A DNA stretch of 64,000 bases from Jannaschia aquimarina (GTDB taxonomy: Bacteria; Pseudomonadota; Alphaproteobacteria; Rhodobacterales; Rhodobacteraceae). Below are positions 1-64,000 of this stretch, in pieces. The number at the start of each line of letters is the position of its first letter. Position 1 is the first letter of the stretch. Location: NCBI RefSeq assembly GCF_000877395.1, contig NZ_JYFE01000048.1:1-64000 (forward strand), read 5' to 3'. Below the pieces are notes generated by a model. That model was not told where the DNA came from. It did not search any database and saw only the letters and a list, made by a program, of their open reading frames with translations. The position numbers and the translations under genes were made by a program.

Positions 1-19
1 GGGGGGGGGGGGGGGGGGG
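1..19. other. Homopolymeric G run at contig edge
   Basis: Nineteen consecutive G open the contig, directly beside a hairpin where a terminator's T tract (A on this strand) would be expected. This looks like an end-of-read or two-colour-chemistry artefact and should not be interpreted biologically. Confidence 0.75.
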
Positions 20-21
20 CG

Positions 22-44
22 CGCCACGATCACGGATCGTGGCG
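22..44 (-). terminator. Hairpin downstream of rfbA
   Basis: A perfect 10-bp inverted repeat (CGCCACGATC / GATCGTGGCG) with a 3-nt loop lies 8 bp beyond the rfbA stop. It is well placed to be the terminator of the rhamnose operon. The following T tract cannot be seen because the contig turns into poly-G. Confidence 0.55.
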
Positions 45-51
45 GGTTCCG

Positions 52-936
52 TTATTTTCCTGCTCGGACGATGTCGGCGAGATAGCGGCCGTATTCACTC
101 TTCTCGACCAGCTTCGCGCGTTCCGCGAGAGCCTCCCGGTCGATCCAGCCAAGCTCGAACGCGACTTCATCCGGGGAACCTGCCAGCATCCCCTGCCGGG
201 TCTGAAGCGTGCGGACAAAGTTGGCCGCGTCGAGAAGCGACCCATGGGTTCCTGTGTCGAGCCAGGCAAAGCCGCGCCCCATCAGCTCGACGCCGAGCGC
301 ACCGTCATGGAGGTAGCTTTCCAGCAGCGTCGTGATCTCCAGCTCGCCACGTGCGGACGGCTTCACGTCTCGCGCGCGCAAGGGCGCGGAGCCATCCAGA
401 AAGTAGAGACCGGTGACCGCGTAGCTCGACGGCGGATCTTCCGGCTTTTCGACAAGGGCCCGGACTGTCCCGTCCTCCGCGAAATCGACGACGCCATATC
501 GCTCCGGATCGGCGACGCGATAACCGAAGACCGTCCCCGCCGGCGCGTCGGGCGCCTCGGCGCGGGCCATCAACTGGGGCAGGCCGTGGCCGTAAAAGAT
601 GTTGTCCCCCAGCGTCATGGCGCTGGAGCGGCCATCGAGAAACCGTTCCGCCAGGAGGTAGGCCTGCGCCAATCCGTCGGGGCTGGGCTGAACGATATAT
701 TCGAGGTTCAGGCCCCATTGCGCGCCATCGCCAAGCGTCCGGATGAATTGCTCCTGCTCATGCGGAGTCGTGATGATCGCGATATCCCTGATCCGGGCCA
801 GCATGAGGGTGGTCAGCGGATAGTAGATCATCGGCTTGTCGTAGAGAGGCAGGAGCTGCTTCGAGACACCCATGGTGATGGGATAAAGCCTGGTCCCAGA
901 TCCCCCGGCGAGAATGATGCCCTTGCGTCCGGTCAT
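52..936 (-). CDS. rfbA: Glucose-1-phosphate thymidylyltransferase
   Basis: This enzyme makes dTDP-glucose from dTTP and glucose-1-phosphate, the first step of dTDP-L-rhamnose synthesis for cell-surface polysaccharide. The 294-residue protein has the family's usual length. The nucleotide-binding GGSGTRLYP motif sits at residues 11-19 and is followed by SKQLLPLYDKPMIYYPL. The start ATG overlaps the rfbD stop by 4 bp (ATGA), which indicates translational coupling. A longer frame continues upstream, but that is only rfbD read out of frame. It is the last gene of the rfbC-B-D-A operon. Confidence 0.96.
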   Translation of the reverse strand: MTGRKGIILAGGSGTRLYPITMGVSKQLLPLYDKPMIYYPLTTLMLARIRDIAIITTPHEQEQFIRTLGDGAQWGLNLEYIVQPSPDGLAQAYLLAERFLDGRSSAMTLGDNIFYGHGLPQLMARAEAPDAPAGTVFGYRVADPERYGVVDFAEDGTVRALVEKPEDPPSSYAVTGLYFLDGSAPLRARDVKPSARGELEITTLLESYLHDGALGVELMGRGFAWLDTGTHGSLLDAANFVRTLQTRQGMLAGSPDEVAFELGWIDREALAERAKLVEKSEYGRYLADIVRAGK

Positions 937-1781
937 GTTGTCTCTCCGATCTGGGCCAGTACGGTGCGCAGGCCCGCCCGCCAGTCGGGGCGAGGCAGGC
1001 CGAACGCCGTCTCGGTCGACGTGCAGTCGAGGCGCGAGTTCAGCGGCCGCTTGGCGGGGGTCGGGAACGCTGTCGTCGGGATGGGATCCACGCGACATTC
1101 CAGGCCGGCCTGAGCAAAGATTTCGCGCGCGAAACCGGCCCAACTGACGTCCGGCGTCCCTGCGAAATGGTAGGTTCCGGTCGTGCCGGGATCCAATAGC
1201 AGATGTCGGGCAATCGCGACCGATGCCGCCGCCAGGTCGCGCGCGGGGGTCGGCCCGCCGATCTGATCGTCCACGACCCCGAGAACGCGCCTGTCCGCGC
1301 CGAGCCGCAGCATGCTCCGCACGAAGTTGGCGCCGGTCGGCCCGAAAACCCAAGACGTCCGCAGGATCACATGGGGTCCGCCAGCAGCTCGAACCCCTTC
1401 CTCGCCCGCAAGCTTGCTTCGGCCATAAGCATTCAGCGGGCCGGTGGCGGCGTCCGGTTGCCTCGGGGCATCGCCCGATCCATCGAAGACGTAATCCGTC
1501 GAGATCTGCACGAAGGGGATGCCCATCGCAGCGCAGGCACGAGCCATGGCCTCCGGCGCCTCTGCGTTGACGCGATAGGCCTCCGCCTCCGCGTCCTCGG
1601 CGCGGTCGACAGCCGTGAAGGCGGCGGCGTTCACCACAGCGTCCGGGCGGACCGCATGCAGGTGAGCGGCGCAGCCATCCGGATCGTTCAAGTCCATTGT
1701 CGCGCGCCCGGCCAAAGACACACTGTCGATCCGCCCCGCTTCCTGCGCGACCTGTCCCGACTGCCCCACGACCAGGATCAT
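933..1781 (-). CDS. rfbD: dTDP-4-dehydrorhamnose reductase
   Basis: It catalyses the last step to dTDP-L-rhamnose, the NAD(P)H-dependent reduction of dTDP-4-keto-rhamnose. It belongs to the extended short-chain dehydrogenase family: the GQSGQV nucleotide-binding turn is at residues 6-11 and the catalytic Y119-x3-K123 lies in AYGRSK. The STDYVFDG segment typical of RmlD is also visible. The 282-residue length is normal. It overlaps rfbB upstream and rfbA downstream by 4 bp each. Confidence 0.95.
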
Positions 1782-2821
1782 GCGTGCTTGCCGAGGCGTT
1801 CACCGACGCCCCGACGCTCCAAGAGGGGCCGCCACCACGCTTCGTGAGACAGATACCACGCCACGGTCCGCTCCAACCCTTCTTCCAGCGTCACAGAGGG
1901 GCGCCAGCCCAGTTCCGTTCGGATGCGGGACGGGTCGATCGCGTAGCGCGCATCGTGACCGGGTCGGTCGGATACGAAGGTGATCGCATCCGCATGCGAT
2001 CCGCTGGGTCGCGGCGAAAGACGATCGAGGATCGAACAGATCGTCCGGACGAGATCCAGGTTCGACCGCTCGGCCTCGCCCCCGATGGCGTAGCTGCGCC
2101 CGGCCTTTCCAAGGGCCAGCACGGCAAGCAACGCCCGCGCATGGTCTTCGACGAACAACCAGTCACGGACGTTCGAGCCGTCTCCGTAGATCGGCAGTGG
2201 CTTGCCTGCGAGCGCGTTCAGGATGACGACCGGGATCAGCTTTTCCGGAAAGTGGAACGGCCCGTAATTGTTGGAACAGTTCGAAAGGACGACAGGCAGG
2301 CCATAGGTTTCGTGCCAGGCGCGGACGAGGTGGTCCGATGCGGCCTTGGACGCCGAATAAGGCGACCGCGGGTCATAGGGCGTGTCTTCGTGGAAGCGGC
2401 CCTCCGGGCCCAGCGACCCGAAGACCTCGTCAGTGGAGATGTGATGGAACCGGAACCCGTCGGGGCGGCCGATCCGCATCCAGTAAGCCCGGGCGGCTTC
2501 GAGCAGGTGGAAGGTACCGGTCACGTTCGTCTCGATGAAATCCCCCGGCCCGTCGATGGAGCGATCGACATGACTCTCGGCGGCCAGATGCATGACCGCA
2601 TCGGGCGCATGGGTCGCAAAAGCGGTATCCAGCGCGGGCCGGTCTCGGATATCCGCATGGACGAAGGCGTAACCGGGATCGTCCGACACATCGGCCACGT
2701 TGCGCAGATCGGCCGCATAGGTCAGCGCGTCCAGGTTCACGACCGAATGCCCGGCACGGATCGCCGCCCGCACCACGGCCGACCCGATAAAGCCGGCGCC
2801 GCCGGTCACGAGGATCTTCAC
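1778..2821 (-). CDS. rfbB: dTDP-glucose 4,6-dehydratase
   Basis: This NAD-dependent dehydratase converts dTDP-glucose to dTDP-4-keto-6-deoxyglucose. The 347-residue protein has the Rossmann motif GGAGFIG at residues 7-13, the active-site TDE at 130-132 in HISTDEVFG, and the catalytic Y155-x3-K159 in PYSASK. The [15 protein letters not shown] signature of the family is also present. It overlaps rfbC upstream and rfbD downstream by 4 bp, so the four rhamnose genes form one coupled operon. Confidence 0.97.
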
Positions 2822-3375
2822 GAGCCTGCCATGACGAATGGTGTCTCGAAGCTCGAAAGCGGCGGCGCGGCGGCGTCGCGGGCATTGAGGACCGGCTCAC
2901 CTTCGAGGCCCCAAGCGATGCCGCAACTGTCCCAGCTGACAGCCCCCTCGGCCTCCGGCGTGTAGAAGTCGGTGCACTTGTAGCAGATCTCGGTCATCGG
3001 TTCGCGGGTGACGAACCCGTGGGCGAACCCCGCGGGAATCCACAGCATCGCGCCGTTCTCGAAGCTGAGCTCAGCCCCCGTCCAGCGCCCGTAGGTCGGA
3101 CTGTCGCGGCGCAGATCGACGGCCACGTCGAAGAGGCGACCCCGCCCGCACCGCACCAACTTGCCCTGCGCATGTGGCGGTATCTGGAAATGGAGCCCCC
3201 GAACCGTACCCACGCGATCGGAAAGCGAGTGGTTGTCCTGAACGAACTGGGCGTCGATCCCAAGATCAGACATCGTGCGCGCGTTCCACGTCTCGGCGAA
3301 GAAGCCGCGCGCGTCACCAAAGCGGCGCGGGTGCAGCAGCACGACCCCCGGCAGATCCGTCTCTTCGGCGCGCAT
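2818..3375 (-). CDS. rfbC: dTDP-4-dehydrorhamnose 3,5-epimerase
   Basis: It is a cupin-fold epimerase acting at C3 and C5 of the 4-keto sugar. The 185-residue protein carries the RGLHFQ motif with catalytic His62, the [18 protein letters not shown] strand, and [10 protein letters not shown]. This is the first gene of the operon. A strong ribosome-binding site (GGAGAGGGGG) lies 6 bp upstream of the ATG, in the 57-bp gap after the transglycosylase gene. The operon may be read from a promoter in that gap or by read-through. Confidence 0.96.
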
Positions 3376-3432
3376 GTCAGGCCCCCTCTCCCGACGGCAT
3401 CCTCGCCGGGAGACGCGGGGCTGTCCAGCCGT

Positions 3433-4029
3433 TCAGCCCTCGGGGCAGCCAGAGCCGCGCAGCGCAGCAGCCAGCCCGCGCAGGGGCTCGCACTCGACGG
3501 AGGGCAGCAAGCGGCCATTCTCGTCGATAGGAGGCATCTCGGCCAGACCGGCATCGTAGCGTTGCCACAGCTCACCCCGCAGCCCGGTCTCCTGCAACAG
3601 GTTCTGCCGTTTGGCCTCGAAATAGTAGCCGCGCGCATACCATTGCACGGCTGTCGCCTCGTCCCCGCCCGACAGCATCCAGGCCCCGCGCATGTAGCGA
3701 AGCGAGTATTTCAGGCCCGTATCCGCGTCCAGAAGCTGCCTGGGAGGGCCTTCCATTCCCATGTTGCGCGCCGTCGCAGGCAGGATCTGCATGATCCCCC
3801 AATACGGACCGTTGCGGGCCGCGGGCCGATAATCACTTTCTCGTTGAATGATCCGGTGCACCAGCGTGCGCGGTAAGTCGTAATACTCGGCCCACTTGTT
3901 CACGAGCTGCCTGATCTCGGGGGTCTCTCCGGGATAGAGCGGCAGGGCCGGTTGCGGGCTTTCGGCCTCGGGGGCGGGCGCCGCACAGGCGGCCAGAGAA
4001 AACAGGATGGCGACGACTAGGGCGCGCAT
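3433..4029 (-). CDS. Lytic transglycosylase lipoprotein
   Basis: This is a predicted outer-membrane peptidoglycan-cleaving enzyme with the SLT (goose-lysozyme-like) fold. From the ATG at 4029 the protein is 198 residues with a lipoprotein signal ending LAAC (Cys15). The catalytic Glu64 lies in QRESDYRP and the WGIMQI/LPATARNMG motifs follow. GGAGG lies 6 bp upstream of this ATG. An in-frame start 15 codons further upstream would spoil the signal peptide and is less likely. It precedes the rhamnose operon on the same strand. Confidence 0.88.
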   Translation of the reverse strand: MRALVVAILFSLAACAAPAPEAESPQPALPLYPGETPEIRQLVNKWAEYYDLPRTLVHRIIQRESDYRPAARNGPYWGIMQILPATARNMGMEGPPRQLLDADTGLKYSLRYMRGAWMLSGGDEATAVQWYARGYYFEAKRQNLLQETGLRGELWQRYDAGLAEMPPIDENGRLLPSVECEPLRGLAAALRGSGCPEG

Positions 4030-4136
4030 GGAACCTCCGTCAGGCGACTCGAACCGGGGGCGGGAGTAGCGCACTAGCGAAAGGGGAGGGAAGACCTCGG
4101 CTTGCTTTCGGCGGATCGGTGTTCCACCTCGGGACG

Positions 4137-4994
4137 ATGGGACGCGCGCTCTACTGGATGCAGGCCACCGGGTTGCGGACGCTGCTGCGGGCCGTCGCGC
4201 CCCTGCCGCTCTCGACGCGGCAGGAAATCATCGCCCGGGCCGCTGCCGGTTTTGTCCGCGTCACGCCCGCGATGAAGCGCCGCGCAGAGCGGAATCTCGA
4301 CCTCGTCTTCCCGGAGATGGGTCGCCTCGACCGCGATGCGCTGGTTTTCGAGGCCGCACGCAATGTCGGCCGGACGCTTACCGGGATCTGGTTCAACGCC
4401 GATCTCGCGCACGCCTGCGCCGATCTGCCGGCGACGGGACCCGGGCTGCAAGCCTTGCGTGATGCCAAGGCCGATGGTCGTCCCGCGATCATCGTGTCGG
4501 GTCATTTCGGCCAATGGGAGGCTCTGCGCCACATCCTCATGCGGGAAGGGCTTGAGACCGGGGCGCTCTACCGCCCAAACAACAACCCCTACTACGAACC
4601 GATTTTCCGTGCCGGGATCGAGCGGGGCGGAGCACCAATCATCCCCCGCGGGGCGCAGGGATTTCGCCAGATGCTGCGCCATCTGAAGGCAGGCGGATTC
4701 ATGGCCTTGCTGCCGGACCAGAAGATGCGCGACGGCGAGGATCTGGACTTTCTCGGCCATCCCGCACGAACGCCGCTGGCCGCGGCAGAGCTTGCGCTGC
4801 GCTACGACGCGGTTCTCGTTCCCGCCTTCGCGCCATGGATCGACGGTCGGCCCGCGCCCGAATTCGAAATGCCGATCCCCCCATCAGACCCCCGCACGAT
4901 GATGGCGGACTTCAACGCCCGCCTCGGATCGCGCGTCCGCCAACATCCGTCGCAATGGCACTGGTTCCATCGCCGCTGGAAGGTCTATCGCTGA
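4137..4994 (+). CDS. LpxL/HtrB-type lysophospholipid or lipid A acyltransferase
   Basis: It is an inner-membrane acyltransferase of the HtrB/LpxL superfamily, transferring an acyl chain to lipid A or to a related lipid. The 285-residue protein has the catalytic H-x4-E motif HFGQWE at residues 123-128 and the LYRPNNNPYYE segment. PRG and LLPDQKM blocks match the family, and the C-terminus WHWFHRRW is typical. A GTG at 4119 would add six residues. It stands alone and divergent from the transglycosylase. The exact acceptor lipid cannot be read from the sequence. Confidence 0.82.
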   Translation: MGRALYWMQATGLRTLLRAVAPLPLSTRQEIIARAAAGFVRVTPAMKRRAERNLDLVFPEMGRLDRDALVFEAARNVGRTLTGIWFNADLAHACADLPATGPGLQALRDAKADGRPAIIVSGHFGQWEALRHILMREGLETGALYRPNNNPYYEPIFRAGIERGGAPIIPRGAQGFRQMLRHLKAGGFMALLPDQKMRDGEDLDFLGHPARTPLAAAELALRYDAVLVPAFAPWIDGRPAPEFEMPIPPSDPRTMMADFNARLGSRVRQHPSQWHWFHRRWKVYR

Positions 4995-5153
4995 GGGCCG
5001 GATTTCGATGCCCGGATACCACCGGAGCAGCCTTCGAACGCCTCGCAGACATTCACATGCAGCAACGACCTATCCCGAGGCCCCGTGACGCTTAGCCCCC
5101 TGCTGCGTATCTTCGGCTACAGAACGACGGGAAGCCAGACGGGGAGGTGCATG

Positions 5154-6680
5154 TCAGGCTGCGCCGCGCCCTCGCAATTCCTCCCAGAGAGAGCGGTACC
5201 GCTCTTCCTCCATCAACCGTGCGAACTGATCCCTGTGCCAGGCCACGCCAGTCCGGTGAGCGCGCCTGACGCCGCGGTCCGACATGAGCCGGGCGTGGAC
5301 TTCCGCGAAGCCGGGCGCGCCTTGCACCAGCGAGTCGTCGCGTCCGCCCGACATGTTCCATTTGTCCCAGTACTCGCGGCCGAGATCTTCGTTGATGTGG
5401 TTCGCCCGGCCACGATTCTTCTTGAGGATGTAGGCTTCGAGCGACCTCAGCGGGTAGTGATGCATGTAGGCGGCGTCGCCGCATCCATCCCAGCGCATCG
5501 TCCAGGTCTTGCCCTTGTTCATCCGGTCGCTGATGTCCTCGCCGGATGGCGACTTCCAGACGATCCGCTGCTGCCATTCGTCCTTCACGCGGGGGCGATG
5601 TAGTCCCAGATGAAACATCGCCTCGGGCTTGCGAAAGAGCGTCTTCACATCCCGCATCCGACGGCCACCGCGGCGGGGAACCGGCTCGCAGGTCGTGAAC
5701 TGCGCAGTGATCGGCCGGTCCTCGAAAGCCTCGACACCGCCTTGACCGAAGACCTTCCACGGAAAGCTGACAACGTCCGTCTCGGGCCCCAGATCGCGCA
5801 ACAGGCCCTGCACCGTTCCATCACCCGAGCGGACATTGATGAACTCGTCCACATCCGCGATCAGCACCCATTCGGACTTCAGCCGTAGCGCATGATCTCG
5901 CGCCCATTTCAGCGCGGACTTGTGCGGCCCTCGCCGCAGCACGTTGTTGTGGGCATGGGTCACGGGCGCGACCTGACCAAGCGCCTGCAGCAACTCGTCC
6001 GTGCCATCATCGCAATCGTTGGTGAAGACGAGGAAATCGGTGAAGCCGATCGCCAGATGATGAGCGACCCATTCGACGATATACGGCGCCTCGTTCTTCA
6101 TCGTCGAGACGACGAGGAACCTCGGCTCTTCGGGTCTGGGCGCAAGCTTCGGCCTGTCCGGAAGGCGCAGGGCCCAGAACTGGCCCGCTCGGGTCAGATC
6201 GGAGCCGGGCAAGCGCTCGGTCAGGTCCTGCAAGGCGACTGCGACGGGTCGACCGAGTTCAGGGGCCCACCGATATCCGCCTCCGGCGATCACGCCCCCC
6301 GGGCGAACGACGCGGACGGCTTCTTCGAGGTCGGCAAGAACCACGTCATAGTGCTTCTGTCCGTCGAGGAAGGCCCAGTCGAGCGAGCGATCGGACATCG
6401 CCGCAAGCGCCTCGGTCGAGGTCTTCCGAACGAACCTCGCCTGCGGAAACTCAGACTGCATCGCGGCCAGCGCGGCATCGTGGGTTGCCTGCTCGGCCGC
6501 GAAAGCCAACGCGCGGCGATCGCGCTCGGCATCCTCTGCCCAAGGGTCGACGAGAGTCAGCTCCGTGGGTGCGGCGACCTCCACGAGCCCACGCGTCCAA
6601 TGTCCGTCATGGGCACCGAACTCGGCCCCTTGCGCATTCTTTGGGAGCAACTCGAAGATCGTGCGCGCATTCTCTCGCAA
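5154..6680 (-). CDS. Class I methyltransferase-glycosyltransferase fusion
   Basis: This 508-residue protein has two domains. Residues 1-165 look like a small SAM methyltransferase: FGAHDGHWTRGLVE is the glycine loop, followed by LVDPW, WAFLDGQKHY and RPGGVIAGGG. From about residue 185 comes a GT2-like glycosyltransferase with LVVSTMKNEAPYIVEW, TNDCDDGTDE and the metal-binding IADVDEF near 275. The fusion probably modifies and elongates a surface glycan, which fits the rhamnose operon and FkbM gene nearby. The substrate is unknown. Confidence 0.78.
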   Translation of the reverse strand: MRENARTIFELLPKNAQGAEFGAHDGHWTRGLVEVAAPTELTLVDPWAEDAERDRRALAFAAEQATHDAALAAMQSEFPQARFVRKTSTEALAAMSDRSLDWAFLDGQKHYDVVLADLEEAVRVVRPGGVIAGGGYRWAPELGRPVAVALQDLTERLPGSDLTRAGQFWALRLPDRPKLAPRPEEPRFLVVSTMKNEAPYIVEWVAHHLAIGFTDFLVFTNDCDDGTDELLQALGQVAPVTHAHNNVLRRGPHKSALKWARDHALRLKSEWVLIADVDEFINVRSGDGTVQGLLRDLGPETDVVSFPWKVFGQGGVEAFEDRPITAQFTTCEPVPRRGGRRMRDVKTLFRKPEAMFHLGLHRPRVKDEWQQRIVWKSPSGEDISDRMNKGKTWTMRWDGCGDAAYMHHYPLRSLEAYILKKNRGRANHINEDLGREYWDKWNMSGGRDDSLVQGAPGFAEVHARLMSDRGVRRAHRTGVAWHRDQFARLMEEERYRSLWEELRGRGAA

Positions 6681-6748
6681 CTTTGCCTTCCTTCAATTGC
6701 CCCTATTGACCTGACGGCCACCGGAGAAATCCAGCTGCCGATGGCGGA

Positions 6749-7771
6749 TCACACACTCGACCGCATCGTGTGGCCGGGCAGAAAGGCGGGCGTCAGCTCC
6801 ACCCTTCGATCCTCCTCGTCGGTCCAGGTCCAGGTCCCGGCGACGATCCGCCCCGCGATCCGCCCCGCCTCTCGGCGGCAGCTATCCACTGTCGCCAGTT
6901 TGCGCGGCAGACCATCCAGCAGGCTGAAGCCGTTGAACCCGGCCAGCCCCAGGTCGCGGCCGACCTCGATCCCCTTCTCGAGGCAATAGAGCAACCCGCC
7001 CGCGCCAGTCAGGTCGTTGGTGTAGTAGAGAAAGTCGAGGTCCGGCGTGCGCTCCAGCATGGCTGCCGTCATCTCGCGGCCCTTGGCGAAGCCGGACCAG
7101 CCCGCGTAATCGGCGCGGTCGACGATCACTACATTCGTCCCCCGCAACCCCTCCTCCAACCCCTCGATCCGCTTGCGCGCGCGATGATCGCCATCGACCT
7201 TCGTGCCCACGATCCCGACCCGCTTGTATCCGCGCGCGACGATCTCGCCTGCCATTTCGTAGCCCGCGCGGCGATGGCTGATCCCGACAGCCGCATCGAC
7301 CGGGACGCCGTCGACATCCATCACCTCGACGACCGGCACGCCCGACCCGGCCATCATCGCGCGCGAGGCTTCGGTATGCTCCAGCCCGGCAATCACGATC
7401 CCGGACGGGCGCCACGAGAGCATCTCGAAAAGGGTCCGCTCCTCCTTGTCGAGATCGTATTCGGTGCTGCCGACGACAGGTTGCAGCGGCGTGCCGTCGA
7501 GGACTTCCTCCAGACCGGCAAGCATCTCGGGAAAGACGAGGTTCGACAGGCTGGGGACGATAACGCCGACCAGGTTCACCCGCTGCGAGGCGAGCGCGCC
7601 CGCGATCTTGTTCGGCACATATCCAAGGGCACGGGCGGCTGCCTGCACCTTCTCGCGTGTGGCATCGCTGACGTCGCCGCGGTCGCGCAAGACCCGGCTG
7701 ACGGTCATCTCGCTGACGCCGGCGGCCTCCGAGACGTCGCGAAGGGTCAGCTGTGATCGGCGTGGGGCCAA
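6749..7771 (-). CDS. LacI/GntR-like transcriptional regulator
   Basis: It is a sugar-responsive repressor. The N-terminal LacI-type helix-turn-helix covers residues 8-30 (LRDVSEAAGVSEMTVSRVL) and is followed by the hinge helix ALASQRVNLVGVIVPSLSN and a periplasmic-binding-protein-like effector domain to residue 340. The HTH resembles gluconate repressors (E. coli GntR belongs to this family), but no sugar operon lies in the window, so the effector and targets are not known. The gene is monocistronic. Confidence 0.9.
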   Translation of the reverse strand: MAPRRSQLTLRDVSEAAGVSEMTVSRVLRDRGDVSDATREKVQAAARALGYVPNKIAGALASQRVNLVGVIVPSLSNLVFPEMLAGLEEVLDGTPLQPVVGSTEYDLDKEERTLFEMLSWRPSGIVIAGLEHTEASRAMMAGSGVPVVEVMDVDGVPVDAAVGISHRRAGYEMAGEIVARGYKRVGIVGTKVDGDHRARKRIEGLEEGLRGTNVVIVDRADYAGWSGFAKGREMTAAMLERTPDLDFLYYTNDLTGAGGLLYCLEKGIEVGRDLGLAGFNGFSLLDGLPRKLATVDSCRREAGRIAGRIVAGTWTWTDEEDRRVELTPAFLPGHTMRSSV

Positions 7772-7855
7772 GGCGGTCTCCGGTCGGGCTGCCCGTCGAG
7801 TTAGCGTGAACGCGACAGGAGGGACAAGCGGAACGGTGTGCGAAGTCCCGCGGGG

Positions 7856-8527
7856 TCAGGCCGCGCTCTGCAGGTCCGACTCCGCCTTTGCCGGGCGGGG
7901 CGCCATGTCGAACCGTGGATCGTCGGCCGGGAGGAACAGGACGTCGGACATCCGGGGCGCGCGCGTCAGCCCCGACAGGAAGCTGTGGGCCTCGAACCCG
8001 TGATCCGCCATGAAGCCGATCATGTCCGAGAACCGATAGCCGCCCGCGAACCGCTTCTTGATCGATACCTCGGCAATGACGAACTCGCAGCGTTTCAACG
8101 TCTCCGTTGCGCCCTTGAGAACTTCGATCTCGTGCCCTTCGGTATCGATCTTCAGGCCGAACGGGCCCGGGCGCCCCTGCGTTATCCGGTCCAGCGGCGT
8201 GACGAAGATCGGTCTGGGCGTCGCACTCGGAGGGCCGGCCCGCCGCGACGCCGAACTTCGCGCCAACCGGCCCGGCTCGACCAAGAGATCGAGCTGCCCG
8301 GGTGAGGCCCCCGCGGCCGTGAGGTGAAACTCGTAGCTGAGATGGGACCATTTCGCAGCGATGGCGGCTCCGCTTTCCTCGAGCGGGTCGACAAGGATGA
8401 AGTGACTGTCGGGAAACGCATCATAGAGAAACGGTGTGCCGTTCAGGACCCCGACATCGATGATCACCGGGGCCTGAAAGCCGTATTTGCGGAAGTATCG
8501 CGCGCTCATCTTGTCGGGAAGGGCCAT
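7856..8527 (-). CDS. FkbM-family methyltransferase
   Basis: This 223-residue protein is a SAM-dependent O-methyltransferase of the FkbM family, usually acting on sugars or secondary metabolites. IDVGVLNG (23-30) is the SAM-binding loop, LVDPLE follows, and KIDTEGHEIEVLKGA (126-140) is the FkbM hallmark. It lies next to other surface-glycan genes. It is the last recognisable core gene before tRNA-Arg and the accessory island. Confidence 0.88.
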   Translation of the reverse strand: MALPDKMSARYFRKYGFQAPVIIDVGVLNGTPFLYDAFPDSHFILVDPLEESGAAIAAKWSHLSYEFHLTAAGASPGQLDLLVEPGRLARSSASRRAGPPSATPRPIFVTPLDRITQGRPGPFGLKIDTEGHEIEVLKGATETLKRCEFVIAEVSIKKRFAGGYRFSDMIGFMADHGFEAHSFLSGLTRAPRMSDVLFLPADDPRFDMAPRPAKAESDLQSAA

Positions 8528-8749
8528 GGTTAACTCATACGCTCCGTCACCGGCGAAATTTGGACCGGTCCGTGGCCATCCTTGGTCGAGGAGCCTTGCG
8601 ATAACGTGAACTTCGCCGAGCTTCCGGGATGGTTCGTCGATGTGGACCTCCGCCCGGCGCTCTGCGCGCCCGGCCGGTCAGGCGAATTCCGGCTTTGCGA
8701 ACGGCGGCGCGGACGTTAAGCCCGGCAAGGCAGGCCCGTCCTGCCGAGC

Positions 8750-8826
8750 GGCCCCGTGGCTCAACTGGATAGAGCAGCCCCCTCCTAAGGGGCAGGTTGC
8801 AGGTTCGAATCCTGCCGGGGTCGCCA
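8750..8826 (+). tRNA. tRNA-Arg (anticodon CCT)
   Basis: All four arms fold: the acceptor GGCCCCG pairs with CGGGGTC (one G-U), the D stem is GCTC/GAGC, and the anticodon stem GCCCC/GGGGC encloses the loop CTCCTAA with anticodon CCT at 8784-8786. The T arm is GCAGG-TTCGAAT-CCTGC. The 3' CCA is encoded. It reads AGG codons. The Tn7-like element begins within about 25 bp of its 3' end, so it is the likely insertion landmark. Confidence 0.97.
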
Positions 8827-8850
8827 CTCGTCACGTATTATTCCGACTAG

Positions 8851-8910
8851 GAGTTACGTGCCTTTTCGGGGTTATATGCCATCGGATGCGCAGGACTTGC
8901 GTGCCATTGG
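8851..8910 (+). repeat. Left-end transposase-binding-like repeats
   Basis: Three direct copies face inward: GAGTTACGTGCCTTTTCG at 8851, a weaker TATATGCCATCGG near 8873, and GACTTGCGTGCCATTGG at 8894. The last matches the reverse complement of the right-end repeat at 50531 in 15 of 16 positions. Spacing of about 20-23 bp is like the TnsB sites of Tn7-like ends. Confidence 0.7.
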
Positions 8911-8952
8911 ACGGTCTTGGCAGGTTTTCAGCAGGTGCCGCAGCAAGCTGCG

Positions 8953-9889
8953 TGACCGCCCCCCCTCGGGTGGTCCGGATTAGATGTTAGGACAACATCG
9001 CCTCCTACGCCGTGGTTGGCGGGAGGCGCAGCGGAGCCGGACGGCGACCATGGCGCAGGTCGGCCCGGCGGGGCGACGGTCTCGGGCGCCGGGGGTCGAT
9101 ACCCGAGCGCCGAGTGCGGGCGCACGGTGTTGTAGTGTCGGCGCCATGCGCCGATCAGCACGCGGGCCTCGGCGAGGGCGTAGAAGACCTCCCGATCCAG
9201 CAACTCGTCGCGCAGCTTGCCGTTGAAGCTCTCGTTGTATCCGTTCTCCCCTGGGCTTCCGGGTTCGATGAAGGCCGTCTTCACGCCAAGGCGGCCGAGC
9301 CATTCGCGCACCGCCGTGGCCGTGAACTCGGGGCCGTTATCGGACCTGATGTGTTCGGGCGGGCCGCGCTCGACGAATAGGTCCGCCAGCACCGCCAGGA
9401 CGTCGTCGGAGTTCAGCCGCCACGCGACGGGAAGTGCGAGGCACTCGCGGGTGTACTCATCGATCACCGTCAGCATCCTGATCCGTCGACCGTCATGCGT
9501 GCGATCCTGAACGAAGTCGCAGGACCAGACATGGTTCGGCCGCTCGGACCGAAGATGCATACATGAGCCGTCCGCGAGCCAGAGCCGCCCTCGCTTCGGC
9601 TTGCAGGCCGGGACCTTCAGGCCCTCGGCGCGCCAGATCCGCTCCACGCGCTTGCGGTTCACATGCCAGCCGGCGGCGCGCCGCAGCGCGGCCACGCGCC
9701 GATAGCCGTAGCGCCCATACTGGCTCGCCAGCGCGATGATGTCCGCCGTCAGCGCTTCCTCGTCGTCCCGGCCCCGCGGCGCCTTCCTCTGAGTGGATCG
9801 GTGCTAGCGCAGCACGCGACAGGCGCGCCGCTTGGACACGCCTACCGTTTTGCGCACGCGCTCGATCGCCAGCCGTCGGCGCGCGGGGC
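8953..9889 (-). pseudogene. IS3-family orfB (copy 1), broken by amber stop
   Basis: This is the DDE integrase-like half of the IS3 transposase. [18 protein letters not shown] and the SFNGKLRDE region supply the rve-domain aspartates and glutamate. A TAG at 9804-9806 replaces the CAG (Gln) codon found at the same place in the second copy (RVVRQHRS there, RVLR-stop-HRS here). The 3' end also runs through the terminal repeat instead of stopping inside the element. Confidence 0.82.
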
Positions 9890-10168
9890 TCAATAGTTTC
9901 CCCGCGCCGCCTCCGTCAGGATCACCTTATCCAGCGTGAGATCGCTGACCGCCCGGCGCAGCCGCTGGTTCTCACGCTCGAGTGCCTTGAGCCGCCGCAC
10001 CTGATCAACCTTCATGCCACCATACTCGCGCCGCCAACGATAGTAAGTCTGCTCAGTCACGCTGATCGCATTGGCCGCCTCGGCCGTCGTTGCACCCTTC
10101 GCCATCAGTACCTCCGCCTCGCGAAGCTTACCGATAATCTCTTCGGGTCCATGCCCCTTCTTGCCCAT
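9890..10168 (-). CDS. IS3-family OrfA (copy 1)
   Basis: The 92-residue helix-turn-helix subunit of the IS3 transposase appears intact. The HTH covers about residues 8-50 (EEIIGKLREAE ... [17 protein letters not shown]), and the leucine-zipper-like [18 protein letters not shown] follows. Normally programmed frameshifting joins it to OrfB, but the OrfB of this copy is interrupted. Confidence 0.88.
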   Translation of the reverse strand: MGKKGHGPEEIIGKLREAEVLMAKGATTAEAANAISVTEQTYYRWRREYGGMKVDQVRRLKALERENQRLRRAVSDLTLDKVILTEAARGNY

Positions 10169-10231
10169 GATCCGCTCCTTCCAGGTCCAATCCGAACATA
10201 GTCAGCGGACCACTCAGAAGGGGGGAGGCCA

Positions 10232-10689
10232 AAGTCATGAAGCGGGCTTGGAACGATGAGGCGGAGACGTTCATGCAGAGCTACGGCGGCAGCCATGTCG
10301 ATGCGAGCCTGCTCTTGCTACCGCTCTCTACGGATACCTGCCGGCCGATCACCCTCGCATGGACGGCACCTTGGCGGCGATCGAGGATCGCCTCGACGTC
10401 GACGGGCGGCTGCTTTGGTATGAGGAAGGAGGAAGCCGGCGACGGCTTCGAAGTAGGACAGGGCGCGTTCCTCCTCTGCTCGTTCTGGCACGTGGAAGTA
10501 CTCGCGATGCGCGGGGAAACGGACCGCGCCATCGCCATCTTCGATCGGCTCCTGAGCCTTCGCAATGACCTTGGGCTGCTCGCCGAAGAATACGATCCGA
10601 GGGACGGACGACAGCTGGGGAACGTCCCACAGGCGTTCTCGCATGTCGGCATCGTCGGTGCGGCGGTCGCGCTTTCAAAGGACTGGTGA
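10232..10689 (+). pseudogene. GH15-family glucoamylase/trehalase-like 3' remnant
   Basis: The C-terminal part of a glycoside hydrolase family 15 protein is recognisable: WNDEAETFMQSYGG, DASLLLLPL, then in another frame YGYLPADHPRMDGTLAAIE and DRLDVDGRLLWYEE, then back in the first frame VGQGAFLLCSFWHVE and GLLAEEYDPRDGRQLGN. Two compensating frameshifts lie near 10330 and 10430. The 5' part is missing, cut off at the IS boundary. A strong terminator still follows. Confidence 0.8.
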
Positions 10690-10718
10690 CTGCTGGTAGC
10701 GCGCAGAGGCACACGAGG

Positions 10719-10756
10719 AAAAGGGGGAGCGGTGCATGGCACCGCTCCCCCTTTTC
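10719..10756 (+). terminator. Rho-independent terminator after the GH15 remnant
   Basis: A 17-bp perfect inverted repeat (AAAAGGGGGAGCGGTGC with its complement) has a 3-nt ATG loop and ends in TTTTC. It terminates the former GH15 gene and, being symmetrical, could also act on the minus strand. Confidence 0.85.
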
Positions 10757-10910
10757 TGCTCGTCCTCGCCCGCTTTTCAGCGAGACGCTCTTACAATCAG
10801 CAACCTGGCTTGCGCATCGCAGACCTACCTTCCATCAAGTTGACGTTCGTCTAAAACTACCAGAACCCGTTGCAGGGTTCCATGCAACGTAAAACTCGTT
10901 CGAAGCTTGT

Positions 10911-12824
10911 CTATCCGCGGAGTGTCGCCTCAGCGTCTTCGAGCATTTCCTCGACGACACGGCCGCCATGTACGGTCACGAATCGAATTTTGTCCCTCAT
11001 AATCATAGACTTGACCAGTTTCGCGGCGTCCTGCGCACGCTCTACTTCCTCGAAGAGTTCAAGGTGCGCTGCTCTCAGCGTGTCTGCCCAGATAGGCATT
11101 TCCGTTCCCTTCTTGAAGACTTCCTCCGCTAGCAAGTCGCAGTACCCGCGGAGCACTGACGTATCGATACCGTCCTTCGCCAGAACGGCGAGGTCGCCTC
11201 CCGCACGCAGGAAGCACAAGGAATACTCCAACAGATTGTTGACCGTATGAAGGCGATCATCTGTCGGTTCGTGGGAAGCAGCGTCCTCAAACTCCCGTGA
11301 AGGAGCAACCTTCCGATCCAAAAGAGGCTTCGTCGTACGTAGTGCCTTGAGGTAGTACTCTCGTTGCTCCGACCGGACGCTTTCCTCTGCACCCAGAGGG
11401 GCCTCCCTCAGTCGCAAATTCTCTGCCAGTTCCCAATACGCGAGACCGAGCTGACGCGGAATTCGAACTCTGAGGAAATGATCATCCTCAAGTTCTCCTT
11501 GAGGATGATTATCCAAGTTTCGGACAGCTTCCTTGAGCTTGATAACGGCGAGGTCTTCCTGACTTCCCTGCGCCATCATGACATTGGCCATCCGGTAACC
11601 GAGGATCGCATCATAACGATATGCCGGGTCTTGAGATAGCTGGCCATAGAGCTTGAGGGATAGCGCCATTTGCTCGGCTACATACGTCTCATCGTAGGCG
11701 GTATCATGAAGGCCACTGGCGACACGGCCTGCCCAATAATAAGCCAGCGCCGCTTCCATCATCAGGTAATACCGGCAATACGCCACAGCCTCACGGGAGA
11801 GCCCCTCTTCTGCCTTCACTGCTTTGACCAAGTCCAGAAGCTCAGTCCCGATCGCCGTGAACTCTGCCGGCAGCCCAGCTTTCGCCTCTACTCCCCCTTT
11901 GAAGAAGCTCGTAAAAGCTATCCGGATTTGATCAGCTACAGCACCCACCCTTTTCTGAAGCTGCCCCCTGAGTGGAAGCTGACTCAGTGTCTCAAGATGT
12001 ACCGTTCCGGCAGAAACGTGCGTGGTCGATGACAGGCCAGCCGGATCTGCACGCATCATTTCTTGGCGAATGTCGTCGGCGATTGTCCCACATTCGTCAA
12101 GAAGCCGCTTGAGGCTTCCTAGACGCTTCGACGCGCTCTGAAAGTGTTCCCATTCCCTACTGCCCTTATCTGCGAGGTCGGCCTTGTATCGCAAGGAATG
12201 ATCGATCTCGCCCCACACATCCTCCATGGAAGTACGTATCTGCACTTCCATGGGTATACGCCGATCATGGCGACTGTTGATCGGGTTTCGACACCAAACG
12301 ACGATGTGGATTGACGAGTACTCGGTTTCCTTGCGCTCGACCTCCACCCCCAACACGTCCGATTCGGCTTTGACTGGCACGCCTTTCGTGTTGAATTGAT
12401 CGATGATCATCGAGACGATCGGATCGTCCTCCTTTGCAGATGTATATATCTTGATCTCTTCGATCGCATCTTCAAGAACTGTTCCCGGAAAAATGGATAA
12501 CTCCTGCATTTGCCCGGCTTCTATGAACTTTAGGAAGCGCGCGACCAGCAGGGGTAATTCAGCCTTATATAGCGTCAGCAAGCGGAGGCCTACGATGTCG
12601 CGGACATCGCCGGGGCCATAGTCAGGACGCTTGCTTCGTCGATCCATCACCTTTCTCGCAAGGCTTCGATGATCCTTTACCCGACACTTCGTGAGGTAAG
12701 CGGTCCCATCAATGCTCCGATCACCCATGATGAGCCCAGCAAGCACGCGATGCCTGACCTCCGCCGCGCCCGCCAAAGCGTTAACGCAGTCGAGTTCGAG
12801 CTTCATTTCGATGTCGCTGGTCAT
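10911..12824 (-). CDS. RelA/SpoT-domain protein with long helical C-terminus
   Basis: Residues about 20-215 form a RelA/SpoT nucleotide pyrophosphotransferase-like domain: GPGDVRDIVGLRLL (71-83), EYSSIHIVVW (169-178) and MEVQIRTSMEDVWGEIDHS (192-210) are family motifs. There is no HD hydrolase domain. The remaining 420 residues look helical and repeat-like and match nothing I recognise, unlike housekeeping Rel with TGS and ACT domains. In such a setting small or fused alarmone synthetases often act as toxins or phage sensors; that role is inference here. GC is lower than in the core genes. Confidence 0.75.
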   Translation of the reverse strand: MTSDIEMKLELDCVNALAGAAEVRHRVLAGLIMGDRSIDGTAYLTKCRVKDHRSLARKVMDRRSKRPDYGPGDVRDIVGLRLLTLYKAELPLLVARFLKFIEAGQMQELSIFPGTVLEDAIEEIKIYTSAKEDDPIVSMIIDQFNTKGVPVKAESDVLGVEVERKETEYSSIHIVVWCRNPINSRHDRRIPMEVQIRTSMEDVWGEIDHSLRYKADLADKGSREWEHFQSASKRLGSLKRLLDECGTIADDIRQEMMRADPAGLSSTTHVSAGTVHLETLSQLPLRGQLQKRVGAVADQIRIAFTSFFKGGVEAKAGLPAEFTAIGTELLDLVKAVKAEEGLSREAVAYCRYYLMMEAALAYYWAGRVASGLHDTAYDETYVAEQMALSLKLYGQLSQDPAYRYDAILGYRMANVMMAQGSQEDLAVIKLKEAVRNLDNHPQGELEDDHFLRVRIPRQLGLAYWELAENLRLREAPLGAEESVRSEQREYYLKALRTTKPLLDRKVAPSREFEDAASHEPTDDRLHTVNNLLEYSLCFLRAGGDLAVLAKDGIDTSVLRGYCDLLAEEVFKKGTEMPIWADTLRAAHLELFEEVERAQDAAKLVKSMIMRDKIRFVTVHGGRVVEEMLEDAEATLRG

Positions 12825-13027
12825 GACGAACCCTTGCGTCGGTCGGTACTTCGGCGGAGGGCCCGCATGCTGTGTAGCTTGGATACCGCCCCCCCCGAAC
12901 GAGTCAATGGCTCGGACGTCCGCGTGCGCGAGGCCCGGTCCCGCGAACGAAGAGCCGATATCGCGGCGAGAATATAATGATGCGAGTAGGAAGACCCTAG
13001 GAGATGTCCGTCAACGGAGGCCGGAAC

Positions 13028-14977
13028 TCAGATCGTGGGCGGCGGCACCTTGATCGCTCTTTGGCTTATGAAGTGCCAACTGGACGCGTTCGTCGTTTCC
13101 CGACCGTCGATGGTGAAGTCAACCGCGCGGTCCGATCCGAGGGTCAAGAGAACCCCTTGGTGGTCCGGCGGAAGAAGGATCTGACGCGTCTGACCTCCGC
13201 TATCCCTGAGTAATCCGACGCTGTGCGACACGCCGAAGGTCCCGTTCTCGTTTCCGCGGCGGATCAGTCCGTACGAGGAGAACGTCAGGACCGTGCAGCC
13301 CGGGTCGTCAGCGAGGGTACTCGCGTAGCGGGCCGGCCAACGCCCTTCCAGCTGGGGTCCATCCATGAGGAGCGAGAACACGAGGTTCGGACCGACGGAG
13401 CGGATGATCTCATGGCAAGGATCGTTTCTCGCAAGGTCCTCGCAGATGAGCGACGAGAATACGGCGTCCTTGCGGAACTGGAAGAAGTTGAGTTCGCGGC
13501 GCTCGATTTCGTGGCTTTCCCACCAGTCGACGTTCGGCCGCAGGGACGACGCCAAACCGTAGTTCGAGATCTGTGACCTATCGAGCATCCATCAATGGTG
13601 CTTCCGTTGGCTGACCAGTCGCGCGCGCGGTCGATCGCTTCCGGTCGCGGCCGTCATGCTCTTTTCCCAGATCGCCGTCAGAACGCAGTTGGTCTCGTCG
13701 CCGTCGCAGTTGCCGCTGCTTCCGGCGATCATGAACTCAACCGTCCCCTCGGTGGCATCGTAGACGACGTCCATGAGCTTCCGAAAGAGGTCGAAGCTTA
13801 GAGCATACTCAGGAAAGACCACCGCGTTGATGCTGCCCACATCGTTCAGCGCCGTTCCGATCAGACTTCGGACGATCTCGCATATCTCGTCGCTTCCGCC
13901 GTCCAGCCAGGTCTGGCTGACGCCGAAGTTTCCCCACCGGGCCCCATCTCCCTGGTTCTCCCGGACCTTCGCGAAGTCCAAGGCACGCAAGTGATAAGGA
14001 AGGGGCACGAGGAGAATGTCGAGGCTTTCGCCGGCGTCGGCCTTGGGTTCGCCCTGAACCTGTTGCCAGGAGCATCGGACGGTCCCCTCCGGCCCGGTGA
14101 TCGCAAGGTTCCGGGAAATGCTCCTAAGGGTACATCCGACTTGCGTGACCCGTCCCTTCGGCTGGACGCAGACGACCGAACTGTCCGCGGCACCGGCGAA
14201 CGTCGCGACGTGCCGGTTCGCCCGCACCATGTTCGGCACCGCCCCTCCGGAAACGACGGTCTCCGTCAGACGGCTCCGCTTGACGCGGATCGAGGCCCAC
14301 CGCTGGAACTGGTTCGCACCCGACGCGTCGTCGGTCGAGTAGACGTGACCGATCCGGTCGCATGCCTCGTCTGCGATGATGAGCATTTGGAATAGCGCTT
14401 TCCACCACGGGGGTGCCTCGCGCTCGGCAGGCTGGCCTTCCTGGCCCACTGTATCCCGATGCCACTTCTGGACGGAGCCCATCTTGATCTGCTGCCGACG
14501 TCGGCTGAAGACGAGTGCCCAAAGCGAGTGGAGCAGTTGCGGTGGGCTGGAGGTCTTCCTCCATTGGAGGCTGGCTTCGACGCACCTCTTACGCTCGGCC
14601 TCGTTGATGACCACCATCAGAGGAGACGGTCGTCCAGTCGCCGGCTTGCCGAAGCGAGGCGACGCAGTCGGATCGGGCTCAAAGTAGCCCATGAGGCCCA
14701 TCTGTTGGATCATGTAGGCGCAGAAGGCGAACACGTCGTATGGCAGGACCGGGGTGAGCCTCCACGGCGAGTCGAACTCGGACGGTTGGTCCGTAGTCTG
14801 CGCCACGTCCGATGACGTGATCTGCGGCAGGGCTTCGCCTTCCGAGAGCAATTCCTCGATCAGACGCGGGTCGATCGCCTGCGTCCCGTTGGGGAAGACA
14901 GTCTGGAGCACGTTTAGAATCGTCGTGCGTCCGCGATGGTCCATCTGCGCGCTCCGAATGTGACGGCAATGCGACAT
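13028..14977 (-). pseudogene. Nitrilase-superfamily-like gene interrupted by in-frame TGA
   Basis: Two halves lie in the same frame, separated only by TGA (13592-13594) and TGG. Together they give the C-N hydrolase triad: Glu390 in FPEYAL, Lys459 in SQRKHH and Cys512 in LICEDLAR. The stop is three residues after the catalytic Lys region, where an Arg (CGA) codon would fit, so one C-to-T change explains it. The N-terminal 190 residues are not recognised. The chosen ATG has AAGGGG 7 bp upstream; a frame extends 21 codons further. Read-through cannot be excluded. The gene lies upstream of the RelA-like gene on the same strand. Confidence 0.7.
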
Positions 14978-15151
14978 CGCTAGCCCCTTGCAACATAGGG
15001 AACAACACCACATGTTGGGGCTATGACACGGACAACACATGTCCCAAGGGTCTCACTTGTGCGTATGGGCGACACCTCACGCTCGTTCATGCGCATTTGA
15101 GTAGGAAACCTTTCCCTGCCAGCATGCGTAGTGCTATCACCTGTCGATACG

Positions 15152-15174
15152 CGGCCGGGGCTCCATCCCGGCCG
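15152..15174. other. GC-rich hairpin
   Basis: A perfect 8-bp inverted repeat (CGGCCGGG/CCCGGCCG) with a 7-nt loop lies in the gap between the nitrilase-like gene and a small plus-strand reading frame. There is no T tract, and the role is unknown. Confidence 0.35.
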
Positions 15175-15242
15175 CCTTACGCTTTCGACGTCAAGGACTT
15201 GACATTACTCAGCTGAACTCCGCCGCGATGATCGAGGATGCG

Positions 15243-15488
15243 ATGACAACGCTTCCCGGTGAGACCGAGGCGCTCGCCAAGGGCCTCGCCGCTGCCATCC
15301 GGGAGTCTGCTCATGCATCCATGAAGGCTACCTTGCCCGATGGCATCGAGGACTCCGATGAGTATGCGGTCTTCGATGTACCCACAGGGATCGTTCAAGT
15401 CAGCCCTTTTCGGAACGTGGCCGTGGAGGGCTCGGTCGATCATCGACTTGTAAGCGCCGCGCGCGAGTTGATCGACGCTTTCGAGTAG
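15243..15488 (+). CDS. Small acidic hypothetical protein
   Basis: An 81-residue reading frame begins MTTLPGETEALAKG. It has a GAGG ribosome-binding site 7 bp before the ATG and a plausible amphipathic composition. I recognise no family. It stands alone in a region of decayed genes, and an antisense frame of similar size exists, so its reality is uncertain. Confidence 0.4.
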   Translation: MTTLPGETEALAKGLAAAIRESAHASMKATLPDGIEDSDEYAVFDVPTGIVQVSPFRNVAVEGSVDHRLVSAARELIDAFE

Positions 15489-15670
15489 ATGGCCGCCACC
15501 GGCGGTCTCGTTCGAATACCGCCGTAGGTCATGGTTCAGGCCTTCGCCCGATGTTCACTCGTCCGTAATGCCGGACCCCGTTCGGCTCGTTCGTACCGCT
15601 TCGAGGAAGCTCTTGTGCGCGAACCGCTGTAGCTCGGCCGCGGCTGCACGCGCGCTTTCGGATGCAGCCG

Positions 15671-15958
15671 TCAGCTCATCCGAAGAGGCATCCCGACCCG
15701 ACGCCTAGCGATCATCTCAGCCCGCGCGCGTTCCAGTTCCTGTCGCTGCGCCGGGAACGCGTCCCTGCGATCTAGGATCTCGCCGCGAACCGCATCGCGC
15801 AGGACCGGGTTAAGACCTTCCAGCGCAAGCGGAACGGCTACCTTCGAAGGAGGCCATCGTTGGCCTGCGATCACCGCGACCGCGAACCCGAGACACACGA
15901 GATTGAGGGAAAGGGATACGACGAACCCGATGAAGGTGAGACGGCATCCGCGATCCAT
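15671..15958 (-). CDS. Periplasmic metal-sensor-like membrane protein
   Basis: The 95-residue protein has one transmembrane segment (LTFIGFVVSLSLNLVCLGFA) followed by a periplasmic helical part with LRDAVRGEILDRRDAF and ELERARAEMIARRR. This layout recalls the CnrR/ZraP-type heavy-metal sensors that follow ECF sigma/anti-sigma pairs in Rhodobacterales. It starts 11 bp after the anti-sigma-like gene. Because the sigma and anti-sigma genes are broken, it is probably an orphan. The family assignment is by general resemblance. Confidence 0.5.
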   Translation of the reverse strand: MDRGCRLTFIGFVVSLSLNLVCLGFAVAVIAGQRWPPSKVAVPLALEGLNPVLRDAVRGEILDRRDAFPAQRQELERARAEMIARRRVGMPLRMS

Positions 15959-15969
15959 CACAGCAACCC

Positions 15970-16440
15970 CTACCAAAGTAGGCCGCCGGACGTCCCGGTG
16001 AACGCCGCATGCGCCGTCGCGACCAGGCGTTCGTCCTCGAAAGCATCCGTGACCGCCCCACCCGCGTGGTATCCCAAGACCACGTACGCGATGGCCGCTG
16101 CGCCGGCGGCGATCCGTGGCGCGCCGCCGAGACGGGTCGCAACCCTTGGGGCCGAGCCGTCGTTCGCTGCCGCTCCTGGATCGATCGTCGACCGCTCAGG
16201 TGGCTCGCCCACGCTCACGGCAAAAACGTCCTGCACGGACGGTCGATGCGCCTCGTCGTCGACCGCGAATGCCTGCTCGATATCGAGGTCGACATACCGG
16301 ACCTCCTGAAGCAAGAAGAGCAGCCTTCCATCTCGACCGATCGCATTTCGCGCACGCACGGCTTTCTCGGAAGGCCATCGGTCGAGATCCTAACCCCAGC
16401 GCAGGAGCGACTCCTCGAACTCGTTCCACGTCATCGTCAT
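15970..16440 (-). pseudogene. Anti-sigma-factor-like membrane protein, amber-interrupted
   Basis: Reading from the ATG at 16440, 4 bp after the sigma fragment's stop, gives MTMTWNEFEESLLRWG, then TAG (16390-16392), then DLDRWPSEKAVRARN in the same frame. The rest has one hydrophobic segment (IAAGAAAIAYVVLGYHAGG) near the C-terminus. Gene order (sigma, this, metal-sensor-like) fits an anti-sigma factor. A shorter restart downstream of the stop would make about 129 residues. Confidence 0.6.
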
Positions 16441-16444
16441 CCGC

Positions 16445-16714
16445 TCAGTTCCCTCCCCGGCGGTCTCGCGCCCGCCGCTTCTCACGTAGAGATCTGCGGG
16501 CGCGTATAATCAATTGCTCCGCTTCCCCTCTGCTGCTGCCGACCACGACGGCGATCTCGGCGGTCGATAGTTCCCCCTCCACGGCCAGGATGAGAGCAGC
16601 CCGCTGTCGCGCGGGAAATCCCGCGATGTCGCGCCGTACGGCTGCGAGCTCTTCTACCGCGATCACGTGCCGTTCGCCGTCGCCGCGGGAGCGGCAGCAG
16701 GCCATGATGGGCAA
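16445..16714 (-). pseudogene. ECF sigma factor, C-terminal fragment
   Basis: Only sigma region 4 remains: LAAVRRDIAGFPARQRAALILAV is followed by the HTH STAEIAVVVGSSRGEAEQ and RARRSLREK. Region 2, needed for -10 recognition and polymerase binding, is absent. In-frame sequence upstream runs into a stop within about 80 bp. A deletion seems to have joined this fragment to the region next to the TniQ partner gene. Confidence 0.65.
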
Positions 16715-16820
16715 ACGAAGTTCGCGCCGTCGACGGGCAGGCGTCCCGCTGAGCTGTAGCCATCTTCGAGCGCAAACCCCTCACGTCTTCCCGGCTAAAG
16801 GAGAAAGAGCGAGGAGCACC

Positions 16821-17351
16821 TCAGCGCTTGTGCATTAAGTCCAGCACGTCATCGTACAGGCTCTGCAACCCTGGCTCATCCGGCCGCGACACCGCATACG
16901 TGAGCCGACTGATGTGGCTACCTGCCCTAGCAAGACGCCCTAAACATACCCTCAGATGCCGAAGTGTGATGATCTCGGGACCGTTGTTCAAGCGGCATTC
17001 GAAATGTGCCTCACTTGATCCGTCACTCGCAGCTACGCCGTAGCCCTTCAAGCCATGGGCGATCGAGTTCCGGATCCTTAAAGCCTCGGCAAGCTGATCA
17101 TGCAACGCGTTCACGACTCGCAGATGGTCCGCACGGTTCTGCGCACTGTGAACGTGCAGGTCCTTCCACCTTGCCAACGAACGACCGATCCCATGCGGTT
17201 TGTTAGTGCTCAGCGGATCACCTAGCGCTGCAATGGCTTCCCCCAGCTCGGCCTCCACGCTCGACCAAAGCATGAATAGGGAACCAGTGGCCTCCCTCAT
17301 CTCGGCGATTGTAGCCGGAGGCTCTGACCAATCGTTCGGACGAGGCGTCAT
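16821..17351 (-). CDS. Hypothetical protein with HEPN-like RxxxxH motif, downstream of tniQ
   Basis: The 176-residue helical protein starts 2 bp after the tniQ stop and is probably co-transcribed with it. A segment LRIRNSIAHGLKGYG contains R-x4-H, the pattern of HEPN ribonucleases, preceded by a long helix (FMLWSSVEAELGEAIAALGD). That motif alone is weak evidence of RNase activity. It may be a transposon accessory protein or a cargo gene that uses the tniQ promoter. Confidence 0.6.
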   Translation of the reverse strand: MTPRPNDWSEPPATIAEMREATGSLFMLWSSVEAELGEAIAALGDPLSTNKPHGIGRSLARWKDLHVHSAQNRADHLRVVNALHDQLAEALRIRNSIAHGLKGYGVAASDGSSEAHFECRLNNGPEIITLRHLRVCLGRLARAGSHISRLTYAVSRPDEPGLQSLYDDVLDLMHKR

Positions 17352-17353
17352 AT

Positions 17354-19213
17354 CTAGCGGACCTTCATCCCACTGGTTCGTCTGCCTAAGCCATCGGCCG
17401 AGTCCCCACGCAGCCAGATGCCGTCGTAGGCCACATCTTCTACCTGAAAGCTGGGAAAACCGCGGTTCTTCATCTCGGCGGCCGCAACCTTCGTCGGCAC
17501 GCCCCTCTCCTCCGCCAGTGTCTTCGCCGTCACGAACCGCTCGTGGAACGCAGCCGCATCCTCCGCCGTGATGCACCGCCTCAAGCTCCGCGTCGCGATG
17601 TTCATCAGAGTCGTCGACGGCGTGTGCCCATCCTCGACAAGCCGCGCGAAGGACCCCGCCCGGCTCAGCCCAACCCGTTTCTGGAACGCAGCCACCGTCA
17701 TTGCCCCGTCGTCCGTTTCCCAATCCTCCGGGAGGATACGTGCGACGTCCGCCTCTCTCACCATGATCGACGGATAACCTTCCTCCCTGGCCAATCGTGC
17801 CGTGGCGAGCCGACCGGATCGGACGGCCTCGAGAATGTAGCGCACACCTCCCGCTATCTTCGGCGCGGCCTTCTGGAGACCGATCCAGCCATCCGCTCGC
17901 TCGATGGTCGACGCATCCGCTGGCAGGAGGGAGGCGAGGAACCCGTTTGCGTCCGCACGCCGCCACGGGCGCTTGATCGACGGGTTCGCCACGAACGGCT
18001 CGAACAATCCTAGGTCGGCAAGGCTACGGAACTGATCGCGCGAGATCCCGAGACGCTTCGCCATCTCCTTCTCGCCCACGAGCGTCAGCACCTCTTCAAG
18101 CAGAGGCTTCCAGCGCTCCGCGTCGAACGTCAAGACGGCGTCGGGCCGAGTGTCGTCCGCCGGGATCGCCCCCCTCTCCACCAGGATGGGCCGGAGCGTA
18201 GCCGTCTTCAGCCCGACCTCGGCGGCGGCGGTTCGGACGGAGTGGCACCGACGCACCTGAATAACCTCTCCTAGCACGCGTTCGCCGGGCGCGATCGGCC
18301 AGTGCCTGAGGATAACGCTGCGTAGACGATCCCGCATCGGGTCGAACGCTTCGTCGTCCGCGAGATCGCCGTCGAGGCGGGTGTAGAGCCGTCCGAAGGT
18401 CTTCTTCGCTCCGTCCTGCGGGTCCGCGCGCCGACGGAGAAGCTTGTGGAGCGCCGCGTTCAGACCGGCGTCTCCGTCGCGCAGCACCCGGAAGCCCCGC
18501 TCCAGCGCGGCGTGCAACCTGCCGGTCTCATCGTCACCTGCCTCTCCGTCGACGTTCAGTTCCTCGCCGAGAAGCTGACAGAGTTCTGCGGCCGCATAGA
18601 GCGAAGGTTGTCCAAGGGCGGGCCCTACCATGGGGTGGGCGAGCCGGTCATCGAGCCAAAGATCGAAGTCGGTCGGGGTTCGATCCAGTCCGTCCAGCAC
18701 CCCGGCCGTGAGGTCCGCTTCGATCTCACGGAGGTGCGGCAACTGATCGAAGCGGCGAGTCGGCTGACGCTCTCGCCAAAGCGGAGCGAGGTCCACGCCG
18801 TGCCGGATGCAGACGTGAACGTAGCGTAGCTGCCAATGGCCGCGCATGACCATCGCGGCGACGCCGCCGACTTCCGAGCGAAGCGCGTCCTCTCGCAGGC
18901 AGGCGGGGCATCCCCGGACCTCGGGATTGCGCAGCGCCCGGGTGACGAAGATCTCATCCCGGAAGCGCATACGGACATCGCCGATTGCGACGCCGGACCA
19001 GGAAAGGAGTTCATCTACGTCGGCTGGGGAGATCCGAGCGACCTCGGCAAGCCGTTCCACCGACCCGTCCTCACCGCTCAATGTCCCCCGCACCGGCAGC
19101 CCCATCTCTTCGAGGAACGTCGGAAGGTCTATCAGGTGATAAGCCGCCACACGGGAGAGGAAGGAGGGCAGCGTTTCGCGCGCGGCCGGGGTCGGGTGTT
19201 CTTCGGGCGGCAT
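17354..19213 (-). CDS. tniQ: TniQ/TnsD-like transposon target-selection protein
   Basis: The N-terminal TniQ domain is clear: ETLPSFLSRVAAYHLIDLP, then a zinc-binding set with GCPACLRED and HVCIRHG, and RGHWQLRYVHVC typical of the family. At 619 residues it is longer than minimal TniQ and in the range of TnsD, with several helix-turn-helix-like blocks in the C-terminal half (for example EMAKRLGISRDQFRSLADLG). In Tn7 the TnsD protein binds a chromosomal attachment site; here tRNA-Arg, next to the left end, is the obvious candidate. That targeting role is inferred. Confidence 0.85.
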   Translation of the reverse strand: MPPEEHPTPAARETLPSFLSRVAAYHLIDLPTFLEEMGLPVRGTLSGEDGSVERLAEVARISPADVDELLSWSGVAIGDVRMRFRDEIFVTRALRNPEVRGCPACLREDALRSEVGGVAAMVMRGHWQLRYVHVCIRHGVDLAPLWRERQPTRRFDQLPHLREIEADLTAGVLDGLDRTPTDFDLWLDDRLAHPMVGPALGQPSLYAAAELCQLLGEELNVDGEAGDDETGRLHAALERGFRVLRDGDAGLNAALHKLLRRRADPQDGAKKTFGRLYTRLDGDLADDEAFDPMRDRLRSVILRHWPIAPGERVLGEVIQVRRCHSVRTAAAEVGLKTATLRPILVERGAIPADDTRPDAVLTFDAERWKPLLEEVLTLVGEKEMAKRLGISRDQFRSLADLGLFEPFVANPSIKRPWRRADANGFLASLLPADASTIERADGWIGLQKAAPKIAGGVRYILEAVRSGRLATARLAREEGYPSIMVREADVARILPEDWETDDGAMTVAAFQKRVGLSRAGSFARLVEDGHTPSTTLMNIATRSLRRCITAEDAAAFHERFVTAKTLAEERGVPTKVAAAEMKNRGFPSFQVEDVAYDGIWLRGDSADGLGRRTSGMKVR

Positions 19214-19542
19214 GGGAAGAGAGCACCACGGTGGGAGCGAAGCGGCAAGCCGGGGTTATGATACGAGTGCTGCCGACGCACTGCGCCAGTCACGTGCCGA
19301 TGGGTGCGCAAGCTGCACGATTTTCGGACCTTCAGAATGGCAACAGGAGAGCTGCGACGCCGGGTTGTCGGCGCCGCTAGAAAACTGCCATTTCGGGCAA
19401 ATAGCTACCTTTCGACCGCATGGTTATCTGCCATCGGTCCTGAACGCTGGGCGTTCGGCAGGCGTGATGAAGGTGCATTCGGCCGTCGTCATCTTTGGGA
19501 GCGGTAGGTAATCGATTTCCGAAATCCGATGTCGGCCTGACT
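19214..19542. other. Intergenic region upstream of tniQ
   Basis: About 330 bp between the membrane-protein gene's 3' end and the tniQ start. It presumably contains the tniQ promoter. I see no convincing gene, only short frames. A CACGTGCC near 19292 vaguely recalls the transposon-end repeat but is too short to call. Confidence 0.4.
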
Positions 19543-19917
19543 TCATTCTTGCTGTCTGAGCGCCTCGATCACCGACGCCTCGATCGAACCGACGATGGCC
19601 CACGTCGCCACGCCTGCACCGATGGCAATGAGGAAAAGAAACGTCGGAAGGGCGATCGCCACAAGAGGACCGGAACGCCTACCTTTCTCGGTAATGGCAT
19701 CGATCGACCACGGGAGAACCAAGCCTGCGACCGCGCAGACCGCGAGGCCCCCGGCGAGGAGGCCGCCCATCATCAAGGGCAGCTTCTGTTGTGCGTGCGG
19801 GATCGAAAGGCAGACCGCCGATAAACCTGTCCAGAAGACTACGGCATGGGTCTTGTCGGCAATGATCCAGAGCAGCTCGCCGCTCCGGCGCCATTCATTC
19901 CAGTATTCGTCGTTCAT
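19543..19917 (-). CDS. Hypothetical small membrane protein
   Basis: The 124-residue protein has three hydrophobic segments (around 28-43, 48-72 and 87-112) after a charged N-terminus beginning MNDEYWNEWRRSGELL. There are no recognisable motifs. It is a lone minus-strand gene between tniQ and the candidate structured RNA. Its role is unknown. Confidence 0.6.
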   Translation of the reverse strand: MNDEYWNEWRRSGELLWIIADKTHAVVFWTGLSAVCLSIPHAQQKLPLMMGGLLAGGLAVCAVAGLVLPWSIDAITEKGRRSGPLVAIALPTFLFLIAIGAGVATWAIVGSIEASVIEALRQQE

Positions 19918-20023
19918 ATCATACTCCTATCGTGACGGGTGGAACCGGTCGCATGTGTTAGGGCACTGTCAGTCAATGACGTGCTATCTTGCTTCTCCAC
20001 TCACCCTCCGCCATGTTTGAAGC

Positions 20024-20204
20024 GGGTCTGAAAACCCGGACTAGGAATAGCTGCATCGTGGAACTGGGTTCGCCTCGTGTCGCATGCGGTGATGCGTGTG
20101 ACCGCTTGGCGGCCGTCACCTCCGACTCTGTCGGGGTGGCGGCGCTATGCAACACCCGTAAGGGGAAACCGCCGCACCTGTATTCCTAGCAGGTTTTCAG
20201 CCCC
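20024..20204 (+). ncRNA. Candidate structured RNA
   Basis: Long-range pairing closes the element: CTGAAAACC (20028-20036) with GGTTTTCAG (20192-20200), and CTAGGAATA (20041-20049) with TATTCCTAG (20181-20189). Inside are further hairpins, for example CGCAT/ATGCG near 20081-20096, and CACCTCCGAC/GTCGGGGTG at 20117-20138. A 66-codon frame spans the same stretch but is probably incidental. Fold and location upstream of an operon in a mobile element suggest a regulatory RNA. I think a phage C4-like antisense RNA is possible but cannot confirm it. No reverse transcriptase is nearby, so a retron is unlikely. Confidence 0.5.
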
Positions 20205-20265
20205 CGGCGCCCGGCCGGTCCGGGTTCGACCTCCCGGACTTGGAGGTCGTCCTTAGGGGGCGGAT

Positions 20266-20700
20266 GTGGCGGCGGACGACGAAGTAGAGACGGAGAGCGG
20301 CGCTCGATTGGTCCCGGCCGGTAAGCGACCTCAGGCCAACGACCTCGCAACGATCCTGGACGGTCGCTACGTCACCTGGCTGACGGCTAACGCCACCTGG
20401 ACGGACTTAATCCGAGACGAGGACGCCATCGGCACGGTCGAGTACGGCGAGGTCACGGCCAACCTGCGCAAAGCACGCGATGCTGCGTCCAGGACCCCGC
20501 CCCGTTGCACGGATGACCTAGCCGCACTCCTTCACATTTGGTGGGACGAGTATGGCCTTTACTTGCGCGACGACGACCTCGACCTCCCGGACGAAGCCCA
20601 CGATCCGGCGCCGCTCTTCATCGCTCGGATGTGGAGGGCCGCGACAGGGCTGGACGGCTGGCCCCGCCAGATCGTCGGCACGCCTGAAGGTTCCCCTTGA
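20266..20700 (+). CDS. Hypothetical acidic protein, first gene of metallophosphoesterase operon
   Basis: The 144-residue protein starts with GTG, preceded by AGGGGGCGG. It is strongly acidic, with LHIWWDEYGLYLRDDDLDLP and no known motif. Its stop overlaps the start of the metallophosphoesterase gene by 4 bp, so the two are translationally coupled. It may be a partner or regulator of that enzyme; nothing in its sequence says more. Confidence 0.65.
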   Translation: MAADDEVETESGARLVPAGKRPQANDLATILDGRYVTWLTANATWTDLIRDEDAIGTVEYGEVTANLRKARDAASRTPPRCTDDLAALLHIWWDEYGLYLRDDDLDLPDEAHDPAPLFIARMWRAATGLDGWPRQIVGTPEGSP

Positions 20701-21521
20701 CCGCCCTCCGCCTCCTCGTCCTCGCCGACCTTCACATCGACAAATGGCTCGTTCACCGTCGTGATCCGCTCGACCACCTCATCCCCGAGGATTGGGCGTC
20801 CGTCGATCTCTGCGTCCTCGCCGGCGACCTGACCGATGAAGCGCCGAAGCGATGGCCCCGGGCCTTCGATTGGCTGGGCAAGCGGATCGCCCTCGGGCGG
20901 GTGCACGTGTTCGAAGGCAACCACGACTACTACGAGACGGCCTTCGACGATGGCGGGCGGCATGCCGAGATTGCCGCCGCCCAAGGCGCGAACTATGCCC
21001 AGATGGGCCGGATCGTCCTGGGACGGCACCGGTTCCTCTGCTGCACGCTCTGGACCGACTTCGCCCTGACCGACGACCGTCCCCGCGCGATGGCCGACGC
21101 GCAGGCGTGGATGAACGATTACGGCAGCATCCGGGTGGCGCGGGCGGGGTATCGCCGCCTCCGCCCCGCGGATAAGGCCCGGCGGAACGCGGAGCACCGT
21201 GGCTGGCTCGATCGCGAGCTGGCCGAGCCGTTCGACGGCGAAACCACCGTGGTGACGCACCACGCGCCGCATCCCGGCGCCCTGCTCGATCCGCAGGCCG
21301 ACGTCGCCCCGGCCTACGCGTCCGACCTCACGAAGATGATCGAGCGGCACCGCCCCGCGCGTTGGATCCACGGACATACGCACGTCTACCACGAGACCAC
21401 CGTCGGCGGCACGGAGATCATCTGCGCGAGCGTCGGCTACCCTTGGCAGCGGTCCCGGGGCGAGACGGAGATCGTCCCTCGGGTGATCGAACTGCCTGAC
21501 CCGGCCGGCGGCACCGCATGA
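20697..21521 (+). CDS. Calcineurin-like metallophosphoesterase
   Basis: All metal-binding motifs of the superfamily are present: DLH (D11, H13), GD (43-44), GNHD (74-77), a THHAPHPG block near 190 and GHTH near 225. The 274-residue protein could be a phosphatase, a nuclease or a cyclic-nucleotide phosphodiesterase. It begins with TTG overlapping the preceding stop and is itself overlapped 4 bp by the next gene, forming a three-gene operon. The substrate is unknown; a defence role is only suggested by context. Confidence 0.85.
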   Translation: MTALRLLVLADLHIDKWLVHRRDPLDHLIPEDWASVDLCVLAGDLTDEAPKRWPRAFDWLGKRIALGRVHVFEGNHDYYETAFDDGGRHAEIAAAQGANYAQMGRIVLGRHRFLCCTLWTDFALTDDRPRAMADAQAWMNDYGSIRVARAGYRRLRPADKARRNAEHRGWLDRELAEPFDGETTVVTHHAPHPGALLDPQADVAPAYASDLTKMIERHRPARWIHGHTHVYHETTVGGTEIICASVGYPWQRSRGETEIVPRVIELPDPAGGTA

Positions 21522-22156
21522 CCGCGCGCGATGACATTATGGATCGATTCCCCGTCGTCTCGACGTGGACTTGGTTCCATAAGCCGACCCGGGCGTACTA
21601 CCGCCTCCAGCGGGACGACGAGCACGGTCCGCCGCAGGAGGGGCGGGACCGGGCGTTCGAAGAGCTGACCACGGCCATGGACACCGCGCTGTCGGACGAG
21701 TGGGTCGGCTACCGCATGGTCGAGGCCGCTCTGCACCACCCGCCGCCGGAGCCCGAGATCCAGAACGCGGAGACCCGCTGGACTCGGACGGCCGTGATGG
21801 TAGCACAGCTGAAGAAGGCCGGCGTCGAGGGCGCGGACGAGGTGCGCGACGTCCTGCCGGGATGGCTGACGCCGATGGGAATGGCTGTCCATGGGATCGT
21901 TGAGCGGATCGCGCTGCAAAACGGACCATGCCGCGTGGTGATCCAGCGGATCAAGAAGAAGTGGGGGACGCTGCGGATCTCCATCCGGGCCGAGCCTGGG
22001 GATCTCGCACGCGACATCTCGACCATCGCCCGTTGGGCTGAGGCCTGCACCGTAGGGCGGTGCGCGGTGTCGGGGCAGCCGGGAGAGGTCGTGGGGCCGG
22101 GGTGGATGCTCACGCTGTCGCCAGAGATGGAGCGGCTGCGAAACATCGAGCCGTGA
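21518..22156 (+). CDS. Hypothetical protein, third gene of metallophosphoesterase operon
   Basis: This 212-residue protein overlaps the preceding gene by ATGA. Recognisable features are few: WTWFHKPTRAYYRL near the start, and a C-terminal KKKWGTLRISI ... CTVGRCAVSGQPG stretch with two cysteines. KWGxLRhxI segments are common in small phage- and plasmid-borne proteins of unknown function, so that resemblance does not give a role. It probably works with the phosphoesterase. Confidence 0.65.
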   Translation: MTARDDIMDRFPVVSTWTWFHKPTRAYYRLQRDDEHGPPQEGRDRAFEELTTAMDTALSDEWVGYRMVEAALHHPPPEPEIQNAETRWTRTAVMVAQLKKAGVEGADEVRDVLPGWLTPMGMAVHGIVERIALQNGPCRVVIQRIKKKWGTLRISIRAEPGDLARDISTIARWAEACTVGRCAVSGQPGEVVGPGWMLTLSPEMERLRNIEP

Positions 22157-22349
22157 AGGTTCAGGCGAATGGTGTCTCCAACTCAGTCAGTCAATCCGCC
22201 GACGGCCACCTCAAGTGACAATTGATCAACACTACTTCCAATCCACTCCAACGGTGTTCAGTTCACAAGGTTGAGGCCATTCTCCGGGAGGGCACGCCGA
22301 GTATATGTTCTTCAGGGCGGACCATCGCAGGAGGCACCATCGAGTCCGA

Positions 22350-22649
22350 TCAGTCGCCGAAGCTGACATCGCCCGATCCAGCAGCTGCCGATCCCCCACA
22401 GGAGATCGAGTCCCCCACGCGTCCGGCAGGCTTACCGTTGACGAACACCGTTCCCGAGCCGCCCGACAGACTGCGCGGATGCGGCGACGCGGGGCATGTC
22501 GGGCAGGCGTGCGGCGCGTAGCTATCTCCCTGGCGCACGACGGCGATGCCGTTGACGAAGACGTCCGGAGAAGCGCCCGTCGCCGGGGTAGAGGGGAAGT
22601 GGCATGCATGGCCTGAACCGGTATCGCCGAGGCGGGTGGCTTTGGGCAT
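22350..22649 (-). CDS. PAAR-domain protein
   Basis: The 99-residue protein is a PAAR spike tip: GDTGSGHACHFPSTP at the N-terminus, VFVNGIAVVRQGD, and a second strand VFVNGKPAGRVGDSISCGG. PAAR proteins sharpen the VgrG spike of type VI secretion systems and can carry effectors. It is the last gene of a minus-strand run that contains vgrG and a toxin. No T6SS structural genes are in the window, so the apparatus must be elsewhere in the genome. Confidence 0.9.
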   Translation of the reverse strand: MPKATRLGDTGSGHACHFPSTPATGASPDVFVNGIAVVRQGDSYAPHACPTCPASPHPRSLSGGSGTVFVNGKPAGRVGDSISCGGSAAAGSGDVSFGD

Positions 22650-22661
22650 GATTCAATCCTC

Positions 22662-22934
22662 CTATCCGGCATCCTCCGAGCGAATATCTTCAATAGTGCC
22701 GTCTCCACGATTTAAGATAAGCGCCTTAATGCCAGGCACCATGCGCGATCCAATCATATCGGCAAGCGCTTCTTTCGACAGGACCGCTCCCTCGTCGCGC
22801 ATGACGGCACGCTCGAGATTGAAAGTCTCTGCATAGAATTCTAAGAGAGCGATATGAAGTCTGGGCGTGCCCGTACGGATAGAGAGATGCAGGAATGGTT
22901 TATCGTTGACGCGCATGTCGGCTGGTAGTTGCAT
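22662..22934 (-). CDS. Hypothetical protein in the VgrG-effector module
   Basis: The 90-residue protein (MQLPADMRVNDKPFLHLSI...) is not recognised. It is 12 bp upstream of the PAAR gene and 8 bp downstream of the previous gene, so it belongs to the same transcript. Base composition is AT-richer than the PAAR gene. It could be an immunity or adaptor protein. Confidence 0.6.
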   Translation of the reverse strand: MQLPADMRVNDKPFLHLSIRTGTPRLHIALLEFYAETFNLERAVMRDEGAVLSKEALADMIGSRMVPGIKALILNRGDGTIEDIRSEDAG

Positions 22935-22942
22935 GTTTGAGC

Positions 22943-23416
22943 CTAGAGCAGTGTGTTCTGAATTTCATTCTGATGGACGATGTTTTCGGACGGAACAGCA
23001 TATCGAGCAGCGGCGAATGCGATCCATTCGGCCGGGTCTGACAAACGATGTGAAAGGTCCGATAGCCAGGTCACATGCCCATGGCGGACAGCAAGCACCG
23101 TTCCATCGGAACGTATAATTGCCGCCGTTTCGGAGAACTGGTCGAACATGATCGCCAGGTCGGTCCAAACATGATGAAACTCTGCATCTTTCTCCATCCG
23201 CGCAAGACAGGCGAGATCAGTATAGACCCGTAGTCTGGACGAGACCTCACCTGCAAGCTTTCCGGCCCCGTCCACGCACCGCCAAACGAGTTGGCCGGTT
23301 CCATACCAATCGAGCTGCCGTCTGCGGCCCCCGGTAGCCTTCGACATCTGCGCAGAGAGCGCGTTTGCCGAAAGGCCGATCTCACACGAGCCGAATAGGG
23401 TAAAAAGCGTCGCCAT
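22943..23416 (-). CDS. Hypothetical protein in the VgrG-effector module
   Basis: This 157-residue protein begins MATLFTLFGSCEIGL. It has no signal peptide I can see and no known motif; SDGTVLAVRHGHVTWLSDL looks like a beta-rich core. It stands between two other unknown genes downstream of the toxin gene and is a candidate immunity protein. Lower GC matches the toxin C-terminal region and suggests co-transfer. Confidence 0.6.
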   Translation of the reverse strand: MATLFTLFGSCEIGLSANALSAQMSKATGGRRRQLDWYGTGQLVWRCVDGAGKLAGEVSSRLRVYTDLACLARMEKDAEFHHVWTDLAIMFDQFSETAAIIRSDGTVLAVRHGHVTWLSDLSHRLSDPAEWIAFAAARYAVPSENIVHQNEIQNTLL

Positions 23417-23448
23417 GGACTAAGGATCTTTCGGAAACAGGCCGGAGC

Positions 23449-24144
23449 TTATGGTTCGTTCGAAGGAGTGCTACGACACGCCTTGTCTTCGAGTAGAGAC
23501 AGTAAGGGCATTAGTGCCAAGGTTGCATCCTCTTCGTTCAGTTCGCTCCGAGGGCTTAGAAGCGGTTCGTACCGACCGATGTCATGATCGACCCCGACCG
23601 CCAAGGTCGGTCGACACACATCGTCCCATGGATCGGTCTCGTCCGGAGCTGGCTCGTCCGGGAAGAGGAGCGCCTGGTGCGACGGATCCCCAACGATTCG
23701 CACCTCTCCAGGGGCGCGACCTGAATCGACCATGCAGATCAGCCCGTTCTGAACCAGCTCCTGGAGAATAACTGCGACGTCGAAGAATTCGGCGCTGTCT
23801 ACAGGCACCGGGGGCGTACTTTCCCGCACGTCGGTTCCAAAGGCGAAATACCAGTCGGTCCCTGCATCCGGCGGGGAAGAGAGGCCGTTGACCGCATCGG
23901 CAAGCTTCCAGCCATTCGGCGGCAAAGCCGATATCAGAATGTCCCGTCTGCCTAGTTCCATGCGTCCAAGAAGTGGCGCGTAGGACGTCAAATGTATGTC
24001 TTCGGCGGCCTTCCGCGATACCGTAGCGTCGAGCCGCTTTGCGATCGCATCAATTGCCGAGATCGCATCTTCGAGCGATCCGAAAGCATGCACCGTATCT
24101 TCGGCGCCGTGGTACCAAGAGATAAGCGTTCTATGAGCATCCAT
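23449..24144 (-). CDS. Candidate immunity protein next to the CdiA-like toxin
   Basis: The 231-residue acidic protein starts 13 bp after the toxin gene's stop, the usual place for a cognate immunity protein. It has no transmembrane segment, as expected for protection against a cytoplasmic nuclease. Motifs are not recognised; acidic stretches such as FPDEPAPDETDPWDD may mimic nucleic acid. The immunity role is inferred from position only. Confidence 0.6.
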   Translation of the reverse strand: MDAHRTLISWYHGAEDTVHAFGSLEDAISAIDAIAKRLDATVSRKAAEDIHLTSYAPLLGRMELGRRDILISALPPNGWKLADAVNGLSSPPDAGTDWYFAFGTDVRESTPPVPVDSAEFFDVAVILQELVQNGLICMVDSGRAPGEVRIVGDPSHQALLFPDEPAPDETDPWDDVCRPTLAVGVDHDIGRYEPLLSPRSELNEEDATLALMPLLSLLEDKACRSTPSNEP

Positions 24145-24157
24145 CTACTGTTTTCCT

Positions 24158-26098
24158 CTAGTTCGCCGAAAACGCTGGGTTCGTATACGTTAATATCCGA
24201 CCGGTTCTGTTATCGATGATGATCACTTGCGCAAATCGCTGCTCTTGAAAGCGCCTGAGTTCGGATAAGTACGCACTAGGCGGCGGCCCTCCATCTCGCC
24301 CGATACGGACCACAAAGTTTCGAGATTGGTTCTTATCCAGTTTATTCGTTATCTGACGCAGCATCGCTTCAGGCGATCGCGGAGAGAAATGATCGAATAT
24401 GACGCCGTTTATGCGGTAATCCGGTCTTTTCGTGTTCGGCGTGTCCGCATCGTATCCATAGTCTCCGTCGCCGTAGGGCGACGGAGATCCGGGGCTATCG
24501 TCAAGCATTTCGACCCGGTATCCAGCATCGGCTAGGTCCTGTCCGCTCCGACCCTCGTCGACCAAATCCTCTATCTCTCGAAGACGGTTCGGATGGCGAC
24601 CTGGGGATCTAGCGAGCTGCTCGGCTCTGATCTCATCGGGCGTCTGCCCGGCGTAAGTACCGGCACGACCGTATCTGGGGACGCCACCATTGTCCGGCCC
24701 ACCATAGAGCTCCACAGCATCCGGATCATCCGGCGATAGGTAGTCAGGCCTGACGTCCCCTTCGGCCTGCGGAGCCGGGCCGTTGGGGGTCGCCGCCCCG
24801 TTTCCATCGGGGTCGTCGACGATAGTCTCAGGGGACTCAGAATCGTCCGGCCGGTCGAGATCGGGGCGGTCGCCATCGGGGATGCCGCGCCTGACGGTCT
24901 TCACGATCCGCAGGAGAGCTCCGCCGCCGAGCAACATCTGTCCGATTTGGCAGACAAGGAAACCCACGGCATAGTCCGGGTCTTCCCGCATGAACTGTCG
25001 GAACTGGGCGACCAGCTGTTCGGCTCTGTCACGGCCGCGTGCTGCCATCGCGGCCCACTCGTCTTCCGTGTAGACAAGAAGGATCGCGCGGGTGAGTGCA
25101 GAAAAGACGGCGTTACTGTCCAGCGTATCGCCAAAATAGGTGTGAAGTGCTGCGAGTAGCTCGACGCCCTCCTTCGCGTTCTGCTCCAATGCGTCCCGTA
25201 TTTCGGCGATCTGACGCCCGAACTGTTCATCCGCGTCATCATCTGTAAACCACCCAGGGCCCCAGCGCTCCCACGCGGCAGCAATGCCGCCACCAGCGAG
25301 GCCTAGAAGCTCCGTAATTAGTTCCCAGAGCTCTATCAGCGTCTGCCGTCCGCACTCTATGAAACCAGTTAAAGCGGAACCCTTCTCTCGATGACCTTCC
25401 TCCGTCCGTGTATCTACGGCGTCGTCGTTCTCAGGCTCGCCCTCATCCACCGGTTCGGTAGGCGCAGGATCAACGGTCGGTACTTCATCCGATGGAACAG
25501 TTTGCGGCGCATCCGGGCTGGCACGTCCATCGTTGAGTGGTGGAGCTATGGTCGAAGGTAGAGCAGGAGTATCCTCGACTGGCGGAACGATCGGCTGGCT
25601 CGGCAAGATTGGAGCGGCCCGCATCCCATCTTCTAGACCTTCTGTCTCGCCACAGTGGGAGGACACCGCACTTGGCGGCATCCCACCTAGGGAACTCAGC
25701 AGGAGCGGCGTACTGTAATCCGGACAGTCTTCGTCCTCATGGGGTTGCTGTTCGCCCATGGCGTCTGGCGGCAAGAGGGTGCCGGAGCGGAACCGGGCCA
25801 ACGTTGCCGGCCCAAGGTCCTGCGATCGATCGCCGATGGAAACCTCGGGTGATGCCGCAAACCGTGCTGCATAGGTTTTTGTCGCTGCACTCAAGGCTGC
25901 GATATCGGTCGTTCCGTTCTGGAGTGTAGCGAACGCATCACTTGCGATGTCCAAAGAACTGTCATCGATGGTGGTAAGGGCGGCCGGCTCGATGCCGGGC
26001 GGGAACCTCGACGTCGTTCCAGGCCGCGGCTCTATATCGGAAGACAGCATCTCCTTCGTCTGACGGCGCGTATCCTCATATCTCTGATAGAAGCCCAT
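24158..26098 (-). CDS. Polymorphic toxin with CdiA-C-like nuclease terminus
   Basis: The 646-residue protein begins 12 bp after vgrG. The first 240 residues are low-complexity, rich in Pro, Asp and Glu; residues 260-420 are helical with hydrophobic stretches (LITELLGLAGGGIAAAW, GFLVCQIGQMLLGGGALL). The last 90 residues (KRPDYRINGVIFDHFSPRS ... RNFVVRI ... QVIIIDNRTGRI) resemble CdiA C-terminal tRNA nucleases. It is probably delivered by VgrG through a type VI system. The family assignment of the tip is from remembered motifs, not a search. Confidence 0.72.
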   Translation of the reverse strand: MGFYQRYEDTRRQTKEMLSSDIEPRPGTTSRFPPGIEPAALTTIDDSSLDIASDAFATLQNGTTDIAALSAATKTYAARFAASPEVSIGDRSQDLGPATLARFRSGTLLPPDAMGEQQPHEDEDCPDYSTPLLLSSLGGMPPSAVSSHCGETEGLEDGMRAAPILPSQPIVPPVEDTPALPSTIAPPLNDGRASPDAPQTVPSDEVPTVDPAPTEPVDEGEPENDDAVDTRTEEGHREKGSALTGFIECGRQTLIELWELITELLGLAGGGIAAAWERWGPGWFTDDDADEQFGRQIAEIRDALEQNAKEGVELLAALHTYFGDTLDSNAVFSALTRAILLVYTEDEWAAMAARGRDRAEQLVAQFRQFMREDPDYAVGFLVCQIGQMLLGGGALLRIVKTVRRGIPDGDRPDLDRPDDSESPETIVDDPDGNGAATPNGPAPQAEGDVRPDYLSPDDPDAVELYGGPDNGGVPRYGRAGTYAGQTPDEIRAEQLARSPGRHPNRLREIEDLVDEGRSGQDLADAGYRVEMLDDSPGSPSPYGDGDYGYDADTPNTKRPDYRINGVIFDHFSPRSPEAMLRQITNKLDKNQSRNFVVRIGRDGGPPPSAYLSELRRFQEQRFAQVIIIDNRTGRILTYTNPAFSAN

Positions 26099-26110
26099 CT
26101 TCGGCCTTCG

Positions 26111-28219
26111 TCAGTTCAGGTCGATCCGCGGGGCTTTCATCGAAATAGACTTGTGCCCCTTGAGTTCGATGTCGTCCGCTTCGATCGTGATTTTACCTGA
26201 AGCTGCGTCGAGCACGATATGGGTTTTCCCGCTTCCGGCCTGCCACCGCTCTCCAGCGACCTGAGTGAGCGTGCGAAGGGTTTCGTCCATTCGATGCTGT
26301 CCGGAAAATGAATGGTAAGAACCGCCGGTGAAGTCCTGTCGTGTACCGCCAACGATCGTAGCCTTGTTTACACCAACCGTCTCCGTCGATGTGACCGCCG
26401 TCGTCTCTGCCTTGTTACCGCCGATATGGACGGTCAGATTTCCTTTTCCGAGGCCTGCGGCACCAAGAGCGCCCATCAAGTTGGCGGATTTGAGTATTTT
26501 TCCAGCCTTATCCATTAGGGCATTACCGAAGTGGGAGTGGACCTTGCTTACGAACCCGGCAAGCCGGTTTGCCCCAATGACCATATGGACATTACCGCCG
26601 ACAACTTCCTCGTGGTTATTGCCGACCTCGATCGCCTTATTATGACCTACACTTTCGAACTGGTTCACATCAATCCGCTTGGCGCGATTGTTCTCGACAT
26701 GTATGGTTTGATCTTTCTGGGCATGAAGATAAACCTCTTCGCGTCCGCGATCGTCTTCAAATGTTAATTCGTTAAAACCGCGACCCTTATGGGTATCGGA
26801 CCGGAAGACGGATTTCGTTTTATTCGCTGGCAAGGCGTAAGGGGCATAATTTACGCCATTGAATACGCATCCTGTGACGATAGGCTTATCGGGGTCGCCG
26901 CGGAGGTGTTCGACGATGACCTCCATGCCGATGCGGGGGATGACCATGCCGCCCCAGCCCTTGGACGCCCAGTTCTGGCTGACGCGCATCCGCATGGTGT
27001 GGGCGCCGGTATCGTCCCAGTGGAAGCGCGCGAGGATGCGGCCGTGCTCGTCGCAGTCAATCTCACCTTCGCCGACGACGACGGCCGTCTCGGGACCCTG
27101 CACCTTCGGCCCGGGCGTGCGCCGCTCGGGGACGAGCGGCGCGTCGTCGGGCATCAGCACGTAGCTGCCTTCGTAAGGCACCTCATCCGCCTGTGCGTCG
27201 CCCGTCCCATAGGCTTGACTGCGGAAGCGGTGCTCGGCGCGCAAACATAGGAAGGTACGGCCGGTGGCGTTCTCGACCCGATCGCCTGCGAGCGTCACCC
27301 GCCCGCCCGCGCCCAAGCTCGCCACGAAGCCAGTCGCCCGATGGCGCGGCGCTTGGCCCCGCTCTCCTTGCGCCCGGCGTGCGACCACGCCCCGGCCCCC
27401 GCCCTGGTCGAGGTAGTCGCCGGGCCAGTCGTAGCTCTCCACCTGGCCGTGGGGGTGGCTCGCATCGCCCATGCGGTCCACCTCCTGCATCGCGCGCGGC
27501 GTCTTGAAGTTGTACTCGGTCAGCCGCACCGCGCCCGTGGTGATCCGCTCCGCGCTCGACCACGTGCGGAAATGCTCCTCCTCGGCGAGATGATGACCCT
27601 CAACGCCATAGTAGGGGCGATCGCCCCCGGGCACGAGGGCGTGGCTCTCCGGCAGGTCCGTCAGCCGCATGGCGTGCGTGCCGTCCCCGTGGACCCACGA
27701 CCACGTGATGCCGAACCGCTCTAGCTGGCGGCGTACGAAGTCCGCGTCGCTCTCGCCGTACTGGACGGTGTACTCGAGGACGGGATAGTCCTCGGTCAGC
27801 GCCACCTCCAGATGCGGCTCGCCAAGGTCGGCATAGGCCGACAGCACCTCCTCGACGATCTGCACGACGGTCTTGTTGTGGAAGATGCGCATGTTCCGCC
27901 GCAGGCCCGCCACGTGCAGCCAAGGCCGCAGCACGAGGTCGTAACGGAACCCGTTCTCCGAGACGCCCGCGTGCCTCGCCTCGCAGACCACGCCGTCGAA
28001 ATGCCGCGTCCCGCCGGCGAGGTCGACCTCCACCGTGGCGGGGGTGCCTAGCAGAGCGTGCAGGTCCACGTCGCCCCGCGTCGACAGCGCCTCCACCCGC
28101 CATTCGAAGTCGCCGCTGAGTTCCTCCGTCCCGTCCATGCGGAGCAGTACCAACGCGTCCTTGCCGAGCGTGGTCGTCAGACGCCCCTGGCGCGCGTCCT
28201 GGCTGAAAAGCGCGTTCAT
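26111..28219 (-). CDS. vgrG: Type VI secretion VgrG spike protein
   Basis: The 702-residue protein has the full VgrG layout: gp27-like domain (LLGTPATVEVDL, RPWLHVAGLRRNMRIF, QYGESDADFVRRQLER), gp5 OB-fold (GRILARFHWDD, RVSQNWASKGWGG, PRIGMEVIVEHLRGDPDKP) and the C-terminal beta-helix with DRGREEVYLHAQKD. The first two thirds are very GC-rich while the part from about 26880 downward is AT-richer, like the toxin it precedes. It heads the toxin/PAAR module and needs a T6SS encoded elsewhere. Confidence 0.95.
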   Translation of the reverse strand: MNALFSQDARQGRLTTTLGKDALVLLRMDGTEELSGDFEWRVEALSTRGDVDLHALLGTPATVEVDLAGGTRHFDGVVCEARHAGVSENGFRYDLVLRPWLHVAGLRRNMRIFHNKTVVQIVEEVLSAYADLGEPHLEVALTEDYPVLEYTVQYGESDADFVRRQLERFGITWSWVHGDGTHAMRLTDLPESHALVPGGDRPYYGVEGHHLAEEEHFRTWSSAERITTGAVRLTEYNFKTPRAMQEVDRMGDASHPHGQVESYDWPGDYLDQGGGRGVVARRAQGERGQAPRHRATGFVASLGAGGRVTLAGDRVENATGRTFLCLRAEHRFRSQAYGTGDAQADEVPYEGSYVLMPDDAPLVPERRTPGPKVQGPETAVVVGEGEIDCDEHGRILARFHWDDTGAHTMRMRVSQNWASKGWGGMVIPRIGMEVIVEHLRGDPDKPIVTGCVFNGVNYAPYALPANKTKSVFRSDTHKGRGFNELTFEDDRGREEVYLHAQKDQTIHVENNRAKRIDVNQFESVGHNKAIEVGNNHEEVVGGNVHMVIGANRLAGFVSKVHSHFGNALMDKAGKILKSANLMGALGAAGLGKGNLTVHIGGNKAETTAVTSTETVGVNKATIVGGTRQDFTGGSYHSFSGQHRMDETLRTLTQVAGERWQAGSGKTHIVLDAASGKITIEADDIELKGHKSISMKAPRIDLN

Positions 28220-28370
28220 CTAGTCGACCGCCTCCAAAGACCGGGGCTGCAACATCAAATCCGAATGCGTTCACCATCGACAAAGAGAACGGCGAGGGCA
28301 AGGCAAAGGCAGCCGAGCGGCCGAACCGCGCCGCCCGTCACTCCATGCCACCTCTCCATCTGCGGCGCCT

Positions 28371-30026
28371 TCATTCCGGCGGCGCCTCGCAGAACCTCTG
28401 CGTCGGCCGCATCAGGCACCGCATCCGGGCCTGGACGTCGAGGCCGGACAGGTCGCCTCCGAGGCTGTGCTCGACCTCTGTCGGGATGAGATCGCCAGCC
28501 TCATCCACCTCGAAGGACGCGGTCGTCCCGCTCTCAGGCCTTGCTAGGGAGGTCACAGTCAGTTCGTAGCCCGTCGTGAAGAACCCCGTCGCCTCGAAGG
28601 CGACGTCGTTCGCGTCCCCGAAGTCGCAGAGAAACTCAGCGAGGCTGGTGTCCTGCATGTCCAGCGCCGTCGGTCCCGTCCCGACGCGGAGCATCAGGTC
28701 GAGCTGCTCCGGGTCGTCCCACGCCTCCAGGCGGGCGTTGCAGCGGAGTTCGCTCCGCCGTTCCTCATAACCGCGGATGGCGGTGGCACAGGCCTGGTTG
28801 ATCGAGAATGATAGCGTCGAATCGCTGATCCCCTCCGGTACGGTCAGCCCGCACTTGTCGATGGCGAGGGCGGAGGTCTTCCAATCGTCAGCCAGCAAGT
28901 CCTCGTCGGACATGTCGATCTGACCGGCGAGCCAATCCTGAAGCGCCGGTTCCACCTCCGCGCGCAGGGCTTGCATCCGGAGGCGGTACTCTCCTCGGAT
29001 GTCCGCGGCCCGCATGTCGGTCCGGTCGATCTCGATGTCTTGCGCCGCGAAGCCGTTAGTAGCGAGGTAGTTCTCCACGGTCGGCTCGAACGCTATCGCT
29101 TCGGCGAGGATGGCCTCCAGTTCGGCCCGCGCGCCCTCCGCAGTACGAGCGGCCTCGGCCTGCGCCTCCTCCCTCGCCGCAGCCTCCTGGATGCGCGGCC
29201 AGTCCCGCACCAGCCGGTCCGCTTGCACCGGGCCGAGCCGGGAACAGTCGGACAGGCGCACCAGCATCTCCTCCGCCACGGCACGGTCCCACGCGCGATA
29301 GGGCAGCCCGGCGAGGACGTTCCACCGATCCGTCCCGAGCGGCATCGTCGCAGCGGCGGTGCAGAACCCGTCGCCGGAGAGGTCGAGCAGGACCGGAACG
29401 GAAAGCTCCGCGTCGAGAATGCGCGCGCCCGCGCGGGTCAGCACGTCGTCCACGGCGGCCGTGTAGTCCCAGTCCTCGAAGATCGTCCGGGCGGGCGCGA
29501 CGTCCCACGGAAAGGCCTCCCGAGTGAGAGTCGCGAGCGCTTCGGCATCCGCTTGCATATCGAGCGGTGCAATCTCGACCCTCTCCATGACCCCTTCGAT
29601 GTACCGATCCCAGAAACCAACCTGCGCCTCATGCGTTTCTCGAGGGTCGGTTTGCTGGTCGAGGGTCGGCAGCAGACCGGATGGCGGCAGGAGAGCCGCC
29701 GCCTCGGAGAGGCCTCGGGCATCTTGCGCTGTAGGCCGCTGGACGGATGCCAACTCTCGCACGGTCTCGTACACTGCCATCGGCTCCGCCTGCGGGCGCA
29801 GAGTGAATCTGCCGCATTCGGGCTTCTCGTTGCCGCGCCGGTCGAGCCACTCCGCCTCGACGGCAGAAGGCCCCAACTCGTGAATCACGACGTCCCAATC
29901 GCGGTTGCCGAGGCCATCATGCGATCCGAGTCCGAGATCGCCAGTATAGGTATGTGCATAGAATTGCCGCCCATTTCGGCGATCCTCTCGCACAATGCGA
30001 AAGCCTCCTTCGCCGTCGGGAGACAC
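28371..30026 (-). CDS. Hypothetical secreted protein with likely 5' frameshift
   Basis: The annotated frame of 551 residues opens with GTG at VSPDGEGGFRI. Upstream, the same frame continues through LATTACLLLFATGGGATAQ, a convincing signal peptide, but reaches a TGA with no normal start. An ATG exists 33 bp further out in another frame (MIDRPEDLPGP), so a one-base indel near 30150 probably separates start and signal. The mature part has many Cys (for example LYTCEEG, DDLSCSRL-like segments) and no family I know. It sits just upstream of vgrG on the same strand. Confidence 0.55.
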   Translation of the reverse strand: MSPDGEGGFRIVREDRRNGRQFYAHTYTGDLGLGSHDGLGNRDWDVVIHELGPSAVEAEWLDRRGNEKPECGRFTLRPQAEPMAVYETVRELASVQRPTAQDARGLSEAAALLPPSGLLPTLDQQTDPRETHEAQVGFWDRYIEGVMERVEIAPLDMQADAEALATLTREAFPWDVAPARTIFEDWDYTAAVDDVLTRAGARILDAELSVPVLLDLSGDGFCTAAATMPLGTDRWNVLAGLPYRAWDRAVAEEMLVRLSDCSRLGPVQADRLVRDWPRIQEAAAREEAQAEAARTAEGARAELEAILAEAIAFEPTVENYLATNGFAAQDIEIDRTDMRAADIRGEYRLRMQALRAEVEPALQDWLAGQIDMSDEDLLADDWKTSALAIDKCGLTVPEGISDSTLSFSINQACATAIRGYEERRSELRCNARLEAWDDPEQLDLMLRVGTGPTALDMQDTSLAEFLCDFGDANDVAFEATGFFTTGYELTVTSLARPESGTTASFEVDEAGDLIPTEVEHSLGGDLSGLDVQARMRCLMRPTQRFCEAPPE

Positions 30027-30276
30027 CGTGAGGTGGGCCAGGACCGGCCCCTCTTCGCACGTATAGAGGCCCGCCCAATACTCCTGTGCGGTCGCCCCAC
30101 CACCGGTGGCGAAGAGCAGGAGGCAGGCGGTGGTAGCAAGGGCGGAGAAGCGTCGGGGCCTGGCAGGTCCTCAGGTCGGTCGATCATGGGGGCACCGCAT
30201 CAGGCGGTACATATCCCTAAATGGGATTATCCGACTTGGGGATTAGCGCAACCGGGTATTCACCCTGGAGACCACC

Positions 30277-30534
30277 GTGCCGAAGACCCTGCGCTCTCCA
30301 GAACACATCGCCCTCATGGGGGTGCTGCGCGAGGCGCGGCTGACGGCTGGGATGACGCAGGCGGAGCTCGCAGGGCTGCTGGGGCGGCCGCAGTCCTACG
30401 TCGCGAAGATCGAGACGGGAGAGCGGCGAGTGGAGGTGGTGGAGTTCATCCTGATGGCGAGGGCGGTGGGGAGGAAGCCGGGGGAGATACTCAGGGAGGT
30501 GGAGGCCCGGAACGCGTCCAAGAATGAAACGTAG
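30277..30534 (+). CDS. XRE-family helix-turn-helix regulator
   Basis: An 85-residue Cro/CI-like repressor with GTG start. The HTH spans about residues 14-50: LREARLTAGMTQAELAGLL then RPQSYVAKIETGERRVEV. Small stand-alone XRE proteins often control neighbouring mobile or toxin-antitoxin genes. It is divergent from the secreted-protein gene and convergent with tcmP, so its target is not evident. Confidence 0.85.
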   Translation: MPKTLRSPEHIALMGVLREARLTAGMTQAELAGLLGRPQSYVAKIETGERRVEVVEFILMARAVGRKPGEILREVEARNASKNET

Positions 30535-30742
30535 GCGAGCAAGCATCTGGGAACTCCCAAGATGCTCGAAGACAGTTCGTAGGAAAGTGAAACAAGCACA
30601 AAGGCTGCGCCCATACCTTCCTTACCTGAACGGCATCTCAGGCTTTGATTTGATCTTGTCGAAGGACGCGCGGAGCTTCCCAAGCCTTCTCAATATCCCC
30701 TGCACCCTGTCTGAGCTTCGATGATCAACCTGCGCGACCTCA

Positions 30743-31978
30743 TCAACCAAAGTGGAAGCGCCTTTGCGGCACCAACCGAACGACATCGTCCCTATGGATT
30801 GACGTCGCTGCCCGACGCTCTCCGCCCCGTGGCGTAAACACCTGCACGTCCGGATGGAGCATCATGGCAGCGTGGATGTCATCGCTATGGGCTGGGGTCT
30901 GCTTGTAGACATCTCGCCAGAGCGCCCCAACGCCGATCTGCTCGCGGTCGTAACCTCTGATCAAGCGTGCAAGATCATCTGGAAGCTGATCCCTCGCTTC
31001 TTCGCGCGCCGACTGGTCGAAGAGATAGAGGCCGTTCTCGCCGTGGCTTGGGTCGAACTGGAGCATGCGCAGTCCGGCACGCGCGTAATGGGCCTGCTGC
31101 GAGCAGTTGTCGTGGAGCACGTCGTTGTAGACCTGCCGCGCCCTGTCAACGCTGGCCATGTGAATCAGCCAGTACCGCCAGCCCTTCGGGTTGTGGATCG
31201 AGAATGGGCTGACGAACGGGGCGCAGCCTTCCAAGGTCTCGAAGACCAAACGCTCCATCGTGCCCAGGAACTGCGTCCGGGCAATCGTCTTAGGGCCGAT
31301 GATCTGCGTCGCTGGATCGAGATCGAGGAACCGCAACGCTTTCGCGACACGCTCGGGATCGTTGATGCTCAGGAACGAGATCAGCGTCTGGATGCCGACC
31401 GTGTAAAGAATCTCGACCGACCGGGTCATCTGGATGAGGCGGGCAAGCGTCGTCCTGTGGACCGCGTTATAAGCGCATTGATCCAGGTTCAGCAGGACGT
31501 TCGAAAACTTACCCTCCTTCACAATCCGCTCGATATCCGGCGCCAAGGTCTCGAAGGGCACGGTTCGGTAGACGACCTCAAGCGTCACGCCCGCGTCGTC
31601 CGGCAGGTCCCTCTGCGCATCGGCCATCCTCTGTCGCAGGAGCCCGACCGCTTTGGTATCGATGTCGTTGAGCAGGAGCGTGCATCTGACCGCCAAGGCC
31701 GGATGGTCGCCCTCGACCCGCCGCGCGTTGATCTCCGCTACCGTCCCGTAGAGCGTCCGCAACAGGATCACGGGCGAGCCCGGCGCCCCGTCCGAGTAGA
31801 CCCCGCCGCCGGCAAAGCCATCGACCAGAAGCAGCTTCAGACCCCGGGACAACGGGCTCTTGCATCGCTCCAGCAAGTATCGCCGGACGTACTCCCTTAG
31901 GATCTTGTGCTTGCGCTCCGAATGCTCGGCGAGCTCGGCTCCACCCTCGGCCGCCCACTCATACTGCTTGGTCGACAT
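30743..31978 (-). CDS. tcmP: Three-Cys-motif partner protein TcmP
   Basis: The 411-residue protein matches TcmP by HSERKHKILREYVRRYL, KLLLVDGFAGGGVYSDG and GSPVILLRTL, followed by LLNDID and a VLLNLDQCAYN block, a methyltransferase-like Rossmann pattern. It is regularly encoded beside a DUF5131 (Gp37/Gp68) protein, as here: its ATG overlaps that gene's end by 20 bp. The biochemical role is not established; the pair is common in mobile regions. Confidence 0.88.
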   Translation of the reverse strand: MSTKQYEWAAEGGAELAEHSERKHKILREYVRRYLLERCKSPLSRGLKLLLVDGFAGGGVYSDGAPGSPVILLRTLYGTVAEINARRVEGDHPALAVRCTLLLNDIDTKAVGLLRQRMADAQRDLPDDAGVTLEVVYRTVPFETLAPDIERIVKEGKFSNVLLNLDQCAYNAVHRTTLARLIQMTRSVEILYTVGIQTLISFLSINDPERVAKALRFLDLDPATQIIGPKTIARTQFLGTMERLVFETLEGCAPFVSPFSIHNPKGWRYWLIHMASVDRARQVYNDVLHDNCSQQAHYARAGLRMLQFDPSHGENGLYLFDQSAREEARDQLPDDLARLIRGYDREQIGVGALWRDVYKQTPAHSDDIHAAMMLHPDVQVFTPRGGERRAATSIHRDDVVRLVPQRRFHFG

Positions 31979-32771
31979 GCACCCCTCCATCTGCGGACTC
32001 GCGCAGCGTGAAGGGCATCTCGTCCCAAGTGGTTCCCCGGTAGGTCCGCCCGTTCGACTTCTTTGAGCGCCGGACGTTGTCCTTCCCCCACGCACCCCAT
32101 TGCTTGAAGAAGAACGCCGTTCCTCGTGTGAGGCAAGCTGCGTGGATCTCGTCGATCCACGGCTCGCGGATCGGACGGGCCTGCGGGCCGCTCTCCCCAC
32201 CGACGATCGCCCAATGGATGCCTTCGAGATCGATGTCGCCCACGGGCCCGATCAACGGCTCGAAGGAGATGAACCGGATCTTGGCCAGGATCGCGCGGAG
32301 GTCATCGATCCGGTCCACAACTTTCGCATCTTCGACGCTCGTGCCCAGCCAAACGTTCGAGAGAGGGTCCGCATTGAGCGCGGCGACGAAGGCTGCCATC
32401 CTGTCCGGGCGCTTCGTGAGGATCTGGTAGCTATGTCGCGGCGTCCTGGCCATAACATCCCAGACCTTCTCGACGAAGCCGGAGGACACGTCCGGGTGGA
32501 ACAGGTCGCTCATCGAGTTGACGAAGACCTTGCGCGGCTTGCGCCATCGCAGCGGGATATCCAGCGCGGACGCATCTTCCCGAACGATGCCCTTCCAGAC
32601 CGTGCGCCTGCCGGAGCGCCGTGTAAGATCGATATACTTCTCGACCCCCATCGCTTCGAGGCGACGGGCCATCGATGTGGCATAGCAGTTCGTGCATCCC
32701 GCCGACATGGCTGAGCAGCCGACGACCGGGTTCCATGTCGCGTCTGTCCATTCGATGGTTGTCTCGCTCAT
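31959..32771 (-). CDS. DUF5131 (phage Gp37/Gp68-like) three-Cys-motif protein
   Basis: The 270-residue protein starts MSETTIEWTDATWNPVVGC and has the Cys cluster C19-x6-C26-x2-C29 (CSAMSAGCTNC), followed by FVNSMSDLFHPDV, SYQILTKRPDRM and FISFEPLIGPVG. The cysteines and TIM-barrel-like strands suggest a radical-SAM relationship, though the spacing is not the canonical CxxxCxxC. It is the first gene of the pair with tcmP. An RNA- or protein-modifying function is guessed for the family. Confidence 0.88.
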   Translation of the reverse strand: MSETTIEWTDATWNPVVGCSAMSAGCTNCYATSMARRLEAMGVEKYIDLTRRSGRRTVWKGIVREDASALDIPLRWRKPRKVFVNSMSDLFHPDVSSGFVEKVWDVMARTPRHSYQILTKRPDRMAAFVAALNADPLSNVWLGTSVEDAKVVDRIDDLRAILAKIRFISFEPLIGPVGDIDLEGIHWAIVGGESGPQARPIREPWIDEIHAACLTRGTAFFFKQWGAWGKDNVRRSKKSNGRTYRGTTWDEMPFTLRESADGGVHVDQAV

Positions 32772-33096
32772 AGCCTATTATCCTAGCCCCCCGCACACTA
32801 TACGGGAGAGAACATATCAGAAACAACACTTACTACTACCGCCCCCATTCGAGCCTCGACAGGGCCCGGGGTCGCATCAGTTCACACGGAGCTTCTGCTT
32901 GTCGCGCGGCTTCGAAGGCAGCAGGCGACTCGTCAAGACTAGTTCGGCGTCTACACGGTCGCGTAGGCCGTCATACCGAACCACGCCGGTCCGACGTTAG
33001 GCAATCAGAAAAATGGCCGCCCTGTTCTTTGACAAGGAGCCTCGCCGGTCCTATGTTAGAGGACGTGGGCTTTAGAGGTCATACTTGCAGGATCAG
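32772..33096. other. Intergenic region with promoter of the MNT-HEPN pair
   Basis: About 325 bp between the divergent DUF5131 and nucleotidyltransferase genes. Apart from the promoter listed separately I see no gene or RNA. AT content rises towards the MNT gene. Confidence 0.4.
33029..33057 (+). promoter_or_regulatory. Near-consensus sigma-70 promoter
   Basis: TTGACA at 33029-33034, a 17-bp spacer and TATGTT at 33052-33057 lie about 40 bp before the nucleotidyltransferase ATG. The -35 is perfect, which is unusual in this GC-rich genome and suggests strong expression of the pair unless repressed. Confidence 0.65.
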
Positions 33097-33441
33097 ATGG
33101 CCGCTGTACTTGTTCACAATATAAGCACCGCCCTGCCGGCTGAAGTTCTGCACCTTGTCGATCTGTGCAAGCAAGACATGGGCGCTGCTGAGGTTTGGTT
33201 GTTTGGAAGTCGTGCTCGAGGAGACTTCCGGGACGATAGCGACTACGATGTCTTGGCAGTAGTACCCGACGAAGCTCCTCAAGAAGTTGATTCCCCCGTA
33301 GCTGCGTTCCGATTGCGCAGAAAGTCTAGAGCTCATGCGGACCTCCTGACGGCACGTATGAGTGACTTTCTCGCTGCGCGGTCAACACCGAATACCCTCA
33401 GTTTTGCTGTAGCTCACGAAGGTGTTCGCTTGGATGTGTGA
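33097..33441 (+). CDS. MNT-type minimal nucleotidyltransferase (antitoxin-like)
   Basis: This short protein (114 residues from this ATG; a TTG four codons upstream is possible) has the polymerase-beta signature LFGSRARG and DDSDYD. In MNT-HEPN pairs such enzymes add nucleotides to the HEPN partner and silence it. It overlaps the HEPN gene by 8 bp. GC is clearly lower than in neighbours, which suggests separate acquisition. Confidence 0.85.
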   Translation: MAAVLVHNISTALPAEVLHLVDLCKQDMGAAEVWLFGSRARGDFRDDSDYDVLAVVPDEAPQEVDSPVAAFRLRRKSRAHADLLTARMSDFLAARSTPNTLSFAVAHEGVRLDV

Positions 33442-33886
33442 GGCCAAGACTATTGGCACTCATGTCAAGCTTGCGTGCGTAAATCTTCTCGCAGTGAATA
33501 AGCTAGGCTCATCTGACCGAACCTCTCCAACCTTGATGTTTTACGCCGCCGAGAACCTTTTGATGGCAGCTTTTATTTCAGAAGGTATGGACGTAAGCGC
33601 TATTCGAAGGAGGGCTGGTAACCATCAGTTGGATCGGATGCTCGATGAGTTGCCCAAAGAATGCTCTCTTAAGCTAAAATTCGAGCAAATATCAGACCTT
33701 GGTGCTTATGCGACGACGCATCGGTATCCTACTCCAACGGGAAACTTGCCAACACCCCCTCCAGAAGAGGATGCGGGCAAATACTTTTCTGTTCTGAGAG
33801 AGATATTGGGTATCTGTACGAAACATTTTAAAGTAGACGTTAATCTTCAAGGGCCCGTTGCGGGATCGACAGAACCTCTCCGATAG
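33434..33886 (+). CDS. HEPN-domain protein (toxin-like partner of MNT)
   Basis: The 150-residue helical protein overlaps the MNT gene. FYAAENLLMAAFISEGMDV is a typical HEPN helix, and RRRAGNHQLDRML contains R-x4-H, the likely RNase motif. Together with the upstream nucleotidyltransferase it looks like a HEPN-MNT toxin-antitoxin module, here with the MNT gene first. The assignment is by motif and context. Confidence 0.72.
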   Translation: MCEAKTIGTHVKLACVNLLAVNKLGSSDRTSPTLMFYAAENLLMAAFISEGMDVSAIRRRAGNHQLDRMLDELPKECSLKLKFEQISDLGAYATTHRYPTPTGNLPTPPPEEDAGKYFSVLREILGICTKHFKVDVNLQGPVAGSTEPLR

Positions 33887-34077
33887 TTTCTCTAGAGCGT
33901 GGCCAACTTTGATATGGGTCAGCGTTCCCGAAGAAAATTCCATGGCGGAGGGCGTCGTTGGGTGAAGTCTGTCTGGGATTTACATGGGGACCAGCATTAG
34001 AACTGGGTGGCATGTCGAAAGCCGCGCCCAGCCATTACCGCACCTTGCACTCGTCGATCTACAATTCCGCGACTTGC

Positions 34078-34406
34078 TCAGCGCGGGTCTCTGACGGTCT
34101 GGTTCGATATACGGGCGCCGTAGCTTGCGGTGCCGTTAGGCAAGCGCGGCGCGCAGCACGCGGCATTTACGAGATCTTGGATGAACTCGCGTTCCCCGTC
34201 CGGTTGAAGAACCGATCGCAGCATGTCGCCCTCCTCGTCGTAGCCGATCACAACGTATCAGCCGTCGGCATTGGCCATCGCGATCACCGCCTTAGCAAGC
34301 GTCGCCCTACCGTGATTCGTCCCTAAATCGATCCACACCTTGTGCTCGAAGGACAGTCCTCGCGGGGGTCGAGAAGGGCGGCTTCGAGTTCATCGCGTCG
34401 TGACAT
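34078..34406 (-). pseudogene. AlbA_2/schlafen-like ATP-binding domain fragment
   Basis: The start MSRRDELEAALLDPRED is followed, after a frameshift near 34355, by SFEHKVWIDLG, ATLAKAVIAMANADG, then TGA, then YVVIGYDEEGD. This is the pattern of AlbA_2 domains (ANxxGGxxVIGxxxxG), with a Gly codon (GGA) changed to TGA. Only the N-terminal domain remains. A plus-strand frame over the same DNA has no family resemblance. Confidence 0.55.
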
Positions 34407-34434
34407 CGTGTACTGCCTCGCCCTGACGTTAGCC

Positions 34435-34884
34435 TTAAGCGGCCAGTAAGGCTTCGATCACCGAACCCATCATGACCGTTGACCCGCCCATAATGCCCAG
34501 GGTCCACGTCCTCCTGATGTTTAGATCGCCTCGGCAGAATAGCGACCGGACGAAGTAGGCGACGGTGTTGCCAGCCGTCAGGAGGGCGAACAAGGCGAAG
34601 CCCAGCAGGAGGAGGATCTCCTCGCGTGGCGCCCCCGCAAGAACGAGGCCTTCCGTCATCAGACCGGCAATCAGCAGCGGGCAAGCGAGATGCCATGCCA
34701 AATGCGCCGAGCGGGTGGAGCCGACCTCGGGAGGCATTGTCACGTACGCGACGACGCAGTGGACCTCCACGAAGATCCATGGCCAGTATGGCGCGCTCGG
34801 CGACACGGACAGCGCCACGACTACGATCGGAAGGAGACCGGCTGCGATCATTGGCGGCGTCTTGAGGAGATCTTGGGTCGTCAT
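34435..34884 (-). CDS. Hypothetical four-helix membrane protein
   Basis: The 149-residue protein has about four hydrophobic segments (12-28, 34-48, 66-84 and 90-112, with another near the C-terminus). No family is recognised. It follows the DUF2235 gene by 40 bp on the same strand and may be its membrane partner or immunity protein; that is only positional inference. Confidence 0.6.
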   Translation of the reverse strand: MTTQDLLKTPPMIAAGLLPIVVVALSVSPSAPYWPWIFVEVHCVVAYVTMPPEVGSTRSAHLAWHLACPLLIAGLMTEGLVLAGAPREEILLLLGFALFALLTAGNTVAYFVRSLFCRGDLNIRRTWTLGIMGGSTVMMGSVIEALLAA

Positions 34885-34924
34885 TGCTGGCTCCGATTTC
34901 GTTCTGTCCGCATTGGCGGACCGG

Positions 34925-36352
34925 TCAGTTCTCGTCTAGCCGTTCAGCGTGTTCCTTCAACTGCTCAGGCCGGTACTCCCGCATCTCGCCAGAATGCGAG
35001 ACCGGCCCGGCCGCAATCCTTTCGCGGACGGACGGATGCAGCTCAGCGCCCTCGGGCACCATCCGCGGCTCGACTGGCCACCGCCGCTTCAGCGGCCCAA
35101 ACTCGAACATGTATGTCTCTTCATGCTGCATGCCCTTCGAATCGGGGAAGACGTGCAGCATGTCGTCATTGATGCGTATCTCGGGCAGGCATTCTCGCAG
35201 CTCGTCGATCATCCATCGTAGGGCTATGTCGCTGAGGCGGGACTCCGGCTCCGGATAGCTGCCACCAATGTCGCTATGGCACCCCGCAAACCAGACCTGC
35301 TTGAGCCATGGAGGGTCGCGATCTGCGGCCTTGTCCGCCTCCGCTTTCATCGCCCACTTCACCCGGGGGAAGTTCTTGCGGTGCTCATCGATCGCCAGCG
35401 CATGCCGCGCATGGCCAACATCTGAGTCGAGCCAGCGATCATAGTTCTCGAGGTTCCAGACGGCCCGGTGTCCGTAGCGCCAGATGTCAGGCCAGTCGCG
35501 TATCCGGCCGATCTTAAGAGGCCTGTTCTCCTCAGGCGAGTAGTACTTCCACTGCGACCAGCGGAGCTTGCCGTACCAGTACCCGACGAGTCCGAGCACT
35601 GCGATGACCGGTGCTATCCACAAGAACGAAACTGAGTACGCAATCTGGGCCACAAGGATGGCAAGAAGGGCGAGCACGCACCCCCATGCCGCGACCGTGA
35701 CCTTCTTGTTCCCGAGCGCGGCGACGGTGTCGAAGACCCCGATAAAGGTCGGCTGGATGTTCCCCTGGACGTCGCCTTCTCGTTCGACCCCCGGGACGAA
35801 GCTTCCATACTTCCGGCGGAACCGTCGACCTAGTTCTTCCCGCCGGTCGAGGTAAGGTTTCTGTCCGCGGGAGAATCCGTTCCCATGGTTGTAGACGAAG
35901 TGGACGGCGTCGTTCGCGATCTTCCGCAATCGAGGACCATGGCGAGGCACGGCCGAACCGTCGGGCATCTTTGTCGGGATACCGCAAAGGTTCATCACGT
36001 TCGCGACTGCGCGCACCGTGTAGGCGCCCCGGGAGAAGCCGAAGAGGAGGATCCGGTCTCCAGGCTCGTAGTAAGAAACGATCTTCTCGTAGCAGTCGAT
36101 GACGTTCTCATCGATCCCGGTGCCCAAAGCGGCCGCTAGAACGTTGCGGACACGCTTGAATGTCACGCCACCAACATCACCCGCACCGAGGCCCGGATCA
36201 TAGTAGCAAACCTGTTCCGCAGGAGGGATCGGTGAGGACGGCCCAGGGCGCATGGCACGGTACATCTTGTACACGTTCGACAGGCGCTGATCGGGCTTAA
36301 GGCCGCCAACCTGACCGGTGCCGTCCGAGAAGATGCAGATGTTCTTAGGCAT
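34925..36352 (-). CDS. DUF2235 alpha/beta-hydrolase-like protein
   Basis: The 475-residue protein opens KNICIFSDGTGQ and has the nucleophile elbow GFSRGAYTVR, TFIGVFDTVAALG and WFAGCHSDIGGSY, the Ser-Asp-His set of DUF2235 proteins. Two adjoining transmembrane segments lie near residues 225-270. Family members include Tle1 phospholipase effectors of T6SS, but others are not secreted. A TTG 15 bp upstream is an alternative start. It is divergent from the helicase gene. Confidence 0.82.
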   Translation of the reverse strand: MPKNICIFSDGTGQVGGLKPDQRLSNVYKMYRAMRPGPSSPIPPAEQVCYYDPGLGAGDVGGVTFKRVRNVLAAALGTGIDENVIDCYEKIVSYYEPGDRILLFGFSRGAYTVRAVANVMNLCGIPTKMPDGSAVPRHGPRLRKIANDAVHFVYNHGNGFSRGQKPYLDRREELGRRFRRKYGSFVPGVEREGDVQGNIQPTFIGVFDTVAALGNKKVTVAAWGCVLALLAILVAQIAYSVSFLWIAPVIAVLGLVGYWYGKLRWSQWKYYSPEENRPLKIGRIRDWPDIWRYGHRAVWNLENYDRWLDSDVGHARHALAIDEHRKNFPRVKWAMKAEADKAADRDPPWLKQVWFAGCHSDIGGSYPEPESRLSDIALRWMIDELRECLPEIRINDDMLHVFPDSKGMQHEETYMFEFGPLKRRWPVEPRMVPEGAELHPSVRERIAAGPVSHSGEMREYRPEQLKEHAERLDEN

Positions 36353-36542
36353 CAACAGGCATCCCAATGTTCCAATTTCGTTCCATCATCTGGCTGGCTT
36401 ACTAGGGAGTCAATGAGGTCTCGAGATATAAACTACGCTCATAACCCTACTGAGAGGCTCGGAAGTCAGACTACGCAGGTTCTTGCAATCGCACTCTGGC
36501 TACCGTTCGATCGACACATCGTAACAATGACAGGCACCTGGA

Positions 36543-39125
36543 ATGGCTTTCAAGAAGACGAGGTCTGCAAGCACGGCACCGAGTGAACCGATCGGCCTGC
36601 TTCCCCTTCTCACACGCCGGTCGATACCTGATGCGATGTCTCATCAGAAGGAGATTTTGGCGGATTACGTCTCGGTCGCAGACCGCCCGGACGTGGCCCT
36701 TCAACTTCCCACCGGCAGCGGCAAGACGTTAGTCGGGCTATTTATTGCTGAGTGGCGGCGCCGGAAGTTCTCTGAGAGAGTGGTCTATCTATGTCCGACC
36801 AAACAACTCGTCCATCAGACCGTTCAGCAGGCGAAGGAGCAGTATGGTATCGATGCCGTTGGCCTAACGGGTCCGAAATCGGAGTTCTCTCCCTCCGACC
36901 GAGCTTCATACCGGACCGGCGCGAAAGTCGTCATCACGACTTACTCTGCCCTATTCAACGTGAACCCATTCTTCGATGACCCCGACACGGTAATCCTGGA
37001 CGACGCCCATGCCGCGGAGAATTACGTCGCGAAGATGTGGTCACTGGAGATCCCGGCAGGAGAAGCAGACGCTCAGCCATTGCACCAGGGCGTCTCGGGG
37101 CTGCTCAAGCCACGCATCTCGGCAACTGCCTATAGCCGTCTGACCGGCGACTGGGTCAACGCAGCCGACGCGTCTTGGGCAGACAAGCTGCCGACGGAAG
37201 ATCTGATCGAGGTCGCCGATCAGCTGATCGCCGTCCTAGATGCTCATGCGGACGGGTATCGTGGAGCCAAATACGTATGGCCTCTCCTTCGAGATCATCT
37301 GCAAGCATGCCATCTGTATATGTCATCGAGAGGCATCCTGATCCGTCCGCTGATCCCGCCCACGTGGTCGCATGCGCCTTTTCAGAATGCGAAACACCGT
37401 TTATACATGTCGGCTACTCTTGGATCAGGGGGCGACCTTGAACGGTTGACGGGCCGGTCCCGCATAGACCGCGTGAAGGCGCCCCCCGAATTTCGCAAAG
37501 CGGGCGTCGGTCGCCGGTTTTTCATGTTTCCAGGCCTCTCCCTAACGGAAGACGAATGCAGGTTGCTGCGCGCCGACATGATCAAGCGCGCAGGCCGCGC
37601 GGTGGTGCTGACCCCAAGTGGCAGGCAGGCAGAGCGAGTGAAGGAGGATGTGAAGGCGATCGGTGTCCCGCTTTTCGAAGCTACAGACATTGAGGCTTCG
37701 AAGACGGCGTTCGTCGAAGCAAACCAAGCAGTTGCAGTCCTCGCAGGTCGTTTCGACGGCATCGACTTTCCCAACGATGAATGTCGTCTTCTTTGCCTCG
37801 ATGGTCTTCCAGCCGCGGCCAATGCTCAGGAGCAGTTCTTGGTTGCGGGCATGGGAGCGACGGCGCTTCTGCGAGATCGAATGCAGACCCGCGTCCTCCA
37901 GGCCGCGGGCCGTTGCACTCGTTCTCTACAGGATCGCTCAGTAGTCTTCGTCATGGGGGGAGACCTCGAGAATTACCTTGCCGACGACCGTCTATGGGAC
38001 CGTTTTCACCCCGAACTACAATCCGAGCTGGCGTTCGGCGTGGAGCAGTCCGTGGATCAAAATGCGGCGTCGTTCCTCGAGAACCTCGACGCATTCTTGA
38101 AGAACGACGCCGCCTGGGAGGAGGCCAATGAAGTGATCGTCACAAACTCCGCGGACTTCGAGGAGAACGACGAGCCAGCAATGAACGACCTATCCGCGTC
38201 CGTGGCGCATGAAATCGCGTACATGAAGGCGATCTGGAGCGGGGACGCGGAACGCGCGTATGAAGCGTCTCGACAGGCCGTGGCAAGCCTCGGCTATTCG
38301 ACGCTCCAAGGATATCGAGCGCTATGGCATTATCTAAGTGGGTCCGCAGCCAACATGGTGGCTCGGGTGGGTAAAGCGGATTTCGCAGCCTTGGCGGTTT
38401 CCCAGTTCGATATGGCGAGACAATCTGCTCCCAATGTACGCTGGCTCGCCAAACCCCGGGCGCAGATAGGATCAACCTCTGAGGAAAGTGTCGACGCGCG
38501 AGATTCTAATCTCTCCGTGCAGGTGGAGCAGATGGAAGCGACCCTTCTGGCCCTTGGCACCGCAAGTGACCGAAAGTTCGAGAAACGAGCCGCGGACATC
38601 CTAAACAAGCTTGGGGATGGGAAAACGTTCGAAGAAGGCCAACGGCTCCTCGGTGAACTATTGGGCTTCACAGCAGACAATACTGAAGAAGCGGGCGGCC
38701 CAGATCCTTGGTGGGTCGCAGGAACCTCTGGGATCGTTTTCGAAGACCATGCCAATGCTCAATCGACAACTGTCTTTCCGATCGAGAAAGCCAGACAGGC
38801 AGCAGGGCATCCTAAATGGCTGACTGCAAATCGCCCCAATTTGGCGGAGGTCAATTTTCAAGTAATTCTCGTCACGCCTTGCACGATTGCCGCGGAAGGG
38901 GGGCAAGCTCATCTAGTTGACGTTCGCCTTTTTGGCTTGAACGCCTTTCGCGTGTGGGCATCGGATGCAATTGCAACCGTGAGGACGCTCAAAGTCATGA
39001 TGAAGGGTGAGCCAGATTTGGCTTGGCGCGCGGAGGCAGCATCTGCGCTGCGGTCAAACAATCTCGACATAGGTGGTATCTCTGGTAGTCTGACCGCCGC
39101 ATTTGTGGCCTTCTCGTTTAAATAG
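36543..39125 (+). CDS. Superfamily 2 helicase, Rad3/DinG-like
   Basis: The 860-residue protein has Walker A PTGSGKT (56-62), motif Ia CPTKQLVHQ, motif II DDAH (153-156), YMSATLGSGGDL and, near 455, LQAAGRCTRSLQD, plus a GRFDGIDFPNDECRLL segment typical of Rad3/DinG helicases. The four iron-sulphur cysteines of XPD are not evident. Near residue 725 GGPDPWWVAGTSGIVFEDHA resembles a PD-(D/E)xK nuclease core with the Lys missing. A nuclease gene follows, so a two-gene anti-phage system is plausible. Confidence 0.82.
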   Translation: MAFKKTRSASTAPSEPIGLLPLLTRRSIPDAMSHQKEILADYVSVADRPDVALQLPTGSGKTLVGLFIAEWRRRKFSERVVYLCPTKQLVHQTVQQAKEQYGIDAVGLTGPKSEFSPSDRASYRTGAKVVITTYSALFNVNPFFDDPDTVILDDAHAAENYVAKMWSLEIPAGEADAQPLHQGVSGLLKPRISATAYSRLTGDWVNAADASWADKLPTEDLIEVADQLIAVLDAHADGYRGAKYVWPLLRDHLQACHLYMSSRGILIRPLIPPTWSHAPFQNAKHRLYMSATLGSGGDLERLTGRSRIDRVKAPPEFRKAGVGRRFFMFPGLSLTEDECRLLRADMIKRAGRAVVLTPSGRQAERVKEDVKAIGVPLFEATDIEASKTAFVEANQAVAVLAGRFDGIDFPNDECRLLCLDGLPAAANAQEQFLVAGMGATALLRDRMQTRVLQAAGRCTRSLQDRSVVFVMGGDLENYLADDRLWDRFHPELQSELAFGVEQSVDQNAASFLENLDAFLKNDAAWEEANEVIVTNSADFEENDEPAMNDLSASVAHEIAYMKAIWSGDAERAYEASRQAVASLGYSTLQGYRALWHYLSGSAANMVARVGKADFAALAVSQFDMARQSAPNVRWLAKPRAQIGSTSEESVDARDSNLSVQVEQMEATLLALGTASDRKFEKRAADILNKLGDGKTFEEGQRLLGELLGFTADNTEEAGGPDPWWVAGTSGIVFEDHANAQSTTVFPIEKARQAAGHPKWLTANRPNLAEVNFQVILVTPCTIAAEGGQAHLVDVRLFGLNAFRVWASDAIATVRTLKVMMKGEPDLAWRAEAASALRSNNLDIGGISGSLTAAFVAFSFK

Positions 39126-39355
39126 ACGATTGCAGGTAATGCGACGATGGCGAAGCTAATAACCGAACGCCGCTCTTGTCCGGCCCCTTCAGATTTCAAA
39201 TGTATCTTCTGGGCTTCTTTCTGAAGGGTCAGACAGCCAACCTGCCATAAATCTAGGTCACATCCGCGCCGTTGATGAAAATAACGTGCAGCATGCAGAT
39301 TCACGTCCATCCAGCCTATGTGAAAAGATCGAGCTTCAAGTTTCTAGAGGGTTCT

Positions 39356-40915
39356 ATGTCTAAGCAGGGACAGCACGGCGAAAACCTTTTCGCGACCAGA
39401 TGCACTGCTCCCGGCGTGCAGGCACAGGCCGTGGTCAACCCGTCCCTGAATGACGAACACGGCTGGGATCACGTGGTCGAGATCGAGCTACCACAGGAGG
39501 TCACCCGCCCTGCCGACCTTCGGACCCCGATCCTCACCTGCTACGCGCAGATCAAGACTACGCGCGGTACTAGGCCAAAGAGGACCGTGAAACTGTCGAA
39601 TGCGCTCAAGGCCGTCCGTTCACCGGCCCCGAGCTTCGTGTTCCTCCTCCACTATCGGCCCAGCGGGGAGATCGACTTCTACGGGCGCCATATCTGGACT
39701 GACGAGATCGAACGCACGCTCAAGCGTGCGCGCGAGGCCGGTGAATCGGATCTTCACAGGCTGACCCTGGCGCTAACCTTCAACGACGACGACCGTCTCG
39801 AAAGCCCACCGCCCGACTGGATGATCCAGCAACTGCCGACGACCGACGGCTTGGCCTATACGGATGCCAAGCGTTCCCTGGTCCAATCGGTCGGCTACGA
39901 CGGCAATCCATGGGTCGGAACGGTCACGATCGGTCCCATGGAGTCGATGGACGATATCGTGCTTCACGAGATCGGAGTGATCGAAGACCTCCCCTTCTCC
40001 ACGCTGAGGGTGATGGACTGCCGCTTCGGAATCGAGGTCGAGGACCCATCGATGTCGATGGAAGGAGGACGCATCAGCATGATGCGCGAGGGTCGTCCGC
40101 TCACCGTTCGGATGACTTCGCAAGATGGAGAAACGTTCAGTGTTCCCGCCCTTGCTTGGGCGCCCATCAGCGTGGCGCCCGGGTCGCCCGACTTTAAGGT
40201 ACGCGCGAAGGCGGGACCAATCGACCTCGTGTTTGGCGGCGTGGGCAAGGAACCGTTCTCGCTTCGCGTTGATTGGGCCGGCCGGTATACATTGCTCGAA
40301 TTGTTCGCTCTCTTCGCAACGCGTCTCTGGTCCTCGCCTGGACCAATGCGGATCGACCTCGAAGCGTACGAAGGCGAGCTCATGAGCGGTTCCCTCACGA
40401 TCCATGAAGAGCTCGAAAACTGGTTCTCCCAAGCGTGGCAGTGCGCGCGCTTCGTTCTGGACATCCTCGGACGGGAACGATGCGCTGCGACGTCAATGAC
40501 GATCGCACAATTCGGAGAAGCGATGAAGTCGGTCCATGCGGTGGCGGCCATCCAGACGAGCGGCTCAATCAGGATCGAGGCGGTATTCCCCGACGATCTG
40601 CCCGAGTTCGATACCCTGGCCTTCTACAGCTGCGCGCAGATCGGAGAGTGGGCCGTTGGTACGATCCACGAGATGCCGGTTCGGGCGAAGGCCGATGACG
40701 GGGATCGTACGACATTCTACTTCTCCCAGCCGAGTGTCATCGACCAGCAGGTCTACAAACGCTCGATCGAGGTGGCGCGAACGGCGGTCTCGGATGCCTT
40801 TGCTGCGTATAGGAAAGGCGCCGAACGCGTCGCCCATGTCGGCGATGGCGATCTGCCGTCGTGGATCGCGCACCGGTCAGAGGACAGCGACATAATGATC
40901 ACCGTTGGGGACTGA
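39356..40915 (+). CDS. DUF4365-like PD-(D/E)xK nuclease-domain protein
   Basis: The 519-residue protein starts at the ATG with GAGGG 7 bp upstream. The N-terminus reads QGQHGENLFATRC, DEHGWDHVVEI, CYAQIKTTRG: Glu9, Asp38 and QIK (65-67) fit the nuclease core of DUF4365-like effectors. The remaining 400 residues are of unknown fold and may be the sensor. It follows the helicase by 230 bp in the same direction. Helicase plus nuclease in an accessory region suggests defence, which the sequence alone cannot prove. Confidence 0.7.
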   Translation: MSKQGQHGENLFATRCTAPGVQAQAVVNPSLNDEHGWDHVVEIELPQEVTRPADLRTPILTCYAQIKTTRGTRPKRTVKLSNALKAVRSPAPSFVFLLHYRPSGEIDFYGRHIWTDEIERTLKRAREAGESDLHRLTLALTFNDDDRLESPPPDWMIQQLPTTDGLAYTDAKRSLVQSVGYDGNPWVGTVTIGPMESMDDIVLHEIGVIEDLPFSTLRVMDCRFGIEVEDPSMSMEGGRISMMREGRPLTVRMTSQDGETFSVPALAWAPISVAPGSPDFKVRAKAGPIDLVFGGVGKEPFSLRVDWAGRYTLLELFALFATRLWSSPGPMRIDLEAYEGELMSGSLTIHEELENWFSQAWQCARFVLDILGRERCAATSMTIAQFGEAMKSVHAVAAIQTSGSIRIEAVFPDDLPEFDTLAFYSCAQIGEWAVGTIHEMPVRAKADDGDRTTFYFSQPSVIDQQVYKRSIEVARTAVSDAFAAYRKGAERVAHVGDGDLPSWIAHRSEDSDIMITVGD

Positions 40916-40971
40916 GGTCATAGTGTGCGGTGAGGCGTGACCGGCCCCCATCAGGTGGTCCGGTTCTAATG

Positions 40972-41890
40972 TTAGAGCATGGGGGCCTCCTGCGCCACGG
41001 CTGACGGGAGGCGGAGCGCAGCGGAGCCGGACGGCAGCCGTGGCGCTCTCGTCCAGTTGGGGGCGATGGCCTCCGGTGCGGGCGGCCGGTATCCAAGGGC
41101 GCTATGTGGGCGGACGGTGTTGTAGTGCACCCGCCAGGCTTCGATCAGGACGCGGGCTTCCGCGAGGCTGTAGAAGATCTCCCGGTCCAGCAGCTCGTCG
41201 CGCAGCTTGCCGTTGAAGGATTCGTTGTAGCCATTCTCCCACGGGCTGCCCGGCTCGATGAAGGCGGTCCTCACGCCAAGGCAGCCGAGCCAGTTCCTAA
41301 CGCCGTTCGCCGTGAACTCGGGCCCGTTGTCCGAGCGGATTTGCTCGGGCGGACCACGCTCGGCGAAGAGGTCCGCGAGCGTTGCCAGGACGTCGTCCGA
41401 TCGCAGCTGACGGGCGACGGGGAGCGCCAGGCACTCGCGGGTGTACTCGTCGATGACGGTCAGCATCCTGATCGCCCCGCCGCCGTGCGTCTTGTCGGCG
41501 ACGAAGTCGTAGCTCCAGATGTGGTTCGATCGGTCGGGCCGCAGGCGGATGCACGATCCGTCCGCGAGCCAAAGCCTGCCCCGCTTCGGCTGGCGTTGCG
41601 GCACCTTCAGTCCTTCTGCCCGCCAGATGCGTTCGACGCGCTTCAGGTTCACCCGCCAGCCGGCACGACGCAGCAGCGCCGTGATCCGCCTGTAGCCGTA
41701 GCGCCCGTACCGGCTCGCCAGTTCCACGATGTCCGCCGTGAGCGCCCCCTCGTCGTCCCGGCCCCGCGGCACCTTGCGCTGCGTCGATCGGTGCTGGCGG
41801 ACCACCCGGCACGCCCGCCGCTCGGAGACGCCGAGTACACCCTGGACGTGATCGATCGCAGCGCGCCGGCGCGCGGGGCTCAGAACTTTC
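40972..41890 (-). CDS. IS3-family OrfB transposase (copy 2)
   Basis: The DDE half of the transposase is intact here: [12 protein letters not shown] near the start, [12 protein letters not shown] where copy 1 has its stop, [23 protein letters not shown] and [12 protein letters not shown]. The protein begins by frameshift from orfA rather than by its own clear start, so the 5' limit is approximate. It ends inside the element before the terminal repeat. Confidence 0.85.
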
Positions 41891-42115
41891 CCCGCCCCAC
41901 CTCTTCCAAGATCATCTTGTCCAGCGTCAGGTCCGACACCGCCCGCCGAAGCCGCTGGTTCTCCCGCTCGAGCGCCTTCAGCCGCTTCGCTTGATCCACT
42001 TTCATGCCGCCGTACTCTCGGCGCCACCGGTAGTAGGTCTGCTCCGTCACACCGATCGCCTTCGCCGCCTGCGGTGTCGTCTGACCCCGCGCGATCAAGA
42101 CCTCTGCCCGTCCGG
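41880..42115 (-). pseudogene. IS3-family OrfA (copy 2), 5' deleted
   Basis: The orfA frame reads PPSEWSG, from the terminal repeat, directly into [20 protein letters not shown]. The first 17 codons present in copy 1 (MGKKGHGPEEIIGK...) and the leader are missing. The HTH and the coiled-coil [13 protein letters not shown] remain. Any translation would start in flanking host DNA. Confidence 0.8.
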
Positions 42116-42138
42116 ACCACTCAGAAGGGGGCAGGCCA

Positions 42139-42506
42139 AGCCTGTCGCCCGGATCGATCTCTGCTCCCGAAACGGATCGAAGACGTCCGACAGGACCTGC
42201 ATCGTCGATGGCGACACGATCTGGCTGCACGGCGTGAGTCTTCGGCTGAAGAATTTCGACACGCCGGAACCCCGATCCGATGTCTGCGGCAGCTTCAAGG
42301 AGATCGATCTCGCGCGCGCAGCCACCGATCGCCTCCATGCGCCTTTGAACGACAACCCATGGACCGTGGAGATCTTCGGGATCGACGGAACGGGGGAACG
42401 GCGTTTGGCGACGATCCGCATCGGCGGAGAGGATGTCGGCAACATCCTGATCAGGGAAGGCCTGGCGCGCCGGTGGCCGGATGGAGACAAGTTCTGGTGC
42501 GAGTGA
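42139..42506 (+). pseudogene. Thermonuclease (SNase)-like gene, 5' end lost to IS copy 2
   Basis: The remaining 120 residues read CIVDGDTIWLHGVSLRLKNF, DTPEPRSDVCG, RRLATIRIGGEDVGNIL, IREGLARRWPDGDKFWC, a staphylococcal-nuclease-like fold with the catalytic Asp and Glu regions. The N-terminus, with a signal peptide in most relatives, has been cut off by the IS end. Only the RIDLCSRNGSKTSDRT leader remains, so the gene is probably silent. Confidence 0.72.
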
Positions 42507-42620
42507 ACCAAGCACTCGGTTGCGCAGATGGGATGACGGTTTCACCGCTGGCTCTCTCATCGGATGCGAATCGCCGACATCGAGATGGCGTCGCGACCTA
42601 GACATCGCGAGATCACCGGG

Positions 42621-42641
42621 TCCGGCTCCTGAGCCGGATTT
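42621..42641 (+). terminator. Hairpin after the SNase remnant
   Basis: TCCGGCTC and GAGCCGGA form a near-perfect stem followed by TTT, about 115 bp after the nuclease stop. It is a weak terminator at best. The rest of the 340-bp gap up to 42846 holds only the promoter candidate below. Confidence 0.35.
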
Positions 42642-42748
42642 CTAGCGAAGAACGAAGCCGTGTCGATCGATACCGTTTCCCAATCATCGACTTACGGAAA
42701 TTCTTTGACCACACGAGGTTTGCGAAAAACGCCGTCCGGTGCATCCGG

Positions 42749-42777
42749 TTGATATTTATGCGATTTTAGTATATGTT
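42749..42777 (+). promoter_or_regulatory. Candidate promoter for the ftsH-like gene pair
   Basis: TTGATA at 42749-42754, 17 bp, then TATGTT at 42772-42777, in an AT-rich patch 70 bp before the next gene. A second TTGACC lies about 45 bp upstream. Confidence 0.4.
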
Positions 42778-42846
42778 GGTCGGTCTGTGCGGAGGGTTCA
42801 GCTCCACCACAGACCTGACCAGAACAGATCCATCGGGAGACCCATT

Positions 42847-43368
42847 ATGGCTGTCCAAGCATATAGCATGCCGGTCGCGGCGCCTGAAGTGCTGCCTACA
42901 AGGAATATCGAAGAGTACGTCTACGCCGACGGGCATCGTTTCGACGCATCCATGCTTTTGGAGGAACTCTCCGAGGAACTGATCCAGGACCTCGAAGTGC
43001 TGACGCAGTTCGATGATGAGCCTGAGTTCCGCGGCGATCCCGCGATCGCGATCTTCACCGAGGAGGCGGATCGGGCCTGGCGGTCCTCGCTCGCGCTCGT
43101 CGATGAGATCTGCGGCCTTCGCAGGGGCCTCGCTCCGGAGGACGAGGTCCTTGTCGCGGCCGCGCGTGACGTCGGTCGGCTTCTCCGCTCCGAGACGCCG
43201 TGCGAATTGGACACTGCGTCCATGATGATCTGCGCCAAGGCGGCGGGCCTCGACGGGGTCCCGGACGGCGCGCGTTCCGTCGTGCTGATCAAGCAGTGTG
43301 CCGACATCGTTGCCCGGCTCGCGCAATGTTGGTCAGCCGGGGAGGCTGTCGCCCTCGAGATGGCGTAA
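42847..43368 (+). CDS. Hypothetical acidic protein upstream of the AAA+ protease
   Basis: The 173-residue protein starts at an ATG preceded by GGGAGA. It is acidic and mostly helical (MLLEELSEELIQDLEVLTQF; a second half with VLIKQCADIVARLAQCW). No family is recognised. It lies about 120 bp before the FtsH-like gene on the same strand and may be a substrate or adaptor of that protease. Confidence 0.62.
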   Translation: MAVQAYSMPVAAPEVLPTRNIEEYVYADGHRFDASMLLEELSEELIQDLEVLTQFDDEPEFRGDPAIAIFTEEADRAWRSSLALVDEICGLRRGLAPEDEVLVAAARDVGRLLRSETPCELDTASMMICAKAAGLDGVPDGARSVVLIKQCADIVARLAQCWSAGEAVALEMA

Positions 43369-43486
43369 CGCTCCGCCCCTGCCGTCGCGCCCGCTGTCCG
43401 CATGGATTGGATGGCGGGCTTTCCTCGATCGCCGCACGCACCCCCTTGCCCACACTTGGTTGAGGTTCGAAGACGTGCGCCCAGTC

Positions 43487-46015
43487 ATGAGCATGCCGTT
43501 GCAGTACGAACCTACCCCGACCGCACCCCCACTCTCCAGCGATAAGGTCCAAGCCGCGCTCATCGCGGACCTTCCCCGCCAGCTCGCCATCCGTGTCCTC
43601 GGCCCGAACCACCTTGCTACCGACCAGCATCTGCTCGGTCCGGACGACTGGTGGCGGTCGGAGGAGGACGAACTCCTCGACGACGACGAACCCGACGCCG
43701 AACAGATGGGAGAGGTCGTCGCGCGGATGACCGAGGCGGACCAAGTCGGCTCGACCGTGGGCCTAGATCTGCCCGTCGATCGCCCAGAGTTGAGCGGCGC
43801 CGACCGGACGAAGGCGTTCCTCGCATGGCAGCTCGGGGCAGCCATTCGCGCCGCCCTCGTGGCCGCACCGAACCTGGACCCGAGGCGGCTCGCCCACGGC
43901 GGGGCGGTCCTCGACCTCCGGGTTGCTACGCATCTCGACCATGGCGATCATGTTCGGGCGGAGACGATCGCGCTCAAGGCGGTCGTAGATATGCTTCGCA
44001 AGCTCCTCGGCGCCCCCGACAGACCCACCGGACGGATCACCTTCGAGAGCGTCCTGGGCCTATCGGACGACGATCCCGGGACCGATCCGCTCACGACCAA
44101 AGCCCGTCCAAAGCGGCGGAGGTCGCCCGCGCCCGGGAACGCACCGGTCGCGCGTCCCGTCGGCGAGTGGGTCGCCCGGGAGAGCCTCGACTATGCCGCG
44201 ATCGGTCACTTCGTCGTCTGTCTCACGGATCGCGACGCGTGCCTGCCGCCAGAGGTGGATGCCGTCCTCGATCTTAAGGCTTCGCTGGAGCCGCTGACAC
44301 GAGAGGACATGACTGGTCTCATCGGGTTGACGCATGGCATTGCAGACCATGCCGCGGAGGCCAACCTGCGGCAACGGCTGCCGTCCGACGCGGACCTTTG
44401 CAGCCTCTCGACCGCAAGCGTCCTCGCGGCCCTCGCGGGACCAACGGCGTCTGCGGTCGCCGAGCGCCTCGCAAAGATGACGGAGATCGCCGAGGAACGG
44501 CGCCCGGTGGCGGGCGACAATGCAGCCGGGGGAGAGGGCAAGTCGCAAGCCACCGGTGGCGAGAGGCCCACCAGTTCGAACCGGCTCACCCTCGCCGACG
44601 TGAAAGGGCAGGACGCCGTCGTCGAGGAGCTGCGCGGCATCGCCGCCGATATGCGCCTGTGGGAAAGCGACACGATTGCCTGGTCGGACCTCGTCAGTTC
44701 CGTGATCCTCCACGGACCGCCTGGGACCGGCAAGACGATGGCCGCCGAGGCGCTGGCCGGCGAACTCGGCGTTCCCTTGATCGACGCATCCGTCGGCACG
44801 GCGCAATCGAAGGGGCCGCTGAGTTCGGTACTGGCGGCCTTCGAGGCGGCCGTCACCAAGGCGGAGGCATCCGCGCCCTGTGTCCTGCTCATGGACGAGC
44901 TGGATTCGTTGATGCCGCGCGACAACGAGCGCGACAACGGCTACATGCGCCTCCTCGTGAATGCCGTCCTCGAGGCCCTGACGCGTATCCAGTCGATGGA
45001 GGGCGTGATCCTCGTCGGAGCGACGAACGACCTGCGGATGATCGACCCGGCGATCCGGCGGAGCGGGCGGTTCGATTTGAAGCTGCGGATGGCGAACCCG
45101 GACCTCACGGGAATCCGCGCGATCGTCCGGGCGGAACTCGGCGACGCGGCTGACCCGAGAGATGCACCGGCATTGAACGCCGCGCTCGTCAACCTGATCG
45201 GCCGGTCTGGCGCGGACGCGGCGATGGTCGCCCGTAGAGCGAAAGGCCTCGCCCGACGAGGGGCCTCCGAGAGGGGCGAAGCTGTCCGTATCACCGTCCC
45301 AGACCTCGCGGTGGCCGTCGCGGATATCGCACCCCCTTTGGACCTGGACGACCTCCGCCGGATCGCGATCCATGAGGCCGGGCATGCCCTCGTCGGCGCG
45401 GCCTGTGGGCTGGGGTTGCCCCGCGCCGTCCGCGTCGCGGGCGAAGGCGGCGTTGCGGCGTTCCCGCCCCGCGCTCTTCGCACGTCCGCGGTTCTCCGGG
45501 TGCAGATCCTGACCACCCTCGCTGGACGCGAAGCCGAGCGGCTCGTCTTCGGCGACGTATCGACGGGTGCGGCGAGCGACCTCGCCACCGCGACGATGAT
45601 CGTCTTGGAGGCGGAACGCCAGTGCGGAATGGGGAGTGAAGGCATCGCGTGGGAGCCCCTTCCCGCCGCGGGGACGCCGCTTTCAGAAGCGGAGCGCCGC
45701 TTCGTCAACGAGCGGCTCGAACCCCTCTCCCGCGAGGTCGCGGGGTTGCTCGCTCATCATCGTGCGACGCTTCTCGCAATCGCCGACCGGCTCGTCGCCG
45801 ACCGCGACCTCGATACGGCCACCATTGAGGCCCTTCTCGCCTCGCTTGCGAAAAATCATTTGCCAGAACCAGATGGGAGCCTCTATGCAAGCGGCGAATC
45901 ACGAGGTGACCACGATGATACGAGCCAGAACCAGGACCCGTCCGACCGACGCCTGACGACGCCCGTATCACGTGCGCGGCAGGCGCACCCTCCTTCAGAG
46001 GCACCCCTGCCATGA
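43487..46015 (+). CDS. FtsH-like AAA+ ATPase with M41 metalloprotease domain
   Basis: The 842-residue protein has an unrecognised N-terminal 350 residues, an AAA+ domain with GPPGTGKT near 409, LLMDELDSLMPR near 466, and RRSGRFDLKLRM (arginine fingers), then a zinc-protease HEAGH at about 629. Unlike housekeeping FtsH there are no obvious N-terminal transmembrane helices, so it is probably soluble. A GTG 12 bp upstream is an alternative start. It lies just before the transposase operon and may be cargo or an accessory factor. Confidence 0.85.
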   Translation: MSMPLQYEPTPTAPPLSSDKVQAALIADLPRQLAIRVLGPNHLATDQHLLGPDDWWRSEEDELLDDDEPDAEQMGEVVARMTEADQVGSTVGLDLPVDRPELSGADRTKAFLAWQLGAAIRAALVAAPNLDPRRLAHGGAVLDLRVATHLDHGDHVRAETIALKAVVDMLRKLLGAPDRPTGRITFESVLGLSDDDPGTDPLTTKARPKRRRSPAPGNAPVARPVGEWVARESLDYAAIGHFVVCLTDRDACLPPEVDAVLDLKASLEPLTREDMTGLIGLTHGIADHAAEANLRQRLPSDADLCSLSTASVLAALAGPTASAVAERLAKMTEIAEERRPVAGDNAAGGEGKSQATGGERPTSSNRLTLADVKGQDAVVEELRGIAADMRLWESDTIAWSDLVSSVILHGPPGTGKTMAAEALAGELGVPLIDASVGTAQSKGPLSSVLAAFEAAVTKAEASAPCVLLMDELDSLMPRDNERDNGYMRLLVNAVLEALTRIQSMEGVILVGATNDLRMIDPAIRRSGRFDLKLRMANPDLTGIRAIVRAELGDAADPRDAPALNAALVNLIGRSGADAAMVARRAKGLARRGASERGEAVRITVPDLAVAVADIAPPLDLDDLRRIAIHEAGHALVGAACGLGLPRAVRVAGEGGVAAFPPRALRTSAVLRVQILTTLAGREAERLVFGDVSTGAASDLATATMIVLEAERQCGMGSEGIAWEPLPAAGTPLSEAERRFVNERLEPLSREVAGLLAHHRATLLAIADRLVADRDLDTATIEALLASLAKNHLPEPDGSLYASGESRGDHDDTSQNQDPSDRRLTTPVSRARQAHPPSEAPLP

Positions 46016-46438
46016 TCTATCTCCTCCCCAAGGGCGCTGCCTGCGGCAGCCTGCCCTCCGATCTTCTCAGTCCGATATCCGGCCTTCCGCCTCGCCACCG
46101 GTGTGCGCGGGTCCGAGATCGGTCCGGTCGTCTTCACGCCTGACCCGTAGATCGCGTCCTCGCGCATGCCCGTCTCTCCTTCGAGATCGGGATATCGCAA
46201 CCCATGTTCTTCCATGCCCTGACGGGTGAGGCCGCGCCTCGCCCGAACCTAGTTCTGTCCCCGACGGGTCCCCGCGCGCGCCGAATAGCCGGCGGGCCGG
46301 CAGGCGACGACTAACCGTCCGCACCTGACCGATTCCGTCCGTTCGCCCACGGGCCCGACATGCCTCCGCTCATCCGAATGACCGGGCGAGCGGCATGGCC
46401 GCGCTGTGCGCGGCGTCCAGAACCATGAGGACGAACCC
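46016..46438. other. Intergenic region before the transposase operon
   Basis: About 420 bp between the AAA+ protease gene and the TnsA-like gene. It presumably holds the operon's promoter. I find no convincing gene; reading frames on both strands up to 110 codons lack recognisable features. Confidence 0.4.
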
Positions 46439-47110
46439 ATGTCCCTCCATTCCGCCCCGGGAGCCGTCCGGCTGCCCGAACCCAGCCTTGCGCACCGCAG
46501 CTTCTCACCGCGCAGCAAGGGCCACTGCACTGCGGACGTCGTCATCGACGGACGCCGCCTGCACCTCGAAAGCCATACCGAACTGATGGCGCTTCTCTGC
46601 CTGTGGGCCTCGCCGGGCGTCGTCGCCGTGCGCGAGCAGCAGCTCTACGAATGGTTCGACCACGACGGCGTCGTGCACGAGCACTTCTTCGACCTCGTCG
46701 CGGACTTCGCGGACGGGACGACCGTGGCCTATGCGGTCCGCCCCGTCGCACGGCTGAGCCTCCGCTACCGGAAGGAGATGGAGATTATCCGCCAGCAGGC
46801 GATCGCGGAGGGCGCGTTCGACGACGTGCGCTTCCTAACGGAGCGGTCGTTCGACGCCGCCACGCGCCACAATGCGGCGCTGCTCCAAGGCTCGCGGCAT
46901 CCCGACCCGGACGTCGACGCCGCGGCCCGCGACGTCGTGCGCGGGATGTCCGGCACCGCGACGATCGGCGACCTCCGCGGACGCATCGGCCGCGGCGGAG
47001 CGGGCTTCCGCGCCGTCGTCCGGCTCGTCGGCGCGGGTGTCCTCGCGCCGCTGCGTCACGAGCGCCTCACCTCCTCCACCCTCCTCTTGAAGAAGGACCA
47101 CTTCCAATGA
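46439..47110 (+). CDS. TnsA-like protein of the Tn7-like transposon
   Basis: The 223-residue protein has a TnsA-like N-terminal half: LESHTELMALLCLWASPGVV, REQQLYEWF, HFFDLVADFADG, YAVRPVA. In active TnsA the matching positions are an acidic residue, a PDF aspartate and EVK. Here Asp85 is kept, but the Lys is Arg101. The C-terminal part looks like winged-helix DNA binding. The start is the ATG with GAGGA 8 bp upstream. Its stop overlaps the transposase start by 4 bp. Endonuclease activity is doubtful. Confidence 0.68.
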   Translation: MSLHSAPGAVRLPEPSLAHRSFSPRSKGHCTADVVIDGRRLHLESHTELMALLCLWASPGVVAVREQQLYEWFDHDGVVHEHFFDLVADFADGTTVAYAVRPVARLSLRYRKEMEIIRQQAIAEGAFDDVRFLTERSFDAATRHNAALLQGSRHPDPDVDAAARDVVRGMSGTATIGDLRGRIGRGGAGFRAVVRLVGAGVLAPLRHERLTSSTLLLKKDHFQ

Positions 47111-49353
47111 CCGTCCATGTCACCGCCACCCCCGCCGCCTTCGACACCACCCGTATGCGGGTCGGACCCTACGACCGCCTCTTGTCGGGGACCGTCGGCT
47201 ACCGCCTCATGCAGGATTATGGCGACGCGATCCTTTGCCATATCGACGACGGCACCGACCGCGCCGTGCAGTTCACCCAGGTTCAGTTGCGAAGCATGGT
47301 CGCGCGCGGCGAACTTCATATCGACCGCGATTGGTATCACCCCCACCGCGATGCGAAAGTCGAGGAGGAGGACCACCTGCTCCTCGACAAGCTGTCGCCG
47401 CGTGAGCAGGCGATCCTCGCATGGCGGTCCGCGCTGACGGACGCCGTCGAGGACCTCGTGCGTGAGGGCAAGCTGAAGCTCACCGATGACGACATCGCCG
47501 CGAACATGGACATGATCATCGGCCGCGCGCAGACGATGATGGGGCCGCACGCTGACCGACGTCGTGAACATCCCGTGCGGGCTCTCGACGAGAACAATCG
47601 TCCTGCGCCCGGAACGCTGCGGAAGTGGGTGTCCAAGCGCCGCAAGCGAGGCCTCGTCGGCATCTGCCCGGCGTTCGGCAACCGCGGCGGCCCCGGCATG
47701 CCGTTGAACCCCCAGATCCAGAAGATCATGTGGCAGGAGATCCAAGGCTACCTCGTGTTGAACGGTCCGTCGAAGACTGTGATCTGGCAGCGGGTCGCGC
47801 GCCGCGTCGACAAGTTGAATAAGCAGCGCGCCGTCGCAGGCCTCGAAATGCTCAAGCGTCCGAGCCGTACGACGGTGTCGAACGCCATCGGCAAGCTCGA
47901 CGCCTTCCAAGTGATGGTCGCCCGCGAGGGGGAGGAGCGAGCGCGGAAGGAGTTCCGCCCGGTCCTCGAGGGCATCCGCGCGGAGCGTCCGCTCGAGATC
48001 GTCATGATGGACACCCATACGCTCGATCTCTGGACGCTGATCGAGGAGAACAACTGGCACGACAAGCTGTCACCCGAGCTTCTGAAGACGATCCGGAAGA
48101 ACAAGGGCAAGCACCGCTTCAAGCTCACCTTCGCGATCTGCGCGGCGACCCGGGTGATCGTCGGGATGACCGTCTCTTTGTCGGAGAACACGCCAGCGGC
48201 GCTGCACACTCTTGCAATGGTGCTGTCGGACAAGGGCGTCTGGGCGGACTGCGTCGGCGCGCTGCGACCTTGGAACATGTACGGCCGGCCCGAGGAGGTC
48301 CTGACCGATGCCGGCAGCGCGTTCACGTCGGAGATCTTTCGGCATGCCTGCTTGGACTTGGGCATCGCTCCGCGGCGTGCGATGGCCGGGAAGCCCGAGA
48401 TGCGGGGCATCGGCGAGCGGATCTTCCGGACGGTCAACACGGGCCTCTGCGCCCGGCTGGCGGGCAACACGTTCCACGAGCTGGTCTCGCAAGATCAGCC
48501 CGACGACCTGCCGACAGGCTTCAAGACGGCCGCCCTGACGATCGAGGACCTCGTCTTCGCGATCGTCCGGTGGGTGGTGGACGTGTACCACCACTCCCCG
48601 CACGAGGGTTTGCTCGGGGCGACGCCCGCCGATGAGTGGCGTCGCCGGGTCGCCGAGTACGGAGTCATGCCGCCCCCGGACCGGGCCCGCATGCGCATGG
48701 CCTTCGGGACGCGCATCCGGCGAACGCTGTCCAAGGCGGGCGTGACCGTCCTCGGCGTCCGCTACCACTCCGCCCAACTGGCCGCGCACATGCACAAGCA
48801 CGGTCGTCGCAAGGTGGATGTGCGCTGGCACCCGTCCGACATCGGCATGGTCGCCGTGCGCACGGAAGCGGGCTGGATCGACGTGCCCTCCGTGCAGCCC
48901 GAGTTCGAGGGCAGGCGCGCCGATACGTGGCTGACGGCCGCCAAGCACGTGCGCCCCGGACGGGCCAAGGCCAAGGAGATCGACCTCCGCGTCGCACTCG
49001 AAGCCCTGGAGGCGATCGAGGCCCCCTCGAACGACGCGCGGCTGACCGCCGGGATCACGGTCGATCCGTGGGACGAGGGACGACTGGCAAGCGCGGAGTC
49101 GCGGGTCTTCGCCGGCGTGACCTGGCGGGAGACTGGCAGCGCCGTCGAGGACCGTCCCTGCGACGGGTTCATCGGCGAGGCCATCGGCGACCCCATCGAC
49201 CCGCCCCGGCTACCCGATGCCGTCGAGGTCGCGCCGACGGCTCCGGCACCGGTGGCCGCACCGACGCCCGGCACCGCACCGGAGACCGAGCCCACCGAGC
49301 CCACGCGCGCGACCCGGCGCGACGGCAGTACCCTGCGCATCGAGGAGGACTGA
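47107..49353 (+). CDS. tniA: Mu/TniA/TnsB-type DDE transposase
   Basis: The 748-residue protein carries the retroviral-integrase catalytic triad Asp302 (MMDTHTLD), Asp401 (LTDAGSAF) and Glu437 (GIGERIFR), a DD-35-E arrangement, followed by a Mu-type beta-barrel C-terminus (MHKHGRRKVDVRWHPSDIG). It joins transposon ends to target DNA. A Pro/Ala-rich tail (APVAAPTPGTAPETEP) may bind the AAA+ partner. It overlaps the TnsA-like gene by ATGA and is 2 bp from tniB. Confidence 0.93.
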   Translation: MTVHVTATPAAFDTTRMRVGPYDRLLSGTVGYRLMQDYGDAILCHIDDGTDRAVQFTQVQLRSMVARGELHIDRDWYHPHRDAKVEEEDHLLLDKLSPREQAILAWRSALTDAVEDLVREGKLKLTDDDIAANMDMIIGRAQTMMGPHADRRREHPVRALDENNRPAPGTLRKWVSKRRKRGLVGICPAFGNRGGPGMPLNPQIQKIMWQEIQGYLVLNGPSKTVIWQRVARRVDKLNKQRAVAGLEMLKRPSRTTVSNAIGKLDAFQVMVAREGEERARKEFRPVLEGIRAERPLEIVMMDTHTLDLWTLIEENNWHDKLSPELLKTIRKNKGKHRFKLTFAICAATRVIVGMTVSLSENTPAALHTLAMVLSDKGVWADCVGALRPWNMYGRPEEVLTDAGSAFTSEIFRHACLDLGIAPRRAMAGKPEMRGIGERIFRTVNTGLCARLAGNTFHELVSQDQPDDLPTGFKTAALTIEDLVFAIVRWVVDVYHHSPHEGLLGATPADEWRRRVAEYGVMPPPDRARMRMAFGTRIRRTLSKAGVTVLGVRYHSAQLAAHMHKHGRRKVDVRWHPSDIGMVAVRTEAGWIDVPSVQPEFEGRRADTWLTAAKHVRPGRAKAKEIDLRVALEALEAIEAPSNDARLTAGITVDPWDEGRLASAESRVFAGVTWRETGSAVEDRPCDGFIGEAIGDPIDPPRLPDAVEVAPTAPAPVAAPTPGTAPETEPTEPTRATRRDGSTLRIEED

Positions 49354-49355
49354 TC

Positions 49356-50342
49356 ATGCCCGACCACGTCAGGATCCAGGACGTCATGGACACCATTCGG
49401 CGCCTCCACGTCGGCACCGAGGCGGACGAGGCCCTTCGCGAGCAGATCGATCGGCTGCTGCGCCGCAACGAGGAGGGCGACCTCCTGCCCGAGCCCGTGC
49501 GGGTGGGTCGGACCGCCGAGACGCGCGGCATCCTCTTCGTGGATGCCGCGGGGGCCGGGAAGACCACCGCCGTCTCCCGCGCGCTCGAGAAGCACCCCGC
49601 CTTGGGTGGCGCGGACGGAGAGGCCACCGCGTTCCTTGCAGCGACGGTTCCGACGGAGCCGACGCTCAAGGCTATGGCGATCAAGCTCCTGCAAGAAGCA
49701 GACTACCCAAACCGATCTAGTGGCGCGAAGCTGGAACGGACTCGCCGGACATCCTTCCAGCTGTTCGATCATCTGCGCGAGCTGATGGACCGGAACGGGC
49801 AGATCGTCCTCTGGATCGACGAGGCACACGACCTGATGGCCCGCGATCCTGAGCAGATCCTGCGCGCGGTGAAGTCGCTGATGCAGGACGACAAGTCTGT
49901 CATCGTGATCCTGTCTGGGACCGAGCGGTTGGGCGAATTGATCCGGTCGGACCCGCAGGTTCAGCGACGCTTCACCATCGTCGCGCCCGATCCGCTGAGC
50001 GTGGCTACGGACCGGGAACGGCTGCTCGACATCCTCGACCACTACTGCGAGCGCACAAGCCTCGGTCGGATCGAGGACGAGACGGTCGTACCCCGTCTCC
50101 TCGTCGCTGCACGCGACCGGTTCGGCCGGGCCATCGAGATGATGCAGGGCGCGGTCGAGCAGGCGATGATGGAAGAGGCCGACACTCTCGACCTTTGGCA
50201 CTTCGCGCTCGCGTGGGGGATGAGGGAAGGCACCGACCGGGAGACCAATCCGTTCGTCGTCGATGATTGGGCGCGGATCGATCCGGATGCCCAGCCGGAG
50301 GAACCCGTGGTCAAGAAGAAGCGGACGCGGCGAAAGAAGTAG
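49356..50342 (+). CDS. tniB: TniB/TnsC-type AAA+ transposition regulator
   Basis: The 328-residue ATPase has Walker A DAAGAGKTT (63-71), Walker B VLWIDEAHDLM near 150, and a sensor region VILSGTERLGEL. Such proteins pass the target signal from TniQ to the transposase. The C-terminus is basic (KKKRTRRKK). GAGGAGG precedes the ATG, 2 bp after the tniA stop. A strong terminator follows. Confidence 0.92.
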   Translation: MPDHVRIQDVMDTIRRLHVGTEADEALREQIDRLLRRNEEGDLLPEPVRVGRTAETRGILFVDAAGAGKTTAVSRALEKHPALGGADGEATAFLAATVPTEPTLKAMAIKLLQEADYPNRSSGAKLERTRRTSFQLFDHLRELMDRNGQIVLWIDEAHDLMARDPEQILRAVKSLMQDDKSVIVILSGTERLGELIRSDPQVQRRFTIVAPDPLSVATDRERLLDILDHYCERTSLGRIEDETVVPRLLVAARDRFGRAIEMMQGAVEQAMMEEADTLDLWHFALAWGMREGTDRETNPFVVDDWARIDPDAQPEEPVVKKKRTRRKK

Positions 50343-50372
50343 CTACTGCCTTCAACAACATCTCAAGTCTCG

Positions 50373-50406
50373 GAAGCGCTCGGCCTATGGCCGGGCGCTT
50401 CTTCTT
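50373..50406 (+). terminator. Terminator of the transposase operon
   Basis: GAAGCGCTCGGCC and GGCCGGGCGCTTC form a 13-bp stem (one T-G pair) around TAT, followed by TTCTTT. It lies 30 bp after tniB, just inside the transposon's right end. Confidence 0.88.
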
Positions 50407-50435
50407 TACGACGGGCTGGGTCCATGTTGGCCGCC

Positions 50436-50550
50436 GATGGCACGGAAGTCCTGTGCACGATGGCACGGAGGGTGGCGCGGTCGAAAACGAGGCTCTGATT
50501 TCATTGAGTTTTATGGGGCGTCCGGCGAGTCAATGGCACGGAAGTCTTAC
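50436..50550 (-). repeat. Right-end transposase-binding-like repeats
   Basis: Three copies of ATGGCACGGA occur at 50437 (GATGGCACGGAAGTCC), 50459 (GATGGCACGGAGGGTG) and 50531 (CAATGGCACGGAAGTCTT). They are inverse to the left-end copies. The rightmost probably marks the outer edge; ACA at 50556-50558 could be the terminal trinucleotide of a TGT...ACA element. Confidence 0.7.
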
Positions 50551-50740
50551 GTTCTACAGCTTGGTCTGCGGCGGGACTGACGTCTGAGCGGGGCGCTCGC
50601 GGGGCTGGATGGATCGTTCAGCGGACGGTCGAAGCGTTGAGCGTGCGGACCCCATGCGGCACAGCCGGGCACATTCGGGGGGCGGAGGAATAGGACGCGC
50701 ATGTGCGGTATTGCTGGGTGAGCGCCGGTCCCGCAGGGCG

Positions 50741-50759
50741 ATCGGTCCAGTGGACCGAT
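50741..50759. repeat. Palindrome inside the RAYT remnant
   Basis: ATCGGTCCAGTGGACCGAT is a perfect odd-centred palindrome of 19 bp. It occupies the place where the N-terminal coding part of the RAYT gene is expected. It may be a second REP family of this genome; only one copy is seen here. Confidence 0.5.
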
Positions 50760-50787
50760 TGAGGCGCGAACGCGCGAGGCGCCGGAC

Positions 50788-51110
50788 GTGTTGCCGGATC
50801 ACATGCACGCGGTTTGGACGTTGCCGGAGGGAGATACGGAGTATTCGGTGCGGTGGGGCGCGATCAAGGCGCGGTTTTCGATGGCGATGTGTAGGGCGGG
50901 TTTCACCCCGCCCTACGGCGCAAGGGCAGGTGGAGTTGAGGCAGCCCCGGTTTTGGGAGCATCACATTCGGAGCGCGGAGGATTACGCCGCGCATGTCCG
51001 GTATTGTTGGACGAACCCGGTGAAGCACGGGTTGTGCGAGGCGCCGGAGGAATGGGCGTTGTCGTCGGTGCTTGGGGCGATGCGGCAGGGGGTGTATCCG
51101 CAGGGCGGGG
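50788..51110 (+). pseudogene. REP-associated tyrosine transposase (RAYT) remnant
   Basis: Two frames together give the RAYT signature: LPDHMHAVWTLPEGD (with the HxH metal site) and RWGAIKARFSMAMCRAG, then after a REP palindrome and frame change QPRFWEHHIRSAEDYAAHVR, YCWTNPVKHGLCEAPEEW. The N-terminus is missing and the C-terminus runs into another REP. RAYTs are single-copy Y1-transposase relatives that spread REP sequences. This one is clearly dead, apparently killed by the sequences it mobilises. Confidence 0.8.
50891..50916. repeat. REP palindrome 1, inside RAYT
   Basis: GTAGGGCGGG and CCCGCCCTAC are perfect 10-bp arms with a 6-nt loop. The element sits between the two RAYT reading frames and shifts the frame. 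Confidence 0.82.
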
Positions 51111-51121
51111 TTTACCCCGCC
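51103..51121. repeat. REP palindrome 2, at the SIR2 gene's 3' end
   Basis: GGCGGGG-TTTA-CCCCGCC is followed by GGGGTTGCTAC. It lies at the end of the RAYT remnant and contains the TAA stop of the SIR2 gene. Confidence 0.75.
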
Positions 51122-52521
51122 GGGGTTGCTACGCAAGCGTCATCATCGTTCTCAATCTCGTAAGGTGCGCCGTCCTTGACAAGTTGCAAGAGCCCGATTG
51201 TGTCGTCCGTATATTTATGTATTTCGGATTTCCTGCCGACCTTCACCTTGCTGTGATATCGGTTATCCGTTGCCTTAAGATCGACGCCTTTTTCCTCAAC
51301 GATCTTCTTGAGTAGCTTGTCGGCCCCATGCCACCCTGGATAGCCAAGAGACCTCCCGACATCTGAGAGGATGTATTTATATCTTGCGGAGAACTCCGTG
51401 GCGGATTGCATTGAGGCGACACCGAACAGTCGGGCAAATTCATCCTCCGACTTTACTTTCTCTGCAATGAGTTCGAAATCGACTTCGACCTGTTGCTTCG
51501 GAATATCCGAGCGAACAAGATTGTAAGACCTCGCTAGAAGGGACCGTAGCAATTGAGGGTTGAAATTTGCCAGAGGGGCGTTGTGACCAAATGCTTCGAA
51601 GACCCACGTAAAATCAGACGCCTCAATTGAGTTGACCCGGATACCTTTGCTTGCCGATACCTGAAGGATCCTTTCCGCGCCAGCCCCGCCATTCCCCGGC
51701 CTCGTCAGAAAGAAAATATTCCGAAGAAGCTCCCCCGGCAGGTCGACTGCCTCCTCCAGGTCTTCAAGAATTCTGCGAATGTTCGGGTCTTCCGCGCTGT
51801 AGCCGACGAACAAAACAATATGCTCTGCGAAGAAAGTGAGGAGCTTCGCGGTTAGATATTTTCGTTTCGCGGAGAAAATATCGTAGTCTTCACTCGTAAG
51901 CACTAGCGAACTTGGCTTATCGACCGAGCCGTGTATTTTGAATATCTCGCCTACACTGGCGAACGGTGCCGTAATTAGACCTGAACCAAGGACTGGCTGG
52001 TAATCACTGAGGATCGCTTCTATTAGCCCGTCATAGTTTGTCGTTATGACCGCATGAGGCCGGATACTGCAGAAAGCCTCGGTTTCCTCCGAGTACTCCT
52101 TGGTCGGCATAATACCATACGTTTTTATCTTCTGCGCGATAGAGTATTTGAGATACGTGTCAGCAGGCAGACCAGCTTCAAAGAGAATATCGGGGAAACT
52201 ATCACGCCCCTCGCCCCATGCCCACTCTTGGTAGTCAGGAACAAGTCGAGACGCGACGCTCTTGAGATCATCGTCTCTCTGAAGAAAATACTGGATTGGA
52301 TGGTTGATCGTCGGGCAATTATCTACTGCCCAAGAAAGAAGGCCGCGCCAGTCAGGAGCTCCGATCCAGCGCCTGCTCAAACCCGAGCCAGCGAAGATTA
52401 TTGGCTGAAATGAAAAGTGTTCTCTTGCTTCACCAATGCGCGCCACTACGGCTTCAATATACTCCGGGTCATCTGCCAACGTTTTCTTTTCCTTGAAATG
52501 GGACGCTATCGCCTTCGTCAC
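51112..52521 (-). CDS. SIR2-domain protein, defence-type
   Basis: The 469-residue protein has a SIR2-like NAD-binding domain: IIFAGSGLSRR (41-51), VITTNYDGLIEA near 158 and IFKIHGSVDKPSS near 195, with VLFVGYSAEDPNIRRIL. The C-terminal 170 residues are not recognised. SIR2 proteins of this type deplete NAD during phage infection. The GTG start is 4 bp from one REP and the stop lies inside another. GC is far below lepA. It is a separate acquisition, outside the Tn7-like element. Confidence 0.83.
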   Translation of the reverse strand: MTKAIASHFKEKKTLADDPEYIEAVVARIGEAREHFSFQPIIFAGSGLSRRWIGAPDWRGLLSWAVDNCPTINHPIQYFLQRDDDLKSVASRLVPDYQEWAWGEGRDSFPDILFEAGLPADTYLKYSIAQKIKTYGIMPTKEYSEETEAFCSIRPHAVITTNYDGLIEAILSDYQPVLGSGLITAPFASVGEIFKIHGSVDKPSSLVLTSEDYDIFSAKRKYLTAKLLTFFAEHIVLFVGYSAEDPNIRRILEDLEEAVDLPGELLRNIFFLTRPGNGGAGAERILQVSASKGIRVNSIEASDFTWVFEAFGHNAPLANFNPQLLRSLLARSYNLVRSDIPKQQVEVDFELIAEKVKSEDEFARLFGVASMQSATEFSARYKYILSDVGRSLGYPGWHGADKLLKKIVEEKGVDLKATDNRYHSKVKVGRKSEIHKYTDDTIGLLQLVKDGAPYEIENDDDACVATPAG

Positions 52522-52524
52522 CTT

Positions 52525-52548
52525 GGCGGGGTGAACCCCGCCCTACGG
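52525..52548. repeat. REP palindrome 3, between SIR2 and lepA
   Basis: GGCGGGG-TGAA-CCCCGCC then CTACGG, the same core and same flanking CTACGG as copy 1. It lies 4 bp upstream of the SIR2 start and 11 bp after the lepA stop. Confidence 0.78.
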
Positions 52549-52558
52549 TGTTTTGGGG

Positions 52559-54358
52559 CTACCCATCCATCTTGAGCGCATTGATGAAAGCCGATTGAGG
52601 AATCTCGACTCTGCCAAACTGCCGCATCTTCTTCTTGCCCGCCTTCTGCTTCTCCAGAAGCTTCTTCTTCCGGGAGACGTCCCCGCCGTAGCATTTGGCC
52701 GTCACGTCCTTGCGGAGCGCGGCCAGGGTCTCTCGGGCGATGACCTTGCCTCCGATGGCGGCCTGGATCGGGATCTTGAACATGTGACGGGGAATGAGAT
52801 CCTTGAGCTTCTCGACCATCGCGCGGCCGCGGGTCTCGGCCCGGTCGCGGTGGACCATGACCGACAGCGCGTCCACGGGCTCTTCGTTCACGAGGATCTG
52901 CATCTTCACCAGATTGTCCTGACGGTAGCCCGTCATCTGGTAGTCGAAGCTGGCATAGCCCTTGGTCACCGACTTGAGCCGGTCGTAGAAGTCAAACACC
53001 ACCTCGTTCAGCGGCAGGTCGTAGACCACCATGGCGCGGGGGCCGGCATAGGTCAGATCCTCCTGGATGCCCCGGCGGTCCTGACAGAGCTTGAGCACGT
53101 CGCCCAGATAGTCGTCCGGCACGAGGATGGTGGCCTTGATCCGCGGCTCCTCCAGGTGGTCGACATGGGTGAGGTCAGGCATGTCGGCGGGGTTGTGAAG
53201 CTCCCGCATCTCGCCGTCCTTCATGTAGACGTGATAGACGACGCTGGGCGCCGTGGTGATCAGGTCGATGTCGTACTCGCGCTCGATCCGGTCGCGGATC
53301 ACTTCGAGGTGGAGCAGGCCGAGGAAGCCGCAACGGAAGCCGAAGCCAAGCGCGGCTGAGCTTTCCACCTCGAAGGAGAAGGAGGCGTCGTTGAGGGCGA
53401 GCTTCTCGATCGCGTCGCGCAGATCCTCGAACTGGGCGCTGTCCACCGGAAAGAGGCCGCAGAAGACAACCGGCTGGGATGGCTTGAAGCCGGGGAGCGC
53501 GGTCTCGGCGCCCTTCTTCTCGTGGGTGATGGTATCGCCGACGCGGGTGTCGCGAACCTGCTTGATCGACGCGGTGAGAAAGCCGATCTCGCCCGGGCCG
53601 AGTTCGTCGACTTGCGTCATCGCGGGGCGGAACACCCCGATACGATCGACATGATGGACCGAGCCGTTGGACATCATCTTGACCCGCTCGCCCTTGCGCA
53701 GGCGGCCGTCGATGACGCGGACCAGAACGATGACGCCGAGATAGGCGTCGTACCAGCTATCGACCAGCATCGCCTTGAGCGGCGCTTCGGGGTCGCCCTT
53801 GGGCGCGGGCAGACGGTCGACGATGGCCTGTAGCGTTTCACGGATCCCCTCGCCCGTCTTGGCGGAGACCAAGAGCGCGTCGGAGGCGTCGAGACCAATC
53901 ACGTCCTCGATCTGCTCGCGCACGCGGTCCGGCTCGGAGGCGGGCAGGTCGATTTTGTTGAGAACGGGCACGATCTCGTGGTCGGCGTCGATGGCCTGGT
54001 AGACGTTGGCCAGCGTCTGGGCCTCGACGCCCTGAGTCGAGTCGACCACCAGCAGAGAGCCCTCGACCGCCCGCATGGAGCGGCTGACCTCGTAGGCGAA
54101 ATCCACGTGGCCGGGCGTGTCGATGAGGTTGAGCACGTAGTCCTGCCCATCGGCGGCCGTGAAGTCGATCCGGACGGTGTTGGCCTTGATGGTGATGCCG
54201 CGCTCGCGCTCGATATCCATCGCGTCGAGGAGCTGCTCCTTCATGTCGCGCTCGGCGACGGTATTCGTCTCCTGGATGAGACGGTCGGCCAGCGTCGACT
54301 TGCCGTGGTCGATATGAGCCACGATCGAGAAGTTGCGGATGCGGGAGAGGTCGGTCAT
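52559..54358 (-). CDS. lepA: Elongation factor 4 (LepA)
   Basis: A ribosomal GTPase that aids translation or 30S assembly under stress. The 599-residue protein has the G1 motif AHIDHGKST (14-22), [10 protein letters not shown] (G2), [12 protein letters not shown] (G3), NKIDLP (G4) and the LepA-specific C-terminus [18 protein letters not shown]. The ATG at [10 protein letters not shown] is chosen; a longer frame adds 32 residues not found in the family. It marks the return of core genome. Confidence 0.97.
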
Positions 54359-54760
54359 TCGGAGCGGCCTTTCGGGAAGCGTTCGGGTGCAGATATACGC
54401 GGCTTCGGGCCGGGGAAAGGGACGCGGGGTCGCATTGGCCGCCGGATAGGACATGAACCCAAAGAACGTTGCTATGCGACACTGAAACGGGGTTGTGGAG
54501 GTCTTTGACCGCCACCGGGCCGGGGGTCAGCCCGTTCTCTATTGGATTGGGAATTTGTGATGCCTCGACTCGTGGCTTCTGACGACAAAGCCCGATTCAC
54601 GACAGGTCGTGAGCGCGGCTCCCAACCGGAGCGCCCCTCTGTGCAAGGCCGCCTCTATCCGAGAAACAATCCGTGCTATACCGCGCGGATGGTTGCCTGA
54701 TTCTCGGTCGTGGGGCATGGTCTGCTCCACAAGATACCAACAATGGTACAGGGCAGTACG
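54359..54760. other. Intergenic region between divergent lepA and a lipoprotein gene
   Basis: About 400 bp that should contain the promoters of both genes. I see no clear RNA or gene here, only short frames. Confidence 0.4.
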
Positions 54761-55114
54761 ATGACGAAGTTCCTACTCGCGATCGGGGCCGTTCTGGCCG
54801 TGTCCGCCTGTGGCGGCGGCCGGTCCAACGACGTGACAATGTCCACGATCAGCCGCGCCTATTCGGCCGGACCGTTGCAGAATGCATGTCTCGCGTCGGA
54901 CAGACGCGCAGCCAACCGGGCGCTTTGCGGTTGTGTGCAGGCGGCGGCGAATGCGACGCTCAGCCGGTCCGAACAGGTCCGCGCCGTCCGCTTCTTCGAA
55001 GATCCGCATCATGCGCAGGAAGTGCGTCAGTCCGATCGCGCCAGCGATGAAGTGTATTGGCAGCGCTACAAACAGTTCGTCTCTGCGGCCGAACGGTCCT
55101 GCCGCGCCATCTGA
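54761..55114 (+). CDS. Small hypothetical lipoprotein
   Basis: From MTKFLLAIGAVLAVSACGGG the 117-residue protein has a lipobox (VSAC) with Cys18. Three further Cys (ACLAS, LCGCVQ, SCRAI) may form disulphides in the periplasm. It resembles small Cys-rich proteins common in Rhodobacteraceae with no known role. It converges on the protease gene 4 bp downstream. Confidence 0.78.
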   Translation: MTKFLLAIGAVLAVSACGGGRSNDVTMSTISRAYSAGPLQNACLASDRRAANRALCGCVQAAANATLSRSEQVRAVRFFEDPHHAQEVRQSDRASDEVYWQRYKQFVSAAERSCRAI

Positions 55115-55118
55115 CGGA

Positions 55119-55781
55119 TCAGGCGACGGCGCGCCCCTTTGCCATCTCCCAATGTGCGGAGATGGAGGGCAGGAACAGAAGCAGGAAGCCGAACTGGGTC
55201 CAGGCGAGGAACATCGCCGGGATCCAGAGGATCGCGCAGATCAGGCCGACCCATCCGGCCACCTGCATCGCGACGCGCGGCGCCAGGATGCGCAGCATGG
55301 CCAGGTGGAACAGCCGCCCGCCATCGAGCGGCTGGACGGGAATCAGATTGAGCGCAAAGAGCGTCAGATTGATCGATGCGAAAATCGACATCCACGCGCC
55401 GACCTCGGGGTTGGTCATCATCACCTGCGGCGCGAAGAGCGACGCAATCGCCCAGAGGGCGAGGTTCGTAAGCGGCCCCATCGCGACGATCAGTTCATCT
55501 TTGAGGGCATCGCGCGTGATCTGATGCTGGCAAAACCCGCCGCCACCCCAGAGCATGATCCGGTGGACCTTCACACCCTGAACCAGACAGCCCCAGGCGT
55601 GCCCGATTTCGTGCAGCAGGATCGACAGGGCGATCAGGCCGACGAAGACCAGTGCCCAACCCTTGTCCTGCATCGTCAGAATCAGCAGACCGGCCAGCAT
55701 CAGGAAGCTGGGACCGATATCGATCGGGACGCCCCACGGACCAGGCAGACGGGCGATCGGAGTTTCGTGACGGTCGATCAT
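55119..55781 (-). CDS. Site-2 protease family (M50) membrane metalloprotease
   Basis: An inner-membrane protease of the rhomboid-unrelated M50 type. The zinc motif HEIGH is at residues 57-61 and NLIPVQPLDGG provides the third ligand Asp. About five hydrophobic segments surround them. The 220-residue length suits minimal M50B proteins without a PDZ domain. The ATG at MIDRHETPIA is preferred over one 31 codons upstream. The substrate is unknown. Confidence 0.85.
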   Translation of the reverse strand: MIDRHETPIARLPGPWGVPIDIGPSFLMLAGLLILTMQDKGWALVFVGLIALSILLHEIGHAWGCLVQGVKVHRIMLWGGGGFCQHQITRDALKDELIVAMGPLTNLALWAIASLFAPQVMMTNPEVGAWMSIFASINLTLFALNLIPVQPLDGGRLFHLAMLRILAPRVAMQVAGWVGLICAILWIPAMFLAWTQFGFLLLFLPSISAHWEMAKGRAVA

Positions 55782-55879
55782 CTGGATCCTCGTGACGCGT
55801 GCGTTTCGCAGTGCCTCTGCTTTGTGACCGCTTGATGGCAGGCTCTGGACGGTCGGACGGCAGCGTGGAAGCAAGGGAC

Positions 55880-56569
55880 ATGGACCGGATCGTGGTACTT
55901 TCAGGGGCGGGACTCAGTGCGGAGTCGGGACTGGGCACCTTCCGCGACATGGGCGGCATCTGGACGCGCTACGACCTGAGTGAGGTGGCAACCCCCGAAG
56001 GCTTTGCGGCCGATCCGGCCAAGGTTCACGACTTCTACAATGCGCGGCGGGCCAATATGGCCGGGGCCGCGCCGAACGCTGCGCATGACGCCCTGGCCCG
56101 GCTGAGCGGCCGCGCTGACGTGACATTGGTGACGCAAAATATCGACGACCTGTTGGAGCGGGCGGGCGCGTCGGGCGTGATCCACATGCACGGAGAGCTG
56201 TCGCGCGCGCTTTGTCACGCCTGCAGGGCCCGATGGGACGCGCCTGCCTCTATGGCGCCCGGGGATCCTTGCCCGGCCTGCGCGGCGCCCGCCACGCGCC
56301 CCGACGTGGTGTGGTTCGGCGAGGTCCCCTACCACATGGAGCGGATCGAGGCGGCGTTGGCGGACGCGGATCTCTTCGTGAGCATCGGCACCAGCGGACA
56401 GGTCTATCCAGCGGCGGGCTTCGTCGAGATGGCCCGGCTGTCGGGCGCCCGAACGCTGGAACTGAACCTGGAGGCGTCGGGCGGCCGGTTCGACGAGGTG
56501 CGCGAAGGCCCGGCGACCGAAGTGGTTCCCACCTGGGTCGCCGGGCTGATCGGCGATGCGTCCGCCTAG
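55880..56569 (+). CDS. NAD-dependent protein deacylase (sirtuin, CobB-like)
   Basis: The 229-residue protein is a class III sirtuin: GAGLSAESGLGTFRD (9-23), TQNIDDLLERAG, catalytic His in HMHGE, and a zinc set CHACRARW ... CPACAAP. It removes acyl groups from lysines with NAD. RPDVVWFGEVPY is typical. It is a housekeeping enzyme and unrelated in role to the SIR2 defence protein upstream. Its stop overlaps that of a small convergent gene. Confidence 0.93.
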   Translation: MDRIVVLSGAGLSAESGLGTFRDMGGIWTRYDLSEVATPEGFAADPAKVHDFYNARRANMAGAAPNAAHDALARLSGRADVTLVTQNIDDLLERAGASGVIHMHGELSRALCHACRARWDAPASMAPGDPCPACAAPATRPDVVWFGEVPYHMERIEAALADADLFVSIGTSGQVYPAAGFVEMARLSGARTLELNLEASGGRFDEVREGPATEVVPTWVAGLIGDASA

Positions 56570-56715
56570 TAGGGGAAGCGGCGGCCCAACTGGCGGCGCA
56601 GCTCCTCGGCCTTACGGCGTTCATGCTGGTGCATCATCTCGGCATGCGTAGGTCCCTGCCGAGTCCCGGTGTCGCGCATCATCCGGCGAAGCATGTTCGT
56701 AAGTCTGTTTGACAT
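56566..56715 (-). CDS. Small basic hypothetical protein, 49 residues
   Basis: The frame begins MSNRLTNMLRRMMRDTG and ends RRQLGRRFPY, with AGGAAAGGG upstream of the ATG. It is very basic and helical. Its 3' end overlaps the deacylase stop by 4 bp in opposite orientation. I recognise it only as a typical small Rhodobacteraceae protein of unknown function. Confidence 0.6.
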   Translation of the reverse strand: MSNRLTNMLRRMMRDTGTRQGPTHAEMMHQHERRKAEELRRQLGRRFPY

Positions 56716-56810
56716 CTCATGGCCCTTTCCTACGGGTGATGAAATGAACTTGCCATGCAGAGATGATTCTATCTAACCAATACGAATTTCATCATGTAAG
56801 CTGGACTATC

Positions 56811-57740
56811 ATGATCGATTGGTTGCACATGCCGTCCCTCGCCGCCCTGCGCGCCTTCGAGGCCGCGGCGCGCGAAGGCAGCTTCACACGCGCGGCCGCC
56901 GCGCTGAACGTAACCCACGCCGCCATCGCGCAGCATGTCCGCGGACTTGAAGCGGAATTGGGTCGCACACTGGTCGTCCGCGACGGGCGCGGCATCGCGG
57001 CGACAGAGGATGGCAAGGTCTTGGCCGAGGCGCTGACGCAGGGCTTCGAGACGATCGGCGCCGGGATCGCGCGCTTGCGGGCAGACGATGCCGCGCGGCC
57101 GTTGACGATCTCGGTCACGCCTGCTTTCGCGACGAACTGGCTGATGCCCCGGGTGGGCGACTTCTGGGCGCGCCACCCCGAGATCCAGATCAACATCTCT
57201 CCGGCGATCGAGTTGACCGATCTGAGGCGGGACGGGATCGACGTCGCCGTGCGCTACGGACGGGGACCGTGGCCGCCCTACGACGCGAAATTGCTGACTG
57301 ACGGAGAATTCTGGATCGTCGCCCGCCCCGACCTTCTGGACGGGCTGCAGGCGGAATGCGTGGAGGACGTCGCCGGGCTGCCATGGCTGGTGGACCGGAA
57401 CCTGCGAGAGTGGAAAGCGCTGCTGTCCGAGGTCCGGGTAGATATCGACGACCTGAAGGTCACGTCACTGAACCTGAACGGCCTCGTCCTGTCGGCGCTG
57501 AAGGAGGGGTTGGGGGTCAGTCTCCAGGCCCGCACATTGGTAGAACGGGACGTGCGCGAAGGGTCGCTTCAGCGGATCTGCGTTCTGAGACAGGAAGGGC
57601 TGGGCTATCACGTGCTGACGGATCCGCAGCGGCCGTCGGCACGGACGAAAACCTTCGTGAGGTGGATCATGGATCAGGTCCGCACGGATCGGCGCGACGA
57701 ACCCGCAAAACGCGAAAAGGGCGCCTGGAGGCGCCCCTGA
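56811..57740 (+). CDS. LysR-family regulator, GcvA-like
   Basis: The 309-residue protein has an N-terminal HTH (LAALRAFEAAAREGSFTRAA, LNVTHAAIAQHVRGLE) and a type 2 periplasmic-binding fold with DLRRDGIDVAVRYGRG, the hallmark of the GcvA/AmpR subgroup. No obvious target gene is adjacent. An AT-rich stretch upstream contains the probable promoter. MPSLAAL six codons later is another possible start. Confidence 0.9.
   Translation: MIDWLHMPSLAALRAFEAAAREGSFTRAAAALNVTHAAIAQHVRGLEAELGRTLVVRDGRGIAATEDGKVLAEALTQGFETIGAGIARLRADDAARPLTISVTPAFATNWLMPRVGDFWARHPEIQINISPAIELTDLRRDGIDVAVRYGRGPWPPYDAKLLTDGEFWIVARPDLLDGLQAECVEDVAGLPWLVDRNLREWKALLSEVRVDIDDLKVTSLNLNGLVLSALKEGLGVSLQARTLVERDVREGSLQRICVLRQEGLGYHVLTDPQRPSARTKTFVRWIMDQVRTDRRDEPAKREKGAWRRP
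57715..57737 (-). terminator. Terminator of rpmB
   Basis: On the minus strand GGGCGCC-TCCA-GGCGCCC is followed by TTTT. It overlaps the end of the LysR gene and lies about 20 bp after the rpmB stop. Confidence 0.85.
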
Positions 57741-57758
57741 CAGCGGCCTGACCGTCGC

Positions 57759-58061
57759 TTACGCTTCGAGCGCGGCGGCGGTGTCGGACGACTTGCGGAT
57801 GTCGCGCTTGATCTTGAGCGCCTTCGGCGACAGCTCGGCATCCTTGGCGGCGGCGAGATAGGCGTCGAGGCCACCACGGTGATCCACCGTCCGCAGCGCG
57901 GCGTTCGAGATGCGCAGCTTGAACGCACGGCCCAGCGTTTCGGATTGCAGGGTCACGTCCTGCAGGTTGGGCAGGAAGCGGCGCTTGGTCTTGTTGTTGG
58001 CGTGGCTGACGTTGTTGCCGACCATCGGGCCTTTGCCGGTGAGTTCGCAGACGCGCGACAT
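57759..58061 (-). CDS. rpmB: 50S ribosomal protein L28
   Basis: The 100-residue protein begins [20 protein letters not shown] with [10 protein letters not shown] next, the L28 signature. It is slightly longer than E. coli L28 because of an alphaproteobacterial C-terminal helix. It is monocistronic with its own terminator. Confidence 0.97.
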
Positions 58062-58172
58062 GGGGGCACCTATTCGGGTTCGAGAAATACGGATGCCGGG
58101 CGCGGGCGCCCGGCGGTCGCGGCGGAATAGGTCAGCCGTGGAGGCTTGTCAACGGGCCGCCTTGGAAACGTT

Positions 58173-59150
58173 TCAGGCGGGTCCGGACAATGCGTCGAGC
58201 ATCTCCTTTGCCGCCGCCGCCGGCGCGGTCCGGCCTTCGGCCACGTCGCGGCCAAGCTCTGCCATGCGGTCGCGCGTCGCCGGATCCTCGGTCAGGCGCG
58301 CCATGAGGCCGGCGCGGACCTCTTCCTCGAACCAATAGGCGGCCTGGCGGGACCGGGTGGCATCCCAATGTCCGTGCTCGCGGCGCCAGTCCGCGAGGGT
58401 CCGCATCTCATCCCAGGCTTGGGCCAGACCCGTCCCCTCAACGGCGGAGACGGGCATCGCCTTGGGAAACCCCTCGGGATCGTGCGGCCGTTGACGCATC
58501 AGGCGCAATGCGCCGGAATAGTCGCTGACGGTGCGGCTCGCCGCCGCCTTCAGATCGCCGTCGGCCTTGTTCACCAGGATCAGGTCGGCGATCTCCATGA
58601 TGCCACGCTTGACGCCCTGCAACTCGTCCCCGCCCGCTGGAGCGAGCAGCAGGACGAACAGATCGGTCATCCGTGCGACTACGGTTTCGGACTGTCCGAC
58701 GCCCACAGTCTCGACCAGCACGACGTCGAACCCCGCCGCTTCGCACAAGGCGATGGCCTCGCGGGTGCGGCGCGCCACGCCGCCAAGATGGGTCGCCGAC
58801 GGGCTGGGCCGGATGAAGGCGTTCGGATCTCGGGCCAGCCGTTCCATCCGGGTCTTGTCCCCGAGGATCGACCCTCCTGTCCGGGCGCTGGACGGATCGA
58901 CGGCCAGCACCGCGACGCGAAGGCCCTGATCGGTCAGCATGGTGCCGAAGCCTTCGGTAAAGGTCGACTTGCCAACGCCGGGCGTGCCGGAAAGGCCGAT
59001 CCGAAGCGCCTGCCGTCCATTCCGGGCCAACGCGTCGAGCAATGCGGCGGCGCGGGCGCGGTGATCGGGGCGCGTGCTTTCGACCAATGTGATCGCGCGG
59101 GACAGGGCGCGGCGATCGCCGTCGAGGATCGGTTGAAGCAAGTCGTCCAT
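58173..59150 (-). CDS. meaB: Methylmalonyl-CoA mutase-associated GTPase MeaB
   Basis: A G3E-type GTPase that protects and loads B12-dependent methylmalonyl-CoA mutase. The P-loop GTPGVGKST is at residues 55-63, followed by DPSSARTGGSILGDKTRM, VETVGVGQSE and NKAD (G4). Length 325 is typical. The mutase gene is not in the window. The gene runs divergent from the DUF3108 gene. Confidence 0.95.
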   Translation of the reverse strand: MDDLLQPILDGDRRALSRAITLVESTRPDHRARAAALLDALARNGRQALRIGLSGTPGVGKSTFTEGFGTMLTDQGLRVAVLAVDPSSARTGGSILGDKTRMERLARDPNAFIRPSPSATHLGGVARRTREAIALCEAAGFDVVLVETVGVGQSETVVARMTDLFVLLLAPAGGDELQGVKRGIMEIADLILVNKADGDLKAAASRTVSDYSGALRLMRQRPHDPEGFPKAMPVSAVEGTGLAQAWDEMRTLADWRREHGHWDATRSRQAAYWFEEEVRAGLMARLTEDPATRDRMAELGRDVAEGRTAPAAAAKEMLDALSGPA

Positions 59151-59340
59151 AAGGCTGGATGGCGCGGGGGAGGCGTGGGGTCAATCGTCGGGCCGCGAGC
59201 CATGGGATCGACCGCGCGAGCGTGGGCCTTGCCGTCGCCGAAGCAGACCCTTCGGAGTGTTTTCGCGCAGGCGCAGCCCAGATCGCCACGCCCGGAGGGA
59301 CGTGCTGTCCCCCAAGCGGCGAAGGGCGTAATTGAACACC

Positions 59341-60048
59341 ATGAGATATCTGCTGCCGATCCTGCTCTCTCTTGCAATGCCAGCCTGGGCCGAAACCTTC
59401 ACGGCTCGCTTCGATATGTCCTTGCGCGGCATCACCGGGGGTCAGATTGCCTTGAGCGCCGAGGAAACGGGCGGACGCTATGCCGTCCGCGCCACTGCGC
59501 AGGCGACCGGGGTCGCACGCGCACTGGTCAAGAAGACTTACGAAGGCACGGCGCGCGGCCGGATCATGGGCGGCGCGCTGCGGGCCGACAGCTATTCGGA
59601 GGTCGAGGTTGAACGCTCGGGCCGCAAGACGGCGTCCATGACGTTCGAAGGTGGGCGCCCCGTCGACGTGTCGCTGACCCCCGCGCCATCCGCCGAGCCA
59701 TGGGACGTCGACCCCGGCAGTCTGCGTAACGTGAGCGACCCGCTTTCCGCGCTATGGGCGATCTTGCGGCCGATGTCGCCGGATGCCGCATGCGGCATGA
59801 GATTCGACCTGTTCGACGGGCGGCGGGTATCCCGGCTGGACCTGTCGAACCGGCGCGCGGGGTCGGACGGCACCATCCTGTGCGACGCGGCATATAAGCG
59901 TCTGGCCGGCTATCCTCCCGACGAGATGGCCGAACGGGACGGTACGCGCTTTACGTTGACCTACGCGCCCCGGGGCGACGGGCGGATGGAAGTGATCGAG
60001 CTGCGGGCGCCCACCTCGCTGGGCGACGCGGTGCTGCGTCGGAGATGA
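59341..60048 (+). CDS. DUF3108 periplasmic protein
   Basis: The 235-residue protein has a Sec signal peptide (MRYLLPILLSLAMPAWA) and DUF3108 features: FDMSLRGITGGQIAL at the start and a beta-rich body with DPLSALWAILRP and YKRLAGYPP. A TTG three codons upstream is less likely. The function of the family is unknown. It overlaps hrpB by ATGA, suggesting co-translation. Confidence 0.82.
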   Translation: MRYLLPILLSLAMPAWAETFTARFDMSLRGITGGQIALSAEETGGRYAVRATAQATGVARALVKKTYEGTARGRIMGGALRADSYSEVEVERSGRKTASMTFEGGRPVDVSLTPAPSAEPWDVDPGSLRNVSDPLSALWAILRPMSPDAACGMRFDLFDGRRVSRLDLSNRRAGSDGTILCDAAYKRLAGYPPDEMAERDGTRFTLTYAPRGDGRMEVIELRAPTSLGDAVLRRR

Positions 60049-62375
60049 GCGAGTTACCGGTTCAGGACGCCCTGCCCGATCTTCTGGCGGCGCTGGATGC
60101 GCAGGGCGTCGCGGTGCTTCAGGCGCCACCGGGCGCGGGCAAGACGACCTGCGTGCCGCCTGCCCTGCTTGACCGGATCGAGGGCCGGATCGTCATGCTG
60201 GAGCCCCGCCGCCTCGCCGCGCGCGCCGCCGCCACCCGCATGGCAGAGGTTGCGGGCGAAGAGGTGGGCCAGACGTTCGGCTACCGGATGAGAGGGGATC
60301 GCGCCGTCTCGGACGCGACACGGGTCGAGGTCGTGACAGAGGGCATCCTGACGCGGATGATTCAGGACGACCCCGAACTGCCCGGCATCGGCGCCGTGAT
60401 CTTCGACGAGTTTCACGAACGCTCATTGAACGCGGATCTGGGGCTGGCTCTGGTACAGGAGGCAAGGGCGGCACTCCGGCCCGATCTGCAGCTCGTGGTG
60501 ATGTCGGCCACGCTGGACGCGGAGCCGGTCGCGGACCTGCTGAACGCGCCGGTCGTGACCTCCGAGGGGCGCAGCTATCCGGTCGAGCGCCGCTGGCGAC
60601 CGCGACCGGCGGACCGCTCTCTGCGGTTGGAGGCTCGGGTCGCGGGGCTGGTACGTCAGGCGCTGGAGGACGTGCCAGAGGGCGACGTGCTGGCCTTCTT
60701 GCCCGGCGAGGGAGAGATCCGGCGGTGCCTGTCCCTCCTGTCGGACTGCGGGGCGGAGGTCCGGCCGCTCTACGGGGCGCTGCCCTATGCGGACCAGCGG
60801 CGCGCGCTGGTACCGGGACAGGGGCGCAAGGTCGTGCTGGCGACGTCCATCGCGGAAACGTCGCTGACGATTCCTGGCATCCGTGCCGTGGTCGATGGCG
60901 GGCTGGCCCGGCGCGCGCGGTTCGATCCAGCCTCCGGGATGTCGCGGTTGGTCACGGAGCGGGTGACGAAGGCCGAAGCCGCGCAGCGGGCGGGCCGGGC
61001 GGGCAGGGTCGCGCCAGGTGTGGCCTATGCCGACTGGACGAAGGGAGAAGAGGGTGGCATGGCCGCCTTCCCCCCGCCTGAAATCGCGCGCGCCGATCTC
61101 GCGGGGCTGGCGCTGGAGATCGCAGCCTGGGGGTCCGAGGACCTGCCGTTCCTCACGCCGCCGCCAGAGGGCGCCTTGGCAGAGGCCCGCGCGTTGCTGA
61201 CCGATCTGGATGCGCTGGCCGACGGGCGGATCACGGAGCATGGACGCGCGCTCTCCCGTGTGCCGGCTCATCCAAGGGTCGCGCATCTGCTACTGCAGGG
61301 GGGACCGGGCGCGGCGCGGCTGGCGGCGGTGGTGGCGGGCCGATCGCGCGAGGTCGACCTGTCGGAGGCCTCGATGACACCGGAGATGCGCGCCGAGGCC
61401 AAGCGGCTGCGCCGCTTCGAGGCCGGGCCCTCGCGCAGCGATGCCCAGCGGCTGGCGCTCGCCTATCCGGATCGGGTCGGATTGCGGCGGCCCGGCGATG
61501 CCCCGCGGTGGCTGCTCTCGGGCGGGCGCGGTGCATGGATGCGTGACGGAGAGCCGTTGGCCGGCGCCCGGCTGATCGTCGCCGCGGATCTGGATGGTGA
61601 GGGAAGCGAAGCGCAGGTGCGAGCCGCGCTTGCGATCGGTGAAGCGGAGCTGCGCGAGGTCCTCGCGGACCGGATCGGCTGGGTCGAGATATGCGAATGG
61701 TCCGAGCGCGAGCGCCGCGTTCTCGCCCGCCGGCAGGAGCGTCTGGGCGCCATCGCGCTGGATGACAGGATCTGGAAGGACGCGCCTCGCGATGCACTCG
61801 CCGCCGCGGCTCTGGAAGGGGTGCGCAAACTTGGGCTTCAATCCCTCGACTGGACATCGAAGGCCCGCCTGGTGCGCGCCCGGATCGGGGTGTCGGGTCT
61901 GCGCGATGTCACGGATGACGGGCTGATGACGTCGCTTGCGGACTGGCTGCTGCCTGCACTCGGGGGCGTCCGCAGCGCGGACGATCTGGCCCGCCTGGAT
62001 CCGTCCGATGCCCTGCTCGGCTGGCTGGACTGGTCCGAACGCGAGACCTTGGACAGGACGGTTCCCTCTGCCTACCGCACACCGCTCGGACGCTCCGTTC
62101 CCATCGACTATTCTGGCGAGGTTCCGACCGTTTCGCTTCGGGTGCAGGAAGTCTTCGGAGAGACGCGCCATCCAAGCGTCGGGGGACAGCCGCTGCGGAT
62201 GGAGCTGCTGTCGCCCGGTCAGCGTCCGGTGGCCGTCACCCAGGATCTGCCCGGGTTCTGGGCGGGAGGATACGCGGACATGCGCAAGGACATGCGCGGC
62301 CGGTATCCAAAGCACCCTTGGCCCGAAGATCCGACACAAGCCGATCCGACGCTTAGAGCCAAGCGGCGGGGCTGA
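60045..62375 (+). CDS. hrpB: ATP-dependent helicase HrpB
   Basis: A DEAH-box RNA helicase-like protein of 776 residues: Walker A APPGAGKTT (27-35), motif II DEFHERS, SATLD, motif VI QRAGRAGRVAPG, then the HrpB-specific C-terminal domain ending PTVSLRVQEVFG ... GRYPKHPWPEDP. Its cellular role is not well known in alphaproteobacteria. It converges with the ATP synthase operon across a shared hairpin. Confidence 0.96.
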   Translation: MSELPVQDALPDLLAALDAQGVAVLQAPPGAGKTTCVPPALLDRIEGRIVMLEPRRLAARAAATRMAEVAGEEVGQTFGYRMRGDRAVSDATRVEVVTEGILTRMIQDDPELPGIGAVIFDEFHERSLNADLGLALVQEARAALRPDLQLVVMSATLDAEPVADLLNAPVVTSEGRSYPVERRWRPRPADRSLRLEARVAGLVRQALEDVPEGDVLAFLPGEGEIRRCLSLLSDCGAEVRPLYGALPYADQRRALVPGQGRKVVLATSIAETSLTIPGIRAVVDGGLARRARFDPASGMSRLVTERVTKAEAAQRAGRAGRVAPGVAYADWTKGEEGGMAAFPPPEIARADLAGLALEIAAWGSEDLPFLTPPPEGALAEARALLTDLDALADGRITEHGRALSRVPAHPRVAHLLLQGGPGAARLAAVVAGRSREVDLSEASMTPEMRAEAKRLRRFEAGPSRSDAQRLALAYPDRVGLRRPGDAPRWLLSGGRGAWMRDGEPLAGARLIVAADLDGEGSEAQVRAALAIGEAELREVLADRIGWVEICEWSERERRVLARRQERLGAIALDDRIWKDAPRDALAAAALEGVRKLGLQSLDWTSKARLVRARIGVSGLRDVTDDGLMTSLADWLLPALGGVRSADDLARLDPSDALLGWLDWSERETLDRTVPSAYRTPLGRSVPIDYSGEVPTVSLRVQEVFGETRHPSVGGQPLRMELLSPGQRPVAVTQDLPGFWAGGYADMRKDMRGRYPKHPWPEDPTQADPTLRAKRRG

Positions 62376-62376
62376 C

Positions 62377-62400
62377 AAAAAAGGGCGCCCGAAGGCGCCC
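62377..62400 (-). terminator. Terminator of the F0 operon
   Basis: On the minus strand GGGCGCC-TTCG-GGCGCCC is followed by TTTTTT, a UUCG-capped hairpin 28 bp after atpF. It may serve hrpB weakly from the other side. Confidence 0.92.
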
Positions 62401-62427
62401 TAAATCCGTTGCAGGATCCAGAAAGCT

Positions 62428-62985
62428 CTAGTGCAGACGGTCCTTCACCGTCTCAATGGACCTGTCGATCATCTTGTTGGCATCGTCCGACGACATCTGC
62501 TTGGCCAACACTTCGGCGGCGGCGGCCGTCGCGACGGCGATGGCCCGGTCGCGGACATCCTTGATCGCGGCGTTGCGCGCGCTTTCGATCTGGTCCTCGG
62601 CTGCCGTGATCCGACGCTCGACCGAGCTTTCCAAATCCGCTTTCGCCTGAGCCGCGGCGGCCTCGGCCTCCCGCTTGGCGTTGGCAACGATGTCGTCCGC
62701 TTGTTCCTGCGCTTCACGGGTCTTGCGCTCGTAGGAAGCCAGCAGCGACTGCGCTTCCTCCCGGATTGCGCGGGCTTCGTCCAGTTCCTTGCGGATCTGC
62801 TCGGCCCGGTTGTCCAGCATGCCCATCAGCGTCGCCGGCACCTTGAAATAGAGCAGAATGCCGATGAAGATCAGGAAGCCGATCAAGACGACGAAATCGG
62901 TGTTCCGCAGCGAAAAGAACCCGTACTCGCCGGACGCGGCAGCGGCCGGGGTGGCGAGCAGGATCATCGGGATCAGATAGCGCAT
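62428..62985 (-). CDS. atpF: ATP synthase F0 subunit b
   Basis: The peripheral-stalk subunit: one transmembrane segment ([17 protein letters not shown]) after a signal-like N-terminus, then a long charged coiled coil from [15 protein letters not shown] to the end. Length 185. It is the last gene of the operon atpB-atpE-b'-b. Confidence 0.94.
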
Positions 62986-62989
62986 CGGC

Positions 62990-63541
62990 TCAGGCCCCCT
63001 TCACACGGCTGTCGACGGCGGCATCGACCGCCCCCTTGTCGGCAGAACCGCCCAGCGCCTGAACGAGTTCAGCCGCGACGTCCTTGGCGACCTCGGTCAC
63101 CGACTGCGCCGCGCCGGCGCGGATTTCGGCGATCTGCGCCTCGCTCTCGGAGGTGCGTTCCGCGATGCGGGCGTCCGCGTCGGCGATGGCCGCGTCGAGA
63201 TCGGCCTTGATGGCGTCGCGCGCCTCTTGTCCGATGCGGGTCGCCTCCGCGCGCGCATCCGCGAGCGCCTTTTGATAGGTCTCTTCCGCTTCTTCAGCCT
63301 GACGCTTGAAGTCTTCGGCCGCGGCAAGGTCGTTGGACACGGTGCCCGTCCGCTCTGCCAGCACGGCGCCCAGGCGGGGCAGCGCGACGCGGGTCAGAAG
63401 GAAGAAGATGGCCACGAGGGTGACCACAAGCCAGAAGATCTGGTTGCCGAACCAGGCGTCGCAAAGCTGCGGCATCCCGATCGCGTTCCCGATCGAGTTC
63501 ACACAGGCGGAAGCCCCTTCGGTGGCGGCGACATCGGCCAT
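62990..63541 (-). CDS. atpF': ATP synthase F0 subunit b'
   Basis: The second b-type stalk subunit found in photosynthetic bacteria and many alphaproteobacteria. [24 protein letters not shown] is the membrane anchor, followed by a coiled coil rich in Ala and Glu. Length 183. It is 4 bp upstream of atpF, so the two are coupled and form a b'b heterodimer. Confidence 0.94.
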
Positions 63542-63619
63542 GTCAGTCCCCTAGTGAATGGTGTCGAAGGCGGGCGGCCGCTTGGCCCCCCGCCCCTCGC
63601 AAGGATTACGCGGTCTGGA

Positions 63620-63856
63620 TCAGACGGCGAACATCAGCAGCAGCGAGACGAGGAAGGCGAAGATGCCCAAGGCCTCGGCGAAGGCGATACCGATGAAGAG
63701 CGTGGCGGTCTGGGCGCCAGCGGCAGACGGGTTGCGCAGGGCGCCGGCGAGGAAGTTGCCGGCCACGTTGCCCACACCGATGGCGGCGGCACCGGAACCG
63801 ATGGCTGCGAGGCCCGCGCCGATGAACTGGCCCATTTCTGCGACGTTACCTTCCAT
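63620..63856 (-). CDS. atpE: ATP synthase F0 subunit c
   Basis: The proton-carrying ring subunit of 78 residues with two hydrophobic helices. The first holds [18 protein letters not shown], the polar loop is LRNPSA, and the second carries the essential Glu in [15 protein letters not shown]. The sequence is typical for proton (not sodium) coupling. Confidence 0.97.
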
Positions 63857-63907
63857 GGGGTGTCTCCTTACGATTGGAAGATTGGATGTTCTGGGATCCG
63901 GTCCGCG

Positions 63908-64000
63908 TCAGTGATGCGGATGCAGCGCGTCCTTGAGATACACGCAGGTGAGGATCGTGAAGACGTAGGCCTGGATCGCGGCGACCAGCACCTCGAGACC
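63908..64000 (-). CDS. atpB: ATP synthase F0 subunit a, C-terminal end (partial)
   Basis: The last 30 residues, [20 protein letters not shown] then LKDALHPHH, match the final helix of subunit a, which lines the proton channel. The gene continues beyond the window. It is 51 bp upstream of atpE. Confidence 0.93.

Follow-up and report, generated by a model that had tools for sequence, protein, structure and literature searches.

A putative Tn7-like element with a long TniQ-type target selector beside tRNA-Arg(CCT) in Jannaschia aquimarina

Tn7 has closely spaced sites at its right end and spread sites at its left end. Insertion at tRNA genes is described in passages of two papers, according to which TniQ/TnsD directs type I-B2 and I-D CASTs and related elements to a tRNA gene (PMC11406308, PMC10293859), the tRNA-targeting CASTs carrying a fused TnsAB (PMC11406308). 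In an excerpt of a further paper, type I-F3 CASTs are found to keep tnsABC and tniQ in separate operons, with tniQ within the cas operon (PMC6360697). As far as the literature could be searched, we found no published case of such elements targeting tRNA-Arg.

In this paper we describe a stretch of 64,000 nucleotides (the window) from contig NZ_JYFE01000048.1 of Jannaschia aquimarina. Our best reading is that 8.84-50.56 kb is a single Tn7-like element, and we regard protein-guided homing of such a transposon to tRNA-Arg as its best, and a likely, explanation. What the sequence provides for this explanation are the parts of the element, its ends, its lineage, its recurrence and the synteny of the region.

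Genes, ends and cargo of the element

The original prediction was a Tn7-like transposon adjoining tRNA-Arg(CCT), with TniQ, a TnsA-like protein, a DD35E transposase and TniB, and this is confirmed by Pfam and profile matches, catalytic residues, end repeats and the ARAGORN tRNA (Table 1). The frames of tniQ, tnsA, tnsB and tnsC are all uninterrupted. The window TnsA has no Pfam match; a profile of 15 sequences recovers Tn7 TnsA (1F1Z) with an E-value of 5.2e-6. E59 and D96 are invariant in 15 sequences. Its catalytic lysine is replaced by arginine, as in five of 16 relatives, the other 11 having lysine. In TnsB the catalytic aspartates lie in MMDTHT and in TDAGSAF, and the glutamate follows the second of them at a distance of 35 residues; a PDB comparison matched TnsB structures (best E 7.4e-23). 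TniQ has CxxC and CxxH zinc-finger motifs and no credible PDB relative by sequence, but the fold search with its predicted model (pLDDT 86) did match, best of all a PseCAST QCascade chain (E 9.5e-6) and the TniQ 6v9p (E 3.1e-5).

Table 1. Features of the element and its flanks in window coordinates.
Feature	Position	Strand	Basis and remarks
tRNA-Arg(CCT), presumed attachment site	8750..8826	+	ARAGORN, Rfam
tRNA-proximal transposon end	8836..8911		TnsB-type sites close together; cores (GTGCC/ATGCC) at 8858, 8876, 8901
IS3-family element, inside left end region	8960..10222	-	ORFs and sequence; outer limits approximate
RelA/SpoT-domain protein, cargo	10911..12824	-	Pfam RelA_SpoT E 6.8e-13
TniQ (619 aa), long target selector of TnsD type	17354..19213	-	Pfam TniQ E 8.6e-20; reads towards tRNA
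Metallophosphoesterase, cargo	20697..21521	+	relatives in three other TniQ loci
CdiA C-terminal domain protein, T6SS-type cargo	24158..26098	-	Pfam CdiA_C E 3.5e-15
VgrG-like spike protein, cargo	26111..28219	-	Pfam Phage_GPD E 2e-72
TcmP, candidate defence PDC-M30A, cargo	30743..32200	-	NCBIfam TIGR04474, PADLOC; true start further in
DUF5131 protein, candidate defence PDC-M41B/M30B, cargo	31959..32771	-	domain match, PADLOC
Tle1-like T6SS phospholipase-type effector, cargo	34925..36367	-	Pfam E 2.1e-64
Helicase, candidate defence PDC-S28, cargo	36543..39125	+	PADLOC E 3.4e-108
Second IS3-family element	40952..42130	-	limits approximate
AAA ATPase carrying an M41 peptidase domain; gene precedes tnsA	43298..46015	+	relatives in two other TniQ loci
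TnsA	46406..47110	+	profile match to Tn7 TnsA; catalytic lysine replaced by arginine
TnsB, DD35E transposase	47107..49353	+	Pfam Mu-transpos_C; rve match below cut-off
TnsC, TniB family ATPase	49356..50342	+	TniB E 1.1e-15; ATG 49356 after GAGGAGG
Distal transposon end	50435..50558		spread sites 50435-50450, 50458-50473, 50531-50546; ACA at 50558
Right flank: RAYT-like remnant, SIR2 gene (51112-52521), lepA (52559-54454)	50559..54454	-	flipped relative to tRNA, compared with relatives

Several predicted TnsB-type sites lie inverted at both ends. The right edge is sharp at 50558, and the left terminus falls within 8836-8845, accurate to within some bases and thus 9-18 bp past tRNA-Arg(CCT). If the terminus is at 8839 it reads TAT rather than TGT. 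The first left repeat begins about 24 bp beyond the 3' end of the tRNA, as had been predicted. The sequence GACTTSCGTGCCATNG has one exact copy at the left edge and two exact inverted copies at the right edge; with up to three mismatches it has 12 matches in the window against 4.5 expected by chance, a number that one of 100 shuffles reaches. A genome-wide search, suggested along with the original prediction, confined the exact 14-base core GACTTSCGTGCCAT to these three edge copies in the 4.1-Mb genome, with three one-mismatch matches elsewhere against two for a control with the pattern backwards. A plain inverted-repeat scan of the GC-rich window gave 66 pairs, and the transposon ends are absent from the 25 longest listed.

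Most of the cargo lies between tniQ and tnsA. The conflict genes expected there are recovered by Pfam, PADLOC and NCBIfam matches, and the two IS3-family copies share 77% DNA identity.

The TniQ lineage and its tRNA sites

Among 68 named TniQ loci, eight have less than 600 bp behind tniQ and were excluded. In 32 of the 60 usable loci a tRNA gene lies no more than 700 bp from the tniQ stop with its 3' end turned towards it, and 28 of these tRNAs are tRNA-Arg; the upstream control gave none in 60. In the remaining 28 loci no tRNA occurs over this distance. In the loci that we fetched, a tRNA is facing in 12 of 20, within 365 bp in 11. A TGCCAA-like terminus, in which one letter may differ, lies at a median of 13 bp past the tRNA in 18 of the 32 loci; the other 14 tRNA-side ends looked to be a different type and do not enter the end alignment or the profile. 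At least two kinds of end sequence accompany the lineage. On the TniQ tree (20 of the 68 sequences, short or with early stops, were excluded from the alignment for model and tree) the presence of a tRNA switches at least 13 times, and the window TniQ is a long, weakly supported branch. Most likely this lineage homes behind tRNA genes, mostly tRNA-Arg. The window tniQ lies 8.5 kb from its tRNA, compared with the usual distance of about 200 bp.

A LacI gene is found upstream of tRNA-Arg(CCT) in 19 of 20 loci from relatives. Little is common to these loci on the right of the tRNA: in a protein comparison that listed families present in at least three other loci (two of the 20 loci being short), only one family, from L054 and L062, was found. 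None of the relatives' loci compared offered a clean empty site for the window element. The left repeats and the transposase genes were not found to have different histories, in keeping with the original prediction.

The prediction also noted that tniQ is far from the transposase operon and on the other strand, which holds (17354-19213 on the minus strand, 46406-50342 on the plus strand). It is no peculiarity of the window, since the split layout, with tniQ on the tRNA side and tnsABC distant and pointing away, recurs in relatives, though not in all. We find it at tRNA-Arg(CCT) in G345 and G305, and twice, without a tRNA, in G358. G345 has interruptions in tniQ as well as in tnsB; its ends were located, and by eye they show no 5-bp duplication. 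In most other TniQ loci no tnsABC is seen nearby: it lies in cis in only two of seven other islands scanned with Tns profiles (some stretches being short), and five of the 68 named loci, mostly seen to at most 10 kb per side, have a TnsB or TnsC match. Where tnsABC does accompany the lineage, it scores very differently against one profile. Inverted ends of 30 named islands and two longer ones, judged by the best 22-mer, were no better than a direct-orientation control.

Two strains of Tritonibacter mobilis are informative here. Their ends begin 14 and 13 bp past the tRNA 3' end with different spacer letters, and they share about 2.2 kb of left end and tniQ (97.3% over 2288 alignment columns, including the tRNA piece). 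In the compared stretches they otherwise have only a 205-bp tnsA/B piece in common. Strain F1926 carries tnsABC in opposite orientation, and A3R06 only a tnsABC fragment in 50 kb. A further case is an 8.4-kb tniQ element in G373, whose inverted ends match at 23 of 25 positions and which by eye has GCGCT on either side. Of 21 tniQ-bearing genomes tested, seven, G373 among them, gave no match to TnsB (E 1e-10) and none to TniB. Because the T. mobilis pair shares the left end and tniQ and little else, because one TniQ lineage goes with at least two end types and differently scoring tnsABC, and because these seven genomes, including G373 with its flanking duplication, lack TnsB and TniB matches, it is possible, although doubtful, that the tRNA-side end and tniQ form an independent homing module some 2.2 kb long, swapped between elements and serving different TnsABC proteins that are sometimes supplied from elsewhere.

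The right flank and alternative explanations

The original prediction expected a 5-bp target duplication, and for no start within 8836-8845 is there one by eye (left CGTAT or TCACG, right GCTTG). We attribute this to a rearranged right flank. Of 11 same-genus genomes viewed for the tRNA and lepA, five carry both on one contig, and in all five they lie on the same strand, 136-856 kb apart; in the window only 44 kb separate them and they lie on opposite strands. In three of five fetched relatives the 5' side of lepA shows synteny with the right flank. An M3 peptidase gene follows lepA in four of the five, and in the window's genome it is on another contig, downstream of unplaced DNA. The SIR2/lepA flank is thus apparently a distant region that has been flipped, judging from gene order, and not the original neighbour of the element. 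We infer an inversion after insertion, one of whose breakpoints lies at the right end or close to it.

In the mechanism that we propose, the roles of the proteins, the mobility of the element and the order of events are our interpretation. TniQ, in which several helix-turn-helix DNA-binding units follow a TniQ core, would recognise the 3' part of the tRNA gene. It would recruit TnsC, which in turn would bring in TnsAB attached to the sites of the two ends. Insertion would take place about 13 bp past the tRNA, which would stay intact (a spacing of 13-14 bp is known from relatives). A later chromosomal inversion may then have moved lepA next to the element, so that the halves of any target duplication came to lie apart.

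Could the window hold two nested or adjacent elements instead, one on the left that sits at the tRNA and bears tniQ, and another on the right with TnsABC, their site motifs being alike by kinship? The tRNA site is a hotspot for stacking, as in the G013 island, where by eye the left repeats are of one type and a TnsC remnant stands with right repeats of another. T. mobilis F1926 has two ends in direct orientation, and in G012, source of the closest TnsB relative (58%, partial), tnsC is followed by a tniQ of its own; no same-genus TnsB other than this partial copy came near enough to define the ends. We nevertheless think two elements unlikely, as the genome has just one left and one right end of the motif, and in the window tnsC is followed within about 95 bp by an end, with no second tniQ there. 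A profile built from the family's left ends, which misses the window's own left end, gave no supported further family-type end in the window (best E 0.037 at 19372-19400) and none beside tniQ.

A single element may also have decayed, so that its ends and tns genes are immobile remnants. This would be compatible with our explanation, and we entertain it tentatively. The arginine in TnsA, the IS3 copies inside the element and the divergent left end with its possible TAT would fit, but the four reading frames are intact, and the five relatives with arginine also have adjoining tnsB and tnsC matches, which argues for an old trait and not for fresh decay. Another variant of our explanation derives the right junction from the element's own replicative, inversion-type transposition within the chromosome. 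Replicative transposition where TnsA is mutated or lost is described in part of one paper (PMC8649781). An arginine TnsA may cut poorly, the breakpoint is at or near the right terminus, and no target duplication is seen; a second copy would be expected, however, whereas the end motif is present once per end only, and the RAYT-like repeats at 50.7-51.1 kb offer an alternative breakpoint. We find this variant improbable.

Comparison with known systems

The loci described here suggest a widespread, seemingly unreported set of protein-guided Tn7-like elements homing to tRNA-Arg in Rhodobacteraceae, of which the window copy has both defence candidates and type VI secretion genes, its selector being distant from the transposase. 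In one strain the selector's element stands behind just the last 49 bp of a tRNA gene, which suggests how little DNA the selector reads and makes target recognition directly testable. The group with arginine in TnsA raises the question whether such elements still cut both strands.

The element is not Tn7 in the strict sense, its neighbour being tRNA-Arg rather than glmS and TnsE being absent among the Pfam matches. The Tn5053 family is ruled out by the presence of TnsA and by the lack of a resolvase among the Pfam matches. A CAST is ruled out as well: no cas family is among the Pfam matches of 30 window proteins and P0001 (small ORFs being covered in part), only weak matches to a Cas3-type helicase are seen in one window protein, and the window has no CRISPR-array-like direct repeats of at least 20 nt within 120 bp.

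With Tn7 the element has in common TnsA (by profile), a DDE TnsB, TnsC and a long TniQ/TnsD-type selector. The close sites lie on the target side and the spread sites on the far, tnsC side, as at the right and left ends of Tn7, so the operon points away from the target gene as it does in Tn7, contrary to the unusual direction first proposed. It differs from Tn7 in its target, in its cargo upstream of tnsA, in a tniQ that lies on the opposite strand and towards the opposite end, in the missing TnsE match and in having no duplication at its ends. As far as the published passages describe them, the TnsD of type I-B2 and I-D CASTs likewise uses a tRNA gene as target; the window element differs in its separate tnsA and tnsB, in lacking cas genes and CRISPR-like repeats, and in being found in Rhodobacteraceae at tRNA-Arg. 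With type I-F3 CASTs, as portrayed in the excerpt cited above, it shares the separation of tnsABC from tniQ, but its TniQ is long and stands alone instead of lying in a cas operon.

Components and ends of the element

All four transposition proteins, TniQ, TnsA, TnsB and TnsC, are found between tRNA-Arg(CCT) and position 50558 in the Jannaschia aquimarina genome, a 4.1-Mb assembly of 81 contigs in which the window is positions 1-64000 of contig C48. Both aspartates of TnsB are kept and a glutamate lies 35 residues past the second. The identity of TnsA follows from a profile of 15 sequences, which finds Tn7 TnsA (1F1Z) at E 5.2e-6, together with an NCBIfam match scoring below the family cut-off. 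At the position aligned with the catalytic lysine of Tn7 TnsA, the window protein and its relatives from loci L134-L138 have an arginine, and the other 11 of the 16 relatives a lysine; we do not claim a loss of cutting. The genome also encodes a second, distant TnsB-like transposase (locus L014, contig C63, 9695-10954; 29% identity).

An AlphaFold2 model of TniQ from a 49-row alignment (pLDDT 86.1, pTM 0.68) appears, by reading of its secondary structure, to combine the TniQ core with helix-turn-helix units arranged in a row. In Foldseek it matches QCascade and TniQ entries best (E 9.5e-6 to 9.8e-4, query TM-score about 0.26), and MerR- and Xis-type domains are found only at E above 0.1. The modelled architecture and these matches fit a TnsD-type DNA reader.

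Features of the element and its flanks (window positions)
Feature	Position	Strand	Remark
tRNA-Arg(CCT)	8750-8826		
Left-end close sites	8858, 8876, 8901		core positions
TniQ	17354-19213	-	
TnsA	46406-47110	+	profile of 15 sequences; NCBIfam match below cut-off
TnsB	47107-49353	+	
TnsC	49356-50342	+	
Right-end spread sites	50435-50450, 50458-50473, 50531-50546		inverse orientation to left
lepA	52559-54454	-	

Genome-wide, the 14-base core of the end repeats occurs exactly at three positions, every one at the edges of this element. A plain inverted-repeat scan alone would not single out these ends, since it returns 66 pairs and the element ends are absent from the 25 longest. The right edge is the ACA at 50558 and the left terminus lies between 8836 and 8845. 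For any left start in that range, no 5-bp duplication is seen at the element edges.

A chromosomal inversion, one of whose breakpoints lies at or close to the right end of the transposon, would explain this missing duplication. In 5 of the 11 same-genus genomes covered by both the tRNA and lepA searches (G001, G004, G007, G008 and G010), tRNA-Arg and lepA share a contig, in all five on the same strand and 136-856 kb apart. In G001, G007 and G008 the 5' side of lepA is syntenic with the right flank of the window and the DNA that continues it (54.7-65.6 kb); in G004 and G010 lepA is the sole match to this flank. An M3 peptidase gene lies behind lepA in G001, G007 and G010, and a copy is visible but cut off in G008; in the window's genome this gene is on contig C36. 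Adjoining the right end, a remnant at 50700-51120 reads in translation like a REP-associated transposase, and a 50-bp piece of it is also found behind lepA in G008.

tRNA genes as probable target of the TniQ lineage

The window TniQ is matched in 83 of the 394 genomes of its family (E 1e-10, far relatives included). Among 20 loci chosen around high-ranking TniQ matches, the 3' end of a tRNA faces the tniQ stop in 12, at no more than 365 bp in 11. A second collection, 68 loci drawn from GTDB genomes whose titles place most of them in Rhodobacteraceae in the broad sense, overlaps with the first (G110, G258 and G236 are in both). In this set 60 loci were usable, tniQ being followed by 600 bp or more of sequence, and 32 of them have a tRNA within 700 bp behind the gene, always facing it; 28 have none within that distance. 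The identical test upstream of tniQ gave 0 of 60. The tRNAs are mainly Arg(TCT) (22) and Arg(CCT) (6), with two Gln(TTG), one Trp(CCA) and one Met(CAT). A 49-row TniQ tree requires no fewer than 6 switches of tRNA kind and 13 between presence and absence of a tRNA.

With defined variants allowed, 18 of the 32 loci have a TGCCAA-like terminus, which starts 1-17 bp (median 13) past the tRNA; it is absent from 14. The ends of 18 align well; the end alignment leaves out the remaining 14, several of which carry a different GTTCGACA-type end. Beyond tniQ the neighbours mostly differ between loci, with a few proteins common to 2-4 of them. In 20 loci of relatives compared at the window's tRNA-Arg(CCT), one family excepted, no protein right of the tRNA is shared with three or more other loci, and this limited sharing marks the site as a hotspot. 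Plasmid records are matched as well, 12 by TniQ (E 1e-20) and 18 by TnsB (E 1e-40). On the other side of the tRNA (5154-8527), the window has the order GT-LacI-FkbM-tRNA, where relatives including L046, L050 and L057 have GT-FkbM-LacI-tRNA, a local swap of two genes.

Two Tritonibacter mobilis strains, A3R06 and F1926, provide a natural junction test. They have in common about 2.2 kb of left end and tniQ, at 97.3% over 2288 aligned columns that take in the tRNA piece and spacer; the sole other match between the stretches compared is 205 bp. In A3R06 a 14-bp spacer separates a whole tRNA-Arg(CCT) from the common left end behind it. In F1926 this end begins 13 bp behind a copy in which just the last 49 bp of that gene are present, and the spacer differs from that of A3R06. 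The whole tRNA of F1926 sits elsewhere, followed by 13 of the 14 A3R06 spacer bases and then other DNA, and phage lysozyme and phage integrase genes lie between it and the 49-bp copy. On a megaplasmid of Ruegeria TM1040 the tRNA is present together with its other flank, but the DNA behind the tRNA is different. The simplest reading is that of two separate insertions at equal distance, in which case the 3' 49 bp would be enough for recognition. F1926 also has a second transposon end (L274, reverse complement position 28811), which has spread sites with tnsC behind and is direct, not inverted, relative to the first.

Separation of tniQ and tnsABC in relatives

Profiles of TnsA, TnsB and TnsC were run on seven islands for which longer sequence was available. 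In G345 and G305, tnsABC is on the far side and reads away from tRNA-Arg(CCT), about 25 kb off in G345, where tniQ and tnsB are interrupted, and about 40 kb off in G305, where the contig ends. The scan found no far-side tnsABC in G373, G236, G258, G089 and G170, the last two being short stretches. The away-reading polarity is seen twice in G358, with no tRNA near and in one case with tnsC 9 kb beyond tnsB. G347 (L128, 5820-10842) has tnsABC with its own tniQ, which lies tail to tail with another tniQ, one belonging to the tRNA lineage, about 340 bp apart; F1926 has tnsABC in opposite orientation beside the spread-site end, and A3R06 only a tnsABC fragment within 50 kb. Taken together, tniQ near the target with tnsABC near the other end is a recurring but not universal design.

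Within the stretch covered per locus, TnsB or TnsC is matched in 5 of the 68 loci. A TniB match is missing in 8 of 21 tniQ genomes, 7 of which also lack a TnsB match at E 1e-10; these counts are rough, as the G305 copy escaped the TnsB query but was found by profile, and the TniB model also matches 10 of 14 control genomes. In G373 the tniQ element measures 8.4 kb, its ends match at 23 of 25 bases and GCGCT stands on both sides. Since it contains no TnsABC but an inner IS-type transposase gene, deletion of tnsABC and mobilisation from elsewhere are equally likely.

Cargo and comparison with known elements

The cargo includes a RelA/SpoT domain, a CdiA C-terminal domain, VgrG, a Tle1-like effector, TcmP with DUF5131 (candidate defence PDC-M30), a helicase (PDC-S28), an AAA/M41 protein and two IS3 copies. 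A SIR2 gene (PDC-S25) lies beyond the right end, outside the element, and a glycosyl hydrolase family 15 gene fragment (10237-10689) beside the left IS3 copy. The AAA ATPase with M41 peptidase domain is encoded upstream of tnsA (43298-46015) and has relatives near tniQ in L124 and L129; it may be more than cargo.

We found no paper joining tRNA-Arg with TnsD or with a Tn7-like transposon, and a search for Tn7-like elements, Rhodobacteraceae and TniQ gave nothing beyond a tools review; most subscription papers were outside our reach, so absence from print is unproven. Defence genes and other mobile elements are already described as Tn7-like cargo (PMC8649781). CASTs of types I-B2 and I-D and elements related to them are described as homing to tRNA genes by TniQ/TnsD (PMC11406308, PMC10293859).
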